Source of the DNA: Mycolicibacterium madagascariense
Lineage (GTDB): Bacteria; Actinomycetota; Actinomycetes; Mycobacteriales; Mycobacteriaceae
Length of the DNA: 64,000 bases
Reading direction: 5' to 3'
Assembly: GCF_010729665.1 (NCBI RefSeq)
Contig: NZ_AP022610.1
Location: forward strand, 1,488,001-1,552,000
Every line of letters starts with the position of its first letter. The stretch's first letter is position 1. This document shows positions 1 to 64,000 of the stretch, piece after piece. A program made the translations under genes and the position numbers. The notes below the pieces were generated by a model. The model saw only the letters and a list, made by a program, of their open reading frames with translations, made no database searches and was not told the origin of the DNA.

Positions 1-1
1 C

Positions 2-271
2 CCCGGCGTCACCGCGACCGCCGCCTCGGCGACCTACACCGACGCCGACCCCGAGCGCGACCGCGCCGCTATCGCGATGGGCCGGCGCGGGCGACCCGAG
101 GAGCAGGCGGGCGCCATCCTCTTCCTGCTGTCGGACCTGTCGAGCTACGTGACCGGCCAGACCCTGCTCGTCGATGGCGGCATGAATCTCAAGTGGAGCC
201 ACCTGGCTCCCGACCACACGTCGCTGTTCCTCAAGGACGAGGCGTTCCGCGAACAGATCAGGAGGCCCTGA
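2..271 (+). CDS. Short-chain dehydrogenase/reductase, C-terminal fragment
   Basis: The open frame enters from the left edge and stops at the TGA at 269-271, so only about the last 89 residues are present. The end matches classical SDR proteins: a PGVTAT-like stretch after the catalytic region, then the motif [20 protein letters not shown] and the near-terminal [12 protein letters not shown] signature of FabG-type oxidoreductases. The catalytic Ser-Tyr-Lys and the Rossmann glycine motif lie outside the window, so the substrate cannot be judged. Its stop codon overlaps the start of the Rieske gene (TGATG), so it is probably translationally coupled to it and is the upstream member of the catabolic operon. 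Confidence 0.85.
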
Positions 272-1647
272 TGACCGACACCAGAGAAGACGTCGTCGCC
301 GAAGTCGTCGAGGAACTCGCCAGCCCCATGACGATCGGCGTCGAAGCCTACGTCTCCGAGGCCTACGCCCGCGCCGAGCGGGACAGGCTGTGGCGCAAGG
401 TCTGGCAGCAGGTCGGCCGCGTCGAGGAGATCCCCGAGGTCGGTAGTTACCTGACCTACGACATCCTCGACGACTCGATCATCGTCGTCCGTACCGGGCC
501 CAACGAGTTCCGCGCCCACCACAACGTGTGCATGCACCGCGGCCGCAAGCTGGTCGACGTACCCGCCGGCGCCAAGCACGCCTGCGACCGCACCCGCAAG
601 TCGTTCGTCTGCGGATTCCACGGCTGGACATATGGTTTGGACGGCGCCTGCACGCACATCCGCGAGCAGGACGACTGGCAGGGTGCGCTGACGCCCGAGA
701 ACACCCACCTGGCCCACGTCAACGTCGACACCTGGGGCGGCTGGCTGTTCGTCAACATGGACGTCGATCCAGAACCGTTGGCCGACTACCTCTTTCCCGC
801 CGCCAAGATCCTCGATCCCTTCGGCCTGGAGAACATGCGCTTCAAGTGGCGCAAGTGGCTGAACTTCGACTGCAACTGGAAGGTCGCGCTGGAGGCCTTC
901 AACGAGACCTACCACGTCTTCACGACGCACCCGGAGTTCAACAAGTTCGGCGAGTTCAAGGGCTGGGCCAAGGCGCAGGGTAGGCATAGCAACATCGGCT
1001 ACGACGCGCCAAAGGGGTTGGACGAGACCAAGTCCAAGATCCGGCTCGGCTCCGGTGACCCGCGCATCTCGACCGCTGAGATGCAGGTGTACACCATGGA
1101 GGAGACCAACGCGACCACCACGCAGACCCTGGTGAACGCCGCCAAGCGCCTGGTCGACGAATTGCCCGAGGGCACACCCGCCAACAAGGTGCTCGAGCAT
1201 TGGCTGACCTCGGCGCGCAACGACGATGCGGCGCGCGGGGTCATCTGGCCGACCATTCCCGCCGACATCCTCGGCCAGAGTGGCACGGCGTGGCAGCTGT
1301 TCCCCAACTTCCAGATCGGCCAGGGCCTGACGAGCGCCCTCTGCTATAGCGCCCGCCCCGACCCGAGCTACGACCCGAACAAGTGCATCTTCGAGGTCGC
1401 GGTGTTCGAGCTGTACCCGAAGGGCCAAGAGCCGCAGACCGAATGGGTCTACACACCCGTCGGCGACCCGAACTGGCTGTCGGTGCTGCCGCAGGACTTC
1501 TCGAACATGGCCGCCGTGCAGCAGGGCATGAAGTCACTCGGCTTCCCCGGCACCAAGCCCAATCCGTACCGCGAACGCAGCACCGTCAACCTCCACTATC
1601 AGCTGTCCAAGTACATGGGCACCGGCGCACCGCAGGATCTCGCGTGA
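271..1647 (+). CDS. Rieske non-heme iron aromatic ring-hydroxylating oxygenase, large subunit
   Basis: 458-residue oxygenase component that would hydroxylate a ring or methyl carbon using electrons from a separate reductase. A Rieske 2Fe-2S centre is visible as C87-x-H89 and C114-x2-H117. The catalytic domain carries the mononuclear iron motif NETYH..TH with H215 and H220. The ATG at 271 was chosen over the earlier in-frame codon at 193 because an ideal AGGAGG lies at 260-265, 5 nt away, and because the ATG overlaps the stop of the preceding SDR. No beta subunit, ferredoxin or reductase gene is nearby, so electron transfer partners must be encoded elsewhere. It is the first of four oxidative enzymes in the operon. 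The substrate is not identifiable from sequence alone. Confidence 0.88.
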   Translation: MTDTREDVVAEVVEELASPMTIGVEAYVSEAYARAERDRLWRKVWQQVGRVEEIPEVGSYLTYDILDDSIIVVRTGPNEFRAHHNVCMHRGRKLVDVPAGAKHACDRTRKSFVCGFHGWTYGLDGACTHIREQDDWQGALTPENTHLAHVNVDTWGGWLFVNMDVDPEPLADYLFPAAKILDPFGLENMRFKWRKWLNFDCNWKVALEAFNETYHVFTTHPEFNKFGEFKGWAKAQGRHSNIGYDAPKGLDETKSKIRLGSGDPRISTAEMQVYTMEETNATTTQTLVNAAKRLVDELPEGTPANKVLEHWLTSARNDDAARGVIWPTIPADILGQSGTAWQLFPNFQIGQGLTSALCYSARPDPSYDPNKCIFEVAVFELYPKGQEPQTEWVYTPVGDPNWLSVLPQDFSNMAAVQQGMKSLGFPGTKPNPYRERSTVNLHYQLSKYMGTGAPQDLA

Positions 1648-1711
1648 TTCGTGTCGGTTCGGGAGCGGTGCCCGCAACGAATACTCCACAAATCCTCGAA
1701 AGGGAGCAGTC

Positions 1712-2890
1712 ATGAAGGTCAATCTCGGCACTGGAGCGCAGAACTCGCACGATTGGGACCGCGTTCTGGCGGGGAACTTCAGCAGCCCGGCGGAAACCCC
1801 CGACTGGCAGTGCGTCGAGGGCGCCTTGGCGCTCGGTGATCTCGCCGAACCGCTGGGCTTCGACGGGATCTGGTTCCCCGAGCACTGCGGCACGCCATAC
1901 GGCATGACGCCCAACCCGATTCAGGCTCTGACCTACTTCGCGGGCCGTACCGAGCGCGTCGGGCTCGGCACGTTCGTGGCCGTGGCCCCGTGGTGGAACC
2001 CGGTGCGGCTGGCCCACCAGATCGCCTATCTCGACATCGTCTCGAAGGGCCGTTACAACACGATCGGCATCGGGCGCGGGGTGTCCAAGTCGGAGTTCGA
2101 CGCCGTCGGCGTGCCCCGTGAGGAGAGCCGCGAGCGGTTCAACGAGTGCCTGGACATCCTGGAGCTGGCGTTCAGCGGCGAGCGCTTCTCCTACGACGGC
2201 GAGATCTTCAAATTCCCCGAGATGTCGCTGCGCCCAGAGCCGTACAGCAAGGACCTCTTCTCGCGGATCTACAGCTCGTCGTCGACGGCCGAGTCCCTGG
2301 AGATCCTGTCGCGGCGCGGCATGGTGCCGCTGTTCGTCGGCAACAAGCCGATCTGGGATGCCGGCGCAGAGGTCCAGAAGGTCAACACCTTCCGTCAGGA
2401 GGAGGGCTTCGAGCCGTGTCAGCCCAAGAACGTCATGTTCATGTACTGCACGCCGGACGAGCCTGACGCGCAGCAGACCGACGAGTGGATCTGGACGGCC
2501 AACCGCGACGTCACCGTGCACTACGGCTTCGCCGATGCGTCGAACTTCAAGGGCGTCAAGGGGTATGAGGCCTACGCCGCACGGGAAGCCGGTGCGACGG
2601 CCGTGCTCGCCGAGGCCGTGCAGAAGCCCGAGCCCGGTACGAAGAAGATGCCCGGCTACCACGCGTCGAACCTGCTGATCGGCACGCCCGACACCATCTT
2701 CGAGAAGCTGAAGGCCGCCCAGGAGGCGTGCTCGTTCTCCGAGGTGACCATCGTCCCTCAGTTCGGTACGATGCCCTACGCCGACGGCATCGAGAGCGTC
2801 AAGCTGTTCGCCCGCGAGGTGCTGCCCGCGGTGCACGAGATGGCGGCACCGCTGCACGAGTCCGCGCTGCCCGCGGCGGTCCCGGCGTGA
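1712..2890 (+). CDS. LLM-class (luciferase-like) flavin-dependent monooxygenase
   Basis: 392-residue bacterial-luciferase-fold protein. The N-terminal barrel strand, the GFDGIWFPEHC segment and the GRYNTIGIGRGVSKSEF region are typical of flavin- or F420-dependent LLM oxidoreductases. These enzymes use reduced FMN (or F420) to oxygenate ketones, aldehydes or sulfonates. An AGGGAG at 1701-1706 precedes the ATG by 5 nt. The 64-nt gap to the Rieske gene and the 4-nt GTGA overlap with the next gene place it in the same operon. Two different flavin monooxygenases side by side suggest successive oxidations of one substrate, or an acyclic/cyclic ketone pair. FMN versus F420 use cannot be decided here. 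Confidence 0.85.
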   Translation: MKVNLGTGAQNSHDWDRVLAGNFSSPAETPDWQCVEGALALGDLAEPLGFDGIWFPEHCGTPYGMTPNPIQALTYFAGRTERVGLGTFVAVAPWWNPVRLAHQIAYLDIVSKGRYNTIGIGRGVSKSEFDAVGVPREESRERFNECLDILELAFSGERFSYDGEIFKFPEMSLRPEPYSKDLFSRIYSSSSTAESLEILSRRGMVPLFVGNKPIWDAGAEVQKVNTFRQEEGFEPCQPKNVMFMYCTPDEPDAQQTDEWIWTANRDVTVHYGFADASNFKGVKGYEAYAAREAGATAVLAEAVQKPEPGTKKMPGYHASNLLIGTPDTIFEKLKAAQEACSFSEVTIVPQFGTMPYADGIESVKLFAREVLPAVHEMAAPLHESALPAAVPA

Positions 2891-4734
2891 CGGCGATGCG
2901 AGAGTGCGGCCCCACGACCACGCCGGAGGACGTCGACATTCCTGCACTGCGGGCCAAGTACCAGCTCGAGCGCGAGAAGCGCCTGCGCAAGGAGGGTTCC
3001 AAGCAGTACGTCGAAACCGGGGACGGCTACGCCGAGTTCGCCGAGATCGACCCGCATACGCCGTATGTCGAGCGCGATCCGATCGTCGCGGACATCGACG
3101 TCGCCGTGCTCGGCGGTGGCTTCGGCGGCCTGCTCAGCGCGGCGTATCTGAAGAAGGCGGGCGTCGACGACGTCCACGTCATCGAGATGGGTGGCGACTT
3201 CGGTGGCGTGTGGTACTGGAACCGCTACCCGGGCATCCAGTGCGACAACGAATCCTATTGCTACGTGCCGCTTCTCGAGGAACTCGGCTTCATCCCGAGC
3301 AAGAAGTTCGCCGACGGCGCCGAGATCTACCAGCACTGCCGCAACATCGGCAAGCACTTCGGGCTGTACGACGGCGCCATCTTCTCCACCCAGGTGCGCG
3401 ATCTGATCTGGGACGATGACGTCGACCGCTGGAAGATCACCACCAATCGCGGCGACGACATCCGCGCCCGCTTCGTGGTGATGGCGTCGGGCCCCTTCAA
3501 TCGCCCCAAGCTGCCGGGCATCCCGGGCCTCAAGGACTTCACGGGTCACAGCTTCCACTCGTCGCGCTGGGACTACGACTACACCGGTGGCAGCCCGTCG
3601 GACCCGGTGCTCGACAAGCTCGCCGACAAGACCGTCGCGATCATCGGCACCGGCGCGACGGGCGTGCAGATCGTGCCGTACCTCGGGCGCTACGCCAAGC
3701 AGCTCTACGTCGTGCAGCGCACCCCGTCGACCGTCGACGAACGCAACAACAGGCCGACCGACCCCGAGTGGGTGAAAACCCTTGGGCCCGGCTGGCAGAA
3801 GGAACGCCAGCGCAACTTCCACTCGTGGACGTTCGAGGGCATGGCGCTCGGCCAACCCGACCTGGTGTGCGACTTCTGGACCGAGTTGGGCCGCAACACC
3901 GCCGCCCGGGTGCTGGCCCTGCCCGACCCCGCGTCGATGACCCCCGAGCAGTTCATGGGTCTGCGCGAGGAGGAGGACTACAAGCTCATGGAGCGGTTGC
4001 GCCGCCGCGTCGAGACCCTCGTCGCCGACGGTGCGACGGCCGAGGCGCTCAAGCCGTACTACCGATTCCTCTGCAAGCGGCCATGTTCCAACGACGACTA
4101 CCTGCCGACGTTCAACCTCCCCAACGTCACGCTCGTCGACGTGTCGGAGAGCAAGGGCGTTGAGAAGCTGACCGAGACGGGCTTCGTCGCCAACGGCGTC
4201 GAGTATCCGGTCGACTGCATCATCTACGCCAGCGGTTTCGAGATCACCACCGAGATCAGCAGGCGCTACAGCATCGACGCCATCGAGGGTCGCGACGGCG
4301 TCTCGCTCTACGACTACTGGCACGACGGATTCAAGACGCTGCACGGCATGACGAGCCGCGGCTTCCCCAACCAGTTCTTCACCGGCTTCACGCAGGTCGG
4401 CATCTCGGCCAACATCGCCGCGAACTACGAACTGCAGGGCGAGCACATCGCCTACGTCATCGCCGAGGCGCTCCGGCGCGGCGTCACCACGCTGGAGCCG
4501 ACGCAGGAGGCACAGGACGGCTGGTGCGCGACCGTGCGCGAGACGGCCATCGACAACTCGGCCTTCGACGCCGAGTGCACGCCGGGCTACTACAACAACG
4601 AGGGCGGCGGTGGTGGCGAGGGCATCCGCAGCCACCTCGGTGAGCCGTACGGCCCGGGCTTCTACGCGTTCGGCGACCTGCTGGCGCAGTGGCGGGAGAA
4701 GGGCGACCTCGACGGGCTGGAGCTACGCCCGTGA
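2887..4734 (+). CDS. Baeyer-Villiger-type FAD/NADPH monooxygenase
   Basis: About 615 residues. Two Rossmann dinucleotide motifs are visible: GGGFGG at about residues 76-81 for FAD and GTGATG at about 254-259 for NADPH. Between them is FTGHSFHSSRWD at 218-229, an exact match to the type I Baeyer-Villiger fingerprint FxGxxxHxxxW(P/D). The family inserts oxygen next to a ketone to give an ester or lactone. A 60-70 residue N-terminal extension precedes the first Rossmann fold. The start is GTG at 2887, overlapping the LLM stop (GTGA); ATG at 2896 is the alternative. A gap with a perfect inverted repeat follows before the next operon gene. Cyclic ketone oxidation is likely; the exact substrate is inference. 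Confidence 0.9.
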   Translation: MTAMRECGPTTTPEDVDIPALRAKYQLEREKRLRKEGSKQYVETGDGYAEFAEIDPHTPYVERDPIVADIDVAVLGGGFGGLLSAAYLKKAGVDDVHVIEMGGDFGGVWYWNRYPGIQCDNESYCYVPLLEELGFIPSKKFADGAEIYQHCRNIGKHFGLYDGAIFSTQVRDLIWDDDVDRWKITTNRGDDIRARFVVMASGPFNRPKLPGIPGLKDFTGHSFHSSRWDYDYTGGSPSDPVLDKLADKTVAIIGTGATGVQIVPYLGRYAKQLYVVQRTPSTVDERNNRPTDPEWVKTLGPGWQKERQRNFHSWTFEGMALGQPDLVCDFWTELGRNTAARVLALPDPASMTPEQFMGLREEEDYKLMERLRRRVETLVADGATAEALKPYYRFLCKRPCSNDDYLPTFNLPNVTLVDVSESKGVEKLTETGFVANGVEYPVDCIIYASGFEITTEISRRYSIDAIEGRDGVSLYDYWHDGFKTLHGMTSRGFPNQFFTGFTQVGISANIAANYELQGEHIAYVIAEALRRGVTTLEPTQEAQDGWCATVRETAIDNSAFDAECTPGYYNNEGGGGGEGIRSHLGEPYGPGFYAFGDLLAQWREKGDLDGLELRP

Positions 4735-4738
4735 CATC

Positions 4739-4802
4739 CGCCGAGCGCACGCTTCTTGACGGCCCCACTCGCGTTTCGCGTACACGAAGCGTGCGCTCGG
4801 CG
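4739..4802. repeat. Perfect intergenic inverted repeat, 17-nt arms
   Basis: Arms at 4739-4755 and 4786-4802 are exact reverse complements (core GAGCGCACGCTTC and its complement) around a 30-nt loop. The element fills nearly the whole gap between the monooxygenase stop and the SDR start at 4804, two genes that point the same way. No run of T follows. It could be an attenuator, a processing hairpin or a member of an interspersed repeat family. Confidence 0.7.
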
Positions 4803-4803
4803 C

Positions 4804-5727
4804 ATGGCTGAGGCCAGGTTCGACGATCGCGTCGCCGTCGTCACCGGCGGCGGGCGGGGACTCGGTCGGGCCTATGCGCTGCTGCTGGCGTCGCGCGGCG
4901 CGAAGGTCGTCGTCAACGACGTCGGCGGCAGCCTGACGGGTGAGGGCAGCGACTCCGGACCCGCGCACGACGCGGCCCGCGAGATCGTCGCCGCCGGGGG
5001 AGAGGCCGTCGCCAACGTCGACTCGGTGGCCACGGCCGCCGGCGGGGCGGCCATCGTCGACACCGCGCTTGACCACTACGGCCGCATCGACGTGCTGGTG
5101 CACAACGCGGGCAACGTACGGCGAGCCGCGCTGCGGGACATCGGCGTCGACGACTTCGAGGCGGTGCTCGACGTCCACCTGCGGGGTGCCTTCCACGTCG
5201 TGCGCCAAGCCTTTCCGGTGATGTGCGATGCCGGGTACGGTCGCATCGTCCTCACGTCGTCGATCGGCGGGCTCTACGGCAACCACGACGTCGTCAACTA
5301 CGCGGTCGCCAAGTCGGGCGTCATCGGGCTGTCGAACGTCGCCGCGATCGAGGGTGCCGCGCACGGCGTGCTGAGCAACGTCATCGTGCCCGCGGCCGTG
5401 ACGCGGATGGCCGAAGGCATCGACACCTCGGCCTACCCGCCCATGGGTGCCGAGCTCGTCGCGCCCGCAGTCGCCTACCTGGCTCACGAATCCTGTTCCA
5501 TCACAGGGGAAATGATCGTCGCGCTCGCGGGCCGGCTCGCGCGGGCGTTCATCGCCGAGACCCCCGGCGTGTACCGGCCGTCGTGGTCGATCGAGGAGGT
5601 GGGCGAGCAGCTCGACGCCATCCGCGACGACACCGCACCGGTGGTGTTCCCGCCCGTGCCGAACGGGCACGACGAGCACATCCGTTACAGTTTCACGATG
5701 GCGAGTCAGGCGATCGGTCATGTCTAG
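4804..5727 (+). CDS. SDR dehydrogenase, MFE-2 (3-hydroxyacyl-CoA dehydrogenase)-like
   Basis: 307-residue short-chain dehydrogenase. The cofactor motif TGGGRGLG lies at about residues 14-21, the NAG motif follows, and the catalytic set is Ser (LTSSIGG) with YAVAK. The N-terminal stretch GRAYALLLASRGAKVVVND closely resembles the dehydrogenase domain of peroxisomal-type multifunctional enzyme 2, which oxidises 3-hydroxyacyl-CoA in beta-oxidation of branched or steroid side chains. The C-terminus is about 60 residues longer than a minimal SDR. ATG 4804 is preferred over ATG 4756, because the earlier codon lies at the foot of the inverted repeat and the extra 16 residues do not resemble the family start. 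It overlaps the CoA-transferase start by 8 nt, so the two are coupled. Confidence 0.85.
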   Translation: MAEARFDDRVAVVTGGGRGLGRAYALLLASRGAKVVVNDVGGSLTGEGSDSGPAHDAAREIVAAGGEAVANVDSVATAAGGAAIVDTALDHYGRIDVLVHNAGNVRRAALRDIGVDDFEAVLDVHLRGAFHVVRQAFPVMCDAGYGRIVLTSSIGGLYGNHDVVNYAVAKSGVIGLSNVAAIEGAAHGVLSNVIVPAAVTRMAEGIDTSAYPPMGAELVAPAVAYLAHESCSITGEMIVALAGRLARAFIAETPGVYRPSWSIEEVGEQLDAIRDDTAPVVFPPVPNGHDEHIRYSFTMASQAIGHV

Positions 5728-6859
5728 CGGCCCGCTGCAGGGCGTACGGGTCATCGACCTCACCGCCGTCGTGATGGGGCCGTACTGCACCCAGATCATG
5801 GCCGACATGGGCGCCGACGTCATCAAGGTCGAGCCGCCCGCCGGGGACAACGCCCGCTACATCTCGGTCGGCCCGGCACCCGGGATGAGCGGGGTCTTCT
5901 ACAACGTGAACCGCGGAAAGCGCAGTGTCGTACTCGATCTCGCGACCGCGGAGGGCGCCGACGCCCTGCGGACGCTGGTCGCCGACGCGGACGTCTTCAT
6001 CCACTCGATGCGGGCGCGGGCCGTCGCCAAGCTCGGCTTCTCCTACGCCGACGTGGCCGCGATCAACCCGGCCATCGTCTACACCAACTGCTACGGCTAC
6101 AGCCGCCGCGGACCGGAGGCCGACCGCCCCGCCTACGACGACATCATCCAGGCGCAGTCGGGTCTCGCGGCCGTGCAGGAGATGCTCACCGGCGAGGCGA
6201 CCTACGTCGGCAGCATCGTCGCGGACAAGGTCGGCGGCCTCACCGCGCTGTACGCCACCATGATGGCGCTGTTCCACCGCGAACGCACCGGCGAGGGGCA
6301 GGAGGTGGAGGTCAGCATGTACGAGACCATGGCGTCCTTCCTGCTCGTCGAGCACGCCAACGGCAAGATGTTCACCCCGCCGCTGGGTCCCGCGGTCTAC
6401 CCGCGGACGGTGGCGCGCAACCGCAAGCCGTACCCGACGAAGGACGGACACGTCGCGGTGCTCATCTACAACGACAAGCACTGGAAGGCGTTCGTCGACG
6501 CGGTGCAGCCGGAGTGGAACGACGATTCGTTCGCCACCCTGGAGCAGCGCGCCAAGCAGATCGACGTCATGTACGGACGGATCGCCGAGACGCTGCTCGA
6601 GCGCACGACGGCCGAATGGCTCGAACTGTTCGGCGAACTGCAGATCCCCGCCGCGCCCATTCAGACACCCGACGAACTGTTCGACGACCCGCACCTCGAC
6701 GCCGTCGGCTTCTTCGAAACCGTCGACACCCCGCACGGGCCGGTGCGCTTTCCCGGTGTGCCGACGTGGTTTTCGCGCACTCCCGGCCGGGTCGCCGGGG
6801 CCGCGCCCGCACTGGGCGCCGACACCGCCGAGGTGCTGGCCGAGGACCCGCGCCGCTAG
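5720..6859 (+). CDS. Family III (CaiB/BaiF) acyl-CoA transferase
   Basis: 379 residues, the usual length for this family. It moves CoA from one acyl thioester to another carboxylic acid through an aspartyl-CoA intermediate. Visible hallmarks are the N-terminal GVRVIDL segment, ADMGADVIKVEPP, NRGKRSVVLDL, and the DD pair at residues 140-141 in AYDDIIQAQSG that supplies the catalytic aspartate. In this operon it would activate the acid produced by the monooxygenase and dehydrogenase steps for beta-oxidation. The start overlaps the SDR stop, and its own stop overlaps the end of htpG on the other strand by 4 nt (6856-6859), marking the operon end. Confidence 0.9.
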   Translation: MSSGPLQGVRVIDLTAVVMGPYCTQIMADMGADVIKVEPPAGDNARYISVGPAPGMSGVFYNVNRGKRSVVLDLATAEGADALRTLVADADVFIHSMRARAVAKLGFSYADVAAINPAIVYTNCYGYSRRGPEADRPAYDDIIQAQSGLAAVQEMLTGEATYVGSIVADKVGGLTALYATMMALFHRERTGEGQEVEVSMYETMASFLLVEHANGKMFTPPLGPAVYPRTVARNRKPYPTKDGHVAVLIYNDKHWKAFVDAVQPEWNDDSFATLEQRAKQIDVMYGRIAETLLERTTAEWLELFGELQIPAAPIQTPDELFDDPHLDAVGFFETVDTPHGPVRFPGVPTWFSRTPGRVAGAAPALGADTAEVLAEDPRR

Positions 6860-8784
6860 ACGGTGCGCGCCAGCCGGTCGGCCAGCAGCGAGGCGAACCG
6901 CGCCGGATCGTCCAGCGCTCCACCCTCGGCGAGAAGCGCTGTCCCGTACAGCAATTCGGCCGTCTCGGCGAGACCGTCCTTCTCGCTGGACGCGGACAGC
7001 GCATCGCGCAGACCGGTCACCAGAGCGTGGTCGGGGTTGAGTTCGAGGATCCGCTTCCCGACCGGAATCTCCTGCCCCGACGCGCGATACATCCGCGCGA
7101 GCTGCGGCGTGATGCCGAACGTGTCGGTGATGAGGCATGCCGGCGACGACGTCAGGCGCGTCGAAAGCCGCACTTCCTTGACGTGCTCGTCGAGGGTCTC
7201 CTTCAGCCACGTCAACAGCTCGGTGAAGTCGCCGTGCTCGGCCTCGTCGGCGTCGTCGTCCGCACCGAGGTCGACCTCGCCCTTCGCGACCGACTGCAGC
7301 GCCTTGCCGTCGAAGTCCGGCACCGACCCGACCCACACCTCGTCGACGGGATCGGTCAGCAGCAGCACCTCGTAGCCCTTGGCCTTGAAGGCCTCCAGGT
7401 GCGGCGAACGCTCCAGCAGTGCCTTCGACTCGCCCGTCGCGTAGTAGATCTGCTCCTGGCCCTCCTTCATCCGCCCGACGTAGTCCGCGAGCGTCGTCGA
7501 CTCGCTGAACGTCGACGCGAACGACGACGCCCGCAGCACCGCGTCGCGGTTGTCGCCGTCGGAGATCAAGCCCTCCTTGAAGACCCGGCCGAACTGCGAC
7601 CAGAACGTCGCGTAGTCGTCGGGACGGTTGGCCTGCAGGTCCTTGATCGCCGAGAGCACCTTCTTGGTGAGGCTGCGGCGGATCACCTTGATCTGGCGGT
7701 CCTGCTGCAGGATCTCGCGAGACACGTTGAGCGACATGTCCTGTGCGTCGACCACGCCCTTGATGAACCGCAGGTACTCCGGCACCAGGTCGTCGCAGTC
7801 ACCCATGATGAAGACGCGCTTGACGTACAGCTGGACGCCGGTGTGGCCGTCGCGGTTGAAGAGGTCGAACGGGGCCATCGACGGGATGAACAGCAGCGCC
7901 TGGTATTCGAAGGTGCCCTCGGCCTTCATCGCGATGACGTCGAGCGGCTCGTCCCACGCGTGGGCGATGTGCTTGTAGAACTCGGCGTACTCCTCGTCGG
8001 AGACCTCGCTCTTGGGCTTGGCCCACAGCGCCGTCCGCGAGTTGAGCGTCTCCGTCTCGACGGTCACCGTCGGCTCGCCGCCCTCCTCGGCTGCCGGCGT
8101 GGTCTTCTCGACCTCCATGCGGATGGGCCACGAGATGAAGTCGGAGTACTTCTTGACCAGCTCGCGAATCTTCCACGGCGCGGTGTAGTCGTGCAGCTCG
8201 TCGTCGGTGTCCGCGGGCTTGAGGTGCAGCGTCACCGACGTGCCCTGCGGCGCGTCGTCGACGGTGGCGATCGTGTAGGTGCCGTCGCCGCTGGATTCCC
8301 AACGGGTGGCCGAACTCTCGCCCGCCTTGCGGGTCAGCAGCTCGACCTCGTCGGCCACCATGAACGTCGAGTAGAAGCCGATGCCGAACTGGCCGATCAG
8401 CTCCTCGGTCTGCCCGGCCTGGTTCGCCTCGCGCAGCTTCTGGCGCAGCTCGCCGGTTCCCGACTTCGCGAGCGTGCCGATGAGCTCGACCACCTCGTCG
8501 CGCGTCATCCCGATGCCGTTGTCACGGATCGTCAGCGTCCGCGCGGCCTTGTCGATCCCAGTTCCCGTCGCCCCGATGTCGATCTCGATGTGCAGATCCG
8601 ACGTGTCGACCTCGAGGTCCTTGTTGCGGAACGCCTCGAGCCGCAGCTTGTCCAGCGCGTCGGACGCGTTGGAGATCAACTCCCGCAGGAACGAGTCCTT
8701 GTTGGAGTAGATCGAGTGCACCATCAGCTGTAGCAGCTGGCGGGCCTCTGCCTGGAATTCTCTCTGTTCGACCTGCTCGCTCAC
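6856..8784 (-). CDS. htpG: Molecular chaperone HtpG (Hsp90 family)
   Basis: 642-residue cytosolic ATP-dependent chaperone of normal length. The N-terminal GHKL ATPase shows the adenine/Mg motif NASDALDK, the DNGIGM box, the lid glycine run GTLAKSGT and GQFGIGFYS. The middle and C-terminal dimerisation regions are intact. It reads leftward, tail to tail with the CoA-transferase operon and a 4-nt stop overlap. Downstream of the DUF222/HNH remnant it may have its own promoter within that remnant. It is not part of the M. tuberculosis lat-sigF block as I remember it, so its position here is a local arrangement. Confidence 0.97.
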   Translation of the reverse strand: MSEQVEQREFQAEARQLLQLMVHSIYSNKDSFLRELISNASDALDKLRLEAFRNKDLEVDTSDLHIEIDIGATGTGIDKAARTLTIRDNGIGMTRDEVVELIGTLAKSGTGELRQKLREANQAGQTEELIGQFGIGFYSTFMVADEVELLTRKAGESSATRWESSGDGTYTIATVDDAPQGTSVTLHLKPADTDDELHDYTAPWKIRELVKKYSDFISWPIRMEVEKTTPAAEEGGEPTVTVETETLNSRTALWAKPKSEVSDEEYAEFYKHIAHAWDEPLDVIAMKAEGTFEYQALLFIPSMAPFDLFNRDGHTGVQLYVKRVFIMGDCDDLVPEYLRFIKGVVDAQDMSLNVSREILQQDRQIKVIRRSLTKKVLSAIKDLQANRPDDYATFWSQFGRVFKEGLISDGDNRDAVLRASSFASTFSESTTLADYVGRMKEGQEQIYYATGESKALLERSPHLEAFKAKGYEVLLLTDPVDEVWVGSVPDFDGKALQSVAKGEVDLGADDDADEAEHGDFTELLTWLKETLDEHVKEVRLSTRLTSSPACLITDTFGITPQLARMYRASGQEIPVGKRILELNPDHALVTGLRDALSASSEKDGLAETAELLYGTALLAEGGALDDPARFASLLADRLARTV

Positions 8785-10533
8785 GCGGCCATCCTAAAAC
8801 CCGGCGACGATGGGCGAATGCGGGACTCCACCCGCGCGGGTGGCGTTGCTCGTCGACGGTCGCGTCGAGGTCCGACGCCCAGGTGTCCGGCTCGGCAAGC
8901 GGCTCAGGGCGCCGGCATTCGGCGCGCTGCGGTGGTGTGGGCGTGTCGTCGGTGGGCGCGGGCTCGTCGCACGGCGCAGGCTCGTCGCACGGCTCGGGCT
9001 CGGGCTCGACGAACGTCTCCGGCCGCCAGCCTTCGGCGCTCAGCGGCGGAGTCGTGTCGGGCTCCGGCTGGGGTACCGGGACAGGCTCGGGCGGGTTCAC
9101 GGGTTCGACTCGCCCATCCGGCTCCACCACCACGTCCCGCCGCGTCGCGGGAACGTCGGGGCTCCAGGTGTCGGCGTCGGGCATCCGGAACCGCTCGGGG
9201 TGGTGATAGTGGTTGACCCGGCTCTGCCCGGTGTCGAGGTTCGTGGGTGGATACCACTCGGTGTCGTGGTCGGCGTTCATGCGGGTGGTCCAGCCGCCGG
9301 GGCCCACCATCCGATTGTCCGACCCGCAGGCCAGGCTCATCTCGTTGACGTTGGTGTTGCCGCCCTCGCACCAGTCGGCGACCGTGTGGTGCACCTGGCT
9401 GCCGTACGCGGGTACGGGGCAGCCGGGTTTCGTGCAGCCGCCGTCGCGCAGGATGATGGCGAGCCGCTGAGCGGTCGACGCGGTCCGGCGGGTCCGGAAG
9501 AAGTCCAGCACCTCGCCCGTGACGTCGTCGAACACCCCGAGATAGCTGTTGGCATTGTTCTCGGCGGCCAGCCGCACCAGGTCCTTGATCGGCATGGCCC
9601 CACCGCCGCCGGTGCTGGCGGTCCCGGTCATGGTCATCAGGTCCTGCAGGGTGGGCGAACCAGGATCGAGGTCGGCAGGCCGTTGAGGCGGCCGAGCTCG
9701 CCCTTGTCCAGCGCTCGACGCCCGATGAAGTACGCGGCGTCGTGTTGACGCTCGGCGAAAGTGCGCGTGTCGCCGTCGATCTGGGCCTGGCTCGGCGTTC
9801 CCGAGACGCACGGCTCGTCGTCGGCCGGGTTGCACATGCCGGGGGCGGCGAACTTGGCCATGAGCACTTCCCACACCGCGCGGCACGCGGGTGTCATGGT
9901 GACGGTGAACTCGGTCATCCCGTCAGGGCGTTGCCGACCCAGGTGCGCACCGCGACGGTGTTGGCGCTCTTGATCATTCGGTGGCTGACCGTCCTGATCC
10001 AACAGGAACAGCGTCTTGTCGACCTGGTCCCGAAGGGCCTTCGGCCCGCCCCCGACGCCGTGGCGAACCCAGTCCACCTCGATCTGATCCCGTTCGTCCC
10101 GCTGGACCCAGCCCGGGAGCTTCGCGATGCCCTTGCGGATGATCTCCACGTGCTCGTTGGTCAGGAACCCCATCCGCTGGGCGACGGCGACCGCCTCCAG
10201 CGACGGCGCCATCAGCTCTCCGGTGAAGGACCGGCGGGGCCCCAGCAGGGCGGCCTGATCGAGCCGCATCTTGGCCTCGCTACCGGAGAGCCGCCACCGC
10301 GTCGCGAGCACGTCACGCCACGACTTGGCGCCCATCTCGACGGCCGTGGTCTGCTGCTGCAACTGGGCCAGGCCGCGGTGTCGGTGGGCGGCGGTGCGGC
10401 ACTCGGCCTCTTCGAGCGCGTCGAGCAACGCGACGGTCTCGCCGGCCGTCAGCGAGTCGAGATCGCAGGCATCGAGTTCGTCGTGGACCGCGCGCAGCGC
10501 TGCCACCGCGGCGAGCGCACGTTCCGAGGACAT
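8522..10533 (-). pseudogene. DUF222/HNH endonuclease (13E12-type), frameshifted
   Basis: Two reading frames together make one protein of the mycobacterial 13E12 repeat family. The first, from ATG 10533, contains the DUF222 domain and reads to GELGRLNGLPTSILV before running into a stop at 9637. The second frame picks up immediately with SPTLQDLMT and continues through the HNH motif (CTKPGCPVPAYGSQVHHTVA). Loss of one base near 9656-9660 explains the switch. The C-terminal tail is Pro/Glu rich and its frame does not close until 8522, some 260 nt inside htpG, so the true 3' end is also damaged or lost; the remnant proper ends near 8785. A sequencing error could explain the first lesion but not so easily both. 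Confidence 0.75.
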
Positions 10534-10607
10534 GACTCGAACATACCTTCGACCACCGACAAGACCGTCCGAGCTGTGACGCTAGAAACCCAAGTGACGC
10601 AAGAGCT

Positions 10608-12131
10608 TTAGCCGAAGTGCACACCCTGGGCGAGCGGGAGTTTCGAGCTGTAGTTGACGGTGTTGGTGGCGCGCCGCATGTAGGCCTTCCAGGCGTCCGA
10701 GCCGGACTCGCGGCCGCCGCCGGTCTGCTTCTCGCCGCCGAACGCGCCACCGATCTCGGCGCCCGAGGTGCCGATGTTGACGTTGGCGATTCCGCAGTCC
10801 GAGCCGTCGGCGGCCATGAAGGTCTCGGCCTCGCGCACGTCGGTGGTGAAGATGGCCGACGAAAGACCCTGTGGCACGGCGTTGTTCAGCGCGATGGCTT
10901 CGTCGAGCGCGTCGTAGGTCAGCACGTAGAGGATGGGCGCAAACGTCTCCTCGTGCACGACCGCGGTCTGTGCCGGCATGCGCACGACGGCCGGTTCGAC
11001 GTAGAACGAGCCCTCGCCCAGATCGCGTCGCGCGCCGCCGACGACCTCCCCGCCGTCGGCGCGGGCCTTCTCCAGCGCACCCACCATGTCGCGGTAGGAC
11101 CGTTCGTGGATCAGCGGCCCGACGAGGGTGCCGTCGGCGGCCGGGTCGCCGATCGGCAGGCTGCGGTACGCCGCAGTGATGCGCTCGACGAGCGTGTCGA
11201 CGATCGAGTGATGCGCGATGACGCGTCGCAGCGTCGTGCAGCGCTGCCCCGCGGTACCCGCCGCCGAGAAGACGATGCCGCGCACGGCGAGATCGAGATC
11301 CGCCGACGGCGCCACGATGGCGGCGTTGTTGCCACCGAGTTCCAGCAGCGACCGGCCGAACCGCTGGGCGACGCGCGGGCCGACCTCCCGACCCATCCGC
11401 ACCGACCCGGTCGCGCTCACCAGTGCGACGCGTGGATCGTCGACGAGTTGCTCACCGATGTCCCTGTTGCCCAATATGATTCGGCTCACGTCGGCCGGTG
11501 CGCCGACGTCGGCGGCGGCCCGCTCGATCAGCGCCTGGCAGGCGATCGCGGTCAGCGGTGTCAGCTCCGAGGGCTTCCAGACGACGGTGTCACCGCACAC
11601 CAGGGCGATCGCGGTGTTCCACGCCCATACCGCGACGGGGAAGTTGAACGCCGTGATGACGCCGACGGCGCCGAGCGGGTGCCAGGTCTCCATGAGCCGG
11701 TGGCCCGGCCGCTCGGAGGCGATCGTGCGGCCGTACAGCTGCCGCGATAGCCCGACCGCGAACTGGCAGACGTCGATCATCTCCTGCACCTCGCCGCGCG
11801 CCTCGGAGGTGATCTTGCCCGCCTCGATCGTCACCAGCGTGCCGAGGTCGGCCTGGTGTTCGACGAGCAGTTCGCCGAGCCGGGCGACGAGAGCGCCGCG
11901 CACCGGGGCCGGGGTGATCCGCCACTGCGCGAACGCCCCTGCGGCGGCGGCGATCGCGGCGTCGGCGGCGTCGGGCGTGGTCTCGGGAACGGTGCACAGC
12001 ACGTCGCCCGTGACGGGTGTGCTGGCCGGCAGACCGGACTCGCCCGGCGCGCCGAGCTCGACGGTCGCACCGACGGCCTGCAGCGCCGCGCGGGCCCGGT
12101 CTCGGAGCGTCTCGGCGGTGGGGAGGCTCAT
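10608..12131 (-). CDS. pcd: L-piperidine-6-carboxylate / alpha-aminoadipate semialdehyde dehydrogenase
   Basis: 507-residue NAD-dependent aldehyde dehydrogenase. Catalytic C298 lies in AGTAGQRCTT, the general base E264 in LLELGG, and K186 in VVWKPSE. It would oxidise the semialdehyde (piperideine-6-carboxylate) made by lysine 6-aminotransferase to alpha-aminoadipate. Sequence alone says ALDH; the specific call rests on the neighbouring lat and lrpA genes and on the same grouping in M. tuberculosis. ATG 12131 has an upstream AGGAGA, so the longer in-frame extension to 12518, which would run through the divergent regulator, was rejected. It is divergent from lrpA with an 84-nt shared regulatory gap. 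Confidence 0.9.
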   Translation of the reverse strand: MSLPTAETLRDRARAALQAVGATVELGAPGESGLPASTPVTGDVLCTVPETTPDAADAAIAAAAGAFAQWRITPAPVRGALVARLGELLVEHQADLGTLVTIEAGKITSEARGEVQEMIDVCQFAVGLSRQLYGRTIASERPGHRLMETWHPLGAVGVITAFNFPVAVWAWNTAIALVCGDTVVWKPSELTPLTAIACQALIERAAADVGAPADVSRIILGNRDIGEQLVDDPRVALVSATGSVRMGREVGPRVAQRFGRSLLELGGNNAAIVAPSADLDLAVRGIVFSAAGTAGQRCTTLRRVIAHHSIVDTLVERITAAYRSLPIGDPAADGTLVGPLIHERSYRDMVGALEKARADGGEVVGGARRDLGEGSFYVEPAVVRMPAQTAVVHEETFAPILYVLTYDALDEAIALNNAVPQGLSSAIFTTDVREAETFMAADGSDCGIANVNIGTSGAEIGGAFGGEKQTGGGRESGSDAWKAYMRRATNTVNYSSKLPLAQGVHFG

Positions 12132-12215
12132 GGGACTGCTTTCTCCTCGTCGTGGTGTGTGGATAGGGGCCTGACGGACGGTCACCGCGTCGCCTCGCTG
12201 CGATAGTCTCCGGCC

Positions 12216-12677
12216 ATGGCCGACGCCGCGGACGAGCTCGACGACATCGACCGCACGCTGGTTCGCGAGTTGGTGGCGGACGGGCGTGCCACGCTCGCCC
12301 ACCTGGCCGCCGTCGCGGGGCTCTCGGTGTCGGCGGTGCAGTCGCGCGTGCGACGGCTGGAGACCCGCGGCGTGGTCCTGGGATACCGCGCGCGCGTCGA
12401 CCCGGAGGCCGTCGGCAACATGCTGTCGGCGTTCGTGTCCATCACTCCCATCGATCCCTCTCAACCCGACGACGCGCCCGCCCGACTCGAGCACATCGAG
12501 GCCATCGAGTCGTGCCATTCGGTGGCCGGGGACGAGAGCTACGTCCTGCTGGTGCGGGTCCGCTCGGCCAGAGCGCTCGAAGACCTCCTGCAGCAGATCC
12601 GGACCGCGGCGAACGTCCGAACCCGAAGCACGATCATCTTACAGACTTTTTACGATGGCCGTGACGTCATACCGTAG
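12216..12677 (+). CDS. lrpA: Lrp/AsnC-family transcriptional regulator (LrpA-like)
   Basis: 153 residues. An N-terminal helix-turn-helix (about residues 10-60, with LSVSAVQSRVRRLETRGVV as recognition region) is followed by a RAM-type ligand-binding domain. M. tuberculosis LrpA, in the same place next to lat, responds to amino acids and controls lat during starvation; that role is inferred here from position and family. It reads toward lat with a 52-nt gap and away from pcd, so it can control both. The ATG at 12216 has no strong ribosome binding site. The 3' end is AT-richer than its surroundings because it overlaps the lat control region. Confidence 0.9.
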   Translation: MADAADELDDIDRTLVRELVADGRATLAHLAAVAGLSVSAVQSRVRRLETRGVVLGYRARVDPEAVGNMLSAFVSITPIDPSQPDDAPARLEHIEAIESCHSVAGDESYVLLVRVRSARALEDLLQQIRTAANVRTRSTIILQTFYDGRDVIP

Positions 12678-12729
12678 AAGATACGGCCAAACGGGCCACG
12701 GACCGTAAATAATCCGTTAGGATGGCGGC
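12672..12729 (+). promoter_or_regulatory. lat upstream control region with CCGTA palindrome
   Basis: A short palindrome CCGTA-GAAGA-TACGG spans 12672-12686 at the very end of lrpA. It is followed by a rare AT-rich stretch (TAAATAAT, 12705-12712) and by an AGGA at 12719-12722 that sits 7 nt before the lat ATG. The palindrome is a plausible LrpA operator by position; no Lrp consensus match is claimed. Confidence 0.35.
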
Positions 12730-14091
12730 ATGACCGCCGTCCTGCCTGCGCGCGACCTCGCCTCCCACGTCGACCCCGTCGACGTCCACGCGGTGCTTGG
12801 CCGCAGCATCCTGGCCGACGGTCTCGACCTCGTGCTCGACGTCGAGCGATCGCAGGGTTCCTCCCTCGTCGACGCCCGCACCGGGGAGCGCTACCTCGAC
12901 ATGTTCACGTTCTTCGCCTCCTCGGCGCTCGGCATGAATCACCCCGCGCTCGCCGAGGACCCGGCGTTTCGCCGCGAACTCGCCGCGGCCGCGGTCAACA
13001 AGCCGAGCAACTCCGACGTCTACAGCGTGCCGATGGCCCGCTTCGTGCAGACCTTCGCCCGCGTCCTCGGCGATCCCGCCCTGCCGCACCTGTTCTTCGT
13101 CGACGGCGGCGCACTGGCCGTCGAGAACGCCCTCAAGGTGGCCTTCGACTGGAAGAGCCGCTGGAACGAGAGCCACGGGATCGACCCCGCCCTCGGGACC
13201 AAGGTCCTTCACCTGCGCGGCGCGTTCCACGGCCGCAGCGGCTACACGCTGTCGCTGACCAACACCGACCCCAACAAGGTCGCGCGGTTCCCGACGTTCG
13301 ACTGGCCGCGCATCGACGCGCCGTACGTGCGCCCCGGCGCGAACATGGCGGAGCTCGAGGCCGAGTCGCTACGGCAGGCCCGCGCGGCGTTCGAGGCCCA
13401 TCCGCACGACGTCGCGTGCTTCCTGGCCGAGCCCATCCAGGGGGAGGGCGGCGACCGCCACTTCCGCGCCCAATTCTTCGCCGCCATGCGCGATCTGTGC
13501 GACGAGTACGACGCGCTGCTGATCTTCGACGAGGTCCAGACCGGCTGCGGGATGACCGGAACCGCTTGGGCCTACCAACAATTGGGCGTCACGCCCGACG
13601 TCGTGGCGTTCGGCAAGAAGACCCAGGTGTGCGGCGTGATGGCCGGCGGCCGCGCCCACGGGGAGCAGTCCCGCACCAGGGTCGACGACGTTCCCGACAA
13701 CGTGTTCGCCGTCAGCTCGCGGATCAACTCCACCTGGGGTGGCAACCTGACCGACATGGTCAGGGCGCGGCGCATCCTGGAGACCATCGAGGCCGAACGG
13801 CTGCTGCCGCAGGTGGCCGACCGTGGGCGCCACCTGCTCGACCGCCTCGACGACCTCGCCGCCGAGTTCCCGGAGCGCGTGCTCCATCCCCGCGGCCGCG
13901 GTCTGATGTGTGCGTTCAGCATGCCGACGACGGCGCAGCGCGACGCGTTGATCGCCGCGCTGTGGGATCGGCACGTGATCATGCTCGCCAGCGGTCCCGA
14001 CAGCGTCCGCTTCCGGCCCGCCCTCACGGTGTCGGAGGCCGAGCTCGACGCGGCCGTCGACGCCGTGCGCGCGGCGCTCGCCGAGCTGTAG
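12730..14091 (+). CDS. lat: L-lysine 6-aminotransferase
   Basis: 453-residue class III PLP-dependent aminotransferase that transfers the epsilon-amino group of lysine to 2-oxoglutarate. The IFDEVQTGCG motif and the PLP lysine in VVAFGKKTQVCG (K296/K297) are intact. The N-terminal LGRSILADGLD and the FTFFASSALGMNHP segment are characteristic of the bacterial LAT branch. With pcd it forms a lysine to alpha-aminoadipate route. In M. tuberculosis lat is strongly induced in starvation; here the LrpA gene immediately upstream suggests the same control. It ends 6 nt from the convergent Mrr-like gene, leaving no room for a separate terminator. Confidence 0.95.
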   Translation: MTAVLPARDLASHVDPVDVHAVLGRSILADGLDLVLDVERSQGSSLVDARTGERYLDMFTFFASSALGMNHPALAEDPAFRRELAAAAVNKPSNSDVYSVPMARFVQTFARVLGDPALPHLFFVDGGALAVENALKVAFDWKSRWNESHGIDPALGTKVLHLRGAFHGRSGYTLSLTNTDPNKVARFPTFDWPRIDAPYVRPGANMAELEAESLRQARAAFEAHPHDVACFLAEPIQGEGGDRHFRAQFFAAMRDLCDEYDALLIFDEVQTGCGMTGTAWAYQQLGVTPDVVAFGKKTQVCGVMAGGRAHGEQSRTRVDDVPDNVFAVSSRINSTWGGNLTDMVRARRILETIEAERLLPQVADRGRHLLDRLDDLAAEFPERVLHPRGRGLMCAFSMPTTAQRDALIAALWDRHVIMLASGPDSVRFRPALTVSEAELDAAVDAVRAALAEL

Positions 14092-14097
14092 CCGCGG

Positions 14098-14634
14098 TCA
14101 GGGGACGACCAACCGGCGGATCGTCGAGGCCAGTCGGGTCAGGTCGTCGCCGCCGACCAGCACGCACCCGTGCCGCTCGGCCAATGTGCGTGCGGCGGAG
14201 GTGAAGTCGTGGTTGGTCACGACCATCGTGTGGGTGCAGTCGTGCATCGGCGCACCGGCCACGACCTCCTGCACGGCGCCGGCGCCCACCGGACGCATCT
14301 GCCGTTTGCATTGAATCGCGAGGCGATTCGGCCGTCGACCGACGACGAGGTCGACGCCGAAGTCGCCGGTGATCTTCGTCGTCATCACCGGTGCGCCACT
14401 GGCCCTGGCGATGCGGGCGACGTGGTCCTCGAACTCCACCCCCGACATCGCCTGCTTGGCGATCGCGGGATCCTCCCTGGCGGCCGGCGTGCGGGCACCG
14501 CGGAGCACGCCGACGAGGAACGCCGGGAGCGAGGGCGCCAGCGCGCCGATGGCGATGCTCCACGGCCATCCGACACCCAGTGCATGCGCCGCGATTCCCG
14601 ACGCCAGAGCCACGACCAGGTAGACCTTCCACAC
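14098..14634 (-). CDS. Small membrane protein with Mrr-type restriction endonuclease-like domain
   Basis: About 178 residues from a GTG at 14634. Two hydrophobic segments lie near the N-terminus (about residues 2-50). The C-terminal domain has the Mrr/PD-(D/E)xK pattern: ITGDFGVDLVVGRR supplies the acidic residue and LAIQCKRQ the Q-x-K strand, followed by a TMVVTNHDFTSAA segment. Such membrane-anchored Mrr-like proteins are common in actinobacteria and their function is unknown; an active nuclease fold is plausible from the conserved D and K. The start is uncertain because the frame stays open far upstream through xdh. It lies downstream of the xdh hairpin and converges on lat. Confidence 0.7.
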   Translation of the reverse strand: MWKVYLVVALASGIAAHALGVGWPWSIAIGALAPSLPAFLVGVLRGARTPAAREDPAIAKQAMSGVEFEDHVARIARASGAPVMTTKITGDFGVDLVVGRRPNRLAIQCKRQMRPVGAGAVQEVVAGAPMHDCTHTMVVTNHDFTSAARTLAERHGCVLVGGDDLTRLASTIRRLVVP

Positions 14635-14672
14635 GTGGCGAAGGGTAGTGCGGCACGCCGACAACGCGCGCG

Positions 14673-14724
14673 AGACTGATTCCGACGACGCAAACTCCGG
14701 GTGAGGCGTCGTGAGATTCAGTCT
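14673..14724 (-). terminator. Hairpin at the 3' end of the xanthine dehydrogenase gene
   Basis: Imperfect 19-nt arms at 14673-14691 and 14706-14724 (outer AGACTGA/TCAGTCT and inner ACGACGC/GCGTCGT match exactly) enclose a 14-nt loop. The right arm overlaps the stop of xdh, and the Mrr-like gene starts 39 nt beyond the hairpin. There is no T-tract, which is usual for mycobacterial terminators, so termination is inferred. Confidence 0.45.
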
Positions 14725-17345
14725 GGGCGCGAAGAGCCGTTGAGCGCCCGCCACACCCGGGCCGGGGTCATGGGCAGCTGGTGCAGCCGCGCCCCGCAGG
14801 CCCGCGCGATCGCATTGGCGATGGCGGGGGCGACCGGGTTGTAGGGCGATTCGCTCATCGACTTGGCGCCGAAGGGGCCGAGCATGTCGTACGTGTCGGC
14901 GAAGTAGACCTCCGTCACGGGCAGGTCGGCGAGCTGGGGGATGTGGTAGTTGCGCAGTTCGGCGGTGGTGACGCCGCCGTCGGGACCGGTGCGCATCTCC
15001 TCGTACAGCGCGCTGCCGATGCCCTGTGCGACACCGCCTTCGACCTGTCCGCGGCACTGCTCGGGGTTCATCACCACCCCGGCGTCGGCGGCGTGCACCG
15101 ACTGCAGGATGCGCACCTCGCCGGTCTGGACGTCGACCGCGACCCGGCAGCCGTGCACGTTGAACGCCACCGATCGCGGGGTGCCGTCGTGGCGGCCGTA
15201 GCCGATCAGCGGCTGGCCGGGCGGCGCGTCGGCCATCGCGGCGCGCAGCTCGCGGCAGGCGGCCTGCACCGCGATGCCGGCGACCACCGTACCGGCCGAG
15301 CCGAACGCACCCGTGTCGTAATGCGTTGCGTCGGTGTCGGATTGGCGGAGGCGGATGCGGCTGGAGTCGACGCCCAGCTCCTCGGCGGCGATCTGGGTGT
15401 GCACCGTGGAGGTGCCGTTGCCGAACTCGGCGGTCCCGACCGACAGCGTGAAGTCGCCGTAGGCGTCGCGGGAGACCGACGCGTCGGCGAAGTGGCCGCG
15501 CGGCGGGATGGTGGCGATCATCGCGATGGCCATGCCCTCGCCGACCCGCCACCGGGCGCCGTCGGGCACCGGGCTCCCGCCGCCCCCGGCCAACGCGCGC
15601 TGCACGAGGTCGAGACATTGATCGAGGCCGTAGCTGCCGTAGCTGAGGTCGTCGTCGGCGACGTGGGCGTCGGTGAAGGGATCACCGGGGACGACGACGT
15701 TGCGCCGCCTCAGGTCGAACGGGTCGATGCCGAGCCGCTCGGCGAGCTCGTCCAGTGCCGACTCCACGGCGAAGATGACCTGGCCGAGACCGTAACCGCG
15801 GAAGGCCCCCGACGGAATGTTGTTGGTGTACACGGCCGCAGCGTCGACGCGCTTGTTGGCGCAGCGATAGACCGAGACCGACTCGCCGCAGCCGTGGAAC
15901 ATGACGCCGGTGCTGTGGTTGCCGTAGGACCCGGCGTCGACCAGGACGTCGACCGCGAGCGCCGTCAGCACGCCGTCCGGACCCGCCGCGACGGTCGCGT
16001 CCACCCGGAACGGATGCCGGCACGGTGCGGCGACGAACTCGTCGGAGCGACTGAACTCGTAGCGCACCGGCAGGCCGAGCCGCAGCACCGCCAGCGCGAC
16101 GAGGTCCTCGGTCAGCATCTCCTGCTTGCCGCCGAAGCCGCCGCCCACCCGCCGGGTGAACACGTGCACCTCGGAGCGGTCGAGTCCGAAGACGTGACAC
16201 AGCTCGTCGCGCACCAGGAACGGGACCTGCGAGCTGGTGCGGATCACCAGGCGGCCGTCGTCGTCGCGCCACCCCGTCGACCCGTGCGTCTCGAGGTGCG
16301 CATGCTGCACGCGCTGGGTGTGCCAGCGCCCGGTCACGACGGCGCCGCCGGCCGCGGTGGCCGCCGCCACGCCGGCGTCGACGTCACCGGTACCGCCGTG
16401 CAGTTCGGCGACGAGGTTGCGCGACGGGTCGGCGATGCGGCTGTCGGGACCCTTGTCGCCGTGCACCAGAGGGGCGTCCGCGGCCCGCGCGAGCTCCGGG
16501 TCGAGCACCGCGGGCAGCTCGTCGTACTCGACATGAATTGCGCGACAGGCCTTCTCGGCGATGGCGACGGACTCGGCGACGACGGCGGCCACGCGCTGGC
16601 CGACGAAGCGCACGGTGTCGTCGAGGATCACTGTGTCGTCCGGATCGTCGAGCCTGTTGTCGTGGCGGGCGGTGGAGAAGGCGACGGGAGGAACGTCGCG
16701 ATGGGTGAGCACCAGGCGCACCCCCGGCAGCGCCTCGGCCGCTGTGGTGTCGATCGCACGGATGCGCGCGTGTGCGACGGGGCTGCGCAGCACCGCGAGG
16801 TGTAGCAGACCCGTGACGGCGTGGTCCATCGTGTACTGCTCGGTGCCGGTGACCACGCGCATGGCCGCCGGCGCGCCGACCGAATCACCCGTGCCGCCGG
16901 ACTTCTTGGTGTTCACGGCGCCGGCCAGCGCGTCGGTGATCGACCGATATCCCGTGCAGCGGCACAGGTTTCCCTTGAGGTTTCGGGGGAGGTCGGCGAG
17001 CTGCTCGGGCGACAGCGTCGACGTCGTCGTGATCATGCCCGCGGTGCAGAACCCGCACTGAAAGCCCGCCGCGTCGACGAACTGACGCTGCAGCGGGTGG
17101 GGGTCCTCCGGCGTGCCGAGGCCGCTGACGGTGGTGACGTCACGCCCCGCGGCCCGGAACGCGGGGAACACGCACGAGTGCACGGGCGTCCCGTCGACCA
17201 GGACCGAGCAGGCACCGCAATCGCCTGCGTCGCAACCCTTCTTGACCTCGAAGTGCCCGTGCTGGCGCAAATACGTGCGCAGACACTGGCCCGGGCCCGG
17301 ATCCGATTGCAGCGCTTGACCGTTGACGTTGACGAGGAAGCTCAT
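14718..17345 (-). CDS. Xanthine dehydrogenase, fused 2Fe-2S and molybdopterin subunit
   Basis: 875 residues. The first 140 form a 2Fe-2S protein with both clusters visible: C38, C43, C46, C58 and C97, C100, C128, C130. The rest is the molybdopterin-binding subunit, with GGGFGGKQE, AFRGYGLGQ and a terminal AKSMSESPYNP that holds the expected catalytic glutamate. The family oxidises hypoxanthine/xanthine to urate at a Mo centre. FAD is supplied by the separate gene just upstream, so the order is FAD, then FeS-Mo fused. The ATG at 17345 overlaps the FAD-subunit stop (ATGA). Substrate assignment as xanthine rests on the urate oxidase, HIU hydrolase and OHCU decarboxylase nearby; other Mo hydroxylases look similar. 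Confidence 0.85.
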   Translation of the reverse strand: MSFLVNVNGQALQSDPGPGQCLRTYLRQHGHFEVKKGCDAGDCGACSVLVDGTPVHSCVFPAFRAAGRDVTTVSGLGTPEDPHPLQRQFVDAAGFQCGFCTAGMITTTSTLSPEQLADLPRNLKGNLCRCTGYRSITDALAGAVNTKKSGGTGDSVGAPAAMRVVTGTEQYTMDHAVTGLLHLAVLRSPVAHARIRAIDTTAAEALPGVRLVLTHRDVPPVAFSTARHDNRLDDPDDTVILDDTVRFVGQRVAAVVAESVAIAEKACRAIHVEYDELPAVLDPELARAADAPLVHGDKGPDSRIADPSRNLVAELHGGTGDVDAGVAAATAAGGAVVTGRWHTQRVQHAHLETHGSTGWRDDDGRLVIRTSSQVPFLVRDELCHVFGLDRSEVHVFTRRVGGGFGGKQEMLTEDLVALAVLRLGLPVRYEFSRSDEFVAAPCRHPFRVDATVAAGPDGVLTALAVDVLVDAGSYGNHSTGVMFHGCGESVSVYRCANKRVDAAAVYTNNIPSGAFRGYGLGQVIFAVESALDELAERLGIDPFDLRRRNVVVPGDPFTDAHVADDDLSYGSYGLDQCLDLVQRALAGGGGSPVPDGARWRVGEGMAIAMIATIPPRGHFADASVSRDAYGDFTLSVGTAEFGNGTSTVHTQIAAEELGVDSSRIRLRQSDTDATHYDTGAFGSAGTVVAGIAVQAACRELRAAMADAPPGQPLIGYGRHDGTPRSVAFNVHGCRVAVDVQTGEVRILQSVHAADAGVVMNPEQCRGQVEGGVAQGIGSALYEEMRTGPDGGVTTAELRNYHIPQLADLPVTEVYFADTYDMLGPFGAKSMSESPYNPVAPAIANAIARACGARLHQLPMTPARVWRALNGSSRPD

Positions 17346-18169
17346 GGGTGCCCCAGCTCCGCGCAGATCTCCTCGGCCAGCACCAGGGAGACGCCGCGGC
17401 GCCAATCGGGATCCCCGTGTGCGTCTTGGGTCCAGGCGTCCGAGGGGATGCCGGCGTGCGCCGCCCGCACCAGCTCGACGTCGACGGCGGGCAGCCTGAA
17501 CACGTACGGCCTGACCGTGGCCGCGGTGATCGACAGGACGAACGTCCCGTCGGCGTCGACGCGCCCGATCACGACGATGCCGGAACGCCCGAGCGGTGAC
17601 GGCGCCAGCTTGCGGAACGCGGTGCGCCCGCTCAGCGCCGACGCGGGCAGCCGCAGCGCGCGCAGGACCTCACCCACGGCCAGCACGTTGGAGGAGGCGC
17701 CGGTGACGAACTCGGTGATCGGCATCTGGTAGTCCTCGCCGGTGGGGCGCCATACGACCACCTCGCCGTCCAGCGCGCTGGCCAGCGAGATCATCGACCC
17801 CGCGGGGAAGGACAGGCAGACGTTGCCGCCCACCGTGGCGGTGTGCCAGATCTTGAAGGACGCCAGCAGCGCCGAGCAGCACTGGTGGAACAGGGGGGCG
17901 GCGGTCCACGCCGCGCGCTCGGCGGGCAGCCGTCGCGACAGCGCGGACACCTCCGCCAGCGTGCAGGTGGCGGCCAGTTCGAGCCCGTCGTCGCGCACGG
18001 TGATCGACGGCCACCGCAGCGCCGCCAGGTCGACGAGCCTGCGCGTCTCGACCTGAGGCTCGGAGAACAACCACGTCCCGCCCGCGAGGACGGCGTCGGT
18101 GGGGCCCAGCGGCCACAGTTCGGCACGCTCGCGCGGCGCACTCACCGTCTCGACGGTGTTCAGGTCCAT
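17342..18169 (-). CDS. FAD-binding subunit of molybdenum xanthine dehydrogenase
   Basis: 275-residue FAD-binding domain of the CO/xanthine dehydrogenase medium-subunit family. The AGGTWLF segment near residue 30 and the TVGGNVCLSFPAG segment near 115 are the pyrophosphate-binding motifs. It passes electrons from the 2Fe-2S clusters to NAD+ or another acceptor. It is the first gene of a two-gene leftward operon, overlapping the fused subunit by 4 nt. Its start at 18169 faces the rsbW-sigF operon across a 316-nt gap. Confidence 0.85.
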   Translation of the reverse strand: MDLNTVETVSAPRERAELWPLGPTDAVLAGGTWLFSEPQVETRRLVDLAALRWPSITVRDDGLELAATCTLAEVSALSRRLPAERAAWTAAPLFHQCCSALLASFKIWHTATVGGNVCLSFPAGSMISLASALDGEVVVWRPTGEDYQMPITEFVTGASSNVLAVGEVLRALRLPASALSGRTAFRKLAPSPLGRSGIVVIGRVDADGTFVLSITAATVRPYVFRLPAVDVELVRAAHAGIPSDAWTQDAHGDPDWRRGVSLVLAEEICAELGHP

Positions 18170-18431
18170 TCGACGACGGTAGTCACGCGCGGCCTTCGGC
18201 GCACGTCCTGTTCGACCGAAGACCCGGTGCGCGCGGGGGCCGACCTGGAGGGTCGGTCAAAGTCGTTGCCGCGACGCGGAACTGGCGGCGCTGGCCTTCG
18301 AGGTTTAGGCGTCGACGGGGTGGGCACCCAGGGCGGAATGGACTCGGCCCAGCGAGGCGGAGATCGGACAGGGGCGCATCGGCGGCGGAAACGACCGGAG
18401 TTCCCGCCCAATGGCGATCGGAGTAGTAGTG

Positions 18432-18457
18432 GTTAGCTGGGAGCCTGCTCGGGGTAA
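18432..18457 (+). promoter_or_regulatory. Predicted SigF-dependent promoter of rsbW-sigF
   Basis: GTTA at 18432-18435, a 16-nt spacer and GGGTAA at 18452-18457 closely match the mycobacterial SigF consensus (GTTT, about 15-17 nt, GGGTAT). It lies about 30 nt before the rsbW GTG, where autoregulation of sigF is known in M. tuberculosis. The rest of the 316-nt gap (18170-18485) shows no gene and must also hold the leftward xdh promoter, which I could not locate. Confidence 0.65.
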
Positions 18458-18485
18458 TCTCGCCTCGAGATCACTTGGAGGGCGC

Positions 18486-18920
18486 GTGTCAGACGGTCAA
18501 GACGGCCACGGCGAGGGGCATCGGAGCCCACGATCCATCGAGGTACGGGTAGCGGCGAAGCTGGAGAATCTCGCGGTGTTGCGCACCGTGGTCGGCGCCG
18601 TCGGAACCTATGAGGACCTCGACTTCGACAGCGTGGCCGACCTTCGGCTGGCCGTCGACGAGGCCTGCACCCGCCTGATCCGCTCGGCGACGCCGGACGC
18701 CACGCTGGTGCTGGTCGTGCACCCGCTCGACGAGCAACTGGTCGTCGACGTCTCCACCGCGTGCTCGTCGCCGGACATCGTCGTGCCGGGCAGCTTCAGC
18801 TGGCACGTCCTGAGCTCGCTGACCGACGAGGTGAGCACGTTCCAGGACGGGCATGGACCCGACGATGCGCAGGTCTTCGGGATCTCCATGACGACCAGGC
18901 GAGCGAGCTCGCTGCGGTGA
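18486..18920 (+). CDS. rsbW: Anti-sigma factor RsbW/UsfX, SigF-specific
   Basis: 144-residue GHKL-fold anti-sigma factor that would hold SigF inactive until an anti-anti-sigma factor releases it. It aligns along its length with M. tuberculosis UsfX as I recall it, including LENLAVLRTVVGA, DLDFDSVADLRLAVDEACTRLIRSA and GSFSWHVL. As in UsfX, the N-box asparagine is replaced by Arg, so its kinase ability is doubtful. GTG 18486 is chosen because GGAGG lies just upstream at 18477-18481; the earlier ATG at 18411 would place coding sequence across the promoter. The stop overlaps the sigF GTG (GTGA). Confidence 0.92.
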   Translation: MSDGQDGHGEGHRSPRSIEVRVAAKLENLAVLRTVVGAVGTYEDLDFDSVADLRLAVDEACTRLIRSATPDATLVLVVHPLDEQLVVDVSTACSSPDIVVPGSFSWHVLSSLTDEVSTFQDGHGPDDAQVFGISMTTRRASSLR

Positions 18921-19711
18921 CGACGCCGTCCTCTCGGGGTTCGGCGTCGCCGCGATCGAACTCTGAATACGCGGACGTGGTCGACATGTTCCGCGCGCTC
19001 CAGAGCCTCGAAGAGGGCTCCGTGAAGTTCACCCGCCAGCGCGACAGGATCGTCGAACGCTGCCTGCCGCTCGCCGACCACATCGCCCGCCGCTTCGACG
19101 GCCGCGGCGAGCCGCGCGACGACCTCGTCCAGGTGGCCAGGGTCGGTCTGGTCAACGCCGTCATCCGCTTCGACGTCGACGCCGGGTCGGACTTCGTGTC
19201 CTTCGCGGTGCCGACCATCATGGGCGAGGTCCGCCGCCACTTCCGGGACAACAGCTGGTCGGTCAAGGTGCCGCGGCGGCTCAAGGAGCTGCACCTGCGC
19301 CTCGGTGCGGCGACGGCCGAGCTGTCCCAGAAGTTGGGGCGCGCGCCCACGCCGTCCGAACTCGCGGCCGAACTGGAAATGGATCGCGACGAGATCGTCG
19401 AGGGGCTCGTCGCGGGCAGCTCGTACAACACGCTGTCGATCGACGGCGCGGGCGGCGGCACCGAGGAGGCACCGGCGATCGCCGACACCCTCGGCGACGT
19501 CGACCTCAGCCTCGACCAGATCGAGAACCGAGAGTCGTTGCGGCCCTTGCTCGCCAGCCTCCCCGAGCGCGAGCGCCAGGTGCTGCTGCTGCGATTCTTC
19601 GAGTCGATGACGCAGACCCAGATCGCCGAGCGGGTCGGCATCTCGCAGATGCACGTATCGCGGCTGCTGGCGAAATCGCTTGCCCGCCTTCGTGATCAGC
19701 TCGACGAATAG
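18917..19711 (+). CDS. sigF: RNA polymerase sigma factor SigF
   Basis: 264-residue group 3 sigma factor for stress and stationary phase. Region 2 (RCLPLADHIARRF to FVSFAVPTIMGEVRRHFRD), region 3 (VPRRLKELHLRLG) and region 4 (RVGISQMHVSRLLAKSLARLRDQL) are all present and very similar to the M. tuberculosis protein. GTG 18917 overlaps the rsbW stop, so the pair is translationally coupled, which balances factor and anti-factor. The stop at 19711 abuts the end of the convergent urate oxidase gene with no spacing. A usfY homologue is not present between lat and rsbW. Confidence 0.96.
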   Translation: MTTPSSRGSASPRSNSEYADVVDMFRALQSLEEGSVKFTRQRDRIVERCLPLADHIARRFDGRGEPRDDLVQVARVGLVNAVIRFDVDAGSDFVSFAVPTIMGEVRRHFRDNSWSVKVPRRLKELHLRLGAATAELSQKLGRAPTPSELAAELEMDRDEIVEGLVAGSSYNTLSIDGAGGGTEEAPAIADTLGDVDLSLDQIENRESLRPLLASLPERERQVLLLRFFESMTQTQIAERVGISQMHVSRLLAKSLARLRDQLDE

Positions 19712-20611
19712 CTAGACCAACCAGCCCTGGTAGGAGTCCCAGGCCGGGCCGGGCGGCGGGGCGTCGTCCCTGGTCACGGTCGCCTGGATGAAGCCGTAGG
19801 GCCGGTCGTCGGCGTTGAACACCTCGCGGTGGTTCTCGACGCCGAACGGGGACAGGTCATAGACGAAGTGGTGCTTGTTGGGGGCGGCCAGGCGCACCTC
19901 GGCGATCGTGGGGTACGTCTCGAGCACCGCCTTGCCCATCTCGAACAGCGTCTGCTGCAGGGCCAGTGACTGCACCACGGCGAACTGCTTGACCAGTTGG
20001 GTCTTGACGCCCTCGTAGGTCGCCTCCCAGTCGAGATCGGTGCTGGCATACCGCCACTGCGCCGTCAGCGAGGTGGCCATCACCCTGTCGTGGGTCGGCT
20101 CCAGGATCGTGTAGGGATCGGTGAGGAAGTCGGCGAACTCCGATCCCGTCGACTTCAGGATCGTCATGTCCTTGAGGCCGCCGACGACCCATTCGCCCTC
20201 GGCGTCGACGGTGATCGCGGCGGTGCGGACCTCCTGGCCGGTGCGGATCCAGGTGTGGTCGTGTTCGGCGCCGTCGACGACCGCGCGCTGCCAGGCGTAC
20301 TCGTCGATCTCGATGCGCGCACCCTGCACCGGTGCGACGTCGTGCACGAAGTGCCGGGCCAGGGCGAGGCCGTAGTCCTCGATCGACGTCAGGCCCTTCT
20401 CCTTGGCGTAGGCGTAGGCGGTCTGCTTCTGCGTGTCGGTGGGCAACACCTCGGACTGGTCACCGGCGAGGTATGCCGCGCTGAAATCGCCTCGCAGACA
20501 GGTACTTACGTTGACGTCGTGGATCTCGTGCCGCGGGGTGTCGCGGTAGATCCTGACGATGCGATTCTCGGCCTTGCCGTACTGGTTGGTTCCCAGGATG
20601 ATCTCGGACAC
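19712..20611 (-). CDS. uox: Urate oxidase (uricase)
   Basis: 299-residue cofactor-free uricase that converts urate to 5-hydroxyisourate. The catalytic Thr-Lys region is visible: K13 in NQYGKAENR and T58-D59-T60-Q61-K62. The conserved ALQQTLFEMG and PNKHHFVYDLSPF segments are also present. It is the last gene of a leftward operon: permease, OHCU decarboxylase, HIU hydrolase, uricase. It lies 3 nt after the HIU hydrolase stop and ends exactly against sigF. Length and motifs indicate an intact enzyme. Confidence 0.95.
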   Translation of the reverse strand: MSEIILGTNQYGKAENRIVRIYRDTPRHEIHDVNVSTCLRGDFSAAYLAGDQSEVLPTDTQKQTAYAYAKEKGLTSIEDYGLALARHFVHDVAPVQGARIEIDEYAWQRAVVDGAEHDHTWIRTGQEVRTAAITVDAEGEWVVGGLKDMTILKSTGSEFADFLTDPYTILEPTHDRVMATSLTAQWRYASTDLDWEATYEGVKTQLVKQFAVVQSLALQQTLFEMGKAVLETYPTIAEVRLAAPNKHHFVYDLSPFGVENHREVFNADDRPYGFIQATVTRDDAPPPGPAWDSYQGWLV

Positions 20612-20614
20612 CGC

Positions 20615-20935
20615 TCAACTCCCTCGGTAGGTGGAAAACGCGTACGGCGACAGCAGCACCGGAACGTGGTAATGGCTTGTCGGATCGGTGATTTCGAAGG
20701 CGATGATCACCTCGGGGTAGAACGTCGGCACGTCGAGTCTGGCGAAGTAGCTCCCGGTGTCGAACCGCAACCGGTAGAACCCCGCGGGCAGATCGTCGCC
20801 GAGGCTTCCGACGCGCCCGTCCCCGTTGGTGGTCGCCGTGGTGAGGGTCGCGCCGGAGACGTCGGTCAGGCCGACCTCGACCCCCGCGGCGGGGCGGCCG
20901 GACATCGCGTCGAGGACATGGGTGGAGAGGCTCAT
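20615..20935 (-). CDS. uraH: 5-Hydroxyisourate hydrolase (transthyretin-like)
   Basis: 106 residues, the normal length for the family. It begins MSLSTHVLDA and ends with the diagnostic tetrapeptide YRGS; the intermediate HYHVPVLLSPYAFSTYRGS holds further active-site residues. It hydrolyses 5-hydroxyisourate to OHCU, the step between uricase and OHCU decarboxylase. It sits 3 nt from uox and 85 nt from uraD. That 85-nt gap contains a long inverted repeat, so uraH-uox may be regulated apart from the upstream genes. Confidence 0.95.
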   Translation of the reverse strand: MSLSTHVLDAMSGRPAAGVEVGLTDVSGATLTTATTNGDGRVGSLGDDLPAGFYRLRFDTGSYFARLDVPTFYPEVIIAFEITDPTSHYHVPVLLSPYAFSTYRGS

Positions 20936-20950
20936 GGGTCCACCTCCTCA

Positions 20951-21012
20951 CGCGAACAGCCGCAAATGTGCGCAATCTGCGGCGTGTCGCGGCATGTTTG
21001 CGGCTGCTCGCG
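20951..21012. repeat. Intergenic inverted repeat, 16-nt arms
   Basis: Arms 20951-20966 and 20997-21012 pair with one mismatch (core CAGCCGCAAA and its complement) around a 30-nt loop. It lies inside an operon between uraD and uraH. Its 16/30/16 geometry matches the repeat at 4739-4802, although the sequence differs. It may be a processing or attenuation hairpin. Confidence 0.65.
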
Positions 21013-21020
21013 GGGATGAC

Positions 21021-21533
21021 TCAGCACGAGGCGGGCTCGCTCAGCAGCCGTTCCAGCCGCAGCCGGTTGATCTTGGCCAGCTCGCTGCGCATCACGCGCC
21101 GTTCGGTCTCGGGGTCGTTGTGCAGGCGGTCGGTGAGGATGTCGAGCAGCTCCTGCGCCGACCGGCCGCTGGCGCACACCAGGTAGACGTAGCCGAACTT
21201 CTCGTCGTACTCGCGGTTCTTGGCGGCCAGCTCGGCCTTGACGGCGTCGTCCGCGGTGGCCACGGCGGCCTGCTCGCGCGCCGAGGAGGCGTTGTCGACC
21301 TTGGCGCCGATGCGGGGATGCCCGTCGAGCGCCGCGTCGATCTCGGCGTCGGGCAACTCGGCGAGCACCCGGTCGGCGCGGTCCAGCAGCGCGTCGACGT
21401 CGCGGAACGGGCCCCCGGCGAGGACGCGGCGGGCCCAGATGGTCGACGAGCAGACCCCGAAGAGCAGGTTCATCCGCTGTCGGTCGGTCAGCCGGGTGAA
21501 GCCCGCGAGGCCCAGCGCTCCCTGAGTGGGCAT
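21021..21533 (-). CDS. uraD: OHCU decarboxylase, stand-alone
   Basis: 170 residues. It decarboxylates 2-oxo-4-hydroxy-4-carboxy-5-ureidoimidazoline to S-allantoin. The catalytic histidine is H72 in LDGHPRIGAK, followed by the expected SSAREQAA helix and a FGYVYLVCASGRSA strand. ATG 21533 shares its A with the stop of the upstream permease-fusion gene (TGATG), so translation is coupled. The upstream gene already ends in a domain of the same family, so the organism encodes two adjacent OHCU decarboxylase modules. Confidence 0.92.
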   Translation of the reverse strand: MPTQGALGLAGFTRLTDRQRMNLLFGVCSSTIWARRVLAGGPFRDVDALLDRADRVLAELPDAEIDAALDGHPRIGAKVDNASSAREQAAVATADDAVKAELAAKNREYDEKFGYVYLVCASGRSAQELLDILTDRLHNDPETERRVMRSELAKINRLRLERLLSEPASC

Positions 21534-23440
21534 CAGGCCAATTCGTTGAGCCGGCCGAACCGCGCCGCGGCGATCGGGTTGGCGTTGGCCACCAGGTCGT
21601 CGAAGCGGTAGTTGGCGATCTTCGCGATCTCGATGAGGGCGAACGCCTTCTCCGCCGGCGTCGAATTGTCCATCCGCGACCAGCCGTTCTTGAGCACCCG
21701 GTCGAAGTGCTCGGTCTCGCGGGCACAGATCACCAACGGGAACCCGAAGTGCTCGCGATAGGCGGACGCCAACTCGACGACGTCGTTGTGGTCCTCCTCG
21801 GCGAGGTTGCTCAGCGCGACGTGGTCCACGGCGAGCGCGTGCCCCGTCTCGTCTTCGGCGCCGAGGTCGTGGAACGCGTTGATGAGCTGGAGCTGCTGCT
21901 CGGACGATCCGGTCAGCACGGCGTCCTGGAACGCGTCGCGCAGCGCCTTGGTGTCGGCGTAGGGGCGCTGTTCGAAGGCCCGCTCGACGGCCCACGGCAC
22001 GTCCTGCACGACGTGCCCGAACACCTCGGTGAAGCGCTCCCTGGTCATCGCGTTCACTTCGTCGAGGCTGATGGTGCCGCCGCCGGCCACCCGCGGGCCC
22101 TTGCTGATGCCGAGATGGAAGAACACCACGTTGAGCAGGATGGCGGCGATGCCACCGATGCTGATGCCGCTGCCGAACAGCAGGTCGATGCCCTTCGGCA
22201 TGGACTTGGCGACGTCGGGGTAGGCCGTCACCCACAGCGCCAACGCCAGGCTGGTGGTGACGATGATCAGGTTGCGGTGATCAGTGAAGTCCACCTTGCC
22301 CAGCGTCTGAATGCCCACCGCGGCCACCGTCGCGAACAACGTCAGCGACGCCCCGCCGAGCACCGGATTGGGGATCGACGACACGATGGCGGCCACCTTG
22401 GGCAGGAAGCCGAGGACGATCATGATGACGCCGGCCGCGGCGACCACCCAGCGGCTCTTGACCCCGGTCAGCCGGACCAGCCCGACGTTCTCGGAGAACG
22501 CGGTGTAGGGAAAGGAGTTGAAGACCCCGCCGATGACGGTCGCCAGCCCGTCGGCGCGCAGCACGTTGCCGATGTCGGAGGACTTGATGCGCTTGCCGAC
22601 GATCTCGCCGGTCGCCATGGTGCTGCCCGTGGACTCGACCGCGGTGATCAGCAGGATGATGATCATCGTGACGCAGGCGACGACGTCGAACTTCGGCATC
22701 CCGAACAGGAACGGCTGGGTGAAGCCGATCGGCGCGGCCGCACCCACCTTGTCGAAGTTCATGTCGCCGAGGGCGAAGGCCACCGCGCAGCCGACGATGA
22801 GACCGAGCAGGACCGCGATGGTGGCCATGAAGCCGCGGAAGATGCGCTGGATCGCCACGATCACCGCGATGGTCCCCAGCGCGTAGAGCAGCCAGCGGAT
22901 GTTCGACGGATCATGTTCTCCGGTATGGGGATTGGTGACGGCGTCGCCCGCGCCGACGGGGACCAGGCACAGCCCGATGATCGTGATCAGCGTGCCCGTG
23001 ACGACCGGCGGGAAGTAGCGCAGCAGCTTGACGAACACCGGCGCGATGAGGAACGTGAACACCCCCGCGACGATCACCGCCCCATAGACGTAGAGCAGGC
23101 TCGCCGCGCCGCCGCCGTGGGCCAGCCCGATCGCGATGATCGGCGAGACGCCCGCGAACGTCACGCCCTGCAGCAGCGGCAGCCGCACGCCCACCTTCCA
23201 GAAGCCGACGGCCTGGATGATCGACGCGATGCCGCACGTGAAGAGGTCCGCCGTGATCAGCTTGACCAGGTCCTCCTGCGGCAGCTTGATCGCGCCCGCA
23301 ATGATGATCGGCACCAGGACCGCACCGGCGTAGAACGCCACGACGTGCTGAAACCCGTAGAGGCCCAGCTTGGGAACCGGGAGCACCTCGTCGACCGGGT
23401 GGACGCGCTTCTTGGTGACCTTGAGTACCGGGGCCGACAT
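21533..23440 (-). CDS. NCS2 xanthine/urate permease fused to an OHCU decarboxylase-like domain
   Basis: 635 residues in two parts. Residues 1 to about 465 are a nucleobase:cation symporter-2 permease with about 14 membrane segments and the family region TAVESTGSTMATGE, followed by NSFPYTAFSENVGLV. Residues about 470-635 form a cytosolic OHCU decarboxylase-type domain (VPWAVERAFEQRPY, YREHFGFPLVICAR, ALIEIAKIANYRFDDL). Where that family normally reads A-H-P-D-L, this copy reads A-F-H-D-L, so the catalytic His is displaced by one position. The fusion would bring urate or xanthine import next to the degradation pathway. It is divergent from the mocA-like gene with a 33-nt gap. Confidence 0.9.
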   Translation of the reverse strand: MSAPVLKVTKKRVHPVDEVLPVPKLGLYGFQHVVAFYAGAVLVPIIIAGAIKLPQEDLVKLITADLFTCGIASIIQAVGFWKVGVRLPLLQGVTFAGVSPIIAIGLAHGGGAASLLYVYGAVIVAGVFTFLIAPVFVKLLRYFPPVVTGTLITIIGLCLVPVGAGDAVTNPHTGEHDPSNIRWLLYALGTIAVIVAIQRIFRGFMATIAVLLGLIVGCAVAFALGDMNFDKVGAAAPIGFTQPFLFGMPKFDVVACVTMIIILLITAVESTGSTMATGEIVGKRIKSSDIGNVLRADGLATVIGGVFNSFPYTAFSENVGLVRLTGVKSRWVVAAAGVIMIVLGFLPKVAAIVSSIPNPVLGGASLTLFATVAAVGIQTLGKVDFTDHRNLIIVTTSLALALWVTAYPDVAKSMPKGIDLLFGSGISIGGIAAILLNVVFFHLGISKGPRVAGGGTISLDEVNAMTRERFTEVFGHVVQDVPWAVERAFEQRPYADTKALRDAFQDAVLTGSSEQQLQLINAFHDLGAEDETGHALAVDHVALSNLAEEDHNDVVELASAYREHFGFPLVICARETEHFDRVLKNGWSRMDNSTPAEKAFALIEIAKIANYRFDDLVANANPIAAARFGRLNELA

Positions 23441-23473
23441 GGGTCAAGAATCGACCAGGTGGACGATGTTCGC

Positions 23474-24019
23474 ATGTCGAAGGCCTCCGCAGTTGCAGGC
23501 GTGCTCCTGGCCGCCGGTGCCGGAACCCGGTTCGGCATGCCGAAAGTGCTTGCCGCCGACGGTGTTTGGCTGCACCGGGCGGTCGCGGCGCTGGCCGACG
23601 GGGTGTGCGACGACGTCGTGGTGGTGCTCGGAGCCGCGGTGGTCGACGTGCCCGCCGGGGCCAGGGCCGTGATCGCGCCGGACTGGGCCGACGGGATGAG
23701 CGCGTCGCTGCGGGCGGGGTTGGCCGCCGTCGACGACGCGGCGTGGGTGGTCGTGCACCTCGTCGACCTGCCCGACGTGCCCGCCGAGGCCGTCGCGCGC
23801 GTCCTGCTCGCCGCGCGGTCCGCGCCGTCCGGATTGGCTAGGGCGACCTACGGCGGACGGCCCGGCCACCCCGTCGTCGTCGCCCGTCGGCACGTCGCGC
23901 CGCTGGCGGGAACCCTCGCCGGCGACGAGGGTGCCCGCGGCTATCTGGCCGGTCGCGACGACGTCGTCGGCGTCGAGTGCGGTGACGTGGCCACCGGGCG
24001 CGACCGCGACCGCGGGTAG
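23474..24019 (+). CDS. MocA-like molybdenum cofactor cytidylyltransferase / NTP transferase
   Basis: 181 residues. The N-terminal GVLLAAGAGTRFGMPK is the nucleotide-binding signature of MobA/MocA NTP transferases, and VHLVDLPDVPAEAV corresponds to the metal-binding DMP region. MocA adds CMP to molybdopterin for Mo hydroxylases of the xanthine dehydrogenase family, so the presence of xdh in the same module supports the call. It reads rightward, opposite to the permease operon. The sequence is somewhat short, and the C-terminal Arg/Asp-rich tail is unusual. Confidence 0.75.
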   Translation: MSKASAVAGVLLAAGAGTRFGMPKVLAADGVWLHRAVAALADGVCDDVVVVLGAAVVDVPAGARAVIAPDWADGMSASLRAGLAAVDDAAWVVVHLVDLPDVPAEAVARVLLAARSAPSGLARATYGGRPGHPVVVARRHVAPLAGTLAGDEGARGYLAGRDDVVGVECGDVATGRDRDRG

Positions 24020-24131
24020 CTGCCCGGTGTCGCGGGCGGGGCAGTGGTATGAAGGACGGGCGTCGGAATGGGGTTCCGTGCGCGGTCGGTAACCGGCCTC
24101 AGGGGGAGTGGCGCGCGATGCGCCACGGGTC

Positions 24132-24518
24132 ATGAAGGTTGTCATGAAGAACGGCAAGACCGACGACGTCGACGGCACGCCCGCCGACGAAACCGTCGAC
24201 TTCGGGATCGACGGGGTGCGCTACGAGGTCGATCTGTCCTCGGCCAACGCGGCGATCCTGCGCGGCGTCATCGCACAGTGGGCCGAACGCGGCCGCCGAG
24301 TGGACCGGCGACGGGTGCGCCACCTCGTACCGGCGGACCCGTGGCGTCGCTACGTCAGCAGTGGGGAGCGCGTGGCCATCCGCCAGTGGTGCGTGGACAA
24401 CGGCTATCAGGTCGGCGGCCGCGGCCCATTGCCGTTCCACCTCGTCGACGCCTTCCGGGCCGCGAATTCCTCAGGCGCTCACGTGGAGACGCGAATGTTG
24501 AGGACCTCGGAGGCGTAG
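24132..24518 (+). CDS. Lsr2-family nucleoid protein paralogue
   Basis: About 128 residues. The N-terminal dimerisation half (DDVDGTPADETVDFGIDG, YEVDLSSANAAILRG) matches Lsr2, the xenogeneic silencer of mycobacteria. The C-terminal DNA-binding half (RVAIRQWCVDNGYQV, then GGRGPLP) also matches, but the AT-hook-like tripeptide RGR of Lsr2 is RGP here. ATG 24132 is preferred by alignment to the Lsr2 N-terminus; GTG 24108, next to an AGGGGGAG, would add eight residues. The 3' end overlaps the convergent neighbour by 40 nt. It is probably a second Lsr2-like protein rather than the main one. Confidence 0.8.
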   Translation: MKVVMKNGKTDDVDGTPADETVDFGIDGVRYEVDLSSANAAILRGVIAQWAERGRRVDRRRVRHLVPADPWRRYVSSGERVAIRQWCVDNGYQVGGRGPLPFHLVDAFRAANSSGAHVETRMLRTSEA

Positions 24519-24811
24519 CGCCGAACGGTGTCCTCGGACATCGCGGCCGCATCCTCGTGGCCGGGCCGCGCCCGGCTCCTCATGAAGCCCGTCGCGGGGT
24601 CCAGGGTGATCTCGGCGAGCAGCTCACCGGTCGACGGCTCGCACACCGCCCACGTGTAGAGCGTGTCGTCGGCCCACGCGTCGGCCGCGTCGTGGACGTA
24701 GTCGAGGTCGGTCTCGCCGAGATCGGCGAGTTCGGGTCGGTCGTCCACGCGGTCGTCGTACCGCAGGCCGCGCAGGTACCAGGTGCCGTTGTTGATCTCG
24801 ACGGGTTCCAT
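24479..24811 (-). CDS. Conserved small protein of unknown function
   Basis: 110 residues, acidic, with no signal peptide or membrane segment. The N-terminal WYLRGLRYDDRVDDRPELADL and the central YTWAVCEPSTGELLAEITLDP recall the first half of GNAT acetyltransferases, but no acetyl-CoA-binding R/Q-x-x-G-x-G/A loop is visible. I do not assign a function. It overlaps the Lsr2-like gene on the other strand by 40 nt and lies downstream of accA3, separated by a strong inverted repeat. Confidence 0.6.
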   Translation of the reverse strand: MEPVEINNGTWYLRGLRYDDRVDDRPELADLGETDLDYVHDAADAWADDTLYTWAVCEPSTGELLAEITLDPATGFMRSRARPGHEDAAAMSEDTVRRYASEVLNIRVST

Positions 24812-24827
24812 TCGGGTCCTCCCGATG

Positions 24828-24889
24828 CGCCGAAACTGCTGTGAGATCGCGATGCTGGCGCTCTTCGCGATCTCCCAGCAGTCTCGGCG
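24828..24889 (-). terminator. Strong 25-nt inverted repeat after accA3
   Basis: Arms 24828-24852 and 24865-24889 pair over 25 nt with two mismatches (core GAGATCGCGA and its complement) around a 12-nt loop. It lies 26 nt past the accA3 stop in the direction of transcription, the expected place for a terminator, and lacks a T-tract. It may instead be an mRNA-stabilising hairpin. Confidence 0.55.
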
Positions 24890-24914
24890 GGTGGTTGCAA
24901 GCCTGCGGCGGCGG

Positions 24915-26747
<1,833 letters not shown>

Positions 26748-26829
26748 TTAAGAATCTATCGGAGGCAGTTTAAGCGGCGGGCCTGGATCCCGGGTGAGGC
26801 GGTGTCCGTTACTGGCGGGTAGTTTTCGC

Positions 26830-27258
26830 CTACTCCGCGGACCCCGCGCGCAAACGCCGCTTGATCCGGGTCAGCATCGCCGACATCCCCCGTAGCCGCA
26901 GCGGGCTGATGAGTGAGCCGAGGCCCAGTTCGGAGTAGAAGTCGTCCGGCACGTCGAGGATCTCGTCGGCGGTGTGGTCGTCGAGCCCGGCCGCCAGGAT
27001 GGCCGCGAACCCGCGTGTCGTCGGCGCCTCGGCGGGCGCGCTGAAGTACAGCCGGACGTGGTCGCGGTCGCCGGCGTCGACGTGCAGGAACAGCGGCGAC
27101 TGGCATTCGGGCACCGGCTCCATGGCCGCCTGCTCGAGGTCGGCAGGCAGCGGCGGCAACTCATTGGCGAATTCCAGGAGCAACTGCAGCTTGTCCTGGC
27201 CCTGCATCTCGGCGAACTCCGACACCACCTCGGCCAGCGCCGCCGGCATCGCACTCAT
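26830..27258 (-). CDS. SufE-family Fe-S/sulfur acceptor protein
   Basis: 142 residues. The sulfur-accepting cysteine C52 lies in [12 protein letters not shown], typical of SufE/CsdE, and the C-terminal [12 protein letters not shown] helix is also typical. It would accept persulfide sulfur from a cysteine desulfurase, or here perhaps work with the sulfurtransferase SseA. ATG 27258 overlaps the sseA stop by 4 nt (ATGA). In M. tuberculosis the same gene (Rv3284) lies between accA3 and sseA. A gap of 115 nt separates it from the accA3 start, which may carry its own promoter. Confidence 0.85.
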
Positions 27259-28151
27259 GCGGCGCCGGGGGCCTCGCCCGGCTCCGACCCGACCGCGACG
27301 GGCACGCGCACGGCGTTGCCCCACTCGGTCCACGACCCGTCGTAGTTACGCACGCCCTGCTTGCCGAGCAGGTGGGTCAGCACGAACCAGGTGTGGCTGG
27401 AGCGCTCGCCGATGCGGCAGTAGACGATCGTCTCGTCCTGTGGCGCGAGGAACCCGTACAGCTCGTCGAGTTCGGCCCGGCTGCGGAACTGCCCGTTGTC
27501 CTTGGCGGCCTTGGCCCACGGAATCGACTGCGCCGTGGGGATGTGGCCGCCGCGCAGGGCGCCCTCCTCCGGATAGTCCGGCATGTGGGTGCGCTCGCCG
27601 GTGTACTCCATGGGCGAGCGCACGTCGATCAGCGGCTGCGTGCCGAGCGCCGCCAGCACGTCCTCGCGATAGGCCCGGATCGGGGCGTCGTCGCGCTCCA
27701 CGACCGGGTAGCCCGTCGTGGTCTTGGACGGCACGTCGAGGGTGGTGTCGCGACCGTTGGACACCCACAGGTCGCGGCCGCCGTCGAGCAGGCGCACGTC
27801 GGGGTGGCCGAACAGCGTGAACACCCACAGGGCGTAGGCGGCCCACCAGTTGCTCTTGTCGCCGTAGATGACGACGGTGTCGTCGCGGGCGATGCCCTTG
27901 CGGTCCATGAGGGCCGCGAATTGCTCGCCGTCGACGTAGTCGCGGACCGTCGGATCGTTCAGGTCGGTGTGCCAGTCGATCTTGACCGCGCCGGGGATGT
28001 GTCCAGTGTCATACAGCAGGACGTCCTCGTCGGATTCGACGATCGCGAGACCGGGGCGGCCGAGGTTGCCGGCCAGCCAATCGGCGGTCACCAGGCGCTC
28101 GGGGTGGGCGTACTCGGCGAGAGAGGGATGCGGGTCCGCGGGCAGAGGCAC
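27255..28151 (-). CDS. sseA: Thiosulfate sulfurtransferase (rhodanese) SseA
   Basis: 298 residues with two rhodanese domains. The C-terminal active domain has the catalytic C245 in [14 protein letters not shown], followed by [11 protein letters not shown]. The N-terminal domain is structural. It transfers sulfane sulfur from thiosulfate or 3-mercaptopyruvate to thiol acceptors; substrate preference cannot be read. Coupled to the SufE-like gene. In M. tuberculosis the maf gene follows directly; here two polysaccharide genes start just beyond its 5' end. Confidence 0.93.
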
Positions 28152-28202
28152 CCCTAGAGCCTACTGGCGCCGAAATGCGCCGCTGCGCCGCAAGGGTGAA
28201 AC

Positions 28203-28232
28203 TTGGAGGCGCGCCAGGGGTTGCTGTAATAA
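28203..28232 (+). promoter_or_regulatory. Predicted housekeeping-type promoter of the nucleotide-sugar genes
   Basis: TTGGAG at 28203-28208, an 18-nt spacer and TAATAA at 28227-28232 resemble a SigA promoter. The implied transcription start falls at about 28239-28241, on or next to the ATGATG, so the message may be leaderless. It is a rare AT-rich spot in this region. Confidence 0.5.
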
Positions 28233-28240
28233 TTCGAGGA

Positions 28241-29587
28241 ATGATGAGTTTGCCAGCAAAGTATGATGTGGGAATCGTCGGGCTTGGCTACGTCGGACTG
28301 ACCCTGGCGACCGTGCTCGCCGAGGCTGGCAATTCCGTCATCGGCATAGAGAAGCGCAACGACATCGTCGACATGACGAACGAGGGCGTTCCCCACTTCA
28401 CCGAGACCGGACTTCCCGACGCGCTCGCCGGGGTGACGCGCTCGGGCAAGCTCGTCGCCACCGAGGCGTTCGACGACTCCTTCACCTGCGACACCTACAT
28501 CATCACCGTGGGCACGCCGCTGTCCGCCGACGGCGTCGCCCGGGTCGACATGATCGAGGCCGCGGCGCGGGACATCGCGGCCAACATGGCCGACGGGGCC
28601 CTGGTCATCCTGCGCTCGACGGTGAAGATCGGCACCACGCGCGACGTGGTCGCCCCGATCCTGACGGCCAGCGGCAAGCAGTACGACATCGCGATGTGCC
28701 CCGAGCGGACGCTGGAGGGCAAGGCCCTGCAGGAATTGCGCGAATTGCCGCAAATCGTCGGCGCCGACGATCAGGCGGTGGCCGATCGTGCCGCGGCGGT
28801 ATTCCGGAAATTGACCAATTCGATCGTCTCGGTGTCCGGCATCGAAACCGCCGAAATCATGAAACTCGTCAGCAACACGTTCCGCGACGTCCAATTCGCG
28901 TTTGCCAACGAGGTCGCCCGGGTGTGCGACGCCTTCGGCGTGAGCGCCCACGAGGTCATCTCCTCCGGCAAGCTCGGCTACAGCCGGACCAACATCCCGC
29001 TGCCCGGCCTGGTGGGCGGTCCGTGTCTGGAGAAGGACCCGCACATCCTGATGGAGAGCGCGCGGACCCGGGGCATCTCCCTGGAGATCACGTCGGCGGG
29101 CCGGTTGGTCAACGAACGCCAACCCGAGGAGACCGTGCAGTTCATCTCCAGTGAGATCGAGCGGCGCGGCCTGACGGGCCCGCTGAAGATCAACATCCTC
29201 GGCATGGCGTTCAAGGGTCAGCCCGAGACCAGCGACCTGCGCGGATCGATGTCGATCAAGGTGCTCGACGCCCTGAAGAAGGCGCACCCCAATGCCGAGA
29301 TCGGCCTCTACGATCCCGTCACCCCGCAGGAGGTGCTCACCTCGGAGTTCCCCGACGAGAAGACGTTCGGCCGGTTCGGCGACGCCGTCAGCGGCGCATC
29401 GGTGGTGGTGATCGCGAACAACCACCCGTCCCTTGGCCACATCTCGCCGCGCACCATCAGCGAATTCACCAGCCCCGGCGGGTTCGTGTTCGACTACTGG
29501 AACCACTTCAGCCACCTCCCGGCCTCCGAACTCGGCGACTCGTACTACGCCGTGGGCCGCAGCGGACTGGCGCCGACCCGTGGGTGA
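28241..29587 (+). CDS. Nucleotide-sugar dehydrogenase (UDP-glucose/UDP-ManNAc/GDP-mannose DH family)
   Basis: 448 residues. NAD-binding GLGYVG near residue 15, the central EIMKLVSNTFRDVQFAFANE helix and catalytic C262 in GLVGGPCLEKDPH are intact, as is the C-terminal NILGMAFKGQPETSDLRGS. It would oxidise a nucleotide hexose twice to a uronic acid sugar donor for polysaccharide synthesis; which sugar is not determined. ATG 28241 and ATG 28244 are adjacent; the first fits a leaderless transcript, the second fits the GAGGA at 28236-28240. It overlaps the epimerase start by 8 nt. First gene of the exopolysaccharide island, pointing away from sseA. Confidence 0.9.
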   Translation: MMSLPAKYDVGIVGLGYVGLTLATVLAEAGNSVIGIEKRNDIVDMTNEGVPHFTETGLPDALAGVTRSGKLVATEAFDDSFTCDTYIITVGTPLSADGVARVDMIEAAARDIAANMADGALVILRSTVKIGTTRDVVAPILTASGKQYDIAMCPERTLEGKALQELRELPQIVGADDQAVADRAAAVFRKLTNSIVSVSGIETAEIMKLVSNTFRDVQFAFANEVARVCDAFGVSAHEVISSGKLGYSRTNIPLPGLVGGPCLEKDPHILMESARTRGISLEITSAGRLVNERQPEETVQFISSEIERRGLTGPLKINILGMAFKGQPETSDLRGSMSIKVLDALKKAHPNAEIGLYDPVTPQEVLTSEFPDEKTFGRFGDAVSGASVVVIANNHPSLGHISPRTISEFTSPGGFVFDYWNHFSHLPASELGDSYYAVGRSGLAPTRG

Positions 29588-30560
29588 GCGCATCGTCGTC
29601 ACCGGCGGTGGCGGCTTCATCGGCGCACATCTGGTCAAGCGCCTCGTCCACGACGGCTGGGACGTCGCCGTGGTGGACAACATGGTGCGCGGTGATGCCA
29701 GCCGGTTCGCCGAGGTCGCCGACGACGTCCGGCTCTACACCTGCGACGTGCGGGACCAGGACGCGCTGGAGAGCGCGTTCGCCGGCGCCGAGGTCGTCAT
29801 GCACCTCGCGGCGATCAACGGGACCGAGAACTTCTACACCCAGCCGGAATTGGTGCTCGACGTCGGACTGCGCGGCGCGCTCGCGGTCGTGAACGCCGGC
29901 CGCGCCGCCAACGTGCCGGACGTGGTGCTGGCCTCGACCGCCGAGGTGTACCAAACCCCGTCGATCGTGCCCACGCCCGAGACCATCCCGCTGATGCTGC
30001 CCGACAGCCTCAATCCCCGGTACTCCTACGGCGGCTCCAAGATCGTCACCGAGCTGATCGCGTTCAACTACGCCCAGGAGCACTACCGCAAGGTCCAGGT
30101 GTTCCGGCCGCACAACGTGTTCGGGCCCAACATGGGGTGGAAGCACGTCGAACCCCAGTTCATCCTGCGGGCGCTCGCCGCCCAGGACGCGGGGGACGCC
30201 GCGTTCCCGATCCAGGGCGACGGCAGTGAGACCCGGTCGTTCTGCTACGTCGACGACGTGGTGCAGGGCATCCTGACGATGTACGCCAACGGCGGCCACC
30301 GCGAGGTCTATCACATCGGCAGCGACGTCGAGCTGAGCATTCGCAACCTGGCCGAGCGGATCGGCCGAATCGTGGGCGTGGACTTGGACATTCAGCCCGG
30401 CGAGGCCGCCTTCGGTGGGACGCCGCGGCGCTGCCCCGACATCACGAAGATGCGCGCTCTGGGCTGGTCGCCCGAGGTCGACCTCGACGAGGGTCTCGCC
30501 CGCACCGTCGCGTGGTACCGCGAGAACCGCGACGTGAAGCCGGCCAACGACCTGATGTGA
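29580..30560 (+). CDS. NAD-dependent nucleotide-sugar epimerase/dehydratase
   Basis: 326-residue extended SDR. The cofactor motif VTGGGGFIG lies at residues 7-15, STAEVY at 119-124 and the catalytic Y150-x3-K154 in YSYGGSK. RPHNVFGPNMGW is typical of the UDP-glucuronate/UDP-galactose epimerase group, which fits use of the uronate made by the preceding dehydrogenase. GTG 29580 overlaps that gene's stop, so they form a tight pair. The stop lies 4 nt from the end of convergent maf, showing these two genes were placed precisely between sseA and maf. Confidence 0.88.
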   Translation: MGERIVVTGGGGFIGAHLVKRLVHDGWDVAVVDNMVRGDASRFAEVADDVRLYTCDVRDQDALESAFAGAEVVMHLAAINGTENFYTQPELVLDVGLRGALAVVNAGRAANVPDVVLASTAEVYQTPSIVPTPETIPLMLPDSLNPRYSYGGSKIVTELIAFNYAQEHYRKVQVFRPHNVFGPNMGWKHVEPQFILRALAAQDAGDAAFPIQGDGSETRSFCYVDDVVQGILTMYANGGHREVYHIGSDVELSIRNLAERIGRIVGVDLDIQPGEAAFGGTPRRCPDITKMRALGWSPEVDLDEGLARTVAWYRENRDVKPANDLM

Positions 30561-30564
30561 CGGG

Positions 30565-31209
30565 TCAGTCGGGCGAATTGCCTTGCCACAGTTCTGAAAT
30601 GAGCAGGCCGGTGCGCTCGAGCAGGCGGCGCGTCAGCGGCAGGCTGATGCCGATGACGGCCGACGGGTCACCGTCGACGCCCTCGACGAACCAGCCGCCG
30701 AGACCGTCGAGGGTGAAACCGCCTGCGACGGAGGTAGGTTCACCGCTGCGGGCATAGGCCCGAAGGTCGGCCTCCGACGGCCGGCCGAACCGCACCGTCG
30801 TCACCTCGTGGTCGGCGACGCGCGCCTCGACGACGCCGTCGCGCAGCCGGATGACGCAGTGCCCGGTGTAGAGCCGCCCCGACGTCCCCGCCATGGCGCG
30901 CCAGCCCTCGAGCACCGCGGCCTCGGTCGGGGGCTTGCCCCACAGTCGACCGTCCCGGTACAGCATCGAATCACAGCCGATGACAACGCCATTGGCCCTC
31001 AGCTCGGTGTCGAGGGAAGCCAGCACGGCGTCGGCCTTGGCGACCGCCAGCGCCGTCGTGACCTCACCGGGGCCCGTGTCGTCGGGCAGTGCCGCGACGA
31101 CGGCGTCCTCGTCGACCCCGGAGACCAGCACCACCGGGTCGATCCCCGCGGCGCGCAACACGGCCCGCCGGGCGGGGGAGGCCGAGGCGAGGACCACCCG
31201 TGTCGTCAC
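30565..31209 (-). CDS. maf: Maf-like nucleoside triphosphate pyrophosphatase
   Basis: 214 residues. The Maf signature [16 protein letters not shown] is at the N-terminus, and [17 protein letters not shown] holds the catalytic Asp. The family hydrolyses non-canonical or dTTP/UTP nucleotides and is linked to septum inhibition. It is the last gene of the leftward accD5-accE5-maf set, 6 nt after accE5, the same order as in M. tuberculosis (Rv3280-Rv3282). Confidence 0.92.
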
Positions 31210-31215
31210 GGGTCC

Positions 31216-31497
31216 TCAGCGCCGGTTGTGCGTGCGCCCCACCAGCGTCACCCGTTGCCAGCTCACGCTCGAGTACCGCAGCTTGTCCACCGGGTGGCCC
31301 CACAGGTTGAGCTCCTGCGGGCCCGGCTCGGCCGGGGCGCCGCTCGCGCCGGCGAGCACGGTGACCAGGGCGGCCAGCTCCTCGTCGGTGGGATTGCCCT
31401 TGAGGATCCTGATCTCCGGCACCGTCGGCTCGACGGGCGCGTCGATGGTCAGCTCCGCGGCGTTGGACACCTCGGTGATGTCGACGTCCTGTGACAC
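31216..31497 (-). CDS. accE5: Acyl-CoA carboxylase epsilon subunit AccE5
   Basis: 93 residues. The [21 protein letters not shown] segment is the hallmark of actinobacterial epsilon subunits, followed by a Gly/Pro-rich linker and a Trp-containing tail ([13 protein letters not shown]). It stabilises the AccA3-AccD5 propionyl/acyl-CoA carboxylase complex. It begins 26 nt after the accD5 stop and continues to maf with a 6-nt gap. Confidence 0.92.
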
Positions 31498-31522
31498 GTT
31501 CGATCCGTTCTCGATGGGAGGG

Positions 31523-34515
<2,993 letters not shown>

Positions 34516-34561
34516 CGACACCGTCCGAGCTTTGCTGCGATCGACGTCAAGGAGTGCCATG

Positions 34562-34606
34562 ATGGCCTTCGAACCAGGCGCCCGAGCAACCCTGCACGAC
34601 AGCTGA
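34562..34606 (+). CDS. Possible 14-residue leader peptide ORF
   Basis: ATG 34562 (ATG 34559 also in frame) follows a strong AAGGAG at 34549-34554 and reads MAFEPGARATLHDS to a TGA. It lies alone in the 154-nt gap between a glycosyltransferase and an acetyltransferase. No attenuator structure is obvious. It could be a translated leader or chance; no relative is recognised. Confidence 0.3.
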   Translation: MAFEPGARATLHDS

Positions 34607-34669
34607 CGACCGCCGTCGCCGACGAGCACGGGGCTATGGTTGATCCGGAACCACGACAGGAGTCAAGAC

Positions 34670-35350
34670 GTGTTACCTGAGCCGACGAAGGCCGATCCCG
34701 AGGACGTCGCGAGGAAGCTGGCCGCCGCCCCCGGGCTGAAGCTGCCACCGGAGCCCGAGTGGATCCTCGGCCCCGACAACCGCGTGATCGACTACAAGAT
34801 GCAGGGCATGACCTTTGCGCGCAAGGCCATCAACCGCATCGGCATGCTCGTCTTCAACATGGTCGTCACCCACATTCCGTCGCACCTGTTCCGGCAATGG
34901 TTCCTGCGGCGGTTCGGTGCGACGATCGGCAAGAACGTCTCGATCAATCGCGGCACCACGGTGCTGGACATCGAGTTCCTCACCATCGGCGACAACACCC
35001 AGTTCGGGTGGCGCTGCATGCTCGACGCCCGCGGCGGCCTCTACGTCGGCAACAACGTGACGATCGCGAGCGACGTGCACATCATCGGGGGCGGGCACGA
35101 CGTGCAGCATCCCGACTTCCTGCCGATCCCGATCCCCACGGTGATCGAGGACCAGGTCTGGATCGCCAGCCGCGCGATGATCCTGCCGAGCCTCATCGGC
35201 CGCGGCGCGGTCGTTGCTGCGCAGGCCCTGGTGAACAAGGACGTCGAGCCGCTGACCATCGTGGGCGGCGTTCCGGCCAAGGTGCTGGGCAAGCGCAATC
35301 CCGAGGCTCTGGAGTACCGCGACTTCAAGTACCGCCCGCTGTTCTTCTGA
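34670..35350 (+). CDS. Hexapeptide-repeat (LbH) acyltransferase
   Basis: 226 residues. Left-handed beta-helix repeats run from about residue 85 to 205 (IGKNVSINRGTTVLD, IGDNTQFGWRCML, VGNNVTIASDVHIIGGGH, IEDQVWIASRAMILP) and end with GGVPAKVLGKR, as in sugar O-acetyltransferases of the maltose/WcaF type. It would acetylate a sugar of the polysaccharide. GTG 34670 has AGGAG 7 nt upstream; the TTG at 34640 would put that site inside the gene. The stop overlaps the next ATG (TGATG), coupling it to the following glycosyltransferase. Confidence 0.85.
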   Translation: MLPEPTKADPEDVARKLAAAPGLKLPPEPEWILGPDNRVIDYKMQGMTFARKAINRIGMLVFNMVVTHIPSHLFRQWFLRRFGATIGKNVSINRGTTVLDIEFLTIGDNTQFGWRCMLDARGGLYVGNNVTIASDVHIIGGGHDVQHPDFLPIPIPTVIEDQVWIASRAMILPSLIGRGAVVAAQALVNKDVEPLTIVGGVPAKVLGKRNPEALEYRDFKYRPLFF

Positions 35351-36480
35351 TGGGGCACCCGCTCTCCGACTGCCGCTTGGTCTTCGTTGCTCCAGCGGAA
35401 GGCGAGACGGCCGTCGGCGATTACGCCCAGGACTTCGTCGACGCCGTGCGTCCGCACTTCGGCGAGGTCGTCGAGCAACGCACGACCGGGCCGGGTACCG
35501 ACACGGTGCGCGACATCCGCCGACATCGCCGCGCCGTCGCCGAGCTCGTCTCCGGCGCACCCGGGGCCAAGGTGCTCGTGCACGCCGAGCTGTCCACCGG
35601 GGTGCTGGCGACGTTCTGGGCGACCGCCGGGTTGAAGGGCGTGCCGATCAGCTCGACGGTGCACGATCCCCCGCAGGGGCCGTGGCTGCCGGCCCGAACC
35701 GAGTGGCTCGCCCGCAGCAGGCTGCTCACCCACGGCATCCACTACCCGCTGCGCCCGGCCTCGCGGGCGCTGGAGGGGGCGGTCTATCGCGACCGAACCC
35801 TGTTCGCGCTCACCGAGACCGGTCGCCGGGCCATCGCCAGCACCTACCCCAGGACGCACACCCACTACGTTCCGCACCTGGTGCGGGAGCGGCCCACCAT
35901 CCGGCCCGCCCAGGACCGGCCCAGGGCGGTCGGCTTCTTCGGACTCGTCTACCGCGGCAAGGGATTCGACCAGATCGCCGCGATCCGCCAGCACCTGCCC
36001 GACGACATCACGATCAGGGTCGCCGGTCGCGGTACCGAGCAGCTGCCGCGGATGGACGGCGTCGAGATCCTCGGCGGCGTCGACGGCGCCCGCGAAGACG
36101 CGTTCTTCGACTCGGTGCAGGCCATCGTCGTCCCCTACGGCAAACGGCACTTCTACGCCGAGACCTACCCGGCGTCCGGCGTGGTCGCCCACGCCACGGC
36201 CTACCGGACCCCGGTGATCTCCACCGACTACGGCTCGCTGGCCGAACTCGGAACGCAGACCGGCACCGTCGTGGTCCCGACGCACCGCGGCTCCGAGGCG
36301 GCCACCGTCGCCGCCGACGTGGCCGCGGCGACCACCGCCCTGCTGAACGACCCCGTCCGTCTCGCGACGCTCGGCGACCACGCCGAACGCACCCGCCAGG
36401 CGCGGTCGGGCCCGCGGATCGCCGAACAGTTCGTCGCCGTGTGGGCAGAGTTGCTCGCGCTGCAGTCCGAAGGGGTCTGA
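35350..36480 (+). CDS. Glycosyltransferase (GT-B, group 1-like)
   Basis: 376 residues. The N-terminal half lacks strong motifs; the C-terminal half begins with RAVGFFGLVYRGKGFDQI and includes VPYGKRHFYAETYPASGVVAHATAYRTPVI, the group 1 acceptor/donor loop with an E-x7-G variant rather than a clean EX7E. It is probably a glycosyltransferase of the exopolysaccharide repeat unit, but the donor is unknown. ATG 35350 overlaps the acetyltransferase stop; a flippase frame follows 2 nt after its own stop. Confidence 0.8.
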   Translation: MGHPLSDCRLVFVAPAEGETAVGDYAQDFVDAVRPHFGEVVEQRTTGPGTDTVRDIRRHRRAVAELVSGAPGAKVLVHAELSTGVLATFWATAGLKGVPISSTVHDPPQGPWLPARTEWLARSRLLTHGIHYPLRPASRALEGAVYRDRTLFALTETGRRAIASTYPRTHTHYVPHLVRERPTIRPAQDRPRAVGFFGLVYRGKGFDQIAAIRQHLPDDITIRVAGRGTEQLPRMDGVEILGGVDGAREDAFFDSVQAIVVPYGKRHFYAETYPASGVVAHATAYRTPVISTDYGSLAELGTQTGTVVVPTHRGSEAATVAADVAAATTALLNDPVRLATLGDHAERTRQARSGPRIAEQFVAVWAELLALQSEGV

Positions 36481-36481
36481 C

Positions 36482-37630
36482 CTGTCCACCACCGAGTCCG
36501 GGTCGCGGTCGTTCGTCCAGCTGGGTCTCACGGCGGTCTGGATGTACGGCGGCCGCGGCGTCGGGCTGCTCTGGACGCTGGCGCTCATCAGCCGCCTCGG
36601 CGTCGCCGACTACGGCATGTACGGCCTCGGCTTCGCCCTGGCGTCGATCGTCGGCCCCCCGCTGGACAACCCGTTCATGGTCAGGGCGGCGCGCGAATCC
36701 GAGGAGCACTTCCTCGGCGAGCGCACCACCCGCTACCTCATGGGCATCGCCTTCATGGCCGCCGGCGTCGCGCTGCTCGAGGTCAACTACATCGCGTGGT
36801 TCGGGCTCTTCGTGGCGGGCGGGGAGATCATCTTCCGGGTCTTCCAGAGCCAGTTCTTCCGGGATGGCAAGCCGCTGCACGTCTCTCGCATCGACACCAT
36901 CCAGCGGATGAGCGGTGTCGGGCTGGCGTGCCTGTACCTCTTCGTGCACGGCCACCCCACCCTGCAGGTCGCGAGCATGCTCTACTGCCTGCCCTACGCC
37001 GTCACCGCGCTGCTCGCCGGCGTCGTGGCGCTCCCGCACCGGCCGCGCCTGCCCGGCCCGCCCCGGCTGGTGTTCGTGCTGATCGGGGAGACCCTCGGCA
37101 TCGCGGCCTACCTGCAGGGCGACGTGCTGCTGCTGGGCTGGCTGACGAACAGCACCATCGTCGGGTACTACACCGTGGCCATCTCCATCTCCGTCGCCCT
37201 GGCCGTCATCGGTCAGTCCTACGGCATGTCGTTCCACCAGTCGCTGCGCGAGCACGACGGTGACCTTTCCGCGGGACCGCGGCTGCGCAACACGCTGTTG
37301 CTCGGCGCGGCAACGGGTTCGGTGGTCCTGATCATCGGCGTGGGTCTGCTGATCTCGCCGGCCCCCGCCGAGCTGGCCATCGCCATGACGCTGATGTCGG
37401 TGTTCTGCGCGATGCGCACGATCAGCAGCTCGTTCCAGGTCGTGCTCTACACCCAGCGCCGAGACCTGTTGCGGCTCAGCGCCAATCTCGGCCTCGTCCC
37501 GGTCAAGCTGGGCCTGGTCGCCGTGCTGGCCGTCTTCGGCGCCGTCGGCGCGGCGACGGCCACGGTCACCACCGACGCCATACTCCTCGCCATCTACGCG
37601 GTCGCACTGTATCGAAAGGCCAAACCATGA
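36482..37630 (+). CDS. Polysaccharide flippase (Wzx-like), probable CTG start
   Basis: About 382 residues and roughly ten hydrophobic segments, for example LTAVWMYGGRGVGLLWTLAL, YLFVHGHPTLQVASMLYCL and ATGSVVLIIGVGLLI. This matches the MATE/MOP-superfamily flippases that move undecaprenyl-linked repeat units across the membrane. The first ATG (36542) would cut into the first membrane helix. The reading frame clearly extends back to CTG 36482 with AGGGG (about 36471-36475) 6-7 nt upstream, so a non-canonical CTG start is proposed. Flanked by glycosyltransferases; the stop overlaps the next ATG by 4 nt. Confidence 0.8.
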   Translation: MSTTESGSRSFVQLGLTAVWMYGGRGVGLLWTLALISRLGVADYGMYGLGFALASIVGPPLDNPFMVRAARESEEHFLGERTTRYLMGIAFMAAGVALLEVNYIAWFGLFVAGGEIIFRVFQSQFFRDGKPLHVSRIDTIQRMSGVGLACLYLFVHGHPTLQVASMLYCLPYAVTALLAGVVALPHRPRLPGPPRLVFVLIGETLGIAAYLQGDVLLLGWLTNSTIVGYYTVAISISVALAVIGQSYGMSFHQSLREHDGDLSAGPRLRNTLLLGAATGSVVLIIGVGLLISPAPAELAIAMTLMSVFCAMRTISSSFQVVLYTQRRDLLRLSANLGLVPVKLGLVAVLAVFGAVGAATATVTTDAILLAIYAVALYRKAKP

Positions 37631-38766
37631 CCAAGGTGACATTCCTGCTGTCGAAGGACCCCGTGACCGAACACGGCGGTGACATCGAATTGTCAAGGGT
37701 GGCAATGCGTTTGGCGGCGACCGCGTTCGACGTCTCGGCCATCGCGCTGTCCCACGAAGCGCCGGGCACAATCGACACCGACGTCGTCGAGGGCGGTCTG
37801 CGCCTGACCCGCGTCGTGCAGCACCCCGTCAACCCGCCGCAGCTGCTCCTCGGCTCGCTGCGCACCAAGCGCAGCCTGGTCCACGTCCGGTTCGACACCG
37901 ACGAGCTGCTCGAGGCCATCGAGGCCGACGACGCCGACGTCTTCGTCGCCGAGCACAGCTTCATGGCCGACACCTTCCTGCGCAGCTCCCGTTTCGGCCG
38001 CGCCGGGCTGGTGATCAACACCATCAACACCGAGTCGCAGGTGTGGTTGTCGACCCGCGGGCTGCTGGGCCGCATCGAAGCGCCCCGACTGCTGCGCGAC
38101 GAATTGCGGACCGCGCGCGCCGCGGACGCGGTCGGCTGCTACGAGATCGAAGAGGCCCAGATGTACCGTGACAACGGCATCGCGGGCGCGCGGTTCATGG
38201 AGGTGACGCTGCCGCCCATCCCGCAGGTCGACGTGACCAAGACCGATCGGCGGCTGGTGTTCATGGGCGCCAGGGACTGGCCGCCGAACCAGGAGGGCTT
38301 CCTGTACGCGCTTCGGCTCTGGCCGCGCATCGCCCAGGGCATCCCCGACGCCGAGCTGTGCGTGATCGGGGCCAAGAAGACCGGCGCGAAGGACCCGACC
38401 TACCCCGCCGGGGTCAAGGACCTCGGCTTCGTCGACGACCTGCCCGAGTTCCTGGGCACCTGCCGGGCGTTGATGGCCCCGATCAAGACCGGCGGCGGGG
38501 TGCGGGTCAAGCTGCTCGACTCCATCCGGATGGGGCTGCCCGTCATCGGCACCAGTGCGGCCGTGGGGTCGCTCAAGGAGCCGTTCGAATTCACCACCTT
38601 CGACGACGACGAGAGCTTCATCGCCGAGTGCCGTCGCCTGCTGCTGGACCGCGACGCAGCGGTCAGCTGGGGCAGCCGGCTCTACGAACTCAACCAGGAA
38701 TGGTGGCGCGAACGCCGCCCGCACCGGGCGGTGGAGCAGCTGTTGCAGGCCGGGGTGCACGCGTAA
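37627..38766 (+). CDS. Glycosyltransferase, group 1-like
   Basis: 379 residues. MTKVTFLLSKDPVTEHGGD at the start and the C-terminal DRRLVFMGARDWPPNQEGF, LGFVDDLPEFLGTCRALMAP and GGGVRVKLLDSIRMGLPVIG are typical of GT4-type transferases that act late in capsule/exopolysaccharide assembly. A classical EX7E is not seen; KTGGGVRVKLLD takes its place, as in many such proteins. ATG 37627 overlaps the flippase stop (ATGA). Its 3' end overlaps the convergent polymerase gene by 77 nt. Confidence 0.82.
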   Translation: MTKVTFLLSKDPVTEHGGDIELSRVAMRLAATAFDVSAIALSHEAPGTIDTDVVEGGLRLTRVVQHPVNPPQLLLGSLRTKRSLVHVRFDTDELLEAIEADDADVFVAEHSFMADTFLRSSRFGRAGLVINTINTESQVWLSTRGLLGRIEAPRLLRDELRTARAADAVGCYEIEEAQMYRDNGIAGARFMEVTLPPIPQVDVTKTDRRLVFMGARDWPPNQEGFLYALRLWPRIAQGIPDAELCVIGAKKTGAKDPTYPAGVKDLGFVDDLPEFLGTCRALMAPIKTGGGVRVKLLDSIRMGLPVIGTSAAVGSLKEPFEFTTFDDDESFIAECRRLLLDRDAAVSWGSRLYELNQEWWRERRPHRAVEQLLQAGVHA

Positions 38767-40180
38767 TCGGTGGCGCCTCAGGCGGATCGGGGTCGCCACC
38801 CGGTGGTGACCCACTGGTGCGTTCGGTCGAGGAGAGGAACGCGAGCAGGATGCCGAACAGCATGACCGGCTGCGACACCGAGGCCACCGTGTGGTCGAGC
38901 TGCAGCGCCAGGAAGCACGCGCTGATGAAGAAGCCGCCCATGATCGCGTTGCCCATCGACGCCGACCGCAGCGCGCGGTAGGCCACCAGGCAGCCGACGA
39001 CCATGACGCCGACGAACGCCAGACCCGCGAAGATGCCCCCTCGGTACACCGTGATGAGCGGCGCGTTCGACACGTAGTTGAGCTGGAAGGCCAGGTTGCC
39101 GTTCTTGAACTCCGGGCGGCCCCAGCCCAGTCCGAACAGCCAGTGCCCCGACATCGTCTGGGGGAACTCGCGCAGCGAGCGGGCCCGGTCGTTGGCGCCG
39201 GGATCGTTGCTGCCGAGCGTGGAGAAGATGCGGGCGCGCACGGTCGGGATCGCCATGGCCGCCGCGGGCACCAGGGCCAGCGCCACCAGCCCCAGGATCC
39301 GGTCCCGCGACCGCATGGTGTGGAAGATCAGCACCAGCACGAAGCCGACGATGATGGTCGCGAGGGCGGCGCGGCTCAGCGTCAGCGGGATCGCCACCAG
39401 GAAGATGGCCGTCACCACCCACCGGCGCCACCCCTTGAGGACCAGGACGCCGATCGCGAGCGCGAACAGCATGCTCAGGCCGGCGCTGTTGGGTTCCACC
39501 CACGTACCGCCGAGGCGCAGGCTGGTGATCTCGCCCTGGGCGTTGACGAACGCGTACCGCAGGGCGTCGGCGTCACCCCCTGCGCCGTAGCCGAAGATCC
39601 GCAGCAGCCGGTAGGACTTCTGCTCGGGATCGGCGACGACGATGAAGACGCCGTAGATGGCGTTGGCCGCCGCGGTGTAGACGTAGATGCGCCCGAACCG
39701 CGCCATGTTCGGCCACGACAGCCGCAGCAACGCAAGCATCACCAGCATTGCGACGGCCCATCTGCCGTATTCGATGATGCCGGGCAGGGTGATGCCGCCG
39801 AACACCAGCGTCAGACCCGACACCACGACGAGGACGACGACGGCGATCTCGAGCCGCGACAGCCCCTTGCGTTCGCTCGGGTGGATCAGTGCGGCCAGCA
39901 CGACGCCGAAGGCCAGGGCCAGGTACATCGGAAGGTGAACGCCGGGGAAGTATCCGAACGGCAGCGCGGCCAGGATGAACGCGAGGCCCCAATACAGCCA
40001 CAACGGATGCCGCAGGCCGATGTAGATGCCCGCGACGAGACCGATCAAGCCCACTGCGGCAAACGTTCCCAATTTTCCGAAACCGATCGCGAGATACACC
40101 GCCACCGGCACGCTGGCAACGATCACTGCGCCGACGCCATAGTCGCGAACCAGATCCCAGCGGGTCGTCACGATGGTCAT
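38690..40180 (-). CDS. O-antigen polymerase/ligase (Wzy/WaaL-like)
   Basis: 496 residues with about 11-12 membrane segments starting near residue 15, and a larger external loop around residues 195-230 containing LGGTWVEPNSAG, which is characteristic of the family. It would polymerise exported repeat units in the periplasm. The last 40 or so residues are a Pro/Gly-rich cytosolic tail encoded over the 3' end of the convergent glycosyltransferase (77-nt overlap). It is transcribed opposite to the glycosyltransferases and divergent from the Wzz/kinase gene across a 117-nt gap. Confidence 0.85.
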   Translation of the reverse strand: MTIVTTRWDLVRDYGVGAVIVASVPVAVYLAIGFGKLGTFAAVGLIGLVAGIYIGLRHPLWLYWGLAFILAALPFGYFPGVHLPMYLALAFGVVLAALIHPSERKGLSRLEIAVVVLVVVSGLTLVFGGITLPGIIEYGRWAVAMLVMLALLRLSWPNMARFGRIYVYTAAANAIYGVFIVVADPEQKSYRLLRIFGYGAGGDADALRYAFVNAQGEITSLRLGGTWVEPNSAGLSMLFALAIGVLVLKGWRRWVVTAIFLVAIPLTLSRAALATIIVGFVLVLIFHTMRSRDRILGLVALALVPAAAMAIPTVRARIFSTLGSNDPGANDRARSLREFPQTMSGHWLFGLGWGRPEFKNGNLAFQLNYVSNAPLITVYRGGIFAGLAFVGVMVVGCLVAYRALRSASMGNAIMGGFFISACFLALQLDHTVASVSQPVMLFGILLAFLSSTERTSGSPPGGDPDPPEAPPITRAPRPATAAPPPGAGGVRATIPG

Positions 40181-40297
40181 GGTGCCAGCATTGACTGGTA
40201 ACCTGCAACCACAGCTCTGGCGTGTTAGCTATGCCTCGGCGGGTCCGCCCGCTAACTTCGATCCGTTGTTTCCTTCGTAAACGTGGAAGGTCTTCCG

Positions 40298-41875
40298 TTG
40301 GATATCAAGGAGTATTTTCGGATATTTCGCCGGTTCTGGTGGATCATCCTCGTCTGCGCGCTGATCGGTGGCGGCCTTGGCTACGCAACGAGCCTCTCGG
40401 CAGTCAACAAGTATTTGCCGTCCTTCTTCTCCAACGACTACGTGTCCACCGCGACGCTCTTCGTGGCGACCCAGAACGGCTCCTCGGTCGCCGAGGCCTA
40501 CCAGAACAACCTGTTCTCCCAGGAGCGCGTCGTGTCCTACGCCGCACTGGCCACCAGCGAACAGGTTGCGGCCCGCACCATCGACCAGCTGAAGTCCCCG
40601 CTGTCCGTCGGTGAGCTGCGGAGCAGGATCACCGCGACACCCCAGCCGAAGACGGTGCTGCTCGACATCAGCGTCAAGGATCCCGACCCGGCGCAGGCGC
40701 AGACCTACGCCAACGCGGTCGCCGACTCCCTCGTCGGGCTGGTGGCCGAGCTGGAGACCTCGCGCCGCGGTGGCAGCCCGGCGGCGGGCGCGGTCGTCGT
40801 CGACGACGCGAACTACCCGACCTCACCCGGCGGGCTCGGCCTCGCGACGCGCATCGGTCTCGGCGTCGCCGCGGGCCTCATCCTCGGGCTGCTCCTGGCG
40901 GTCATCTTCGGCGTCCTCGACAAGCGGCTGCGGGGGCGCGAGACGGTGGAGTCCGCCAGCGACTCCGCGGTACTCGGTGGTCTCCCGGCCGACTCGGCGC
41001 GCGCCCACGTCGCGGTCGCGGACTTCGACGCCGACGGTCTCTACGCCGAGCGCGTGCGCGAGCTGCGCACCAACCTGCGCTTCGCCACCACCTCCAGGGG
41101 TGGGCAGGCCAGGGTCATCGCCGTGACGAGCCCGTCGGCGGAGGAGGGGCGCACGACGGTCGCCATCGACCTGGCCGCGGCGCTTGCCGAGACCGGTCGC
41201 TCGGTCGTCGTCGTCGACGGCAGCCTGCGCCACGCCGGGCTCACCGAGGTGCTGCCGCTCAGCGACGCGCTCCGCAGGAGTGCGGGCGAACGCGGTCTCA
41301 GCACGGCCCTGGCCGGCGAGCACGACGTCGCCGACGGGGTGATCCGCAACGTCCCGGCCGGCCAGCACACCATCGCCGTCCTGCCCGCCGGACCCCGCGT
41401 CGCCCGTCCCGCCGAACTGTGGGCCACCGACCACGCGCAGGCGGTGCTGCAGCGCCTCAGCGAGAACTTCGACTTCGTCATCGTCGACACCCCGCCGCTG
41501 GACGCCTACTACGACGGCGTCGCCATCGCGGCGCTGGCCGACGGCGCGCTCGTCCTCGCGAGGATCCGCCAGACCACCGCGACCGCGCTGCGGCGCGCGC
41601 TGCAGAAGCTCGCGACCGCCGACGTCGACGTCCTCGGCACCGTGGTGACCTTCGAGCAGGTGGGACCGCTGGCCAAGCGTAGGCACGACCGGCAAGTCCA
41701 CCGCGACGACGCCGGGGCCGACGCCCACGCGGCCGACGAGGGCGGCACCGGTGCGGCCCACCGCGACGCCGGAGATGGTGACACGCAGACGATCCCGGCG
41801 GTGAAGGACGGGCTCGTCGGCTCGGGCAGCCCGTCGCGGCGCGGCCGTCGCGCCGCCCCCGAGGAAAGTCAATAG
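40298..41875 (+). CDS. Wzz chain-length protein with degenerate tyrosine autokinase domain
   Basis: 525 residues. A Wzz domain with two membrane helices (about 14-35 and 184-206) is followed by a BY-kinase-type P-loop domain. Walker A reads SPSAEEGRTT: the catalytic Lys is Arg285. Walker A' reads VVVVDGSLR, with Ser309 where the second Asp is expected. Walker B FVIVDTPP (D397) is intact. The C-terminal tail has no tyrosine cluster but is rich in His, Asp and Ala (about 462-525). It probably regulates chain length without normal autokinase activity. TTG 40298 is chosen because GGAAGG lies 7 nt upstream and the MDIKEYFRIFRR start matches the family; GTG 40283 is the alternative. Confidence 0.85.
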   Translation: MDIKEYFRIFRRFWWIILVCALIGGGLGYATSLSAVNKYLPSFFSNDYVSTATLFVATQNGSSVAEAYQNNLFSQERVVSYAALATSEQVAARTIDQLKSPLSVGELRSRITATPQPKTVLLDISVKDPDPAQAQTYANAVADSLVGLVAELETSRRGGSPAAGAVVVDDANYPTSPGGLGLATRIGLGVAAGLILGLLLAVIFGVLDKRLRGRETVESASDSAVLGGLPADSARAHVAVADFDADGLYAERVRELRTNLRFATTSRGGQARVIAVTSPSAEEGRTTVAIDLAAALAETGRSVVVVDGSLRHAGLTEVLPLSDALRRSAGERGLSTALAGEHDVADGVIRNVPAGQHTIAVLPAGPRVARPAELWATDHAQAVLQRLSENFDFVIVDTPPLDAYYDGVAIAALADGALVLARIRQTTATALRRALQKLATADVDVLGTVVTFEQVGPLAKRRHDRQVHRDDAGADAHAADEGGTGAAHRDAGDGDTQTIPAVKDGLVGSGSPSRRGRRAAPEESQ

Positions 41876-41879
41876 CTTG

Positions 41880-43145
41880 GTGACACGCTGGGATCGGGCG
41901 GCTCGCTGGCGTGCCTGCGCGATCGGCCTGGCCGTGGCGGTCGTCCTCGCAGGCTGCAGTTCGAGCGCCCCGCCGCCGCAGCCGACCCTGCCGTCGCGGA
42001 CACTGCAGCCCGCGTTCAGCGGCAGTCCCGTGCTGCCCGCGCCCAACCTGACCGACGACGGTCCCGGCTCGGTCATCGAGTCCAAGCCGCTGGCCGACCA
42101 CGCGTACTTCGACCAGGTCAACGCGACGGCCGTGCGGGTCGTCTACCGCTCCACGACCGGTGCCAACGGGCCGCCGAGTCAGGCGTCGGCCGTGGTCGCG
42201 GTCCCGCCGGGGCCGCCGCCCGCCGGGGGCTGGCCGATCCTGGTGTTCGGGCACGACGTGACGGGCGTCGCCAACAAGTGCGCGCCGTCGCTGGCGCCCG
42301 GCCTGGCCGGCTACTCGTCGTTCATGGGGGTCATGCTGTCGCGCGGCTACATCGTCGCGCTCGCCGACTACCAGGGGCTCGGCATCGACGGACAACCGCC
42401 GCACTCGCTGATCGACGCGGCGACGCTCGGCAACAACCTGATCGACGCCGCCCGCGCCGTGCGCCGGGTGACCGACACCGCGAGCACCCGCTGGGCGGCC
42501 TTCGGATACGGCGAGGGTGGCACCGCCGCGTGGGCGGCCACCGAACGCGCACCCAGCTACGGCGGTGGCCTCGACCTCGTCGGCGCCGCCGCGCTCACCC
42601 CGCTCGCCGACCTCTCGCCGCTGGCGACCGAGGCGCTGGACGGCACGCTGACACCCGAGCAGTTCAAGTTGCAGATGCTCGTCGTCGAGGATCTCGCCCT
42701 GACCGCGAACCTCAACCGCGACGACTTCCGCTCGGGTCTGGCCAAGGATCGGTGGGACCTGCTGATCGACTGTGCCCCAGCCGATCCCAGCGTCGTGCCC
42801 GACCTGTACAAGCAGCTGCGCCCCGCCGACCTGCAGCCGTCCAGCCCCGCCGCCGCCGATCAGCTGCGCACGGCGCTGAGCAATGCCGCCCTGCCGCTGA
42901 ACACCCCGACGCCGCCGGTGGCCCCGCTGCTGGTCATCTACAGCACCGACGACCCCGCGGCCCCGGTCGGCTTCGTGACCGGACCGCTGCGCCGGGCGTG
43001 CGTGGCCGGGGCGCCGATCGAGATCGTCACCAAGGTGGGCGACACGCAGACCACGACGGACCTGACCGTCCAGTACGCCCTGGACTGGCTGCAGAACCGG
43101 TTCGGGGGCGAAACGCTCGCCAGCACCTGTCAGGGGGTGGCGTGA
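41880..43145 (+). CDS. Secretory-lipase-family lipoprotein, catalytically degenerate
   Basis: 421 residues. A lipoprotein signal ends LAGC (C26), so it should be anchored outside the membrane. The alpha/beta-hydrolase of the secretory lipase family is recognised by ADYQGLG (about 163-169), CAPS and the C-terminal RAC. The nucleophile elbow reads GYGEGG where relatives have G-x-S-Q-G-G, so Ser is Gly211, and the KGH histidine site has become KVGDTQ. It is probably a non-catalytic binding or scaffold protein. GTG 41880 (or TTG 41877) starts 4 nt after the Wzz/kinase stop; its stop overlaps the second Wzz gene. This places it between two chain-length regulators. Confidence 0.85.
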   Translation: MTRWDRAARWRACAIGLAVAVVLAGCSSSAPPPQPTLPSRTLQPAFSGSPVLPAPNLTDDGPGSVIESKPLADHAYFDQVNATAVRVVYRSTTGANGPPSQASAVVAVPPGPPPAGGWPILVFGHDVTGVANKCAPSLAPGLAGYSSFMGVMLSRGYIVALADYQGLGIDGQPPHSLIDAATLGNNLIDAARAVRRVTDTASTRWAAFGYGEGGTAAWAATERAPSYGGGLDLVGAAALTPLADLSPLATEALDGTLTPEQFKLQMLVVEDLALTANLNRDDFRSGLAKDRWDLLIDCAPADPSVVPDLYKQLRPADLQPSSPAAADQLRTALSNAALPLNTPTPPVAPLLVIYSTDDPAAPVGFVTGPLRRACVAGAPIEIVTKVGDTQTTTDLTVQYALDWLQNRFGGETLASTCQGVA

Positions 43146-43807
43146 GACCGCCGCGGGACGCCCCGCAGATCCGTGACTACGGACGGCTGCTGGCGCGCTT
43201 CTGGGTCGTCGTCGTGCTGGCGACCGCGCTGTCCGCCGGCGCGGGATGGCTGGTGTGGCACCACGAGCGCAATTACGTCGCGTCGCTGAAGTTCCTGGTG
43301 GTGACGCCGGGCGGAGCAGAGCCGTTCGACGCGTTCTACGGAAACCTCACCGCGATGTCGCGCGCGCTGACCTACGAGTCCCTCGCCCACGACCCGAAGG
43401 TCCTGCAGCGCACCGAGGACGAGTTGGGCGCCGACCGCGGCGGGCAGACGCTCGTCAAGGGCATCACGGTCGTCCCCTCGACGTCGGCGGTGTTCGACGT
43501 CCTGGTGGCGGCCGCCGAACCCGAGGCGGCGAAGAACGCCGCGAACACCCTGGGGCGCAACATGATTGCGGCGTCGGACGCGTTGCAAAAGGCCGATCCC
43601 GAGGCCGCGGGGCTGGTACTGGTCGATCCGGCCAACGACGCCGCCGACGCCAGGGGACCGGCGTCCTCGGTGATGCTCACCGGGGCCCTGCTCGGACTCG
43701 TCAGCTCCGTGGTGCTGGTGCTCGCCTACGGGTTGGTGCTGAATTCGGTCGACGACCGCAGGCAGGTCGCGCGCATCGTCGACGTCGTCCGTCGAGGCAC
43801 TGCATGA
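43142..43807 (+). CDS. Second, short Wzz-like chain-length protein
   Basis: 221 residues with two hydrophobic segments (about 21-37 and 178-200) enclosing a periplasmic region. IRDYGRLLARFWVVVVLAT at the start resembles the Wzz domain of the preceding gene, but no P-loop domain follows. It probably forms part of a polysaccharide co-polymerase complex with the 525-residue Wzz protein. GTG 43142 overlaps the upstream lipase stop, and the stop overlaps the next lipase ATG (ATGA), so lipase, Wzz and lipase are translationally coupled. Confidence 0.75.
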   Translation: MRPPRDAPQIRDYGRLLARFWVVVVLATALSAGAGWLVWHHERNYVASLKFLVVTPGGAEPFDAFYGNLTAMSRALTYESLAHDPKVLQRTEDELGADRGGQTLVKGITVVPSTSAVFDVLVAAAEPEAAKNAANTLGRNMIAASDALQKADPEAAGLVLVDPANDAADARGPASSVMLTGALLGLVSSVVLVLAYGLVLNSVDDRRQVARIVDVVRRGTA

Positions 43808-45192
43808 GACGATCGAGCCCGCGCCGTGCGCTGGCGTTGACCTGCGGTGCGCTGCTGGTGTCCGGCGGCGTCGCCGCGTGTTCCTCGGACACCGACACTG
43901 CGCCACCGGGACCCGCTGTGCAGCAAGGCATTTCGCTTCCGGGTGACTTCAGTGGGACCGGTCCGGGAACGCTGATGACGGCCACCACCCTGCCGACCCT
44001 CGACCGCAGGCTGACGGCCGTCACCTCGGTCGCCGCGCGCATCACCTACGAGTCGAAGTCCGGCATCGACGGCAGTCGCACCACGGTCAGCGGCACGGTC
44101 TTCGAGCCCAAGGGCGCACCGCCGGAGGGCGGCTGGCCCGTCATCGCCTACGGACACCCCACGACGGGCATCCACGAGCAGTGCGCACCGTCGGAGTCCT
44201 CCGACCTCAGCGGGTTGTCGCCCGTGGTGGCCGAACTCGTCAAGGCGGGCTACGTGGTGACGCTGCCGGACTACCAGGGCCTCGGCGTCACCGGTTCCTA
44301 CCACCCCTACCTCGACGCCACCACGGCGGGACAGAACCTCATCGACGCGGTGCGGGCCGCCCGCAAGCTCGTCACCACGACGTCGGATCGCTGGCTCGGC
44401 ATCGGGGTGTCGCAGGGCGGTCAGGCGACGTGGGCCGCCAACGAACTGGCGCCCACGTACGGCGAGGGGCTGACGTTGGAGGGCACGGTCAGCGTCGCGC
44501 CCCCCACCGATCTCACCGGCTTCGCCGACGCCGCCGCCGACGGCACCCTCGCCAAGGAGCAGGAGGCGCCCTACGCGTTCGTCCTGGATTCGTTGAGTCG
44601 GGAGTACCCCGACTTCGACCTCGACCAGTACCGCCACGGCGTGGCCGAGGACAAGTGGGACGTGCTGACGGCGTGCGACGGCCCGGCGGCCGGGCAGGTG
44701 GACACCGTGCTGACACAGCTCACCCCCGACGATCTGCGGCCGAGCACGCCCGCCGCGCTCGACGCGCTGCGGGGCTACCTACAGAAGGCGAGCCTGCCCC
44801 AACGGCCAACGGCGGCACCGATGTTGGTGATCTACGGCGGCATGGACGCCGTGGTCCCGCCGATCTGGACCGACCGCGCGCTGCAGGCGGCCTGCAAGCT
44901 GGGCGACGTCGTCGACATCCGGCTGCAGAACGACAAGGGACACGACGACGTGGACGCCTCCGCGGCGTACCCCTGGATCAACGACCGGTTCGCCGGGGTG
45001 CCGCCGACGGACAGTTGTGCGGCGTTCCTCGCCGCGGGCGAGACACCGGAGCCGACGCCCGGTGAGACACCCGCGGAGACGACCACCGACACGTCGGGGG
45101 ACGGCACCGCGGGACAGACCGGCGGCACGGGACAGACCGGCGGGCAGTCGACTACCGAGACCGCCACCCAGGCGCCGGCCGCTGCGGGCTGA
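43804..45192 (+). CDS. Secretory-lipase-family lipoprotein, triad intact
   Basis: 462 residues. Lipobox VAAC at residues 23-26 follows a short signal. The catalytic triad is visible: S203 in GVSQGG, Asp in IYGGMDAVV and His in DKGHDDVD. DYQGLG and the CAPS/TAC/AAC/DSC cysteines mark the family. A low-complexity Thr/Gly/Glu tail of about 45 residues (PTPGETPAETTTDTSG onward) may be a surface or wall linker. The likely role is hydrolysis or transfer of acyl groups at the cell surface; the substrate is unknown. Coupled to the short Wzz gene; converges with the double-lipase gene, stops 2 nt apart. Confidence 0.87.
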   Translation: MRRSSPRRALALTCGALLVSGGVAACSSDTDTAPPGPAVQQGISLPGDFSGTGPGTLMTATTLPTLDRRLTAVTSVAARITYESKSGIDGSRTTVSGTVFEPKGAPPEGGWPVIAYGHPTTGIHEQCAPSESSDLSGLSPVVAELVKAGYVVTLPDYQGLGVTGSYHPYLDATTAGQNLIDAVRAARKLVTTTSDRWLGIGVSQGGQATWAANELAPTYGEGLTLEGTVSVAPPTDLTGFADAAADGTLAKEQEAPYAFVLDSLSREYPDFDLDQYRHGVAEDKWDVLTACDGPAAGQVDTVLTQLTPDDLRPSTPAALDALRGYLQKASLPQRPTAAPMLVIYGGMDAVVPPIWTDRALQAACKLGDVVDIRLQNDKGHDDVDASAAYPWINDRFAGVPPTDSCAAFLAAGETPEPTPGETPAETTTDTSGDGTAGQTGGTGQTGGQSTTETATQAPAAAG

Positions 45193-45194
45193 CG

Positions 45195-47492
45195 TCAGCG
45201 GCAGTCGTCGACCGCCGGCTGATTAGCGAATCTCTGCATCAGCCAATCGAATTGGTCGCCGACCCCGAGGTCGACGTGACCCCGGCCCGGTTCCTCCCGC
45301 CACGCGATGACGTCGCCCATCGCGCACGCCCGCTGGAGTGCCGCGGTAATGGACGCCGGGGTGATCAAGGGGTCGTCGGAACCGTAGATCACCGACATCG
45401 GGGCCGACAGCGGCCGCTGGGGCAACGCCCAGCGGCGCAGGAGTCCGCGGAGCTCGTCGGCGGCCGCGGGCGTGGCGGGCGCCAGGTCGAACGCGCCCAG
45501 CTCGGCGGCGGCGCTCTCACGGGCGAGGACGTCGGCCCCCGCGCACCCCGACAGCGCATCCCAGTCCTTGGCGGCCGACCCCCGGCGCAGGTCGTCGAGG
45601 TCGAGCTCGGGATGCAGACGACTCAGCGAGACCAGCGCCCACTGCAGGGCCAGCGCCTGGTCCTTGGTCAGCGTGCCCGCGGCGGCCTCGTCGACCAGGC
45701 CGGTGACGTCGGCCGACGGCGCCAGCGCGACGGTGCCGACGAGTCGCAGTTCGGGGGCGTAGCGGTCGGCCTGCTCGTTCGCGGCCCAGACCGCCCCACC
45801 GCCCTGGGAGTGCCCGATCGCGGCCCACCGCGTCGAGACGCCGGGAAAGGTCGCCCGCAGCGCGCGCATCGCGTCGATGACGTTGAGGCCCGCGGTCCGC
45901 GAGTCGGGAAAGGGATGCACCCCGTCGGTGCCGAGCCCCTGGTAGTCGGGGAAGGCCACCGCGAAGCCCGCCCGCAGCGGCCCGGCGACGGCGCCCGCCT
46001 GCCCCATGAGGTCGGGGGAAAGCGAAGGCGCACAAGGCTGTTGGATGCCGGTGGTGCCGTGGGCGACGACGATCGCGGGCCATCCGCCATTCGGCGGCGC
46101 ACCGCTCGGGACGAAGACCGCACCGGACACGATGGTGGGGGCGCCGGTGTCCCCGTTGGTCGAGTGGTAGACGACGCGGGCCGCCCTGGCCCCGGTCGCC
46201 GCGATCTCGTCCGCGAGATTGGTCAGGGGAGCGGTGCTGACGACCGCCCCCGCGTCCGGGGCGCCGGTGATGCCCGACGCGCAGTAGTCCGGCGCGGGAC
46301 GGCCCGCGAAACGGTCGGCGAGCCAGGCGATTTGGCTGGTGTCGTCCACGTCGGGAATACCCCGGCGCGCACCCGGATGCCACACCACGCTGCCGCCGAG
46401 CGAGCAGGCCCGGTTGATGGCGTCGGACGTCCATCGCGCATCGACCGCACTTCCGTCGGGTTCGACGACGACCGATAGCGGTACCGTCAGGGGAGCCCGG
46501 GGGAGGGCGACGTCCTGCAGCATCCCGCGCAGCCGGGCGGCGGCGTCGTCGCCGGCCGGGGACAGGTCGTGCGGATCGACGTGGGCGAGAATGTCGTTGC
46601 GCGAGTTGGTGATCGGGCCCGAGCACGCCGTCAGTGCAGCCCAGTTCGCGGCGACCACCCCGCGGCGGTAGTCGTCGAGGTCGACGTCGGGATGCCGGCG
46701 CCGCAGCGATTCGAGCAGCCACAGCAGCATCGGCGTCTGCTCGCGGGTCAGCGTGCCGGCGACGGCCGCGTCGACGAGACCGGTCACGTCGGCGGTCGGG
46801 GAGATGGCCACGGCGCCCACCATGTGGAGTTCGGGCGCGCGCGACGGGGCCTGCTCGGCGGCCGACCACACCGCGGCTCCACCTTCGTCGCGTCCGGAGG
46901 CGGCCCAGCGGTTCGACACGTTGGGGAAGGTCGCGCGCAGCGCGCGCACGGAGTCGATGACGTTCATCCCGGCGGTGCGGGCGTCGAGGTACGGGTGGAC
47001 CCCGCCCGCCCCCAGGCCCTGGTAGTCGGTCAGGGTGACCGCGTACCCCAGCCGCAGGAACCCGGCCACCAGCGGCGCCCGGCCGAGCAGCACGCTCGAC
47101 GACGACGGGCCGCAGGAGTCGTCGATCCCGGTGCTCGCGTGACCGATGGCCACCACGGGCCAGCCGCCGGGTGGAGCCTGACCCCTGGGCACGAAGACCG
47201 CACCCGACACCACGGTCGGGGACCCCGAGCCGTCCGTCGACCGGTAGACGACACGCGCTGAATTTGCGCCGTAGTCAATGGAGGGGCTGATCCGCGGCAT
47301 CGTGGTGGCGCTCAACAGGCTACCCGGGGCCGTGCCGCCGAGGCGGGCGGAGCGAATCGGCATGGGGTCGACCGCACCCCCGAAGGCGGCCCTACCCGTG
47401 ACCACGACCAGGACGCCCGAGGCCGTCAGCAACGCGCAGCACAGCACTGCCAGCGACCAGCGCCACGCTCCGTTCCGGCCCGGTGACCGCAA
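45195..47492 (-). CDS. Tandem double secretory-lipase-family protein (dead + intact domains)
   Basis: About 765 residues. A single N-terminal hydrophobic segment (about 10-32) serves as signal/anchor. Two complete family domains follow, about 45-405 and 415-765. The first reads GRDEGG at the elbow (Asp202 for Ser) and RRGIPDVD where the His should be, so it is inactive. The second has S562 in GHSQGG, Asp in YGSDDP and His in GRGHVDLG. Both retain DYQGLG and the paired cysteines. The TTG at 47492 is proposed from a GGGGGA a few nt upstream and the position of the signal; the frame stays open to 48929 but that would run over the divergent lipase. The start is uncertain. Confidence 0.8.
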   Translation of the reverse strand: MRSPGRNGAWRWSLAVLCCALLTASGVLVVVTGRAAFGGAVDPMPIRSARLGGTAPGSLLSATTMPRISPSIDYGANSARVVYRSTDGSGSPTVVSGAVFVPRGQAPPGGWPVVAIGHASTGIDDSCGPSSSSVLLGRAPLVAGFLRLGYAVTLTDYQGLGAGGVHPYLDARTAGMNVIDSVRALRATFPNVSNRWAASGRDEGGAAVWSAAEQAPSRAPELHMVGAVAISPTADVTGLVDAAVAGTLTREQTPMLLWLLESLRRRHPDVDLDDYRRGVVAANWAALTACSGPITNSRNDILAHVDPHDLSPAGDDAAARLRGMLQDVALPRAPLTVPLSVVVEPDGSAVDARWTSDAINRACSLGGSVVWHPGARRGIPDVDDTSQIAWLADRFAGRPAPDYCASGITGAPDAGAVVSTAPLTNLADEIAATGARAARVVYHSTNGDTGAPTIVSGAVFVPSGAPPNGGWPAIVVAHGTTGIQQPCAPSLSPDLMGQAGAVAGPLRAGFAVAFPDYQGLGTDGVHPFPDSRTAGLNVIDAMRALRATFPGVSTRWAAIGHSQGGGAVWAANEQADRYAPELRLVGTVALAPSADVTGLVDEAAAGTLTKDQALALQWALVSLSRLHPELDLDDLRRGSAAKDWDALSGCAGADVLARESAAAELGAFDLAPATPAAADELRGLLRRWALPQRPLSAPMSVIYGSDDPLITPASITAALQRACAMGDVIAWREEPGRGHVDLGVGDQFDWLMQRFANQPAVDDCR

Positions 47493-47912
47493 TCCATCCC
47501 CCCATCCTGGCCCTTTGCCGACGGCCAGCCACACCGGCGCGGATGGTGACACGCGCCGGAAAGGTCGCCAGCTTACTTCGCCTGGCGCCGTGCGGTCCAC
47601 ACCTGGCGCGTGCGGCGACGACGTGGCCGCCCCGGGCAGCCGCGGTCGTCGGCCGCGGGGGCGACGGCCCGCGCGCGGGCCCCGCCGCCACCCGTGGAGC
47701 ATTCCTAGCCGAGCTAAGGAATCGCGCCGCGAAGCCACCGGCACGGCTGCCCGGGCGCGCGCGGGATGCGCCGACTGCTCCCGTCCGCCCTGCGCGGCGA
47801 CTTTGCTGAGTCGGTGGCGCCTTGCGAGAATGAGGAATGCCCCCCACCCAGTACGCGACCGAATCGAGTGAGGGCCTGGCGGCTCGTACCCCCGGCGGTG
47901 CTGGCGCGTCGG
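47493..47912. other. Gap between divergent lipase genes
   Basis: 420 nt, very GC-rich around 47620-47700. I see no convincing gene, repeat family or RNA structure. It must contain the promoters for the leftward double lipase and the rightward lipase. No clear -10/-35 could be picked. Confidence 0.4.
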
Positions 47913-49151
47913 ATGCGTAGGACGCTGCTGTGGGCCGGTGGCGCGGTGGTCACGGTGATCGTGGTGGTCGTCGCCCTGCTGGCCGTGCCCGCCCTGCACT
48001 CGATGGTCGACCAGCTGGTGCACGGCGACCAGTCGTCGTTGGCCGGAACGCCCCCGACGCCGATCAGCACCGCCACCCTCGGCGGCACGACGCCCGGCAC
48101 GCTGATCAGCGCGATGTCGATGCCCGACGTGACGAGCAGCGCCCTGGGACGGGACCTGCAGGCGGCGCGCGTCGTCTACCGGTCGACCGACGGCGACACC
48201 GGCCGGCAGACCGAGGTCTCCGGAAGCGTGTTCACCCCGCGCGGCGATGCGCCCAAGGGCGGCTGGCCGGTGGTCTCCTACGGCCACGGCACGACCGGCA
48301 TCGACCCGACGTGTGCGCCCTCGGCGTCGAATACCCTGCTCGGACAGCTGGAATTCGTGGCAGGGGTGGTGCACGCCGGCTACGCGGTCGCGTTCACCGA
48401 CTACCAGGGCCTCGGCCCCGGCGGGCCGCCGGCGTACCTGGATTCGCGCACCGCCGCCTTCAACATGATCGACGCCGTTCGGGCTCTGCGGGCGACGTTC
48501 CCCGGGGTGTCCACCCGCTGGGGCGCCTTCGGCGGCTCCCAGGGTGGAGGCGCGGCCTGGTCCGCCGACGAACAGGCCCACGTGTACGCACCGGAGCTGA
48601 ACATGGTTGGTGCCGTGGCGATCTCGCCGGGAGCGGACATCTCCGGCTACGTCGACAAGGCCCAGGCGGGCACCTTGACCAGCGATCAGAAGGCCGTGCT
48701 GCAGCTGTTCATCGAGTCGCTGGCCCGGCGCTATCCCAATGTCGATCGCGACGACTACCGGCGCGGCGACGTCGCCCGCGACTGGAACACGCTCTCGGCG
48801 TGCACCGGTCCGCTGGTCGCCGGACGCACCGCGGCCATCGACGCGATCGGGCCGTTCGACCTCGCGCCGAGCACACCGGAGGCGGCCGCCGCCCTGCGCC
48901 AGAAGTTCCAGCAGTGGGCGCTGCCCCAATTACCGCTGTCGGCACCGCTTTCGGTGACCTACGGGGGCAAGGACACCTTCATCGACCACCAGTGGACGGC
49001 CGACGCGATCGCGCGGGCGTGCGCCCTTGGCGACACCATCGACATCCACTACGGGCCCGACCTGAAGCACAGCGAGGCAGACTTTCCCGCCGAGGTGACG
49101 TGGCTGGCCGATCGTTTCGCCGGCAAGCCGGCGCACAACGATTGTCCCTGA
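47913..49151 (+). CDS. Membrane-anchored secretory-lipase-family hydrolase
   Basis: 412 residues from ATG 47913. One hydrophobic segment (about 5-28) anchors or exports it; there is no lipobox. The triad is S209 in GGSQGG, Asp in TYGGKDTFI and His in DLKHSEAD. DYQGLG and CAPS, SAC, RAC, NDC cysteines are conserved. GTG 47868 upstream is an alternative start adding 15 residues; neither has a strong ribosome binding site. It is a close paralogue of the 52899 and 56371 products. It converges on the alkaline-phosphatase-like gene. Acyl ester hydrolysis at the cell surface is inferred. Confidence 0.83.
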   Translation: MRRTLLWAGGAVVTVIVVVVALLAVPALHSMVDQLVHGDQSSLAGTPPTPISTATLGGTTPGTLISAMSMPDVTSSALGRDLQAARVVYRSTDGDTGRQTEVSGSVFTPRGDAPKGGWPVVSYGHGTTGIDPTCAPSASNTLLGQLEFVAGVVHAGYAVAFTDYQGLGPGGPPAYLDSRTAAFNMIDAVRALRATFPGVSTRWGAFGGSQGGGAAWSADEQAHVYAPELNMVGAVAISPGADISGYVDKAQAGTLTSDQKAVLQLFIESLARRYPNVDRDDYRRGDVARDWNTLSACTGPLVAGRTAAIDAIGPFDLAPSTPEAAAALRQKFQQWALPQLPLSAPLSVTYGGKDTFIDHQWTADAIARACALGDTIDIHYGPDLKHSEADFPAEVTWLADRFAGKPAHNDCP

Positions 49152-49172
49152 GCGTGTTTCGCTGACCGGTCG

Positions 49173-50621
49173 CTAGCCGCGCTGCGCGGCGGCGTGTACC
49201 GAGAACAGGGTGGGCGAGCCCTGCATCTGCGGACCCGACTCCACGCCGAGGACGTTCACCAGCAGTGAGGGAGCGACGTCGAGCACGTCGACCTCGCGGC
49301 GCGAGGCGTCGGGCGGCAGGCCGCCACCCACGGCGACCAGGATGCCCTCGGGCACGTGGTAGCCGGTGTTGTCGCCGCCGACGCGCGGACGGAAGCTCAG
49401 CCCCACCTCACCGGGCGTGCCGGTGACCGGAGCCGTCGCGCCGATGGGGGTGAACTCGAGCCGGGTCGACATGTCGCACGCCTCGTCCGCGAGCGGAATT
49501 CCGAACGTCACCGTCTTGCCCTCGACCCTGAAGCGACTGAAGATCGGGCTGCCGCCCTCCGCCGTGACCGACTCCAGCGGCGCGAGCGCCTCCTGGGCGG
49601 CCGCCTCGTCGTCGAAGACGAGCGCGACGTGCGGGTACATCGTGCGGCCCAGTTCGGCGGGCTTGAGGCCCAGCCGCGACACCAGGCGTTCGTGGTCGTC
49701 GAGGATGAACAGGCCACGGTCGGTGAAGTTGCTCTCGACCGGGCCCTGTCCCATGCTGGCGGCGATGACGAGCACCGTCTCCGGATGCTTCTTGAGCCAC
49801 CGGCGGATGCGTCCGAGCTGGTCGTCGGCGAAGTCCATCGCCTTGATGATGAAGCTGCCGAACACGTCGTCGGCGACGTAGTCGTTGGCGTCGGTGTAGC
49901 CGGGCATCGTGTCACCCCAGAAGCGGTGCATCATGCTCGCGACGTGGTTGGTGAAGAACACGCTCAACCGTGGCTGGTTCTTCTTGTAGAGCCGCCAGAA
50001 CAGGTCGAAGCTCGGCAGCACCTGCATCGACGGGCGCAGTGACTTGTACCGCGCATCCTTCTGCTCGCTCACCAGGTGGCTGGCCAGCGTGACGGCCGAC
50101 TTGGGCGTTAGGCCGAGCTTGACCAGGTCGACACCCGTGCCGAGGAGCGTCTTGACGTTCAGCGGCGCGTCGGAGGTGAAGTTGTTGTCGCTCGTCATGG
50201 AGAGGTTGAACTCTTGGAACCGCTGCAGCGAGCTCGGGTAGGTCTTGCCGTCCTTGGCGAACGTGTCGGGGACGAAGAAACCGCCGCTCTTGAACGGGCG
50301 CGGCGGCCAGCTCTGCAGCGGGCCGAACAGTCCGACGCTCAGCCCGGCACGCTCGGCCACGTCCCACAGCGGCTCGCCGCGGAAGGACGCGGGGTCCTGG
50401 CCGAGGTCGTAGGAGTTGTGGTCGTACATCGAGGTGTGGAACGTGGGCCACGTCCGCCACGGCTGCAGATCGTCGGATTCGATGACGGTCGTGAGGGATT
50501 GGCCCTCCGCGACGAGCGCGGCCAGGTGTGACTCCGGGCGTCGAGAGACGTAGAAGTCGACGACGCTCCACGGCACCTCGTTGAGCTCGTAGAGGATTAC
50601 GTTTCGCGTCTGGCTACCCAT
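49173..50621 (-). CDS. Alkaline-phosphatase-superfamily-like protein lacking metal motif
   Basis: 482 residues, apparently cytosolic. The overall layout resembles type I phosphodiesterase/nucleotide pyrophosphatases: N-terminal VILYELNEVPWSVVDFY, TWPTFHTSMYDH, FFTNHVASMMHRFWGD, then late AGGL-type repeats. The metal-binding GxDG reads ELNE and the SDHG box reads ASMGQGP, so the usual two-metal site seems absent. Similar proteins occur in polysaccharide clusters; I do not assign an activity. ATG 50621 is chosen because AGAGGAAA precedes it by about 5 nt, whereas ATG 50639 abuts its site. Likely cotranscribed with the hexapeptide acyltransferase 181 nt upstream. Confidence 0.65.
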   Translation of the reverse strand: MGSQTRNVILYELNEVPWSVVDFYVSRRPESHLAALVAEGQSLTTVIESDDLQPWRTWPTFHTSMYDHNSYDLGQDPASFRGEPLWDVAERAGLSVGLFGPLQSWPPRPFKSGGFFVPDTFAKDGKTYPSSLQRFQEFNLSMTSDNNFTSDAPLNVKTLLGTGVDLVKLGLTPKSAVTLASHLVSEQKDARYKSLRPSMQVLPSFDLFWRLYKKNQPRLSVFFTNHVASMMHRFWGDTMPGYTDANDYVADDVFGSFIIKAMDFADDQLGRIRRWLKKHPETVLVIAASMGQGPVESNFTDRGLFILDDHERLVSRLGLKPAELGRTMYPHVALVFDDEAAAQEALAPLESVTAEGGSPIFSRFRVEGKTVTFGIPLADEACDMSTRLEFTPIGATAPVTGTPGEVGLSFRPRVGGDNTGYHVPEGILVAVGGGLPPDASRREVDVLDVAPSLLVNVLGVESGPQMQGSPTLFSVHAAAQRG

Positions 50622-50802
50622 CGTGATTTCCTCTTCCATCCCCTGATCGGTCGTGGAATCAGGCTAGCACGCAGCGCAGACGCTTTTCAGGTGAGCGTTT
50701 GACCAGCGCAAGGCGTTGGGGGAGAACGGAAGACGAGACGTGCGTCACGTCCGCGCAGTGCGCCGCAAGACGCAGCGATGGCAAACGAACGGCGCCCGTG
50801 GA

Positions 50803-51258
50803 TCAGCGAACGCCGACCTTGCGGGCCGGGATGCCCGCCCAGATCTCGCCGTCGGGCACCGAGCAGGTGACCACCGAGTTGGCCCCGATGATGGCGCCGC
50901 GCCCGATCCGCACCGGACGCTCGCTGCTGGACAGCACGACGGCGTTCGCGCAGAGCACGGCGTCGTCCTCGATGATCGCGTGGAAGTCCGGCTTCTCGGC
51001 GACCCAGATGTCCGCGCGCCCCACGGTGACGCCCTGGAAGATCGCGACGTTGCGACCGAGGGTGGCCCGCTGGTGCACGACGATGCCGATCCCCCCGTGC
51101 GGCAACAGCAGTCCCGGCGCGGTGAGCACCGAGGCCGGAATGTTGGTTCCGCGGAGCAGCAACAGCAGACGAATGACCTTGCCGAGGACCGGCCAGCGCT
51201 GGGCGTACACCAGACGGCTGATGAACCCCGCGGATGGCGCGTCGGCAGTCTTCCCCAT
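50803..51258 (-). CDS. Serine-acetyltransferase-like hexapeptide acyltransferase
   Basis: 151 residues. Left-handed beta-helix with HGGIGIVVHQRATLGRNVAIFQGVTVG and IGRGAIIGANSVVTCSVPDGEIWAGIPARKVG, as in CysE/colanic-acid-type acetyltransferases. It is much shorter than true CysE because it lacks the N-terminal helical domain, so sugar O-acetylation is more likely than serine acetylation. ATG 51258 (GGGA upstream) is preferred over TTG 51294. It precedes the alkaline-phosphatase-like gene on the minus strand and is divergent from the membrane acyltransferase. Confidence 0.82.
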   Translation of the reverse strand: MGKTADAPSAGFISRLVYAQRWPVLGKVIRLLLLLRGTNIPASVLTAPGLLLPHGGIGIVVHQRATLGRNVAIFQGVTVGRADIWVAEKPDFHAIIEDDAVLCANAVVLSSSERPVRIGRGAIIGANSVVTCSVPDGEIWAGIPARKVGVR

Positions 51259-51630
51259 GACGTCCCACGCTACGGAACCCGCCGACGATCGCAAAATTGT
51301 GAAGGGTTGTTCGCTGCGTCACTCGGCCACGGGAGTCTGCGCTGCGGACGGCGACGTTCGACGGTGCGCGAAAGTGGCTGTTCACCGCTGCGTGGGACCC
51401 GCGGCGGGGTCCGTCGTCGGGCGCCGCGGCTACCGTGACCGGGGCCGAGGACGACCCGCGACGATTTGCCACGGCGGTCCAAAGAGCCGTGGTGCTGTAG
51501 TCTGACCACGTCATGATTCGCTGAATCCGACGGTCCGCCATGCTGATCCGCCGGATCGAACCCAAGGATCCGGTGACGTCATCCAACGACGACAGTGCAG
51601 GCGCCCGGGCGAACGCGTTCGGAGCATTGC
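51259..51630. other. Gap between divergent acyltransferase genes
   Basis: 372 nt with mixed composition, including an AT-richer patch around 51285-51305. No gene, strong hairpin or known operator was seen. Small frames inside it lack ribosome binding sites. It should hold the promoters for both directions. Confidence 0.4.
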
Positions 51631-52902
51631 GTGACCATTCGCTCGCGCCATTCGCGCGTCGCCGGTAAACCCGTCGCCGCACCGCGCACCTTCGGGCGCA
51701 TCATCGGCCTCGACGGCGCCCGCGGCCTGTCGTGCCTGGGCGTCGCGATCGCGCACATTGCTGGCCACTACTCACCGCAGGCGTCGGCCGAGACCAAGAT
51801 CGGGCTCGTCGGCACGACGCTCATCTTCTTCTACGTGCTGAGCGGCTTCCTGCTCTTCCTGCCCTACATCCGCGGGCTCTACGAGGACCGGGACACCGCG
51901 CGGCTGCCGAACACGAAGAACTTCGTCGTGCACCGCATCGCGAGGATCCTGCCCGGCTACCTGGCGATCTTCCTACTGGTCAACTTCGTGTTCCAGGTCT
52001 CCTACGTGCAGAACGCGTCGCTGCAACCGCCGGGCACCGACGCCGGAACCGGGATGATCACCGACCCTTGGCAATTGGCCGCCAACCTGACCCTGACCCA
52101 GTCCTACGTTCCGAAGTTCTTCCAGACGGGCATCAACCCGGCCTGGTCGCTGACGCTGGAGTATGCGTTCTACGCGTCGCTGCCGCTGCTGGGACTGCTG
52201 ATGTACGCCCTGCTGCGGCGTACTCGGCTGTCGCCGACCAGGATCGCGATCATCCCGCCGCTGCTGCTGATCGTCCTCGGGTTCGTGGCCAAGCTGTTCG
52301 TGCCCGCCCTCATCGCGCACTTCGGCATCACCAGCGACGTGCTGCTGAACTGGGGTCCCAACTGGGTGGCGGTCTTCCTGCGCAGCTTCCTGGCCAACGC
52401 CGACAACTTCGCGTTCGGCATGCTGGCCGCCGTCGTCATCGTCCTGATGGAGAAACACCTGCTGCGGGAAGGTCTTTCGCGTCGGGTGCGGCTCTACTCG
52501 ACGATTGCGCTGCTGCCCACCGCGGTCGCCTTCGTCGGGGCGTTCCTGGTGGCGGGCGGCCAGTACCAGACCAGCGCCGTGGCGATCGGTGCGGCGCTGC
52601 TGATCCTCATCATGGTGGCGCCGCTGGCCCGAGGTCAGGACTCGGGCATCGCGCGGGTGCTCGACACCGCGCCCATGCGGTTCGTTGGCAAGGTGTCCCT
52701 GTCGGCGTACCTCTGGCACTTTCCGGTCCTGCTGCTGCTCGGTCGGTGGGGCCTGATGGCGGGGGACACCGTGGGGGGCATGGTCCGCAACCTCGTGGTC
52801 GCCCTCGCCGCGACCATGGCGATCTCGACCGTCACCTATTACCTGGTCGAACGTCCCGCCATCCAGATCACCAGGAAGTACCGCCACCGGTGGGCGTCGT
52901 GA
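51631..52902 (+). CDS. Integral membrane acyltransferase (acyltransferase 3 family)
   Basis: 423 residues with about ten membrane segments. The family signatures are visible: IIGLDGARGLSCLGVAIAHI near the start with its conserved His, FFYVLSGFLLF, HRIARILPGYL, INPAWSLTLEY and the late LSAYLWHFPVLLL. Such enzymes O-acylate sugars during polysaccharide export. GTG 51631 is supported by GGAG 6 nt upstream; GTG 51595 is an alternative. Its stop overlaps the next lipase start (GTGA), coupling an acyl-adding enzyme to a putative acyl-removing or acyl-transferring one. Confidence 0.9.
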   Translation: MTIRSRHSRVAGKPVAAPRTFGRIIGLDGARGLSCLGVAIAHIAGHYSPQASAETKIGLVGTTLIFFYVLSGFLLFLPYIRGLYEDRDTARLPNTKNFVVHRIARILPGYLAIFLLVNFVFQVSYVQNASLQPPGTDAGTGMITDPWQLAANLTLTQSYVPKFFQTGINPAWSLTLEYAFYASLPLLGLLMYALLRRTRLSPTRIAIIPPLLLIVLGFVAKLFVPALIAHFGITSDVLLNWGPNWVAVFLRSFLANADNFAFGMLAAVVIVLMEKHLLREGLSRRVRLYSTIALLPTAVAFVGAFLVAGGQYQTSAVAIGAALLILIMVAPLARGQDSGIARVLDTAPMRFVGKVSLSAYLWHFPVLLLLGRWGLMAGDTVGGMVRNLVVALAATMAISTVTYYLVERPAIQITRKYRHRWAS

Positions 52903-54134
52903 GCCCGAAGCGCCGACGACGGGTCACCGCCTACGTGATCGGTGCGGTCGTCGTCGTCGTGCTCGCCATCGCGATACCGCTGGGGTGGTCGGCCGTCACC
53001 AGCGGCCAGGCCAACGAGGGCGATCAGGCCGCCGCGGCCACGCCCATCGCGTCGGCCACCCTCGGGGGCACCGCCCCCGGATCGCTGATCAGCGCGACGA
53101 CCATGCCGGACTTCGACAAGACCCCGAACGGCAGGCGCCTGCACTCCGCCAGGGTGGTCTACGTGTCGACCGAGGGGGACACCGGCCAGCTCACCAAGGT
53201 GTCCGGCTCGGTCTTCACCCCGCCGGGGCCCGCCCCGGCCGGCGGCTGGCCGGTGGTCGCGCTGGCGCACGGCACCCTTGGCATCGACAACCCTTGCGGC
53301 CCTTCGCTATTCGGCTCGCTGCTGGGAATGGCCGATCAGATCTCCAAGCTGGCCGACCAGGGGTACGCGGTGGCCTTCGCCGACTACCAGGGCCTGGGGT
53401 ACGACGGCGTGCACCCCTACCTGGACGCGCGCACCGCCGGGTTCAACGTCATCGACTCCGTGCGCGCGCTGCGGCACACGTTCGCCGACGTGTCGCCGCG
53501 CTGGGCGGCGTTCGGCGGCTCCCAGGGCGGCGGCGCCTCCTGGGCTGCCGACGAACAGGCCTCGACGTACGCCCCGGACCTCAATCTCGTTGGGGCGGTG
53601 TCGATCTCGCCCGCCGCGGACGTCTCGGGCATCGTCGACAAGGCCCAGGCCGCCACCCTGACCACCGATCAGCGCGCCATCTACGAGATCATCGTGGAAT
53701 CGCTGGCGCGGCTGCATCCCGACGTGAACCGCGACGACTACCGTCGCGGCGACGCGGCCAAGTATTGGGACGTCCTCACCGCGTGCTCGGGCCCCAAGGT
53801 CCACGAACGCTCGATGGTGGCCGGCGACGTCGACCCGCACGACCTGGCGCCCGCGAACGCCGCGGCGGCCGACCGGCTGCGGAACTACCTGGTGAAGTGG
53901 GCGCTGCCGCAGCGCAAGCTGTCCGCGCCGATGGCCGTCGCCTACGGTGGCGCCGATACCTACGTCGACTCGCAGTGGGTGGACAGGGCGATAGCCCGGG
54001 CCTGTCAGCTGGGAGACGTCCTGACGATCACCTTCGAGCCGGGGAAGGGGCACGGCGACGTGGACTTCAACGCCCTGTCGACATGGATGGCGGATCGCTT
54101 CGCGGGAAGGCCGGTGACCAATGACTGTCCCTAG
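52899..54134 (+). CDS. Membrane-anchored secretory-lipase-family hydrolase
   Basis: 411 residues from GTG 52899. Basic start MSPKRRRR then a hydrophobic segment (about 10-33). The triad is S208 in GGSQGG, Asp in AYGGADTYV and His in GKGHGDVD. DYQGLG and the four-cysteine pattern (CGPS, TAC, RAC, NDC) are intact. It overlaps the acyltransferase 3 stop by 4 nt and the SASA esterase start by 14 nt. It is therefore the centre of a four-gene coupled set: acyltransferase, lipase, carbohydrate esterase, DUF218. A role in editing acyl groups on the exported polysaccharide is inferred. Confidence 0.88.
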   Translation: MSPKRRRRVTAYVIGAVVVVVLAIAIPLGWSAVTSGQANEGDQAAAATPIASATLGGTAPGSLISATTMPDFDKTPNGRRLHSARVVYVSTEGDTGQLTKVSGSVFTPPGPAPAGGWPVVALAHGTLGIDNPCGPSLFGSLLGMADQISKLADQGYAVAFADYQGLGYDGVHPYLDARTAGFNVIDSVRALRHTFADVSPRWAAFGGSQGGGASWAADEQASTYAPDLNLVGAVSISPAADVSGIVDKAQAATLTTDQRAIYEIIVESLARLHPDVNRDDYRRGDAAKYWDVLTACSGPKVHERSMVAGDVDPHDLAPANAAAADRLRNYLVKWALPQRKLSAPMAVAYGGADTYVDSQWVDRAIARACQLGDVLTITFEPGKGHGDVDFNALSTWMADRFAGRPVTNDCP

Positions 54135-55005
54135 GAATCCCGACGGCGACGCCGCGCTGTGGAAGATCCTCCTGATGGAGGCCAAGTGTGCGGTCAAGCG
54201 TCGCATCACCCCGGCGGGCCTCCCGGTCGACCCGCCGCCGACGCCGTACCTGATCGTGCCGGTGCTCGGCCAGTCCAACGCGCAGGGCATGGGGGTCGGC
54301 CTCGACCTCGACGGCGAGGACGCCCCGCACCCGCGCGTGCACCAGTGGGCGCGGTCGGGGCCGTCGAAGGGCACGGTGGTGGCCGGTGTCGACCCGCTGT
54401 TCCACGACGTGCGCAGCAAGGGCGTCGGGTTCGGCGTGACGTTCGCCAAGGCGCTCGCCGACGCGACCGGTCGCTGGGTACTGCTGGTCCCGGCGGCGCG
54501 CGGTGACACCGCGTTCACGCCGAAGAACGGCTACACCTGGGATCCGACCGACACCCGTACCAGGGTCAACCTGTACCGCGACGCGGTGGCCTCGATCGAC
54601 GCCGCCCTGGCCAGTCACCCGGGCAGCCAGGTCGCGACCATCCTGTGGCACCAGGGCGAGACCGACGTGCCGCTGATGTCGGCCAGGAACTACCGCGGCC
54701 GTCTCGACTACGTCATCGACGACCTGCGCAAGCGCTACGGCAGCGGCCTGCCCGTCATCGTCGGGGGGATGGTCCCCGAGGAGATGGAACGCGGCCACCG
54801 GCGCTACCCGGTGATCGACGCGGTCCACCGCGACACTCCCAACCGGCGGCCGCGGACGGCGTTCGTGGCGGGCCCCCGCGACGCGATCAACAGCGAGACC
54901 GATCGGCACTACAGCGGGGCCGGGCTCCGCGAGCTCGGACGACGGATGTGGGACGCCTACCGGGGCGTGGCCGCCGACGAGCTGGCGGAGTATGCGACAG
55001 GCTGA
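54121..55005 (+). CDS. SASA-family carbohydrate acetylesterase
   Basis: 294 residues. SGNH-like esterase of the sialate-O-acetylesterase/CE6 type: block I GQSNAQGMG with nucleophile S52, WHQGETD in the middle, and DAINSETDRHYSGAGLRELG near the end, which supplies the Asp and His. It would remove O-acetyl groups from sugars. No clear signal peptide is seen, although an uncleaved hydrophobic start is weakly possible. ATG 54121 overlaps the lipase stop by 14 nt and its own stop overlaps the DUF218 start by 14 nt. That overlap pattern implies strict coexpression. Confidence 0.85.
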   Translation: MTVPRNPDGDAALWKILLMEAKCAVKRRITPAGLPVDPPPTPYLIVPVLGQSNAQGMGVGLDLDGEDAPHPRVHQWARSGPSKGTVVAGVDPLFHDVRSKGVGFGVTFAKALADATGRWVLLVPAARGDTAFTPKNGYTWDPTDTRTRVNLYRDAVASIDAALASHPGSQVATILWHQGETDVPLMSARNYRGRLDYVIDDLRKRYGSGLPVIVGGMVPEEMERGHRRYPVIDAVHRDTPNRRPRTAFVAGPRDAINSETDRHYSGAGLRELGRRMWDAYRGVAADELAEYATG

Positions 55006-55567
55006 CCTCCGCCGCGTCGCCCTCCTCCTAACCACGATGTTGGTGACGGTGCTGGTCGCCAACGGCGTCATCGGCTTCCTGGTGTTCAGCCGGGCGTCCA
55101 GCGACCGCGTCGAACCCGCCGACGCCGTCATCGTGCTCGGCGGGGAGCACGACGGCCGCGAGGCCTACGGGTTCGAGCTGGCGCGCGCCGCGGGGGCGAA
55201 GACCGTGGTGCTGTCGGACCCCTACGGACCGGGTGACCCGGTGATGCGCCAGGAGTGCCGTCCGCGTCCCGACGTCGAGGTGATCTGCCGGGCGCCCGTC
55301 CCGTCCACCACCCGCGGCGAAGCCCACCTCATGCACGTGCTGGCCCAGCAGCGGGGCTGGAAGAAGATCATCGTCACCAGCTGGCGGTACCACCTGCCCA
55401 GGGCCAGGCTGGTCTTCGACCAGTGCTACTCCGACGTCCCCGGCGCGGTGATCGTGCTGGCCGTGCCGCGGTCCTACCACCTGTCGTTCGTGCACTGGGA
55501 GCTCATCTACGCCTACCAGTGGGGTGGGCTGATCAAGGCGCTCTGGCAGGGCGACTGCCCGAGTTAG
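54992..55567 (+). CDS. DUF218 (YdcF/ElyC/SanA-like) membrane protein
   Basis: 191 residues. One membrane segment (about 10-32) is followed by an extracytoplasmic DUF218 domain with ADAVIVLGGEHDGRE, STTRGEAHLM and VTSWRYHLPRARLVF. Family members such as SanA and ElyC affect envelope integrity and polysaccharide or undecaprenyl-phosphate use, but no reaction is established. Coupled to the SASA esterase upstream; the stop overlaps the convergent CrcB-like gene by 4 nt. Confidence 0.82.
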   Translation: MRQADLRRVALLLTTMLVTVLVANGVIGFLVFSRASSDRVEPADAVIVLGGEHDGREAYGFELARAAGAKTVVLSDPYGPGDPVMRQECRPRPDVEVICRAPVPSTTRGEAHLMHVLAQQRGWKKIIVTSWRYHLPRARLVFDQCYSDVPGAVIVLAVPRSYHLSFVHWELIYAYQWGGLIKALWQGDCPS

Positions 55568-55947
55568 GTCAGCTTGACGATCAGGATGTACGCCGCGTCG
55601 GCGATCAGGTATCCCGCCATGGCGAACGCCGTGCACACCACGGCGTGCACGGCGACGAGTCGCAGGACGCGCGACGCCAGCAGGACCGGGGACGACCCGT
55701 CGGGCCGCCACGTCGAACCGTTGCCGGCCAGGAACGCCAGCGACGTCGCCGTGCCGAGGGCGGCATAGCCGAGCGTCGTCTGGGTGGGGGAGAACAGACC
55801 GCCCGCGGCGGCGAAGCCCCCGAGCAGGAACGACGTCACCGCGTTGACCACCAGCGCCGCCCAACGGGTGCGCCAGCGCCGCACGACCAGCGCCGCCACC
55901 AGTGAGCTCACCGCGCCGGACAGGAAGATCAGGCCGTAGTGGATCAT
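55564..55947 (-). CDS. CrcB-like small membrane protein, second of pair
   Basis: 127 residues with four hydrophobic segments. The ALVVNAVTSFLLGGFAAAGG stretch and a GTATSLAFL segment resemble the VN..GsfllG and G..TTFSTF motifs of CrcB/Fluc fluoride channels. The second motif is poor: the conserved Phe box is not intact. It overlaps the other CrcB-like gene (ATGA). Paired short CrcB proteins are known to form heterodimers; a fluoride role here is doubtful and another small-molecule or structural role is possible. Confidence 0.6.
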   Translation of the reverse strand: MIHYGLIFLSGAVSSLVAALVVRRWRTRWAALVVNAVTSFLLGGFAAAGGLFSPTQTTLGYAALGTATSLAFLAGNGSTWRPDGSSPVLLASRVLRLVAVHAVVCTAFAMAGYLIADAAYILIVKLT

Positions 55948-56318
55948 GCGGTCGGGTCGTCCACCCGACGGGCCCGGCTGCCCACCAGCGCCATGCCCGC
56001 GGTCACCGTGAGCGCGGTCAGGAGCGGGACCGCCACCAGGAACGTCGCGCTCGCGACGATCCGGTGCGTCACCCCGAAGAAGGCGTAGAGACTCAGGCTC
56101 GCGGTGCTGGTGCCCGCGCCGAGGGCGAAGGCGGCCAACCGCCCCGTCGGCGCCCCGAGGGCCAGCCCGATCACGAACCCCGCGACCACCGACGCGATGC
56201 CGAACCCGATGAGCGGCTGCACCGGACCCGAGCATTCGTCGAGCACGGCCTGGCGGATGACGGCCCCGACACCGGCGCCGCCCACCACGAACGGCAGTCG
56301 TGGATCGGATCCCGGCAT
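55944..56318 (-). CDS. CrcB-like small membrane protein, first of pair
   Basis: 124 residues, four hydrophobic segments. VVGGAGVGAVIRQAVL near the start matches the CrcB GG..GA..R motif, and ALGAGTSTASLSLYAFFG corresponds in position to the GFlGtlTTFS segment but is diverged. ATG 56318 follows a GGGG. It is the upstream gene of a two-gene leftward unit that overlaps by 4 nt. Both proteins lie wholly inside the polysaccharide island, next to lipase genes. Confidence 0.6.
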   Translation of the reverse strand: MPGSDPRLPFVVGGAGVGAVIRQAVLDECSGPVQPLIGFGIASVVAGFVIGLALGAPTGRLAAFALGAGTSTASLSLYAFFGVTHRIVASATFLVAVPLLTALTVTAGMALVGSRARRVDDPTA

Positions 56319-56370
56319 GGCCCCAACACTAGCGAGGCGCCCGGGAGGCGCCCCGTATGGTGAGCGCCAT

Positions 56371-57633
56371 GTGTCGCGACCTCGTCGGCTGCCCATGACG
56401 CGCAAGATCGGGTTGGTCGCCCTCGTCGTCGCGATCGTGGCCGCCGGGATCGCCGCGGTGGCGTCGGCGTCGCCGCTGCTCCTGACCGTCGGCGCCAAGG
56501 TCTACGACCAGTTCTTTACCGCCATCGACGGGCCCCCGACGCCCATCGGCACGGCCGACACCAGCGGCGCCGGCCCGGGCTCCCTGGTGTCGGCGACGAC
56601 GATGCCCGGCCTGGCCAGCACCATCGAGGCCAGGGGGCTGCGGGCGGCCCGCGTCGTCTACCGCTCCACCTCCGGGGACGACGGAGCGCCGACCGTGGTC
56701 TCGGGTTCGGTGTTCACCCCGCGGGGCAACCCGCCCGCCGCAGGCTGGCCCGTCGTCGCGTTCGGGCACGGCACCGTGGGCATCGAACCGCAGTGCGGGC
56801 CCTCGCTGTCGGACTCGCTGGACGGGCAGATCGCCGTCGTGACGGTGCTGACCAACCTCGGGTACGCCGTCGCGGTACCCGACTACCAGGGCCTCGGCAC
56901 CAAGGGCATCCACCCCTACCTCGACGCGCGCACCGGCGGGCTCAACCTCATCGACGCCGTCCGAGCGCTCAAGCACACGTTCCCGCAGGTCACCAACCGT
57001 TGGGCGGCGTTCGGCGACTCGCAGGGCGGCGCCGTGGCGTGGGCGGCCAACGAGCAGGCCAAGGGTTACGCGCCCGACCTCGACCTCGTCGGCGCGGTCG
57101 CGCTGTCCCCGTCGGCGGACGTGGTGGGGCTGGTGGCGAAGGCCGAGCAGGGCACGCTGACGCCCGATCAACGGCCGGCGATGCAGCTGCTCATCGAGTC
57201 GCTCGCGCGGCTGCACCCCGACATCGACCGCGACGACTACCGCCACGGTGCGGCCCGCCAATACTGGAACGCGCTGTCGGTGTGCGTCGGCGATCCGTCG
57301 CCCGCCCGGGCCGAGGGCGCCAAGAGGCTGCTGGGCACCGACTTCGCGCCCGCCAATCCCGCCGCCGCCGACCGGCTGACCGCCGCGCTGCAGGCCTGGG
57401 CGCTGCCGCACCTGCCGCTGTCCGCGCCGCTGTCGGTGTCCTACGGCGGGCGCGACCCGCTGATCGACGCGCAGTGGACCACCGACGCGATCAAGCGGTC
57501 GTGCGCGCTGGGCGGGCAGATCACGATCGCCTTCGATGCGCAGAAGGGCCACGAGGGCGCCGACATCGCCGGTCAGGTGCAGTGGATGGCCGATCGGTTT
57601 GCAGGCAAACCGGCGCCCAACGACTGCCACTAG
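56371..57633 (+). CDS. Secreted or anchored secretory-lipase-family hydrolase
   Basis: About 420 residues from GTG 56371 (ATG 56395 is the alternative). A hydrophobic signal runs about 12-40. The triad is S217 in GDSQGG, Asp in SYGGRDPLI and His in QKGHEGAD. DYQGLG and CGPS, SVC, RSC, NDC cysteines are conserved. The GTG is favoured because MSRPRRLPMTRK resembles the basic start of the 52899 product and a GGTGAG lies 5-6 nt upstream. It is divergent from the CrcB-like pair and followed by a 334-nt gap before the sugar transferase. Confidence 0.85.
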   Translation: MSRPRRLPMTRKIGLVALVVAIVAAGIAAVASASPLLLTVGAKVYDQFFTAIDGPPTPIGTADTSGAGPGSLVSATTMPGLASTIEARGLRAARVVYRSTSGDDGAPTVVSGSVFTPRGNPPAAGWPVVAFGHGTVGIEPQCGPSLSDSLDGQIAVVTVLTNLGYAVAVPDYQGLGTKGIHPYLDARTGGLNLIDAVRALKHTFPQVTNRWAAFGDSQGGAVAWAANEQAKGYAPDLDLVGAVALSPSADVVGLVAKAEQGTLTPDQRPAMQLLIESLARLHPDIDRDDYRHGAARQYWNALSVCVGDPSPARAEGAKRLLGTDFAPANPAAADRLTAALQAWALPHLPLSAPLSVSYGGRDPLIDAQWTTDAIKRSCALGGQITIAFDAQKGHEGADIAGQVQWMADRFAGKPAPNDCH

Positions 57634-57967
57634 CGGCGTCGCGTCGCGCGTCGGCCCCGGCGCCGTGACGCCCCGAACGTCGCGCGCAGGCGCGGCGCGG
57701 TCGAGAAGCAGACGTCGAACGCAGGAAAACCGACGTTTTCGGGTTTGCTACAACACAAGCGCGCTATCAGGTTTAACGCGTGGAGCGGACGCGCCCCCGC
57801 GGTTCTGGCCGGAACGGTGCGCGAAACGGTTTGCCCCCGGGGAATGTGCGCACGCTGCAGTCTTTCCTGAATTGTGGCAACTTCTGGCAAACAGTGACAT
57901 AGTGTTACGAAGCCCAAGGGCGGGCGTCGGAAAGTAAGCTGCCAGCAAACAGGAGGTGTGGCGACCA
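57634..57967 (+). promoter_or_regulatory. Long leader of the sugar transferase gene with CRP-like half site
   Basis: 334 nt without a gene. A GTGACATAG at 57894-57902 followed by GTTAC matches one half of the CRP/GlxR pattern TGTGA-N6-TCACA. A TGGCAA direct repeat lies just before it (57875-57890). A TAAGCT at 57935-57940 could be the -10, placing the half site near -46. AGGAGG at 57951-57956 serves the GTG at 57968. The AGTGACAT string recurs downstream of the gene at 59485. Confidence 0.4.
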
Positions 57968-59458
57968 GTGTCGGTAGCAGGAGAAGTTTCCGCACCCGCC
58001 GTGACGCCGATCGGCGCGATGGCGCCGAACAGCGGCCCGCAATGGCAGCGAACTTACGTCCGGGTCCTGGCCGGACTGGACGTCGTCGTCGTCGTGCTGG
58101 CCCTCGCGCTCGCGCAGATGGTGCGGCTGGGTCGTCCGATCACGACGTGGGACCCCGCGCAGATCTACTTCGCCATCCTGTCGATCTTCGTCGCCGGCAT
58201 CTGGCTCGTCCTGCTGGCCGCCTACCGCACCCGCTCGCCGCGCATCGTGGGCGCCGGCGTCGAGGAGTACCGCCGGGTCGTCTCGGCGACCCTGGCGACC
58301 ATCGGCGTCGTGGCCGTGTTCCTGATGATCTTCCGCCCCGAGTACGCCCGCGGTTATCTCGCCGTCGCGTTCCCCCTCGGCCTGGCCGGGCTGATGATCA
58401 CCCGCAACCTGTGCCGCCAGTACCTCGTCCGCAAGCGCCGCAAGGGCAGCTGCGTGGTGACCGTGCTGGCCGTCGGCGACGCGATGGCCGTCCGCCGCCT
58501 CGTCCAGTCCTTCACGCGCGGCTGGGACTACGGGTACTCCGTCGTCGGCGTCTGCCTGACCGGGCGCAGCTCCGGCGGCGTCATCGAGATCCCCGGGGTC
58601 GGCACGCTGCCCGTGCTCGGCGACGAGGGCAAGGTGCACGACGCCATCCTCAAGACCAACGTCAACACCGTCGCGCTGACCACGACCGATCACCTCGGCC
58701 CCGAGGGCGTTCGCGAATTGTCTTGGGATCTGCACAAAATGGGCGTCGACCTGGTGGTGTCGCCCGGCGTGGTCGACGTGGCGGGTCCGCGGCTGACGAT
58801 GCGCCCGGTGGCCGGTCTGCCCCTCATCCACGTCGAGAAGCCGACGTACAGCGGCACCAAGAAGTTCCAGAAGCGGGCGTTCGACTACTTCGTCTCCATC
58901 ACCGTCCTGATCGGTGCGCTCCCGGTGATGATCGCGACCGCCATCGCCATCAAGCTGACCAGCAAGGGGCCGGTGTTCTACCGCTCCGAGCGGATCGGTC
59001 TCGACGGCGAGCCGTTCCAGATGATCAAGTTCCGCACGATGGTCGACGGCGCCGACAAGCAGGTCGACAAGCTGGTCGAGGTCAACGACAGCGTGGGCGG
59101 AGTCCTGTTCAAGCTGAAGGACGATCCGCGCATCACCTCGGTCGGCAAGATCCTGCGCAAGTACAGCTTCGACGAGCTGCCCCAGTTCTTCAACGTGCTC
59201 AAGCGCGACATGAGCGTCGTCGGCCCGCGGCCCCCGCTGCGCCGCGAGGTGGACACCTACAACGACCAGGTGCGCCGCCGGCTGCTGGTGCTGCCGGGCA
59301 TCACCGGGCTGTGGCAGGTGAGCGGCCGTTCTGACCTGTCGTGGGAGGACACCGTGCGCCTGGATCTGTCCTACGTCGAGAACTGGTCGATCACCAACGA
59401 CGTCGTGATCGCCCTCAAGACCGTGCGCACCGTCGCCTCGGGATCGGGCGCCTACTAG
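57968..59458 (+). CDS. Polyprenyl-phosphate hexose-1-phosphate transferase (initiating enzyme)
   Basis: 496 residues. Four or five N-terminal membrane helices, a CoA-binding-like middle domain and a C-terminal bacterial sugar transferase domain (about 295-496). The last shows KRAFDYF, FYRSERIGLDGEPFQMIKFR, DELPQFFNVLKRDMSVVGPR and PGITGLWQVSGRSDLSWEDT, as in WbaP/CpsE-type enzymes. It starts the repeat unit by moving a sugar phosphate to undecaprenyl/decaprenyl phosphate. GTG 57968 is chosen with AGGAGG at 57951-57956, though the 11-nt spacing is long; the GTG at 57956 overlaps that site. It is the last gene of the island, next to birA. Confidence 0.92.
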   Translation: MSVAGEVSAPAVTPIGAMAPNSGPQWQRTYVRVLAGLDVVVVVLALALAQMVRLGRPITTWDPAQIYFAILSIFVAGIWLVLLAAYRTRSPRIVGAGVEEYRRVVSATLATIGVVAVFLMIFRPEYARGYLAVAFPLGLAGLMITRNLCRQYLVRKRRKGSCVVTVLAVGDAMAVRRLVQSFTRGWDYGYSVVGVCLTGRSSGGVIEIPGVGTLPVLGDEGKVHDAILKTNVNTVALTTTDHLGPEGVRELSWDLHKMGVDLVVSPGVVDVAGPRLTMRPVAGLPLIHVEKPTYSGTKKFQKRAFDYFVSITVLIGALPVMIATAIAIKLTSKGPVFYRSERIGLDGEPFQMIKFRTMVDGADKQVDKLVEVNDSVGGVLFKLKDDPRITSVGKILRKYSFDELPQFFNVLKRDMSVVGPRPPLRREVDTYNDQVRRRLLVLPGITGLWQVSGRSDLSWEDTVRLDLSYVENWSITNDVVIALKTVRTVASGSGAY

Positions 59459-59484
59459 GCATTGCCCTTGCGCAAGCAAACTTT

Positions 59485-59500
59485 AGTGACATTCGTCACT
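59485..59500. promoter_or_regulatory. CRP/GlxR-like palindrome upstream of birA
   Basis: AGTGACATTCGTCACT is a perfect 16-nt palindrome outside a 4-nt centre and contains GTGA-N6-TCAC, the core of CRP-family sites. It lies 66 nt before the birA GTG and 27 nt after the sugar transferase stop. Confidence 0.5.
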
Positions 59501-59565
59501 CGGTAAATGTGGCAAAGTCGACGGGGTCCGCGGGCGTCTCCGGCAACCAGCCGTAGGGTGCACCC

Positions 59566-60408
59566 GTGAATGCCGACCGCGGCGTGGAAAAGACACGCGA
59601 GCCCCTCGACGTAGCGAAACTGAATGCCGCAGTGGCGGTACCGGGGTCGCCGTGGCGCCGCGTCGAGGTCGTCCAGGACACCGGTTCGACCAACGCCGAT
59701 CTGCTTGCGCGGGCGCGCGACGGCGAGGACGTCGCGGGCGCCGTGCTGGTGGCCGAGCACCAGACCGCGGGCCGGGGCCGCAACGGCCGCACCTGGTCCG
59801 CGGTGCCCGGGGCGCAGATCTCGATGTCCGTGGGCGTACCCCTCGGCGACCTGCCCACCGCGGCGTGGGGATGGCTGCCGCTGGCGACGGGCCTGGCCGT
59901 CGTGGCCGCCGTCGCCGAGGTGACCGGCGTGGCGGTCGGCCTCAAGTGGCCCAACGACGTGCTGTCGACGCCGGACGGACGCAAGCTGGCGGGCATCCTC
60001 GCCGAGGTGGCGAGCCCGGCGCCCGTCGTCGTGATCGGCATCGGGCTCAACGTGTCGCTGCGGGCCGACGAGCTGCCCCACCCGGCGGCGACGTCACTCG
60101 CGCTGCTCGGCGCCCAAGTCCCGGACCGGGCTGAGCTGATCATCGCGCTCCTGCGGGAACTGCAGCGGCGCGTCGGGCAGCTGACCGCGGCCCGCGGGGC
60201 CGGCGACGCGCTGCTCGCCGACTACGTCGCGCACAGCCTGACGATCTCGCAGCGGGTGCGCGCGACCCTGCCCGGCGGCCGCGAGGTGGTCGGTCGCGCG
60301 GTGTCGATCGACGACCAGGGCCGGTTGCGCATCGACACCGGACCCGAGACCGTCCTGGTGTCGGCCGGGGACGTCGTGCATCTCCGCCCGGCCGACGAGC
60401 CGGGCTGA
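59566..60408 (+). CDS. birA: Biotin--[acetyl-CoA carboxylase] ligase BirA
   Basis: 280 residues, without the N-terminal DNA-binding domain, so a class I ligase. The biotin/AMP loop GRGRNGRTW, KWPNDVL and the GIGLNVS segment are intact. It attaches biotin to the EAMKM lysine of AccA3 encoded in the same window. The GTG start at 59566 has only a weak AGGG upstream. The core block resumes here in the same order as in M. tuberculosis (Rv3279c). Confidence 0.94.
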   Translation: MNADRGVEKTREPLDVAKLNAAVAVPGSPWRRVEVVQDTGSTNADLLARARDGEDVAGAVLVAEHQTAGRGRNGRTWSAVPGAQISMSVGVPLGDLPTAAWGWLPLATGLAVVAAVAEVTGVAVGLKWPNDVLSTPDGRKLAGILAEVASPAPVVVIGIGLNVSLRADELPHPAATSLALLGAQVPDRAELIIALLRELQRRVGQLTAARGAGDALLADYVAHSLTISQRVRATLPGGREVVGRAVSIDDQGRLRIDTGPETVLVSAGDVVHLRPADEPG

Positions 60409-60439
60409 GCCGCCGTCGCGCCTCGGTAGAGTGCCCACC

Positions 60440-60958
60440 GTGGGTTACCCGGACAGCGTGCTGGCCACCGGCGAACGCGTCGTCCTGCACCGTCATCCCC
60501 ACTGGAAGCGGCTCGTCGGTCCGGTGCTCGCGCTCCTGCTGGCCACGGCCGTGGCGGGGTTCGGCCTCGGCGTCGTCGACCACACCGACTGGGAGCGCTC
60601 GGCGAAGGACATCGTGATGATCGTCATCGCCGTGCTCTGGTCGATCCTGGTGGGATGGCTCACCCTGTGGCCCGTCTCGAACTGGCGCACGACGCACTTC
60701 GTGATCACCGATCGGCGGGTGATGTTCCGCCACGGCGTGCTGACTCGGGCGGGCATCGACATACCGCTGGCCAGGATCAACAGCGTCGAGTTCCGGCACG
60801 GGCTGCTGGAGCGGCTGGTGCGCACCGGCACGCTGATCATCGAGTCAGCGGCGCAGGATCCGCTCGAATTCGACGACATCCCGCGGGTGGAGCAGGTCCA
60901 CTCGCTGCTCTATCACGAAGTCTTCGACACCCTGGGGTCCGAGGAGGCGCCGAGCTGA
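60440..60958 (+). CDS. PH-domain (bPH2/YdbS-like) membrane protein
   Basis: 172 residues. Starts MGYPDSVLATGERVVLHRHPHWKRL, then two membrane helices (about 30-50 and 60-80), then a bacterial PH domain with THFVITDRRVMFRHGVLTR and IPLARINSVEFRHGLLERL. Orthologue position matches Rv3278c. GTG 60440 is preferred over GTG 60431 because the family begins with MGYP. Function unknown. The 3' end overlaps the convergent GtrA-like gene by 46 nt. Confidence 0.88.
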   Translation: MGYPDSVLATGERVVLHRHPHWKRLVGPVLALLLATAVAGFGLGVVDHTDWERSAKDIVMIVIAVLWSILVGWLTLWPVSNWRTTHFVITDRRVMFRHGVLTRAGIDIPLARINSVEFRHGLLERLVRTGTLIIESAAQDPLEFDDIPRVEQVHSLLYHEVFDTLGSEEAPS

Positions 60959-61578
60959 GCGGCCCGCCTGGCGCGGCGACCGCGCAGCGGGGTGACGGTG
61001 CTCCTGGTGTGCCCCTGTTCGATCTCGTCTTCCAGGGCCTCGGCGATGCCGCCCGCGGTGATCGACGCCTCGACGGCCTTCTCGGGGTTGCGGCCGAATT
61101 CGTCGGGGAAGACCCAGCGGCGGAAGGCCCAGAACCGGAACGCCATCTGCAGCAGGTTGCCGATGACGTACGCGGAGATGAAGTCGGCGACGTTCTCCAT
61201 CGTCAGGCTGACCATGGGCGCCCGTAGGCCAAGCATGTAGCTCGACACCCACAGCGGGGCCATGCTCAGCAGGACGCCGACGCCGCTGACCCCGAAGAAC
61301 AGCAGCGCCTCGTGGTGCCGCTCGCGTCCGCCGCGGTCCCGGAAGCTCCACTCCCGATTGAGGATGTAGGACGCGATGACCGCGACGATGCCCGAGATGA
61401 TCTTGGCCGTGACGGGCTTGGGCTCGAGGATCGTCAACTTGAGCGTGTAGAAGATGCCGGAGTCGATGATGAACGTGGTGCCACCGACGATCGCGAACTT
61501 GATGAGCTCGTGATGCCGCTCGGCGAAGGGCCGGACCGCGCGGGGCAGGCGCGCGATGGTGGCATCGGTGAAGGACAC
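60913..61578 (-). CDS. GtrA-family membrane protein
   Basis: 221 residues with four membrane segments in the GtrA pattern: LIKFAIVGGTTFIIDSGIFY, AKIISGIVAVIASYILNREWSF with the conserved NREWSF, LLFFGVSGVGVLLSM, and ISAYVIGNLLQMAFRFWAFR. GtrA proteins are thought to flip or help transfer polyprenyl-linked sugars to cell-wall polymers. The C-terminal 40 residues are basic and cytosolic. GTG 61578 is the likely start; the longer frame lacks a signal. It matches Rv3277 in position, so it belongs to the core block rather than to the island. Confidence 0.85.
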   Translation of the reverse strand: MSFTDATIARLPRAVRPFAERHHELIKFAIVGGTTFIIDSGIFYTLKLTILEPKPVTAKIISGIVAVIASYILNREWSFRDRGGRERHHEALLFFGVSGVGVLLSMAPLWVSSYMLGLRAPMVSLTMENVADFISAYVIGNLLQMAFRFWAFRRWVFPDEFGRNPEKAVEASITAGGIAEALEDEIEQGHTRSTVTPLRGRRARRAAQLGASSDPRVSKTS

Positions 61579-61672
61579 GAGAGGGGATTCTACGGAAACC
61601 GGGTGTGAACGCGTACCCGTGCAGGTCGCAGCCCTCAACGGACACCTCCGACCGCCATGACACGATGACACC

Positions 61673-62884
61673 GTGAGTGGATCCCCAGTAGTGGCGATGG
61701 TCGGCGGTGGACAGCTTGCCAGGATGACGCACCAGGCCGCGATCGCCCTCGGTCAGACGCTGCGGGTGCTGGCCGCCGCGCCGGACGATCCGGCCGCCCA
61801 GGTCACCCCGGACGTCGTCATCGGCGCGCACACCGACGCCGACGCGCTGCGTCGGGTGGCGCAGGGGGCCGCTGCGCTGACGTTCGACCACGAGCACGTC
61901 CCCGCCGAACTGCTGCGCGAGCTGGTCGCGGCCGGGGTGAACGTCGCCCCGCCACCGCAGGCCCTGCTGCACGCCCAGGACAAGCTGGTCATGCGGCGGC
62001 GGCTCCGCGATCTCGGCGCGCCCATCCCGCGGTTCGCCGAGGCCACCGACCCGTCCGACGTCGACGCCTTCGCCGCCGAGGTGGGTGGCCGCATCGTCGT
62101 CAAGACCGCGCGGGGCGGCTACGACGGCCGCGGGGTCACCCTGGCCACCGACGTCGCCGAGGCCCGCGACGTCACCGCCCGCTACCTGGCCGACGGGGTC
62201 GCGGTGCTGCTCGAGGAGCGCGTCGACATGCGTCGGGAACTCTCCGCGCTGGTCGCCCGCTCGCCGTTCGGGCAGGGCGCCGCCTGGCCGGTGGTGCAGA
62301 CCGTGCAGCGCGACGGCATCTGCGTCGAGGTCATCGCGCCGGCCCCCGCGCTGGACCCCGACCTGGCGTCGGCGGCCGAACGCCTCGGCCTGCGGCTGGC
62401 CGAGGAGCTGGGGGTCGTCGGGGTGCTCGCCGTGGAACTGTTCGAGACCTCCGGCGGGGAGCTGCTGGTGAACGAACTCGCGATGCGCCCGCACAACTCG
62501 GGGCACTGGACCATGAACGGCGCGCTCACCAGTCAGTTCGAACAGCACCTGCGGGCGGTCCTGGACTATCCGCTCGGCGCGACCGCCCCGATCGCACCGG
62601 TGACGGTGATGGCCAACGTGCTGGGCGCGCCCCGGGCACCCGAGATGAGCATGGACGAGCGGCTGCACCACCTCTTCGCGCGGCTGCCCGAGGCGGCCGT
62701 GCACCTCTACGGCAAGGCGGAGCGTCCGGGTCGAAAGATCGGTCACGTCAACGTGATTGGCGCCGCCAACGGCTCGCTCGAGGACCCCGCGTACGTCGCG
62801 GAGGTCAGGGAGCGGGCGGTGCGCGCCGCGCACTGGTTGTCCCATGGCGAATGGACGGATGGATGGAATGAACATGCCCGCTAG
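61673..62884 (+). CDS. purK: N5-carboxyaminoimidazole ribonucleotide synthase PurK
   Basis: 403-residue ATP-grasp enzyme that carboxylates AIR to N5-CAIR in purine synthesis. [13 protein letters not shown] at the start, [20 protein letters not shown] and [15 protein letters not shown] are diagnostic. GTG 61673 lies 94 nt from the divergent GtrA-like gene. The 3' end overlaps purE by 17 nt, so the two consecutive enzymes are made together. Confidence 0.95.
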
Positions 62885-63383
62885 CGGACCCCGCGTCGGC
62901 GTCATCATGGGCAGTGACAGCGACTGGTCGGTGATGGAGGAGGCCGCGACCGCGCTGACCGAGTTCGAGGTGCGGTTCGAGGTCGGCGTCGTCTCGGCGC
63001 ACCGCACCCCCGACCGGATGCTCGACTACGCCCGCACGGCCGCGGACCGCGGTGTCGAGGTGGTGATCGCCGGGGCGGGCGGCGCGGCCCACCTGCCCGG
63101 CATGGTCGCGGCCGTGACGCCGCTGCCGGTGATCGGGGTGCCCGTTCCGCTGGCGCGTCTCGACGGGCTCGATTCGCTGCTGTCGATCGTGCAGATGCCC
63201 GCCGGGGTGCCGGTCGCGACGGTGTCGATCGGCGGCGCCCGCAACGCCGGGCTGCTGGCCGTGCGCATCCTCGGCTGCGCGGACCTGGCGCTGCGGCAAC
63301 GGATGGCGGACTACCAGGCGAGCCTGGAGGCGATGGTGTTGCAGAAGGACGCGGCGTTGCGAGAGCGACTTCTCGGCGCGTGA
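62868..63383 (+). CDS. purE: N5-carboxyaminoimidazole ribonucleotide mutase PurE
   Basis: About 171 residues. [23 protein letters not shown] with the conserved His, [14 protein letters not shown] and [14 protein letters not shown] define the class I PurE mutase that converts N5-CAIR to CAIR. Several in-frame ATGs (62844, 62859, 62868, 62874) compete; 62868 or 62874 fits the M. tuberculosis N-terminus best. Overlaps purK. Confidence 0.93.
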
Positions 63384-63425
63384 TCCGGCGCGGTAAAGTT
63401 ACCGGCGAGTAGCGAGGAGTGGCAC

Positions 63426-64000
63426 ATGTCCATTGGTAACCCGTCCTTCGACGTCTTTCAGCTCTCCGACGAGCACCACGAGATGCGCAAGGTCCTGCGT
63501 GACCTCTGCGAGAAGGAGATCGCGCCGCACGCGGCCGACGTCGACGAGAAGGCCAGGTACACCACCGAAGCCCTCGAAGCGCTGAACTCGTCGGGGTTCT
63601 CGGCGATCCACATCCCCGAGGAGTACGGCGGCCAGGGCGGCGACTCCATCGCGGCGTGCATCGTGATCGAGGAGGTCGCGCGGGTGTGCGCGTCGTCGTC
63701 CCTCATCCCGATCTGCAACAAGCTCGGCACCATGGGCATGCTGCTGCGCGGATCCGAGGAGCTCAAGAAGCAGGTCCTCCCGTCGATCGGCGCCGGCGAG
63801 GCCACCGCCTCCTACGCGCTGTCCGAGCGCGAGGCGGGCAGCGACGCGGCCGCGATGCGCACCCGGGCCAAGGCCGACGGCGACGACTGGGTGCTCAACG
63901 GCGCCAAGTGCTGGATCTCCAACGGCGGTCACTCGCAGTGGTACACGGTCATGGCGGTGACCGACCCCGACAAGGGCGCCAACGGCATCTCGGCGTTCGT
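63426..64000 (+). CDS. fadE25: Acyl-CoA dehydrogenase FadE25-like, 5' part
   Basis: The first 191 residues of an acyl-CoA dehydrogenase; the frame runs off the right edge. The N-terminal helical domain (FQLSDEHHEMRKVLRDLCEK) and the FAD/substrate signature YALSEREAGSDAAAMRT are visible, then WVLNGAKCWISNGG. Position after purK-purE equals fadE25 (Rv3274c). GAGGAG at about 63414-63419 precedes the ATG by 6 nt. The catalytic Glu is beyond the window. Confidence 0.9.
   Translation, partial: MSIGNPSFDVFQLSDEHHEMRKVLRDLCEKEIAPHAADVDEKARYTTEALEALNSSGFSAIHIPEEYGGQGGDSIAACIVIEEVARVCASSSLIPICNKLGTMGMLLRGSEELKKQVLPSIGAGEATASYALSEREAGSDAAAMRTRAKADGDDWVLNGAKCWISNGGHSQWYTVMAVTDPDKGANGISAF

Follow-up and report, generated by a model that had tools for sequence, protein, structure and literature searches.

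The window analysed here, a stretch of 64 kb from Mycolicibacterium madagascariense, contains an exopolysaccharide (EPS) island of Wzy type flanked by accD5 and birA. Within this island six genes encode seven domains of the secretory lipase family PF03583 (LIP). On balance we favor a Wzy-type EPS locus with a built-in, envelope-anchored set of CalA-type acyl-transfer or esterase proteins that would act on the EPS, including a pseudolipase partner. The genes of the locus are:

36542..37630, plus strand, weak Wzx-like flippase (PF01943, 15.3 bits vs cut-off 28.2, E 0.013)
38690..40180, minus strand, Wzy-like polymerase (PF04932, 36.4 bits vs cut-off 31.7)
40283..41875, plus strand, wzz1, upstream partner of LIP1, Wzz domain and BY-kinase-like ATPase (Wzc-like; profile matches below curated Wzz cut-offs)
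41880..43145, plus strand, LIP1, slot A lipoprotein, putative pseudolipase (GYGEG; catalytic column without His)
43142..43807, plus strand, wzz2, Wzz-like without ATPase domain (TIGR01006 E 6.8e-6, far below cut-off; no Pfam match)
43804..45192, plus strand, LIP2, slot B lipoprotein, Ser-Asp-His intact
45195-47552, minus strand, whole double-LIP protein, two PF03583 domains
46245..47552, minus strand, N-terminal part of the double-LIP protein, anchored, LIP domain dead (GRDEG; catalytic column without His)
45195..46244, minus strand, C-terminal part of the double-LIP protein, live LIP domain (GHSQG)
47913..49151, plus strand, LIP5, slot C, anchored, triad intact
49173..50639, minus strand, type I phosphodiesterase-like protein (PF01663, 21.2 bits vs Pfam cut-off 23)
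50803..51294, minus strand, hexapeptide-repeat acyltransferase-like ORF (PF00132, 24.4 bits, under cut-off 27)
51595..52902, plus strand, AT3, Acyl_transf_3 membrane acyltransferase (PF01757, E 9.1e-26)
52899..54134, plus strand, LIP6, slot C, anchored, triad intact
54121..55005, plus strand, SASA carbohydrate esterase (PF03629, E 6e-25)
54992..55567, plus strand, DUF218 protein (PF02698, 31.4 bits vs cut-off 27.6)
56371..57633, plus strand, LIP7, slot C, anchored, triad intact
57956..59458, plus strand, pgt, initiating sugar transferase (PF02397, E 1.5e-66, 223.8 bits)

Both the initiating sugar transferase (PF02397) and the Wzy polymerase (Wzy_C, PF04932) of a Wzx/Wzy-dependent EPS locus are present. 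An earlier note on this DNA had described a Wzx/Wzy island with Wzz, acyltransferase, SASA and DUF218 genes; the assignments hold for Wzy_C, pgt, Acyl_transf_3, SASA and DUF218, while Wzx is weak and the Wzz assignments express a kinship below cut-offs (wzz1: 22.5 bits vs 25.5 for PF02706 and 91 vs 108 for TIGR01007; wzz2: 25.7 vs 296 for TIGR01006). Homologues of the phosphodiesterase-like protein occur in three further loci (L014, L024, L075). A Wza-type exporter is an expected part of Gram-negative Wzx/Wzy loci. Searching the whole genome for it returned no PF02563 Poly_export domain, with a control that was positive in 4 of 14 known genomes. A plasmid origin was rejected, as the plasmid collection gave no match.

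All six LIP proteins score above the Pfam cut-off of 23 bits, with values of 51.8 to 117.9, and a genome search detected ten PF03583 domains, seven of them inside the window and all seven above cut-off. This confirms the six genes and seven domains reported before. The DYQGLG motif and the four cysteines are likewise invariant in 7/7 domains, and a signal or anchor was recognized by eye on every protein: lipoboxes in LIP1 (LAGC) and LIP2 (VAAC) and a hydrophobic N-terminal stretch in the other four. The AF2 model of LIP1 (pLDDT 91) has a CalA-type fold, which places the protein by fold in the CalA/LipA group. For the double-LIP protein the tandem model shows two folded domains with a pTM of 0.55, too low to fix their mutual orientation.

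The catalytic Ser-Asp-His residues are found in five domains (LIP2, LIP5, LIP6, LIP7 and the C-terminal domain of the double-LIP protein). LIP1 and the N-terminal domain of the double-LIP protein have other residues in place of both Ser and His. Judged by these residues, the seven domains would comprise five predicted enzymes and two pseudoenzymes of a CalA-type family. The former designation as seven lipases therefore stands as to family and fails for the two domains that have no catalytic Ser and His; these two had been overlooked.

The overlaps with neighboring genes follow directly from the coordinates and agree with what had been claimed: 4 nt for LIP1/wzz2, wzz2/LIP2 and AT3/LIP6 and 14 nt for LIP6/SASA and SASA/DUF218. 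LIP1 starts after the wzz1 stop with a gap of 4 nt. The order wzz1-LIP-wzz2-LIP recurs in other genomes. We found the 4-nt overlap of LIP and wzz2 in 32 of 43 cases; this count includes duplicates and uses whichever start codon lies closest to the stop of the preceding gene, a choice that favors short distances. Of 49 wzz1-LIP pairs, 48 have a spacing between -20 and +30 nt.

The LIP set is linked to EPS genes well beyond this genome. Of 62 named loci from Mycobacterium sensu lato, Rhodococcus-type, Williamsia and Gordonia, 55 have their LIPs less than 10 kb from a homologue of wzz, wzy, wzx or pgt; these loci are the best 62 of 279 candidate stretches and lean to close relatives. Across 199 genomes sampled evenly from the order, with nine candidates scored per genome, 28 of 40 subfamily domains were EPS-linked (counted by eye). 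Both counts mainly support the earlier expectation that LIP genes repeatedly accompany wzz, wzx or wzy; that they are rarely alone has to be qualified by stand-alone relatives, among them live members at six loci (L036, L041, L043, L046, L047 and L106). Within the genus the cluster is absent from 55 of 58 other genomes sampled. Of these 55, 39 carry another pgt, about nine of them less than 20 kb from birA; making EPS is thus possible without the LIP cluster.

Three lipase slots, A, B and C, form distinct clades spanning genera in a quick tree of 158 rows with long branches. Slot A has a support of 93, not starred, and six rows belong to none of the slots; one plainly wrong genus name was left out of account. 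Thinning was at 80% for live rows but at 97% for dead ones, so that the dead:live ratio of the tree cannot be read as a frequency, and the eight changes counted on the tree are a minimum. LIP1 belongs to a dead clade of 17 rows whose frames are open over the domain. This clade has 87 conserved columns compared to 86 in the live counterparts, and its dN/dS lies within the live range (NG86, 15 chosen genome pairs, dS up to about 1.2). Open frames, dN/dS and column conservation rule against LIP1 as a decaying gene; the dead clade is conserved under purifying selection, and its position between two Wzz genes is constant. A dead lipase kept by selection in many species suggests a dedicated polymer-modifying enzyme set with a dead partner.

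Ser and His are lost together in 31 of 217 distinct domains, a set obtained from 233 by removing domains with <330 aligned residues or without a Ser or His column (leaving 224) and then one of each pair >97% identical. Exceptions are three domains that lost His alone (L054, L056, L070) and one, added later and not among the 217, that lost Ser alone (L095, GNYQG). With duplicates included, 15 of 35 mycobacterial slot A rows are live, as are most of those from the Rhodococcus-type, Gordonia and Williamsia group (14 of 18); a dead slot A partner is therefore not required everywhere. Some of the stand-alone relatives form a second dead clade beside another esterase, a membrane Esterase of PF00756, which is either adjacent or fused. 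The family, which also includes antigen 85, is present in 47 of 59 genus genomes; this weakens it as a cluster-specific partner, and only adjacency and fusion count.

To our knowledge no enzyme of the LIP set has been characterized and no polymer structure is known from a carrier strain. As the earlier note proposed, the polymer may first receive acyl groups, which the LIPs would afterwards edit or transfer. Lipoproteins of slots A and B would be co-produced with both Wzz proteins, and the membrane-anchored slot C copies with AT3 and SASA. Most likely the live LIPs attach acyl chains to hydroxyls of the polymer or shift them from one hydroxyl to another, during growth or after export, presumably on the outside of the plasma membrane; net transfer is somewhat likelier than net removal. 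Slot A in this Mycobacterium branch would have turned into a pseudolipase that kept its fold and probably a binding site, and would serve as a partner without catalysis or as a subunit that holds the substrate. The double-LIP gene may fuse the same dead-plus-live logic in one chain.

A more specific version, which we put forward tentatively, is a polymer-acylation machine coupled to Wzz. Wzz-bound lipoprotein enzymes of CalA type would load fatty, perhaps mycolic, chains onto nascent EPS, by which the mycomembrane could retain the hydrophilic polymer and let it cross without a Wza channel. The conserved pseudolipase between the Wzz proteins would be the dedicated acyl- or chain-binding subunit, and dead LIPs in general might be partner subunits, as in the second dead clade with its membrane esterase.

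It is also possible, if doubtful, that the live LIPs are deacylating editors, with AT3 and the hexapeptide acyltransferase adding groups that LIPs and SASA remove, thereby tuning or releasing the polymer. PF03583, SASA and the alpha/beta fold denote hydrolases by default, LIP genes are frequently near AT3 and SASA, and the fold neighbor 3h2g is named a cell-wall-degrading esterase. However, multiple live paralogues plus a conserved dead copy would exceed the needs of a simple eraser, and CalA, the nearest fold family, is capable of acyl transfer even in water. Action on envelope lipids such as mycolate esters or phospholipids instead of the polymer, loosening or rebuilding the mycomembrane locally for EPS passage, seems unlikely. 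It would suit the lack of Poly_export in the genome, the anchoring of the lipases and the stand-alone dead clade beside the PF00756 esterase, but the cluster LIPs have no visible link to mycolate genes and their tight coupling is to Wzz genes. An ordinary nutritional expansion placed in the island through local duplication is very improbable: LIP5 and LIP6 are sisters within this genome (support 90 in the tree), but the slots are separate clades in the same order across genera, the 4-nt overlaps with wzz2 are conserved, and the dead member is conserved under purifying selection; the syntenic orthology already refutes most of this reading. A random lipase expansion, with paralogues scattered and unlinked to polysaccharide genes, was rejected on the evidence of synteny, slots and overlaps.

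The LIPs share family and fold with CalA-type lipases (Candida antarctica lipase A, Ustilago lipases) and Xanthomonas oryzae LipA (PF03583); unlike these, the LIPs of the window are anchored or lipoproteins, lie in an EPS operon, occupy old paralogous slots and include conserved dead members. The transacylases Chp1 and Chp2 of the M. tuberculosis acyltrehalose and sulfolipid clusters are also anchored alpha/beta hydrolases in an envelope-glycolipid cluster, and Chp2 transesterifies at the periplasmic face (PMC4183827); the available text of that paper mentions no dead paralogue. The Chp proteins belong to another hydrolase family, PF08237; the Pfam scan of our proteins gave LIP and generic hydrolases only. 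They also differ in that a glycolipid and not a polymer is concerned. Wzx/Wzy EPS loci with O-acyl modification by AT3 and esterase have pgt, Wzy, Wzz, AT3 and SASA in common with the window, which differs by the lipase set interleaved with Wzz genes and a genome without Wza-type exporter.

Within the same order, the Rhodococcus EPS FR2, S-2 and SM-1 contain stearic and palmitic acid according to a review (PMC12786566); 'gene cluster', 'wzy' and 'lipase' are absent from the available main text of the review, as is 'lipase' from the available text of an Actinoplanes EPS paper (PMC13390465). Among the matches listed from open-licence literature no paper joined mycobacteria, wzx, wzz and secretory lipase, which is weak evidence of absence; for a pseudoenzyme secretory lipase with Mycolicibacterium EPS or wzy the nearest listed match, which covers these subjects in part, concerns Acinetobacter phage.

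What sets this locus apart from known kinds is a CalA-type set within an EPS operon, interleaved with Wzz and with a conserved dead member included. Translated with Wzz, the LIP set is a concrete and deletable candidate for the passage or retention of a Wzy polymer on a mycolate envelope that has no Wza, and the conserved pseudolipases are well suited to testing what a hydrolase fold can do without catalysis.

PF03583 secretory-lipase (CalA-type) domains, here LIPs, match at ten places in the 5.94 Mb genome, and seven of these lie inside 16 kb. The earlier note had proposed six genes encoding seven domains of one family, and this was borne out by open frames, Pfam scans and alignment. The DYQGLG motif and four cysteines it described are indeed invariant in all seven domains. 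A signal or anchor was likewise found by eye in each protein, as a lipobox in LIP1 and LIP2 and as an N-terminal hydrophobic stretch in the two-domain (double) protein, LIP5, LIP6 and LIP7.

Features of the window:
about 33280-59458, exopolysaccharide (EPS) island, between accD5 and birA/purK
41880-43145 (+), LIP1
43804-45192 (+), LIP2
45195-47552 (-), double LIP protein

The borders birA and purK are Pfam-supported, accD5 is named by eye and position. Pfam scans of the island identified glycosyltransferases, a hexapeptide transferase, Wzy, an Acyl_transf_3 acyltransferase (AT3), a SASA carbohydrate esterase, DUF218 and an initiating sugar transferase (pgt), together with a weakly matching Wzx-like protein. 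Two Wzz-like proteins (wzz1 and wzz2) both score under curated cut-offs, the first having a tyrosine-kinase-like ATPase. On the opposite strand of the gap between DUF218 and LIP7 (55564-56498, -) we noticed two small overlapping membrane-like ORFs resembling a FluC/CrcB pair by eye. They gave no Pfam match worth the name, and their one similar stretch, in locus L034 (40%), is likewise without a Pfam match. Elsewhere in the window, 14718-23440 carries purine breakdown genes including uricase, with neighbours resembling xanthine dehydrogenase, HIU hydrolase and a nucleobase permease by eye.

We determined the neighbourhood of related LIPs at 62 loci of named genomes, which came from the 80 best-ranking of 279 candidate stretches, calling neighbours at a bit score >80 (wzz2 >45) in flanking sequence reaching up to 10 kb. 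As the earlier note had anticipated, the lipases lie near polysaccharide genes: at least one of wzz1, wzz2, wzy, wzx and pgt was present at 55 of the 62 loci, and none of the five at the other seven (L036, L041, L043, L046, L047, L053, L057). Individual counts were 48 for wzz1, 48 for wzz2, 43 for pgt, 37 for wzy, 17 for wzx, 35 for AT3, 34 for SASA and 19 for DUF218. A frequent order, with variations, is wzy(-) wzz1 LIP wzz2 LIP AT3 LIP SASA DUF218 pgt LIP birA purK. In an evenly drawn sample of 199 genomes of the order, own genome included and nine candidates scored per genome, the LIP subfamily (E 1e-60 or better) was found in 13 genomes and clusters of three or more copies in 5. Of the 40 domains of this sample, 28 proved to be in EPS context when counted by eye, four weak cases (L097, L099, L104, L106) being left uncounted. 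The genus of G185 carries the subfamily in 37/37 genomes, with three or more copies within 20 kb in 22/37 (by eye); EPS context was read there for G185 and G117 only.

Gene coupling is tight (counts include window and duplicates): wzz1 is followed by a LIP at a spacing of -20 to +30 nt in 48 of 49 pairs, LIP and following wzz2 share exactly 4 nt in 32 of the 43 pairs, and wzz2 overlaps the next LIP in 33 of 46 pairs, 29 of them by 4 nt. A tree of 158 domains, calculated with trait columns removed, showed three large clades matching gene positions, with six rows outside.

Clades of the LIP tree:
slot A, after wzz1 (holds LIP1), 39 rows, support 93
slot B, after wzz2 (holds LIP2), 42 rows, support 95
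slot C, elsewhere (holds LIP5, LIP6, LIP7), 71 rows, support 99

Each slot includes Mycobacterium-type, Rhodococcus-type, Williamsia and Gordonia members, and lipoboxes (pattern rule) occur in 53/53 slot A, 54/59 slot B and 17/106 slot C domains. The paralogues are therefore old and have been kept apart, lipoprotein versus membrane anchor tracking the slot.

The alignment further revealed what the earlier note had missed, namely that both LIP1 (GYGEG) and the N-terminal domain of the double protein (GRDEG) are without the nucleophile Ser and the catalytic His. The window and loci L009-L090 together supplied 217 distinct complete domains, and the Ser-Asp-His triad is intact in 183 of them ("live"). 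Ser is lost in 31, all of which have also lost His; His alone is lost in three and Ser alone in none. The four cysteines are retained in 31 of these 34 "dead" domains, the fourth column being a gap in the remaining three. Outside this set, L095:9351-10574 (-) has Tyr for the nucleophile Ser (GNYQG) and keeps His. One EPS locus, L066 of Mycolicibacterium sp. 018/SC-01/001, combines two dead LIPs with one live.

LIP1 belongs to a clade of 17 rows (SH-aLRT 100), all dead. Slot A comprises 53 domains when duplicates are counted: of its 35 mycobacterial rows 20 are dead and 15 live, and of its 18 other rows 14 are live; the whole tree requires at fewest eight switches between live and dead. Of 393 columns, 87 are conserved at 90% or more in the dead clade (17 rows) versus 86 in live slot A (29 rows), and dN/dS is 0.07-0.25 in 11 dead pairs versus 0.04-0.37 in 45 live pairs. 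Only the Ser column, Gly in 17/17 dead rows, is switched between fixed residues; drift affects the His column and a Gly that adjoins a conserved His, probably part of an oxyanion loop, with a few further columns loosened. Equal conservation, and dN/dS inside the live range, point to selection keeping the dead clade for a non-catalytic job.

Another dead clade, of 7 rows (SH-aLRT 100), branches within slot B, and none of the EPS query genes was found in the 14-20 kb fetched at its seven loci. At L081, L082, L083, L086 and L087 its dead LIP adjoins a gene for a membrane-anchored Esterase (PF00756), as does a dead LIP at the later locus L103, and at L089:2373-5024 (+) both are fused into a protein of 884 residues; at L084 no Esterase neighbours the dead LIP. 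L014 and L024 carry the same esterase type inside their EPS clusters, and at L015 it is about 9 kb from the last LIP. Since this family is common in the genus (47/59 genomes, seven matches in our own), adjacency and fusion, not presence, are the evidence for pairing. Tandem proteins in which a dead N-terminal domain precedes a live C-terminal one, like the double gene of the window, are also encoded outside EPS loci (L053:8663-11080, L057:7889-10990). Taken with the Wzz-linked cases, dead LIPs therefore recur beside a live hydrolase or Wzz.

Within the genus the cluster was present in 4 of 59 sampled genomes, own included. It abuts birA in all four, and exactly these four have a pgt at least 70% identical. 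Of the 55 genomes without the cluster, 39 contain a pgt (E 1e-60 or better). In about nine of them this pgt is no more than 20 kb from birA, and subfamily LIPs are absent from the site (by eye); in G033, which also lacks the cluster, a subfamily LIP and a pgt (52% identity) are 2-3 kb apart. As the lipase cluster is scarce and other pgt genes are common without it, it marks a single EPS type and is not generally needed. With these other EPS-type sugar transferases 5-20 kb from birA in the roughly nine LIP-less cases, the accD5-birA interval resembles a location where one EPS locus can be swapped for another.

The LIP family, its fold and the EPS pathway are already known; among the matches listed from open-licence literature, none described a conserved lipase set interleaved with Wzz genes and including a pseudolipase clade. 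The earlier note had envisaged a polymer that is acylated and then edited or transferred by surface hydrolases. That live LIPs are editors deacylating the polymer is a serious alternative. We favor envelope-side acyl transfer onto the polymer because of several precedents and because a genome search found no Poly_export domain. CAL-A superfamily enzymes are among those listed as acyltransferases active in water in a section of PMC8402108, and passages of PMC11210130 describe a yeast lactone esterase transesterifying a glycolipid, its authors regarding high-water transesterification as common to CALA. The anchored hydrolase Chp2 of M. tuberculosis transesterifies acyltrehaloses on the periplasmic face according to part of PMC4183827, and stearic and palmitic acid are reported from several Rhodococcus EPS in an excerpt of PMC12786566. 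We infer substrate, direction and partnership: acyl transfer onto the polymer would accompany the Wzz stage in slots A and B and occur next to AT3 in slot C, and the dead protein may act as a binding partner.
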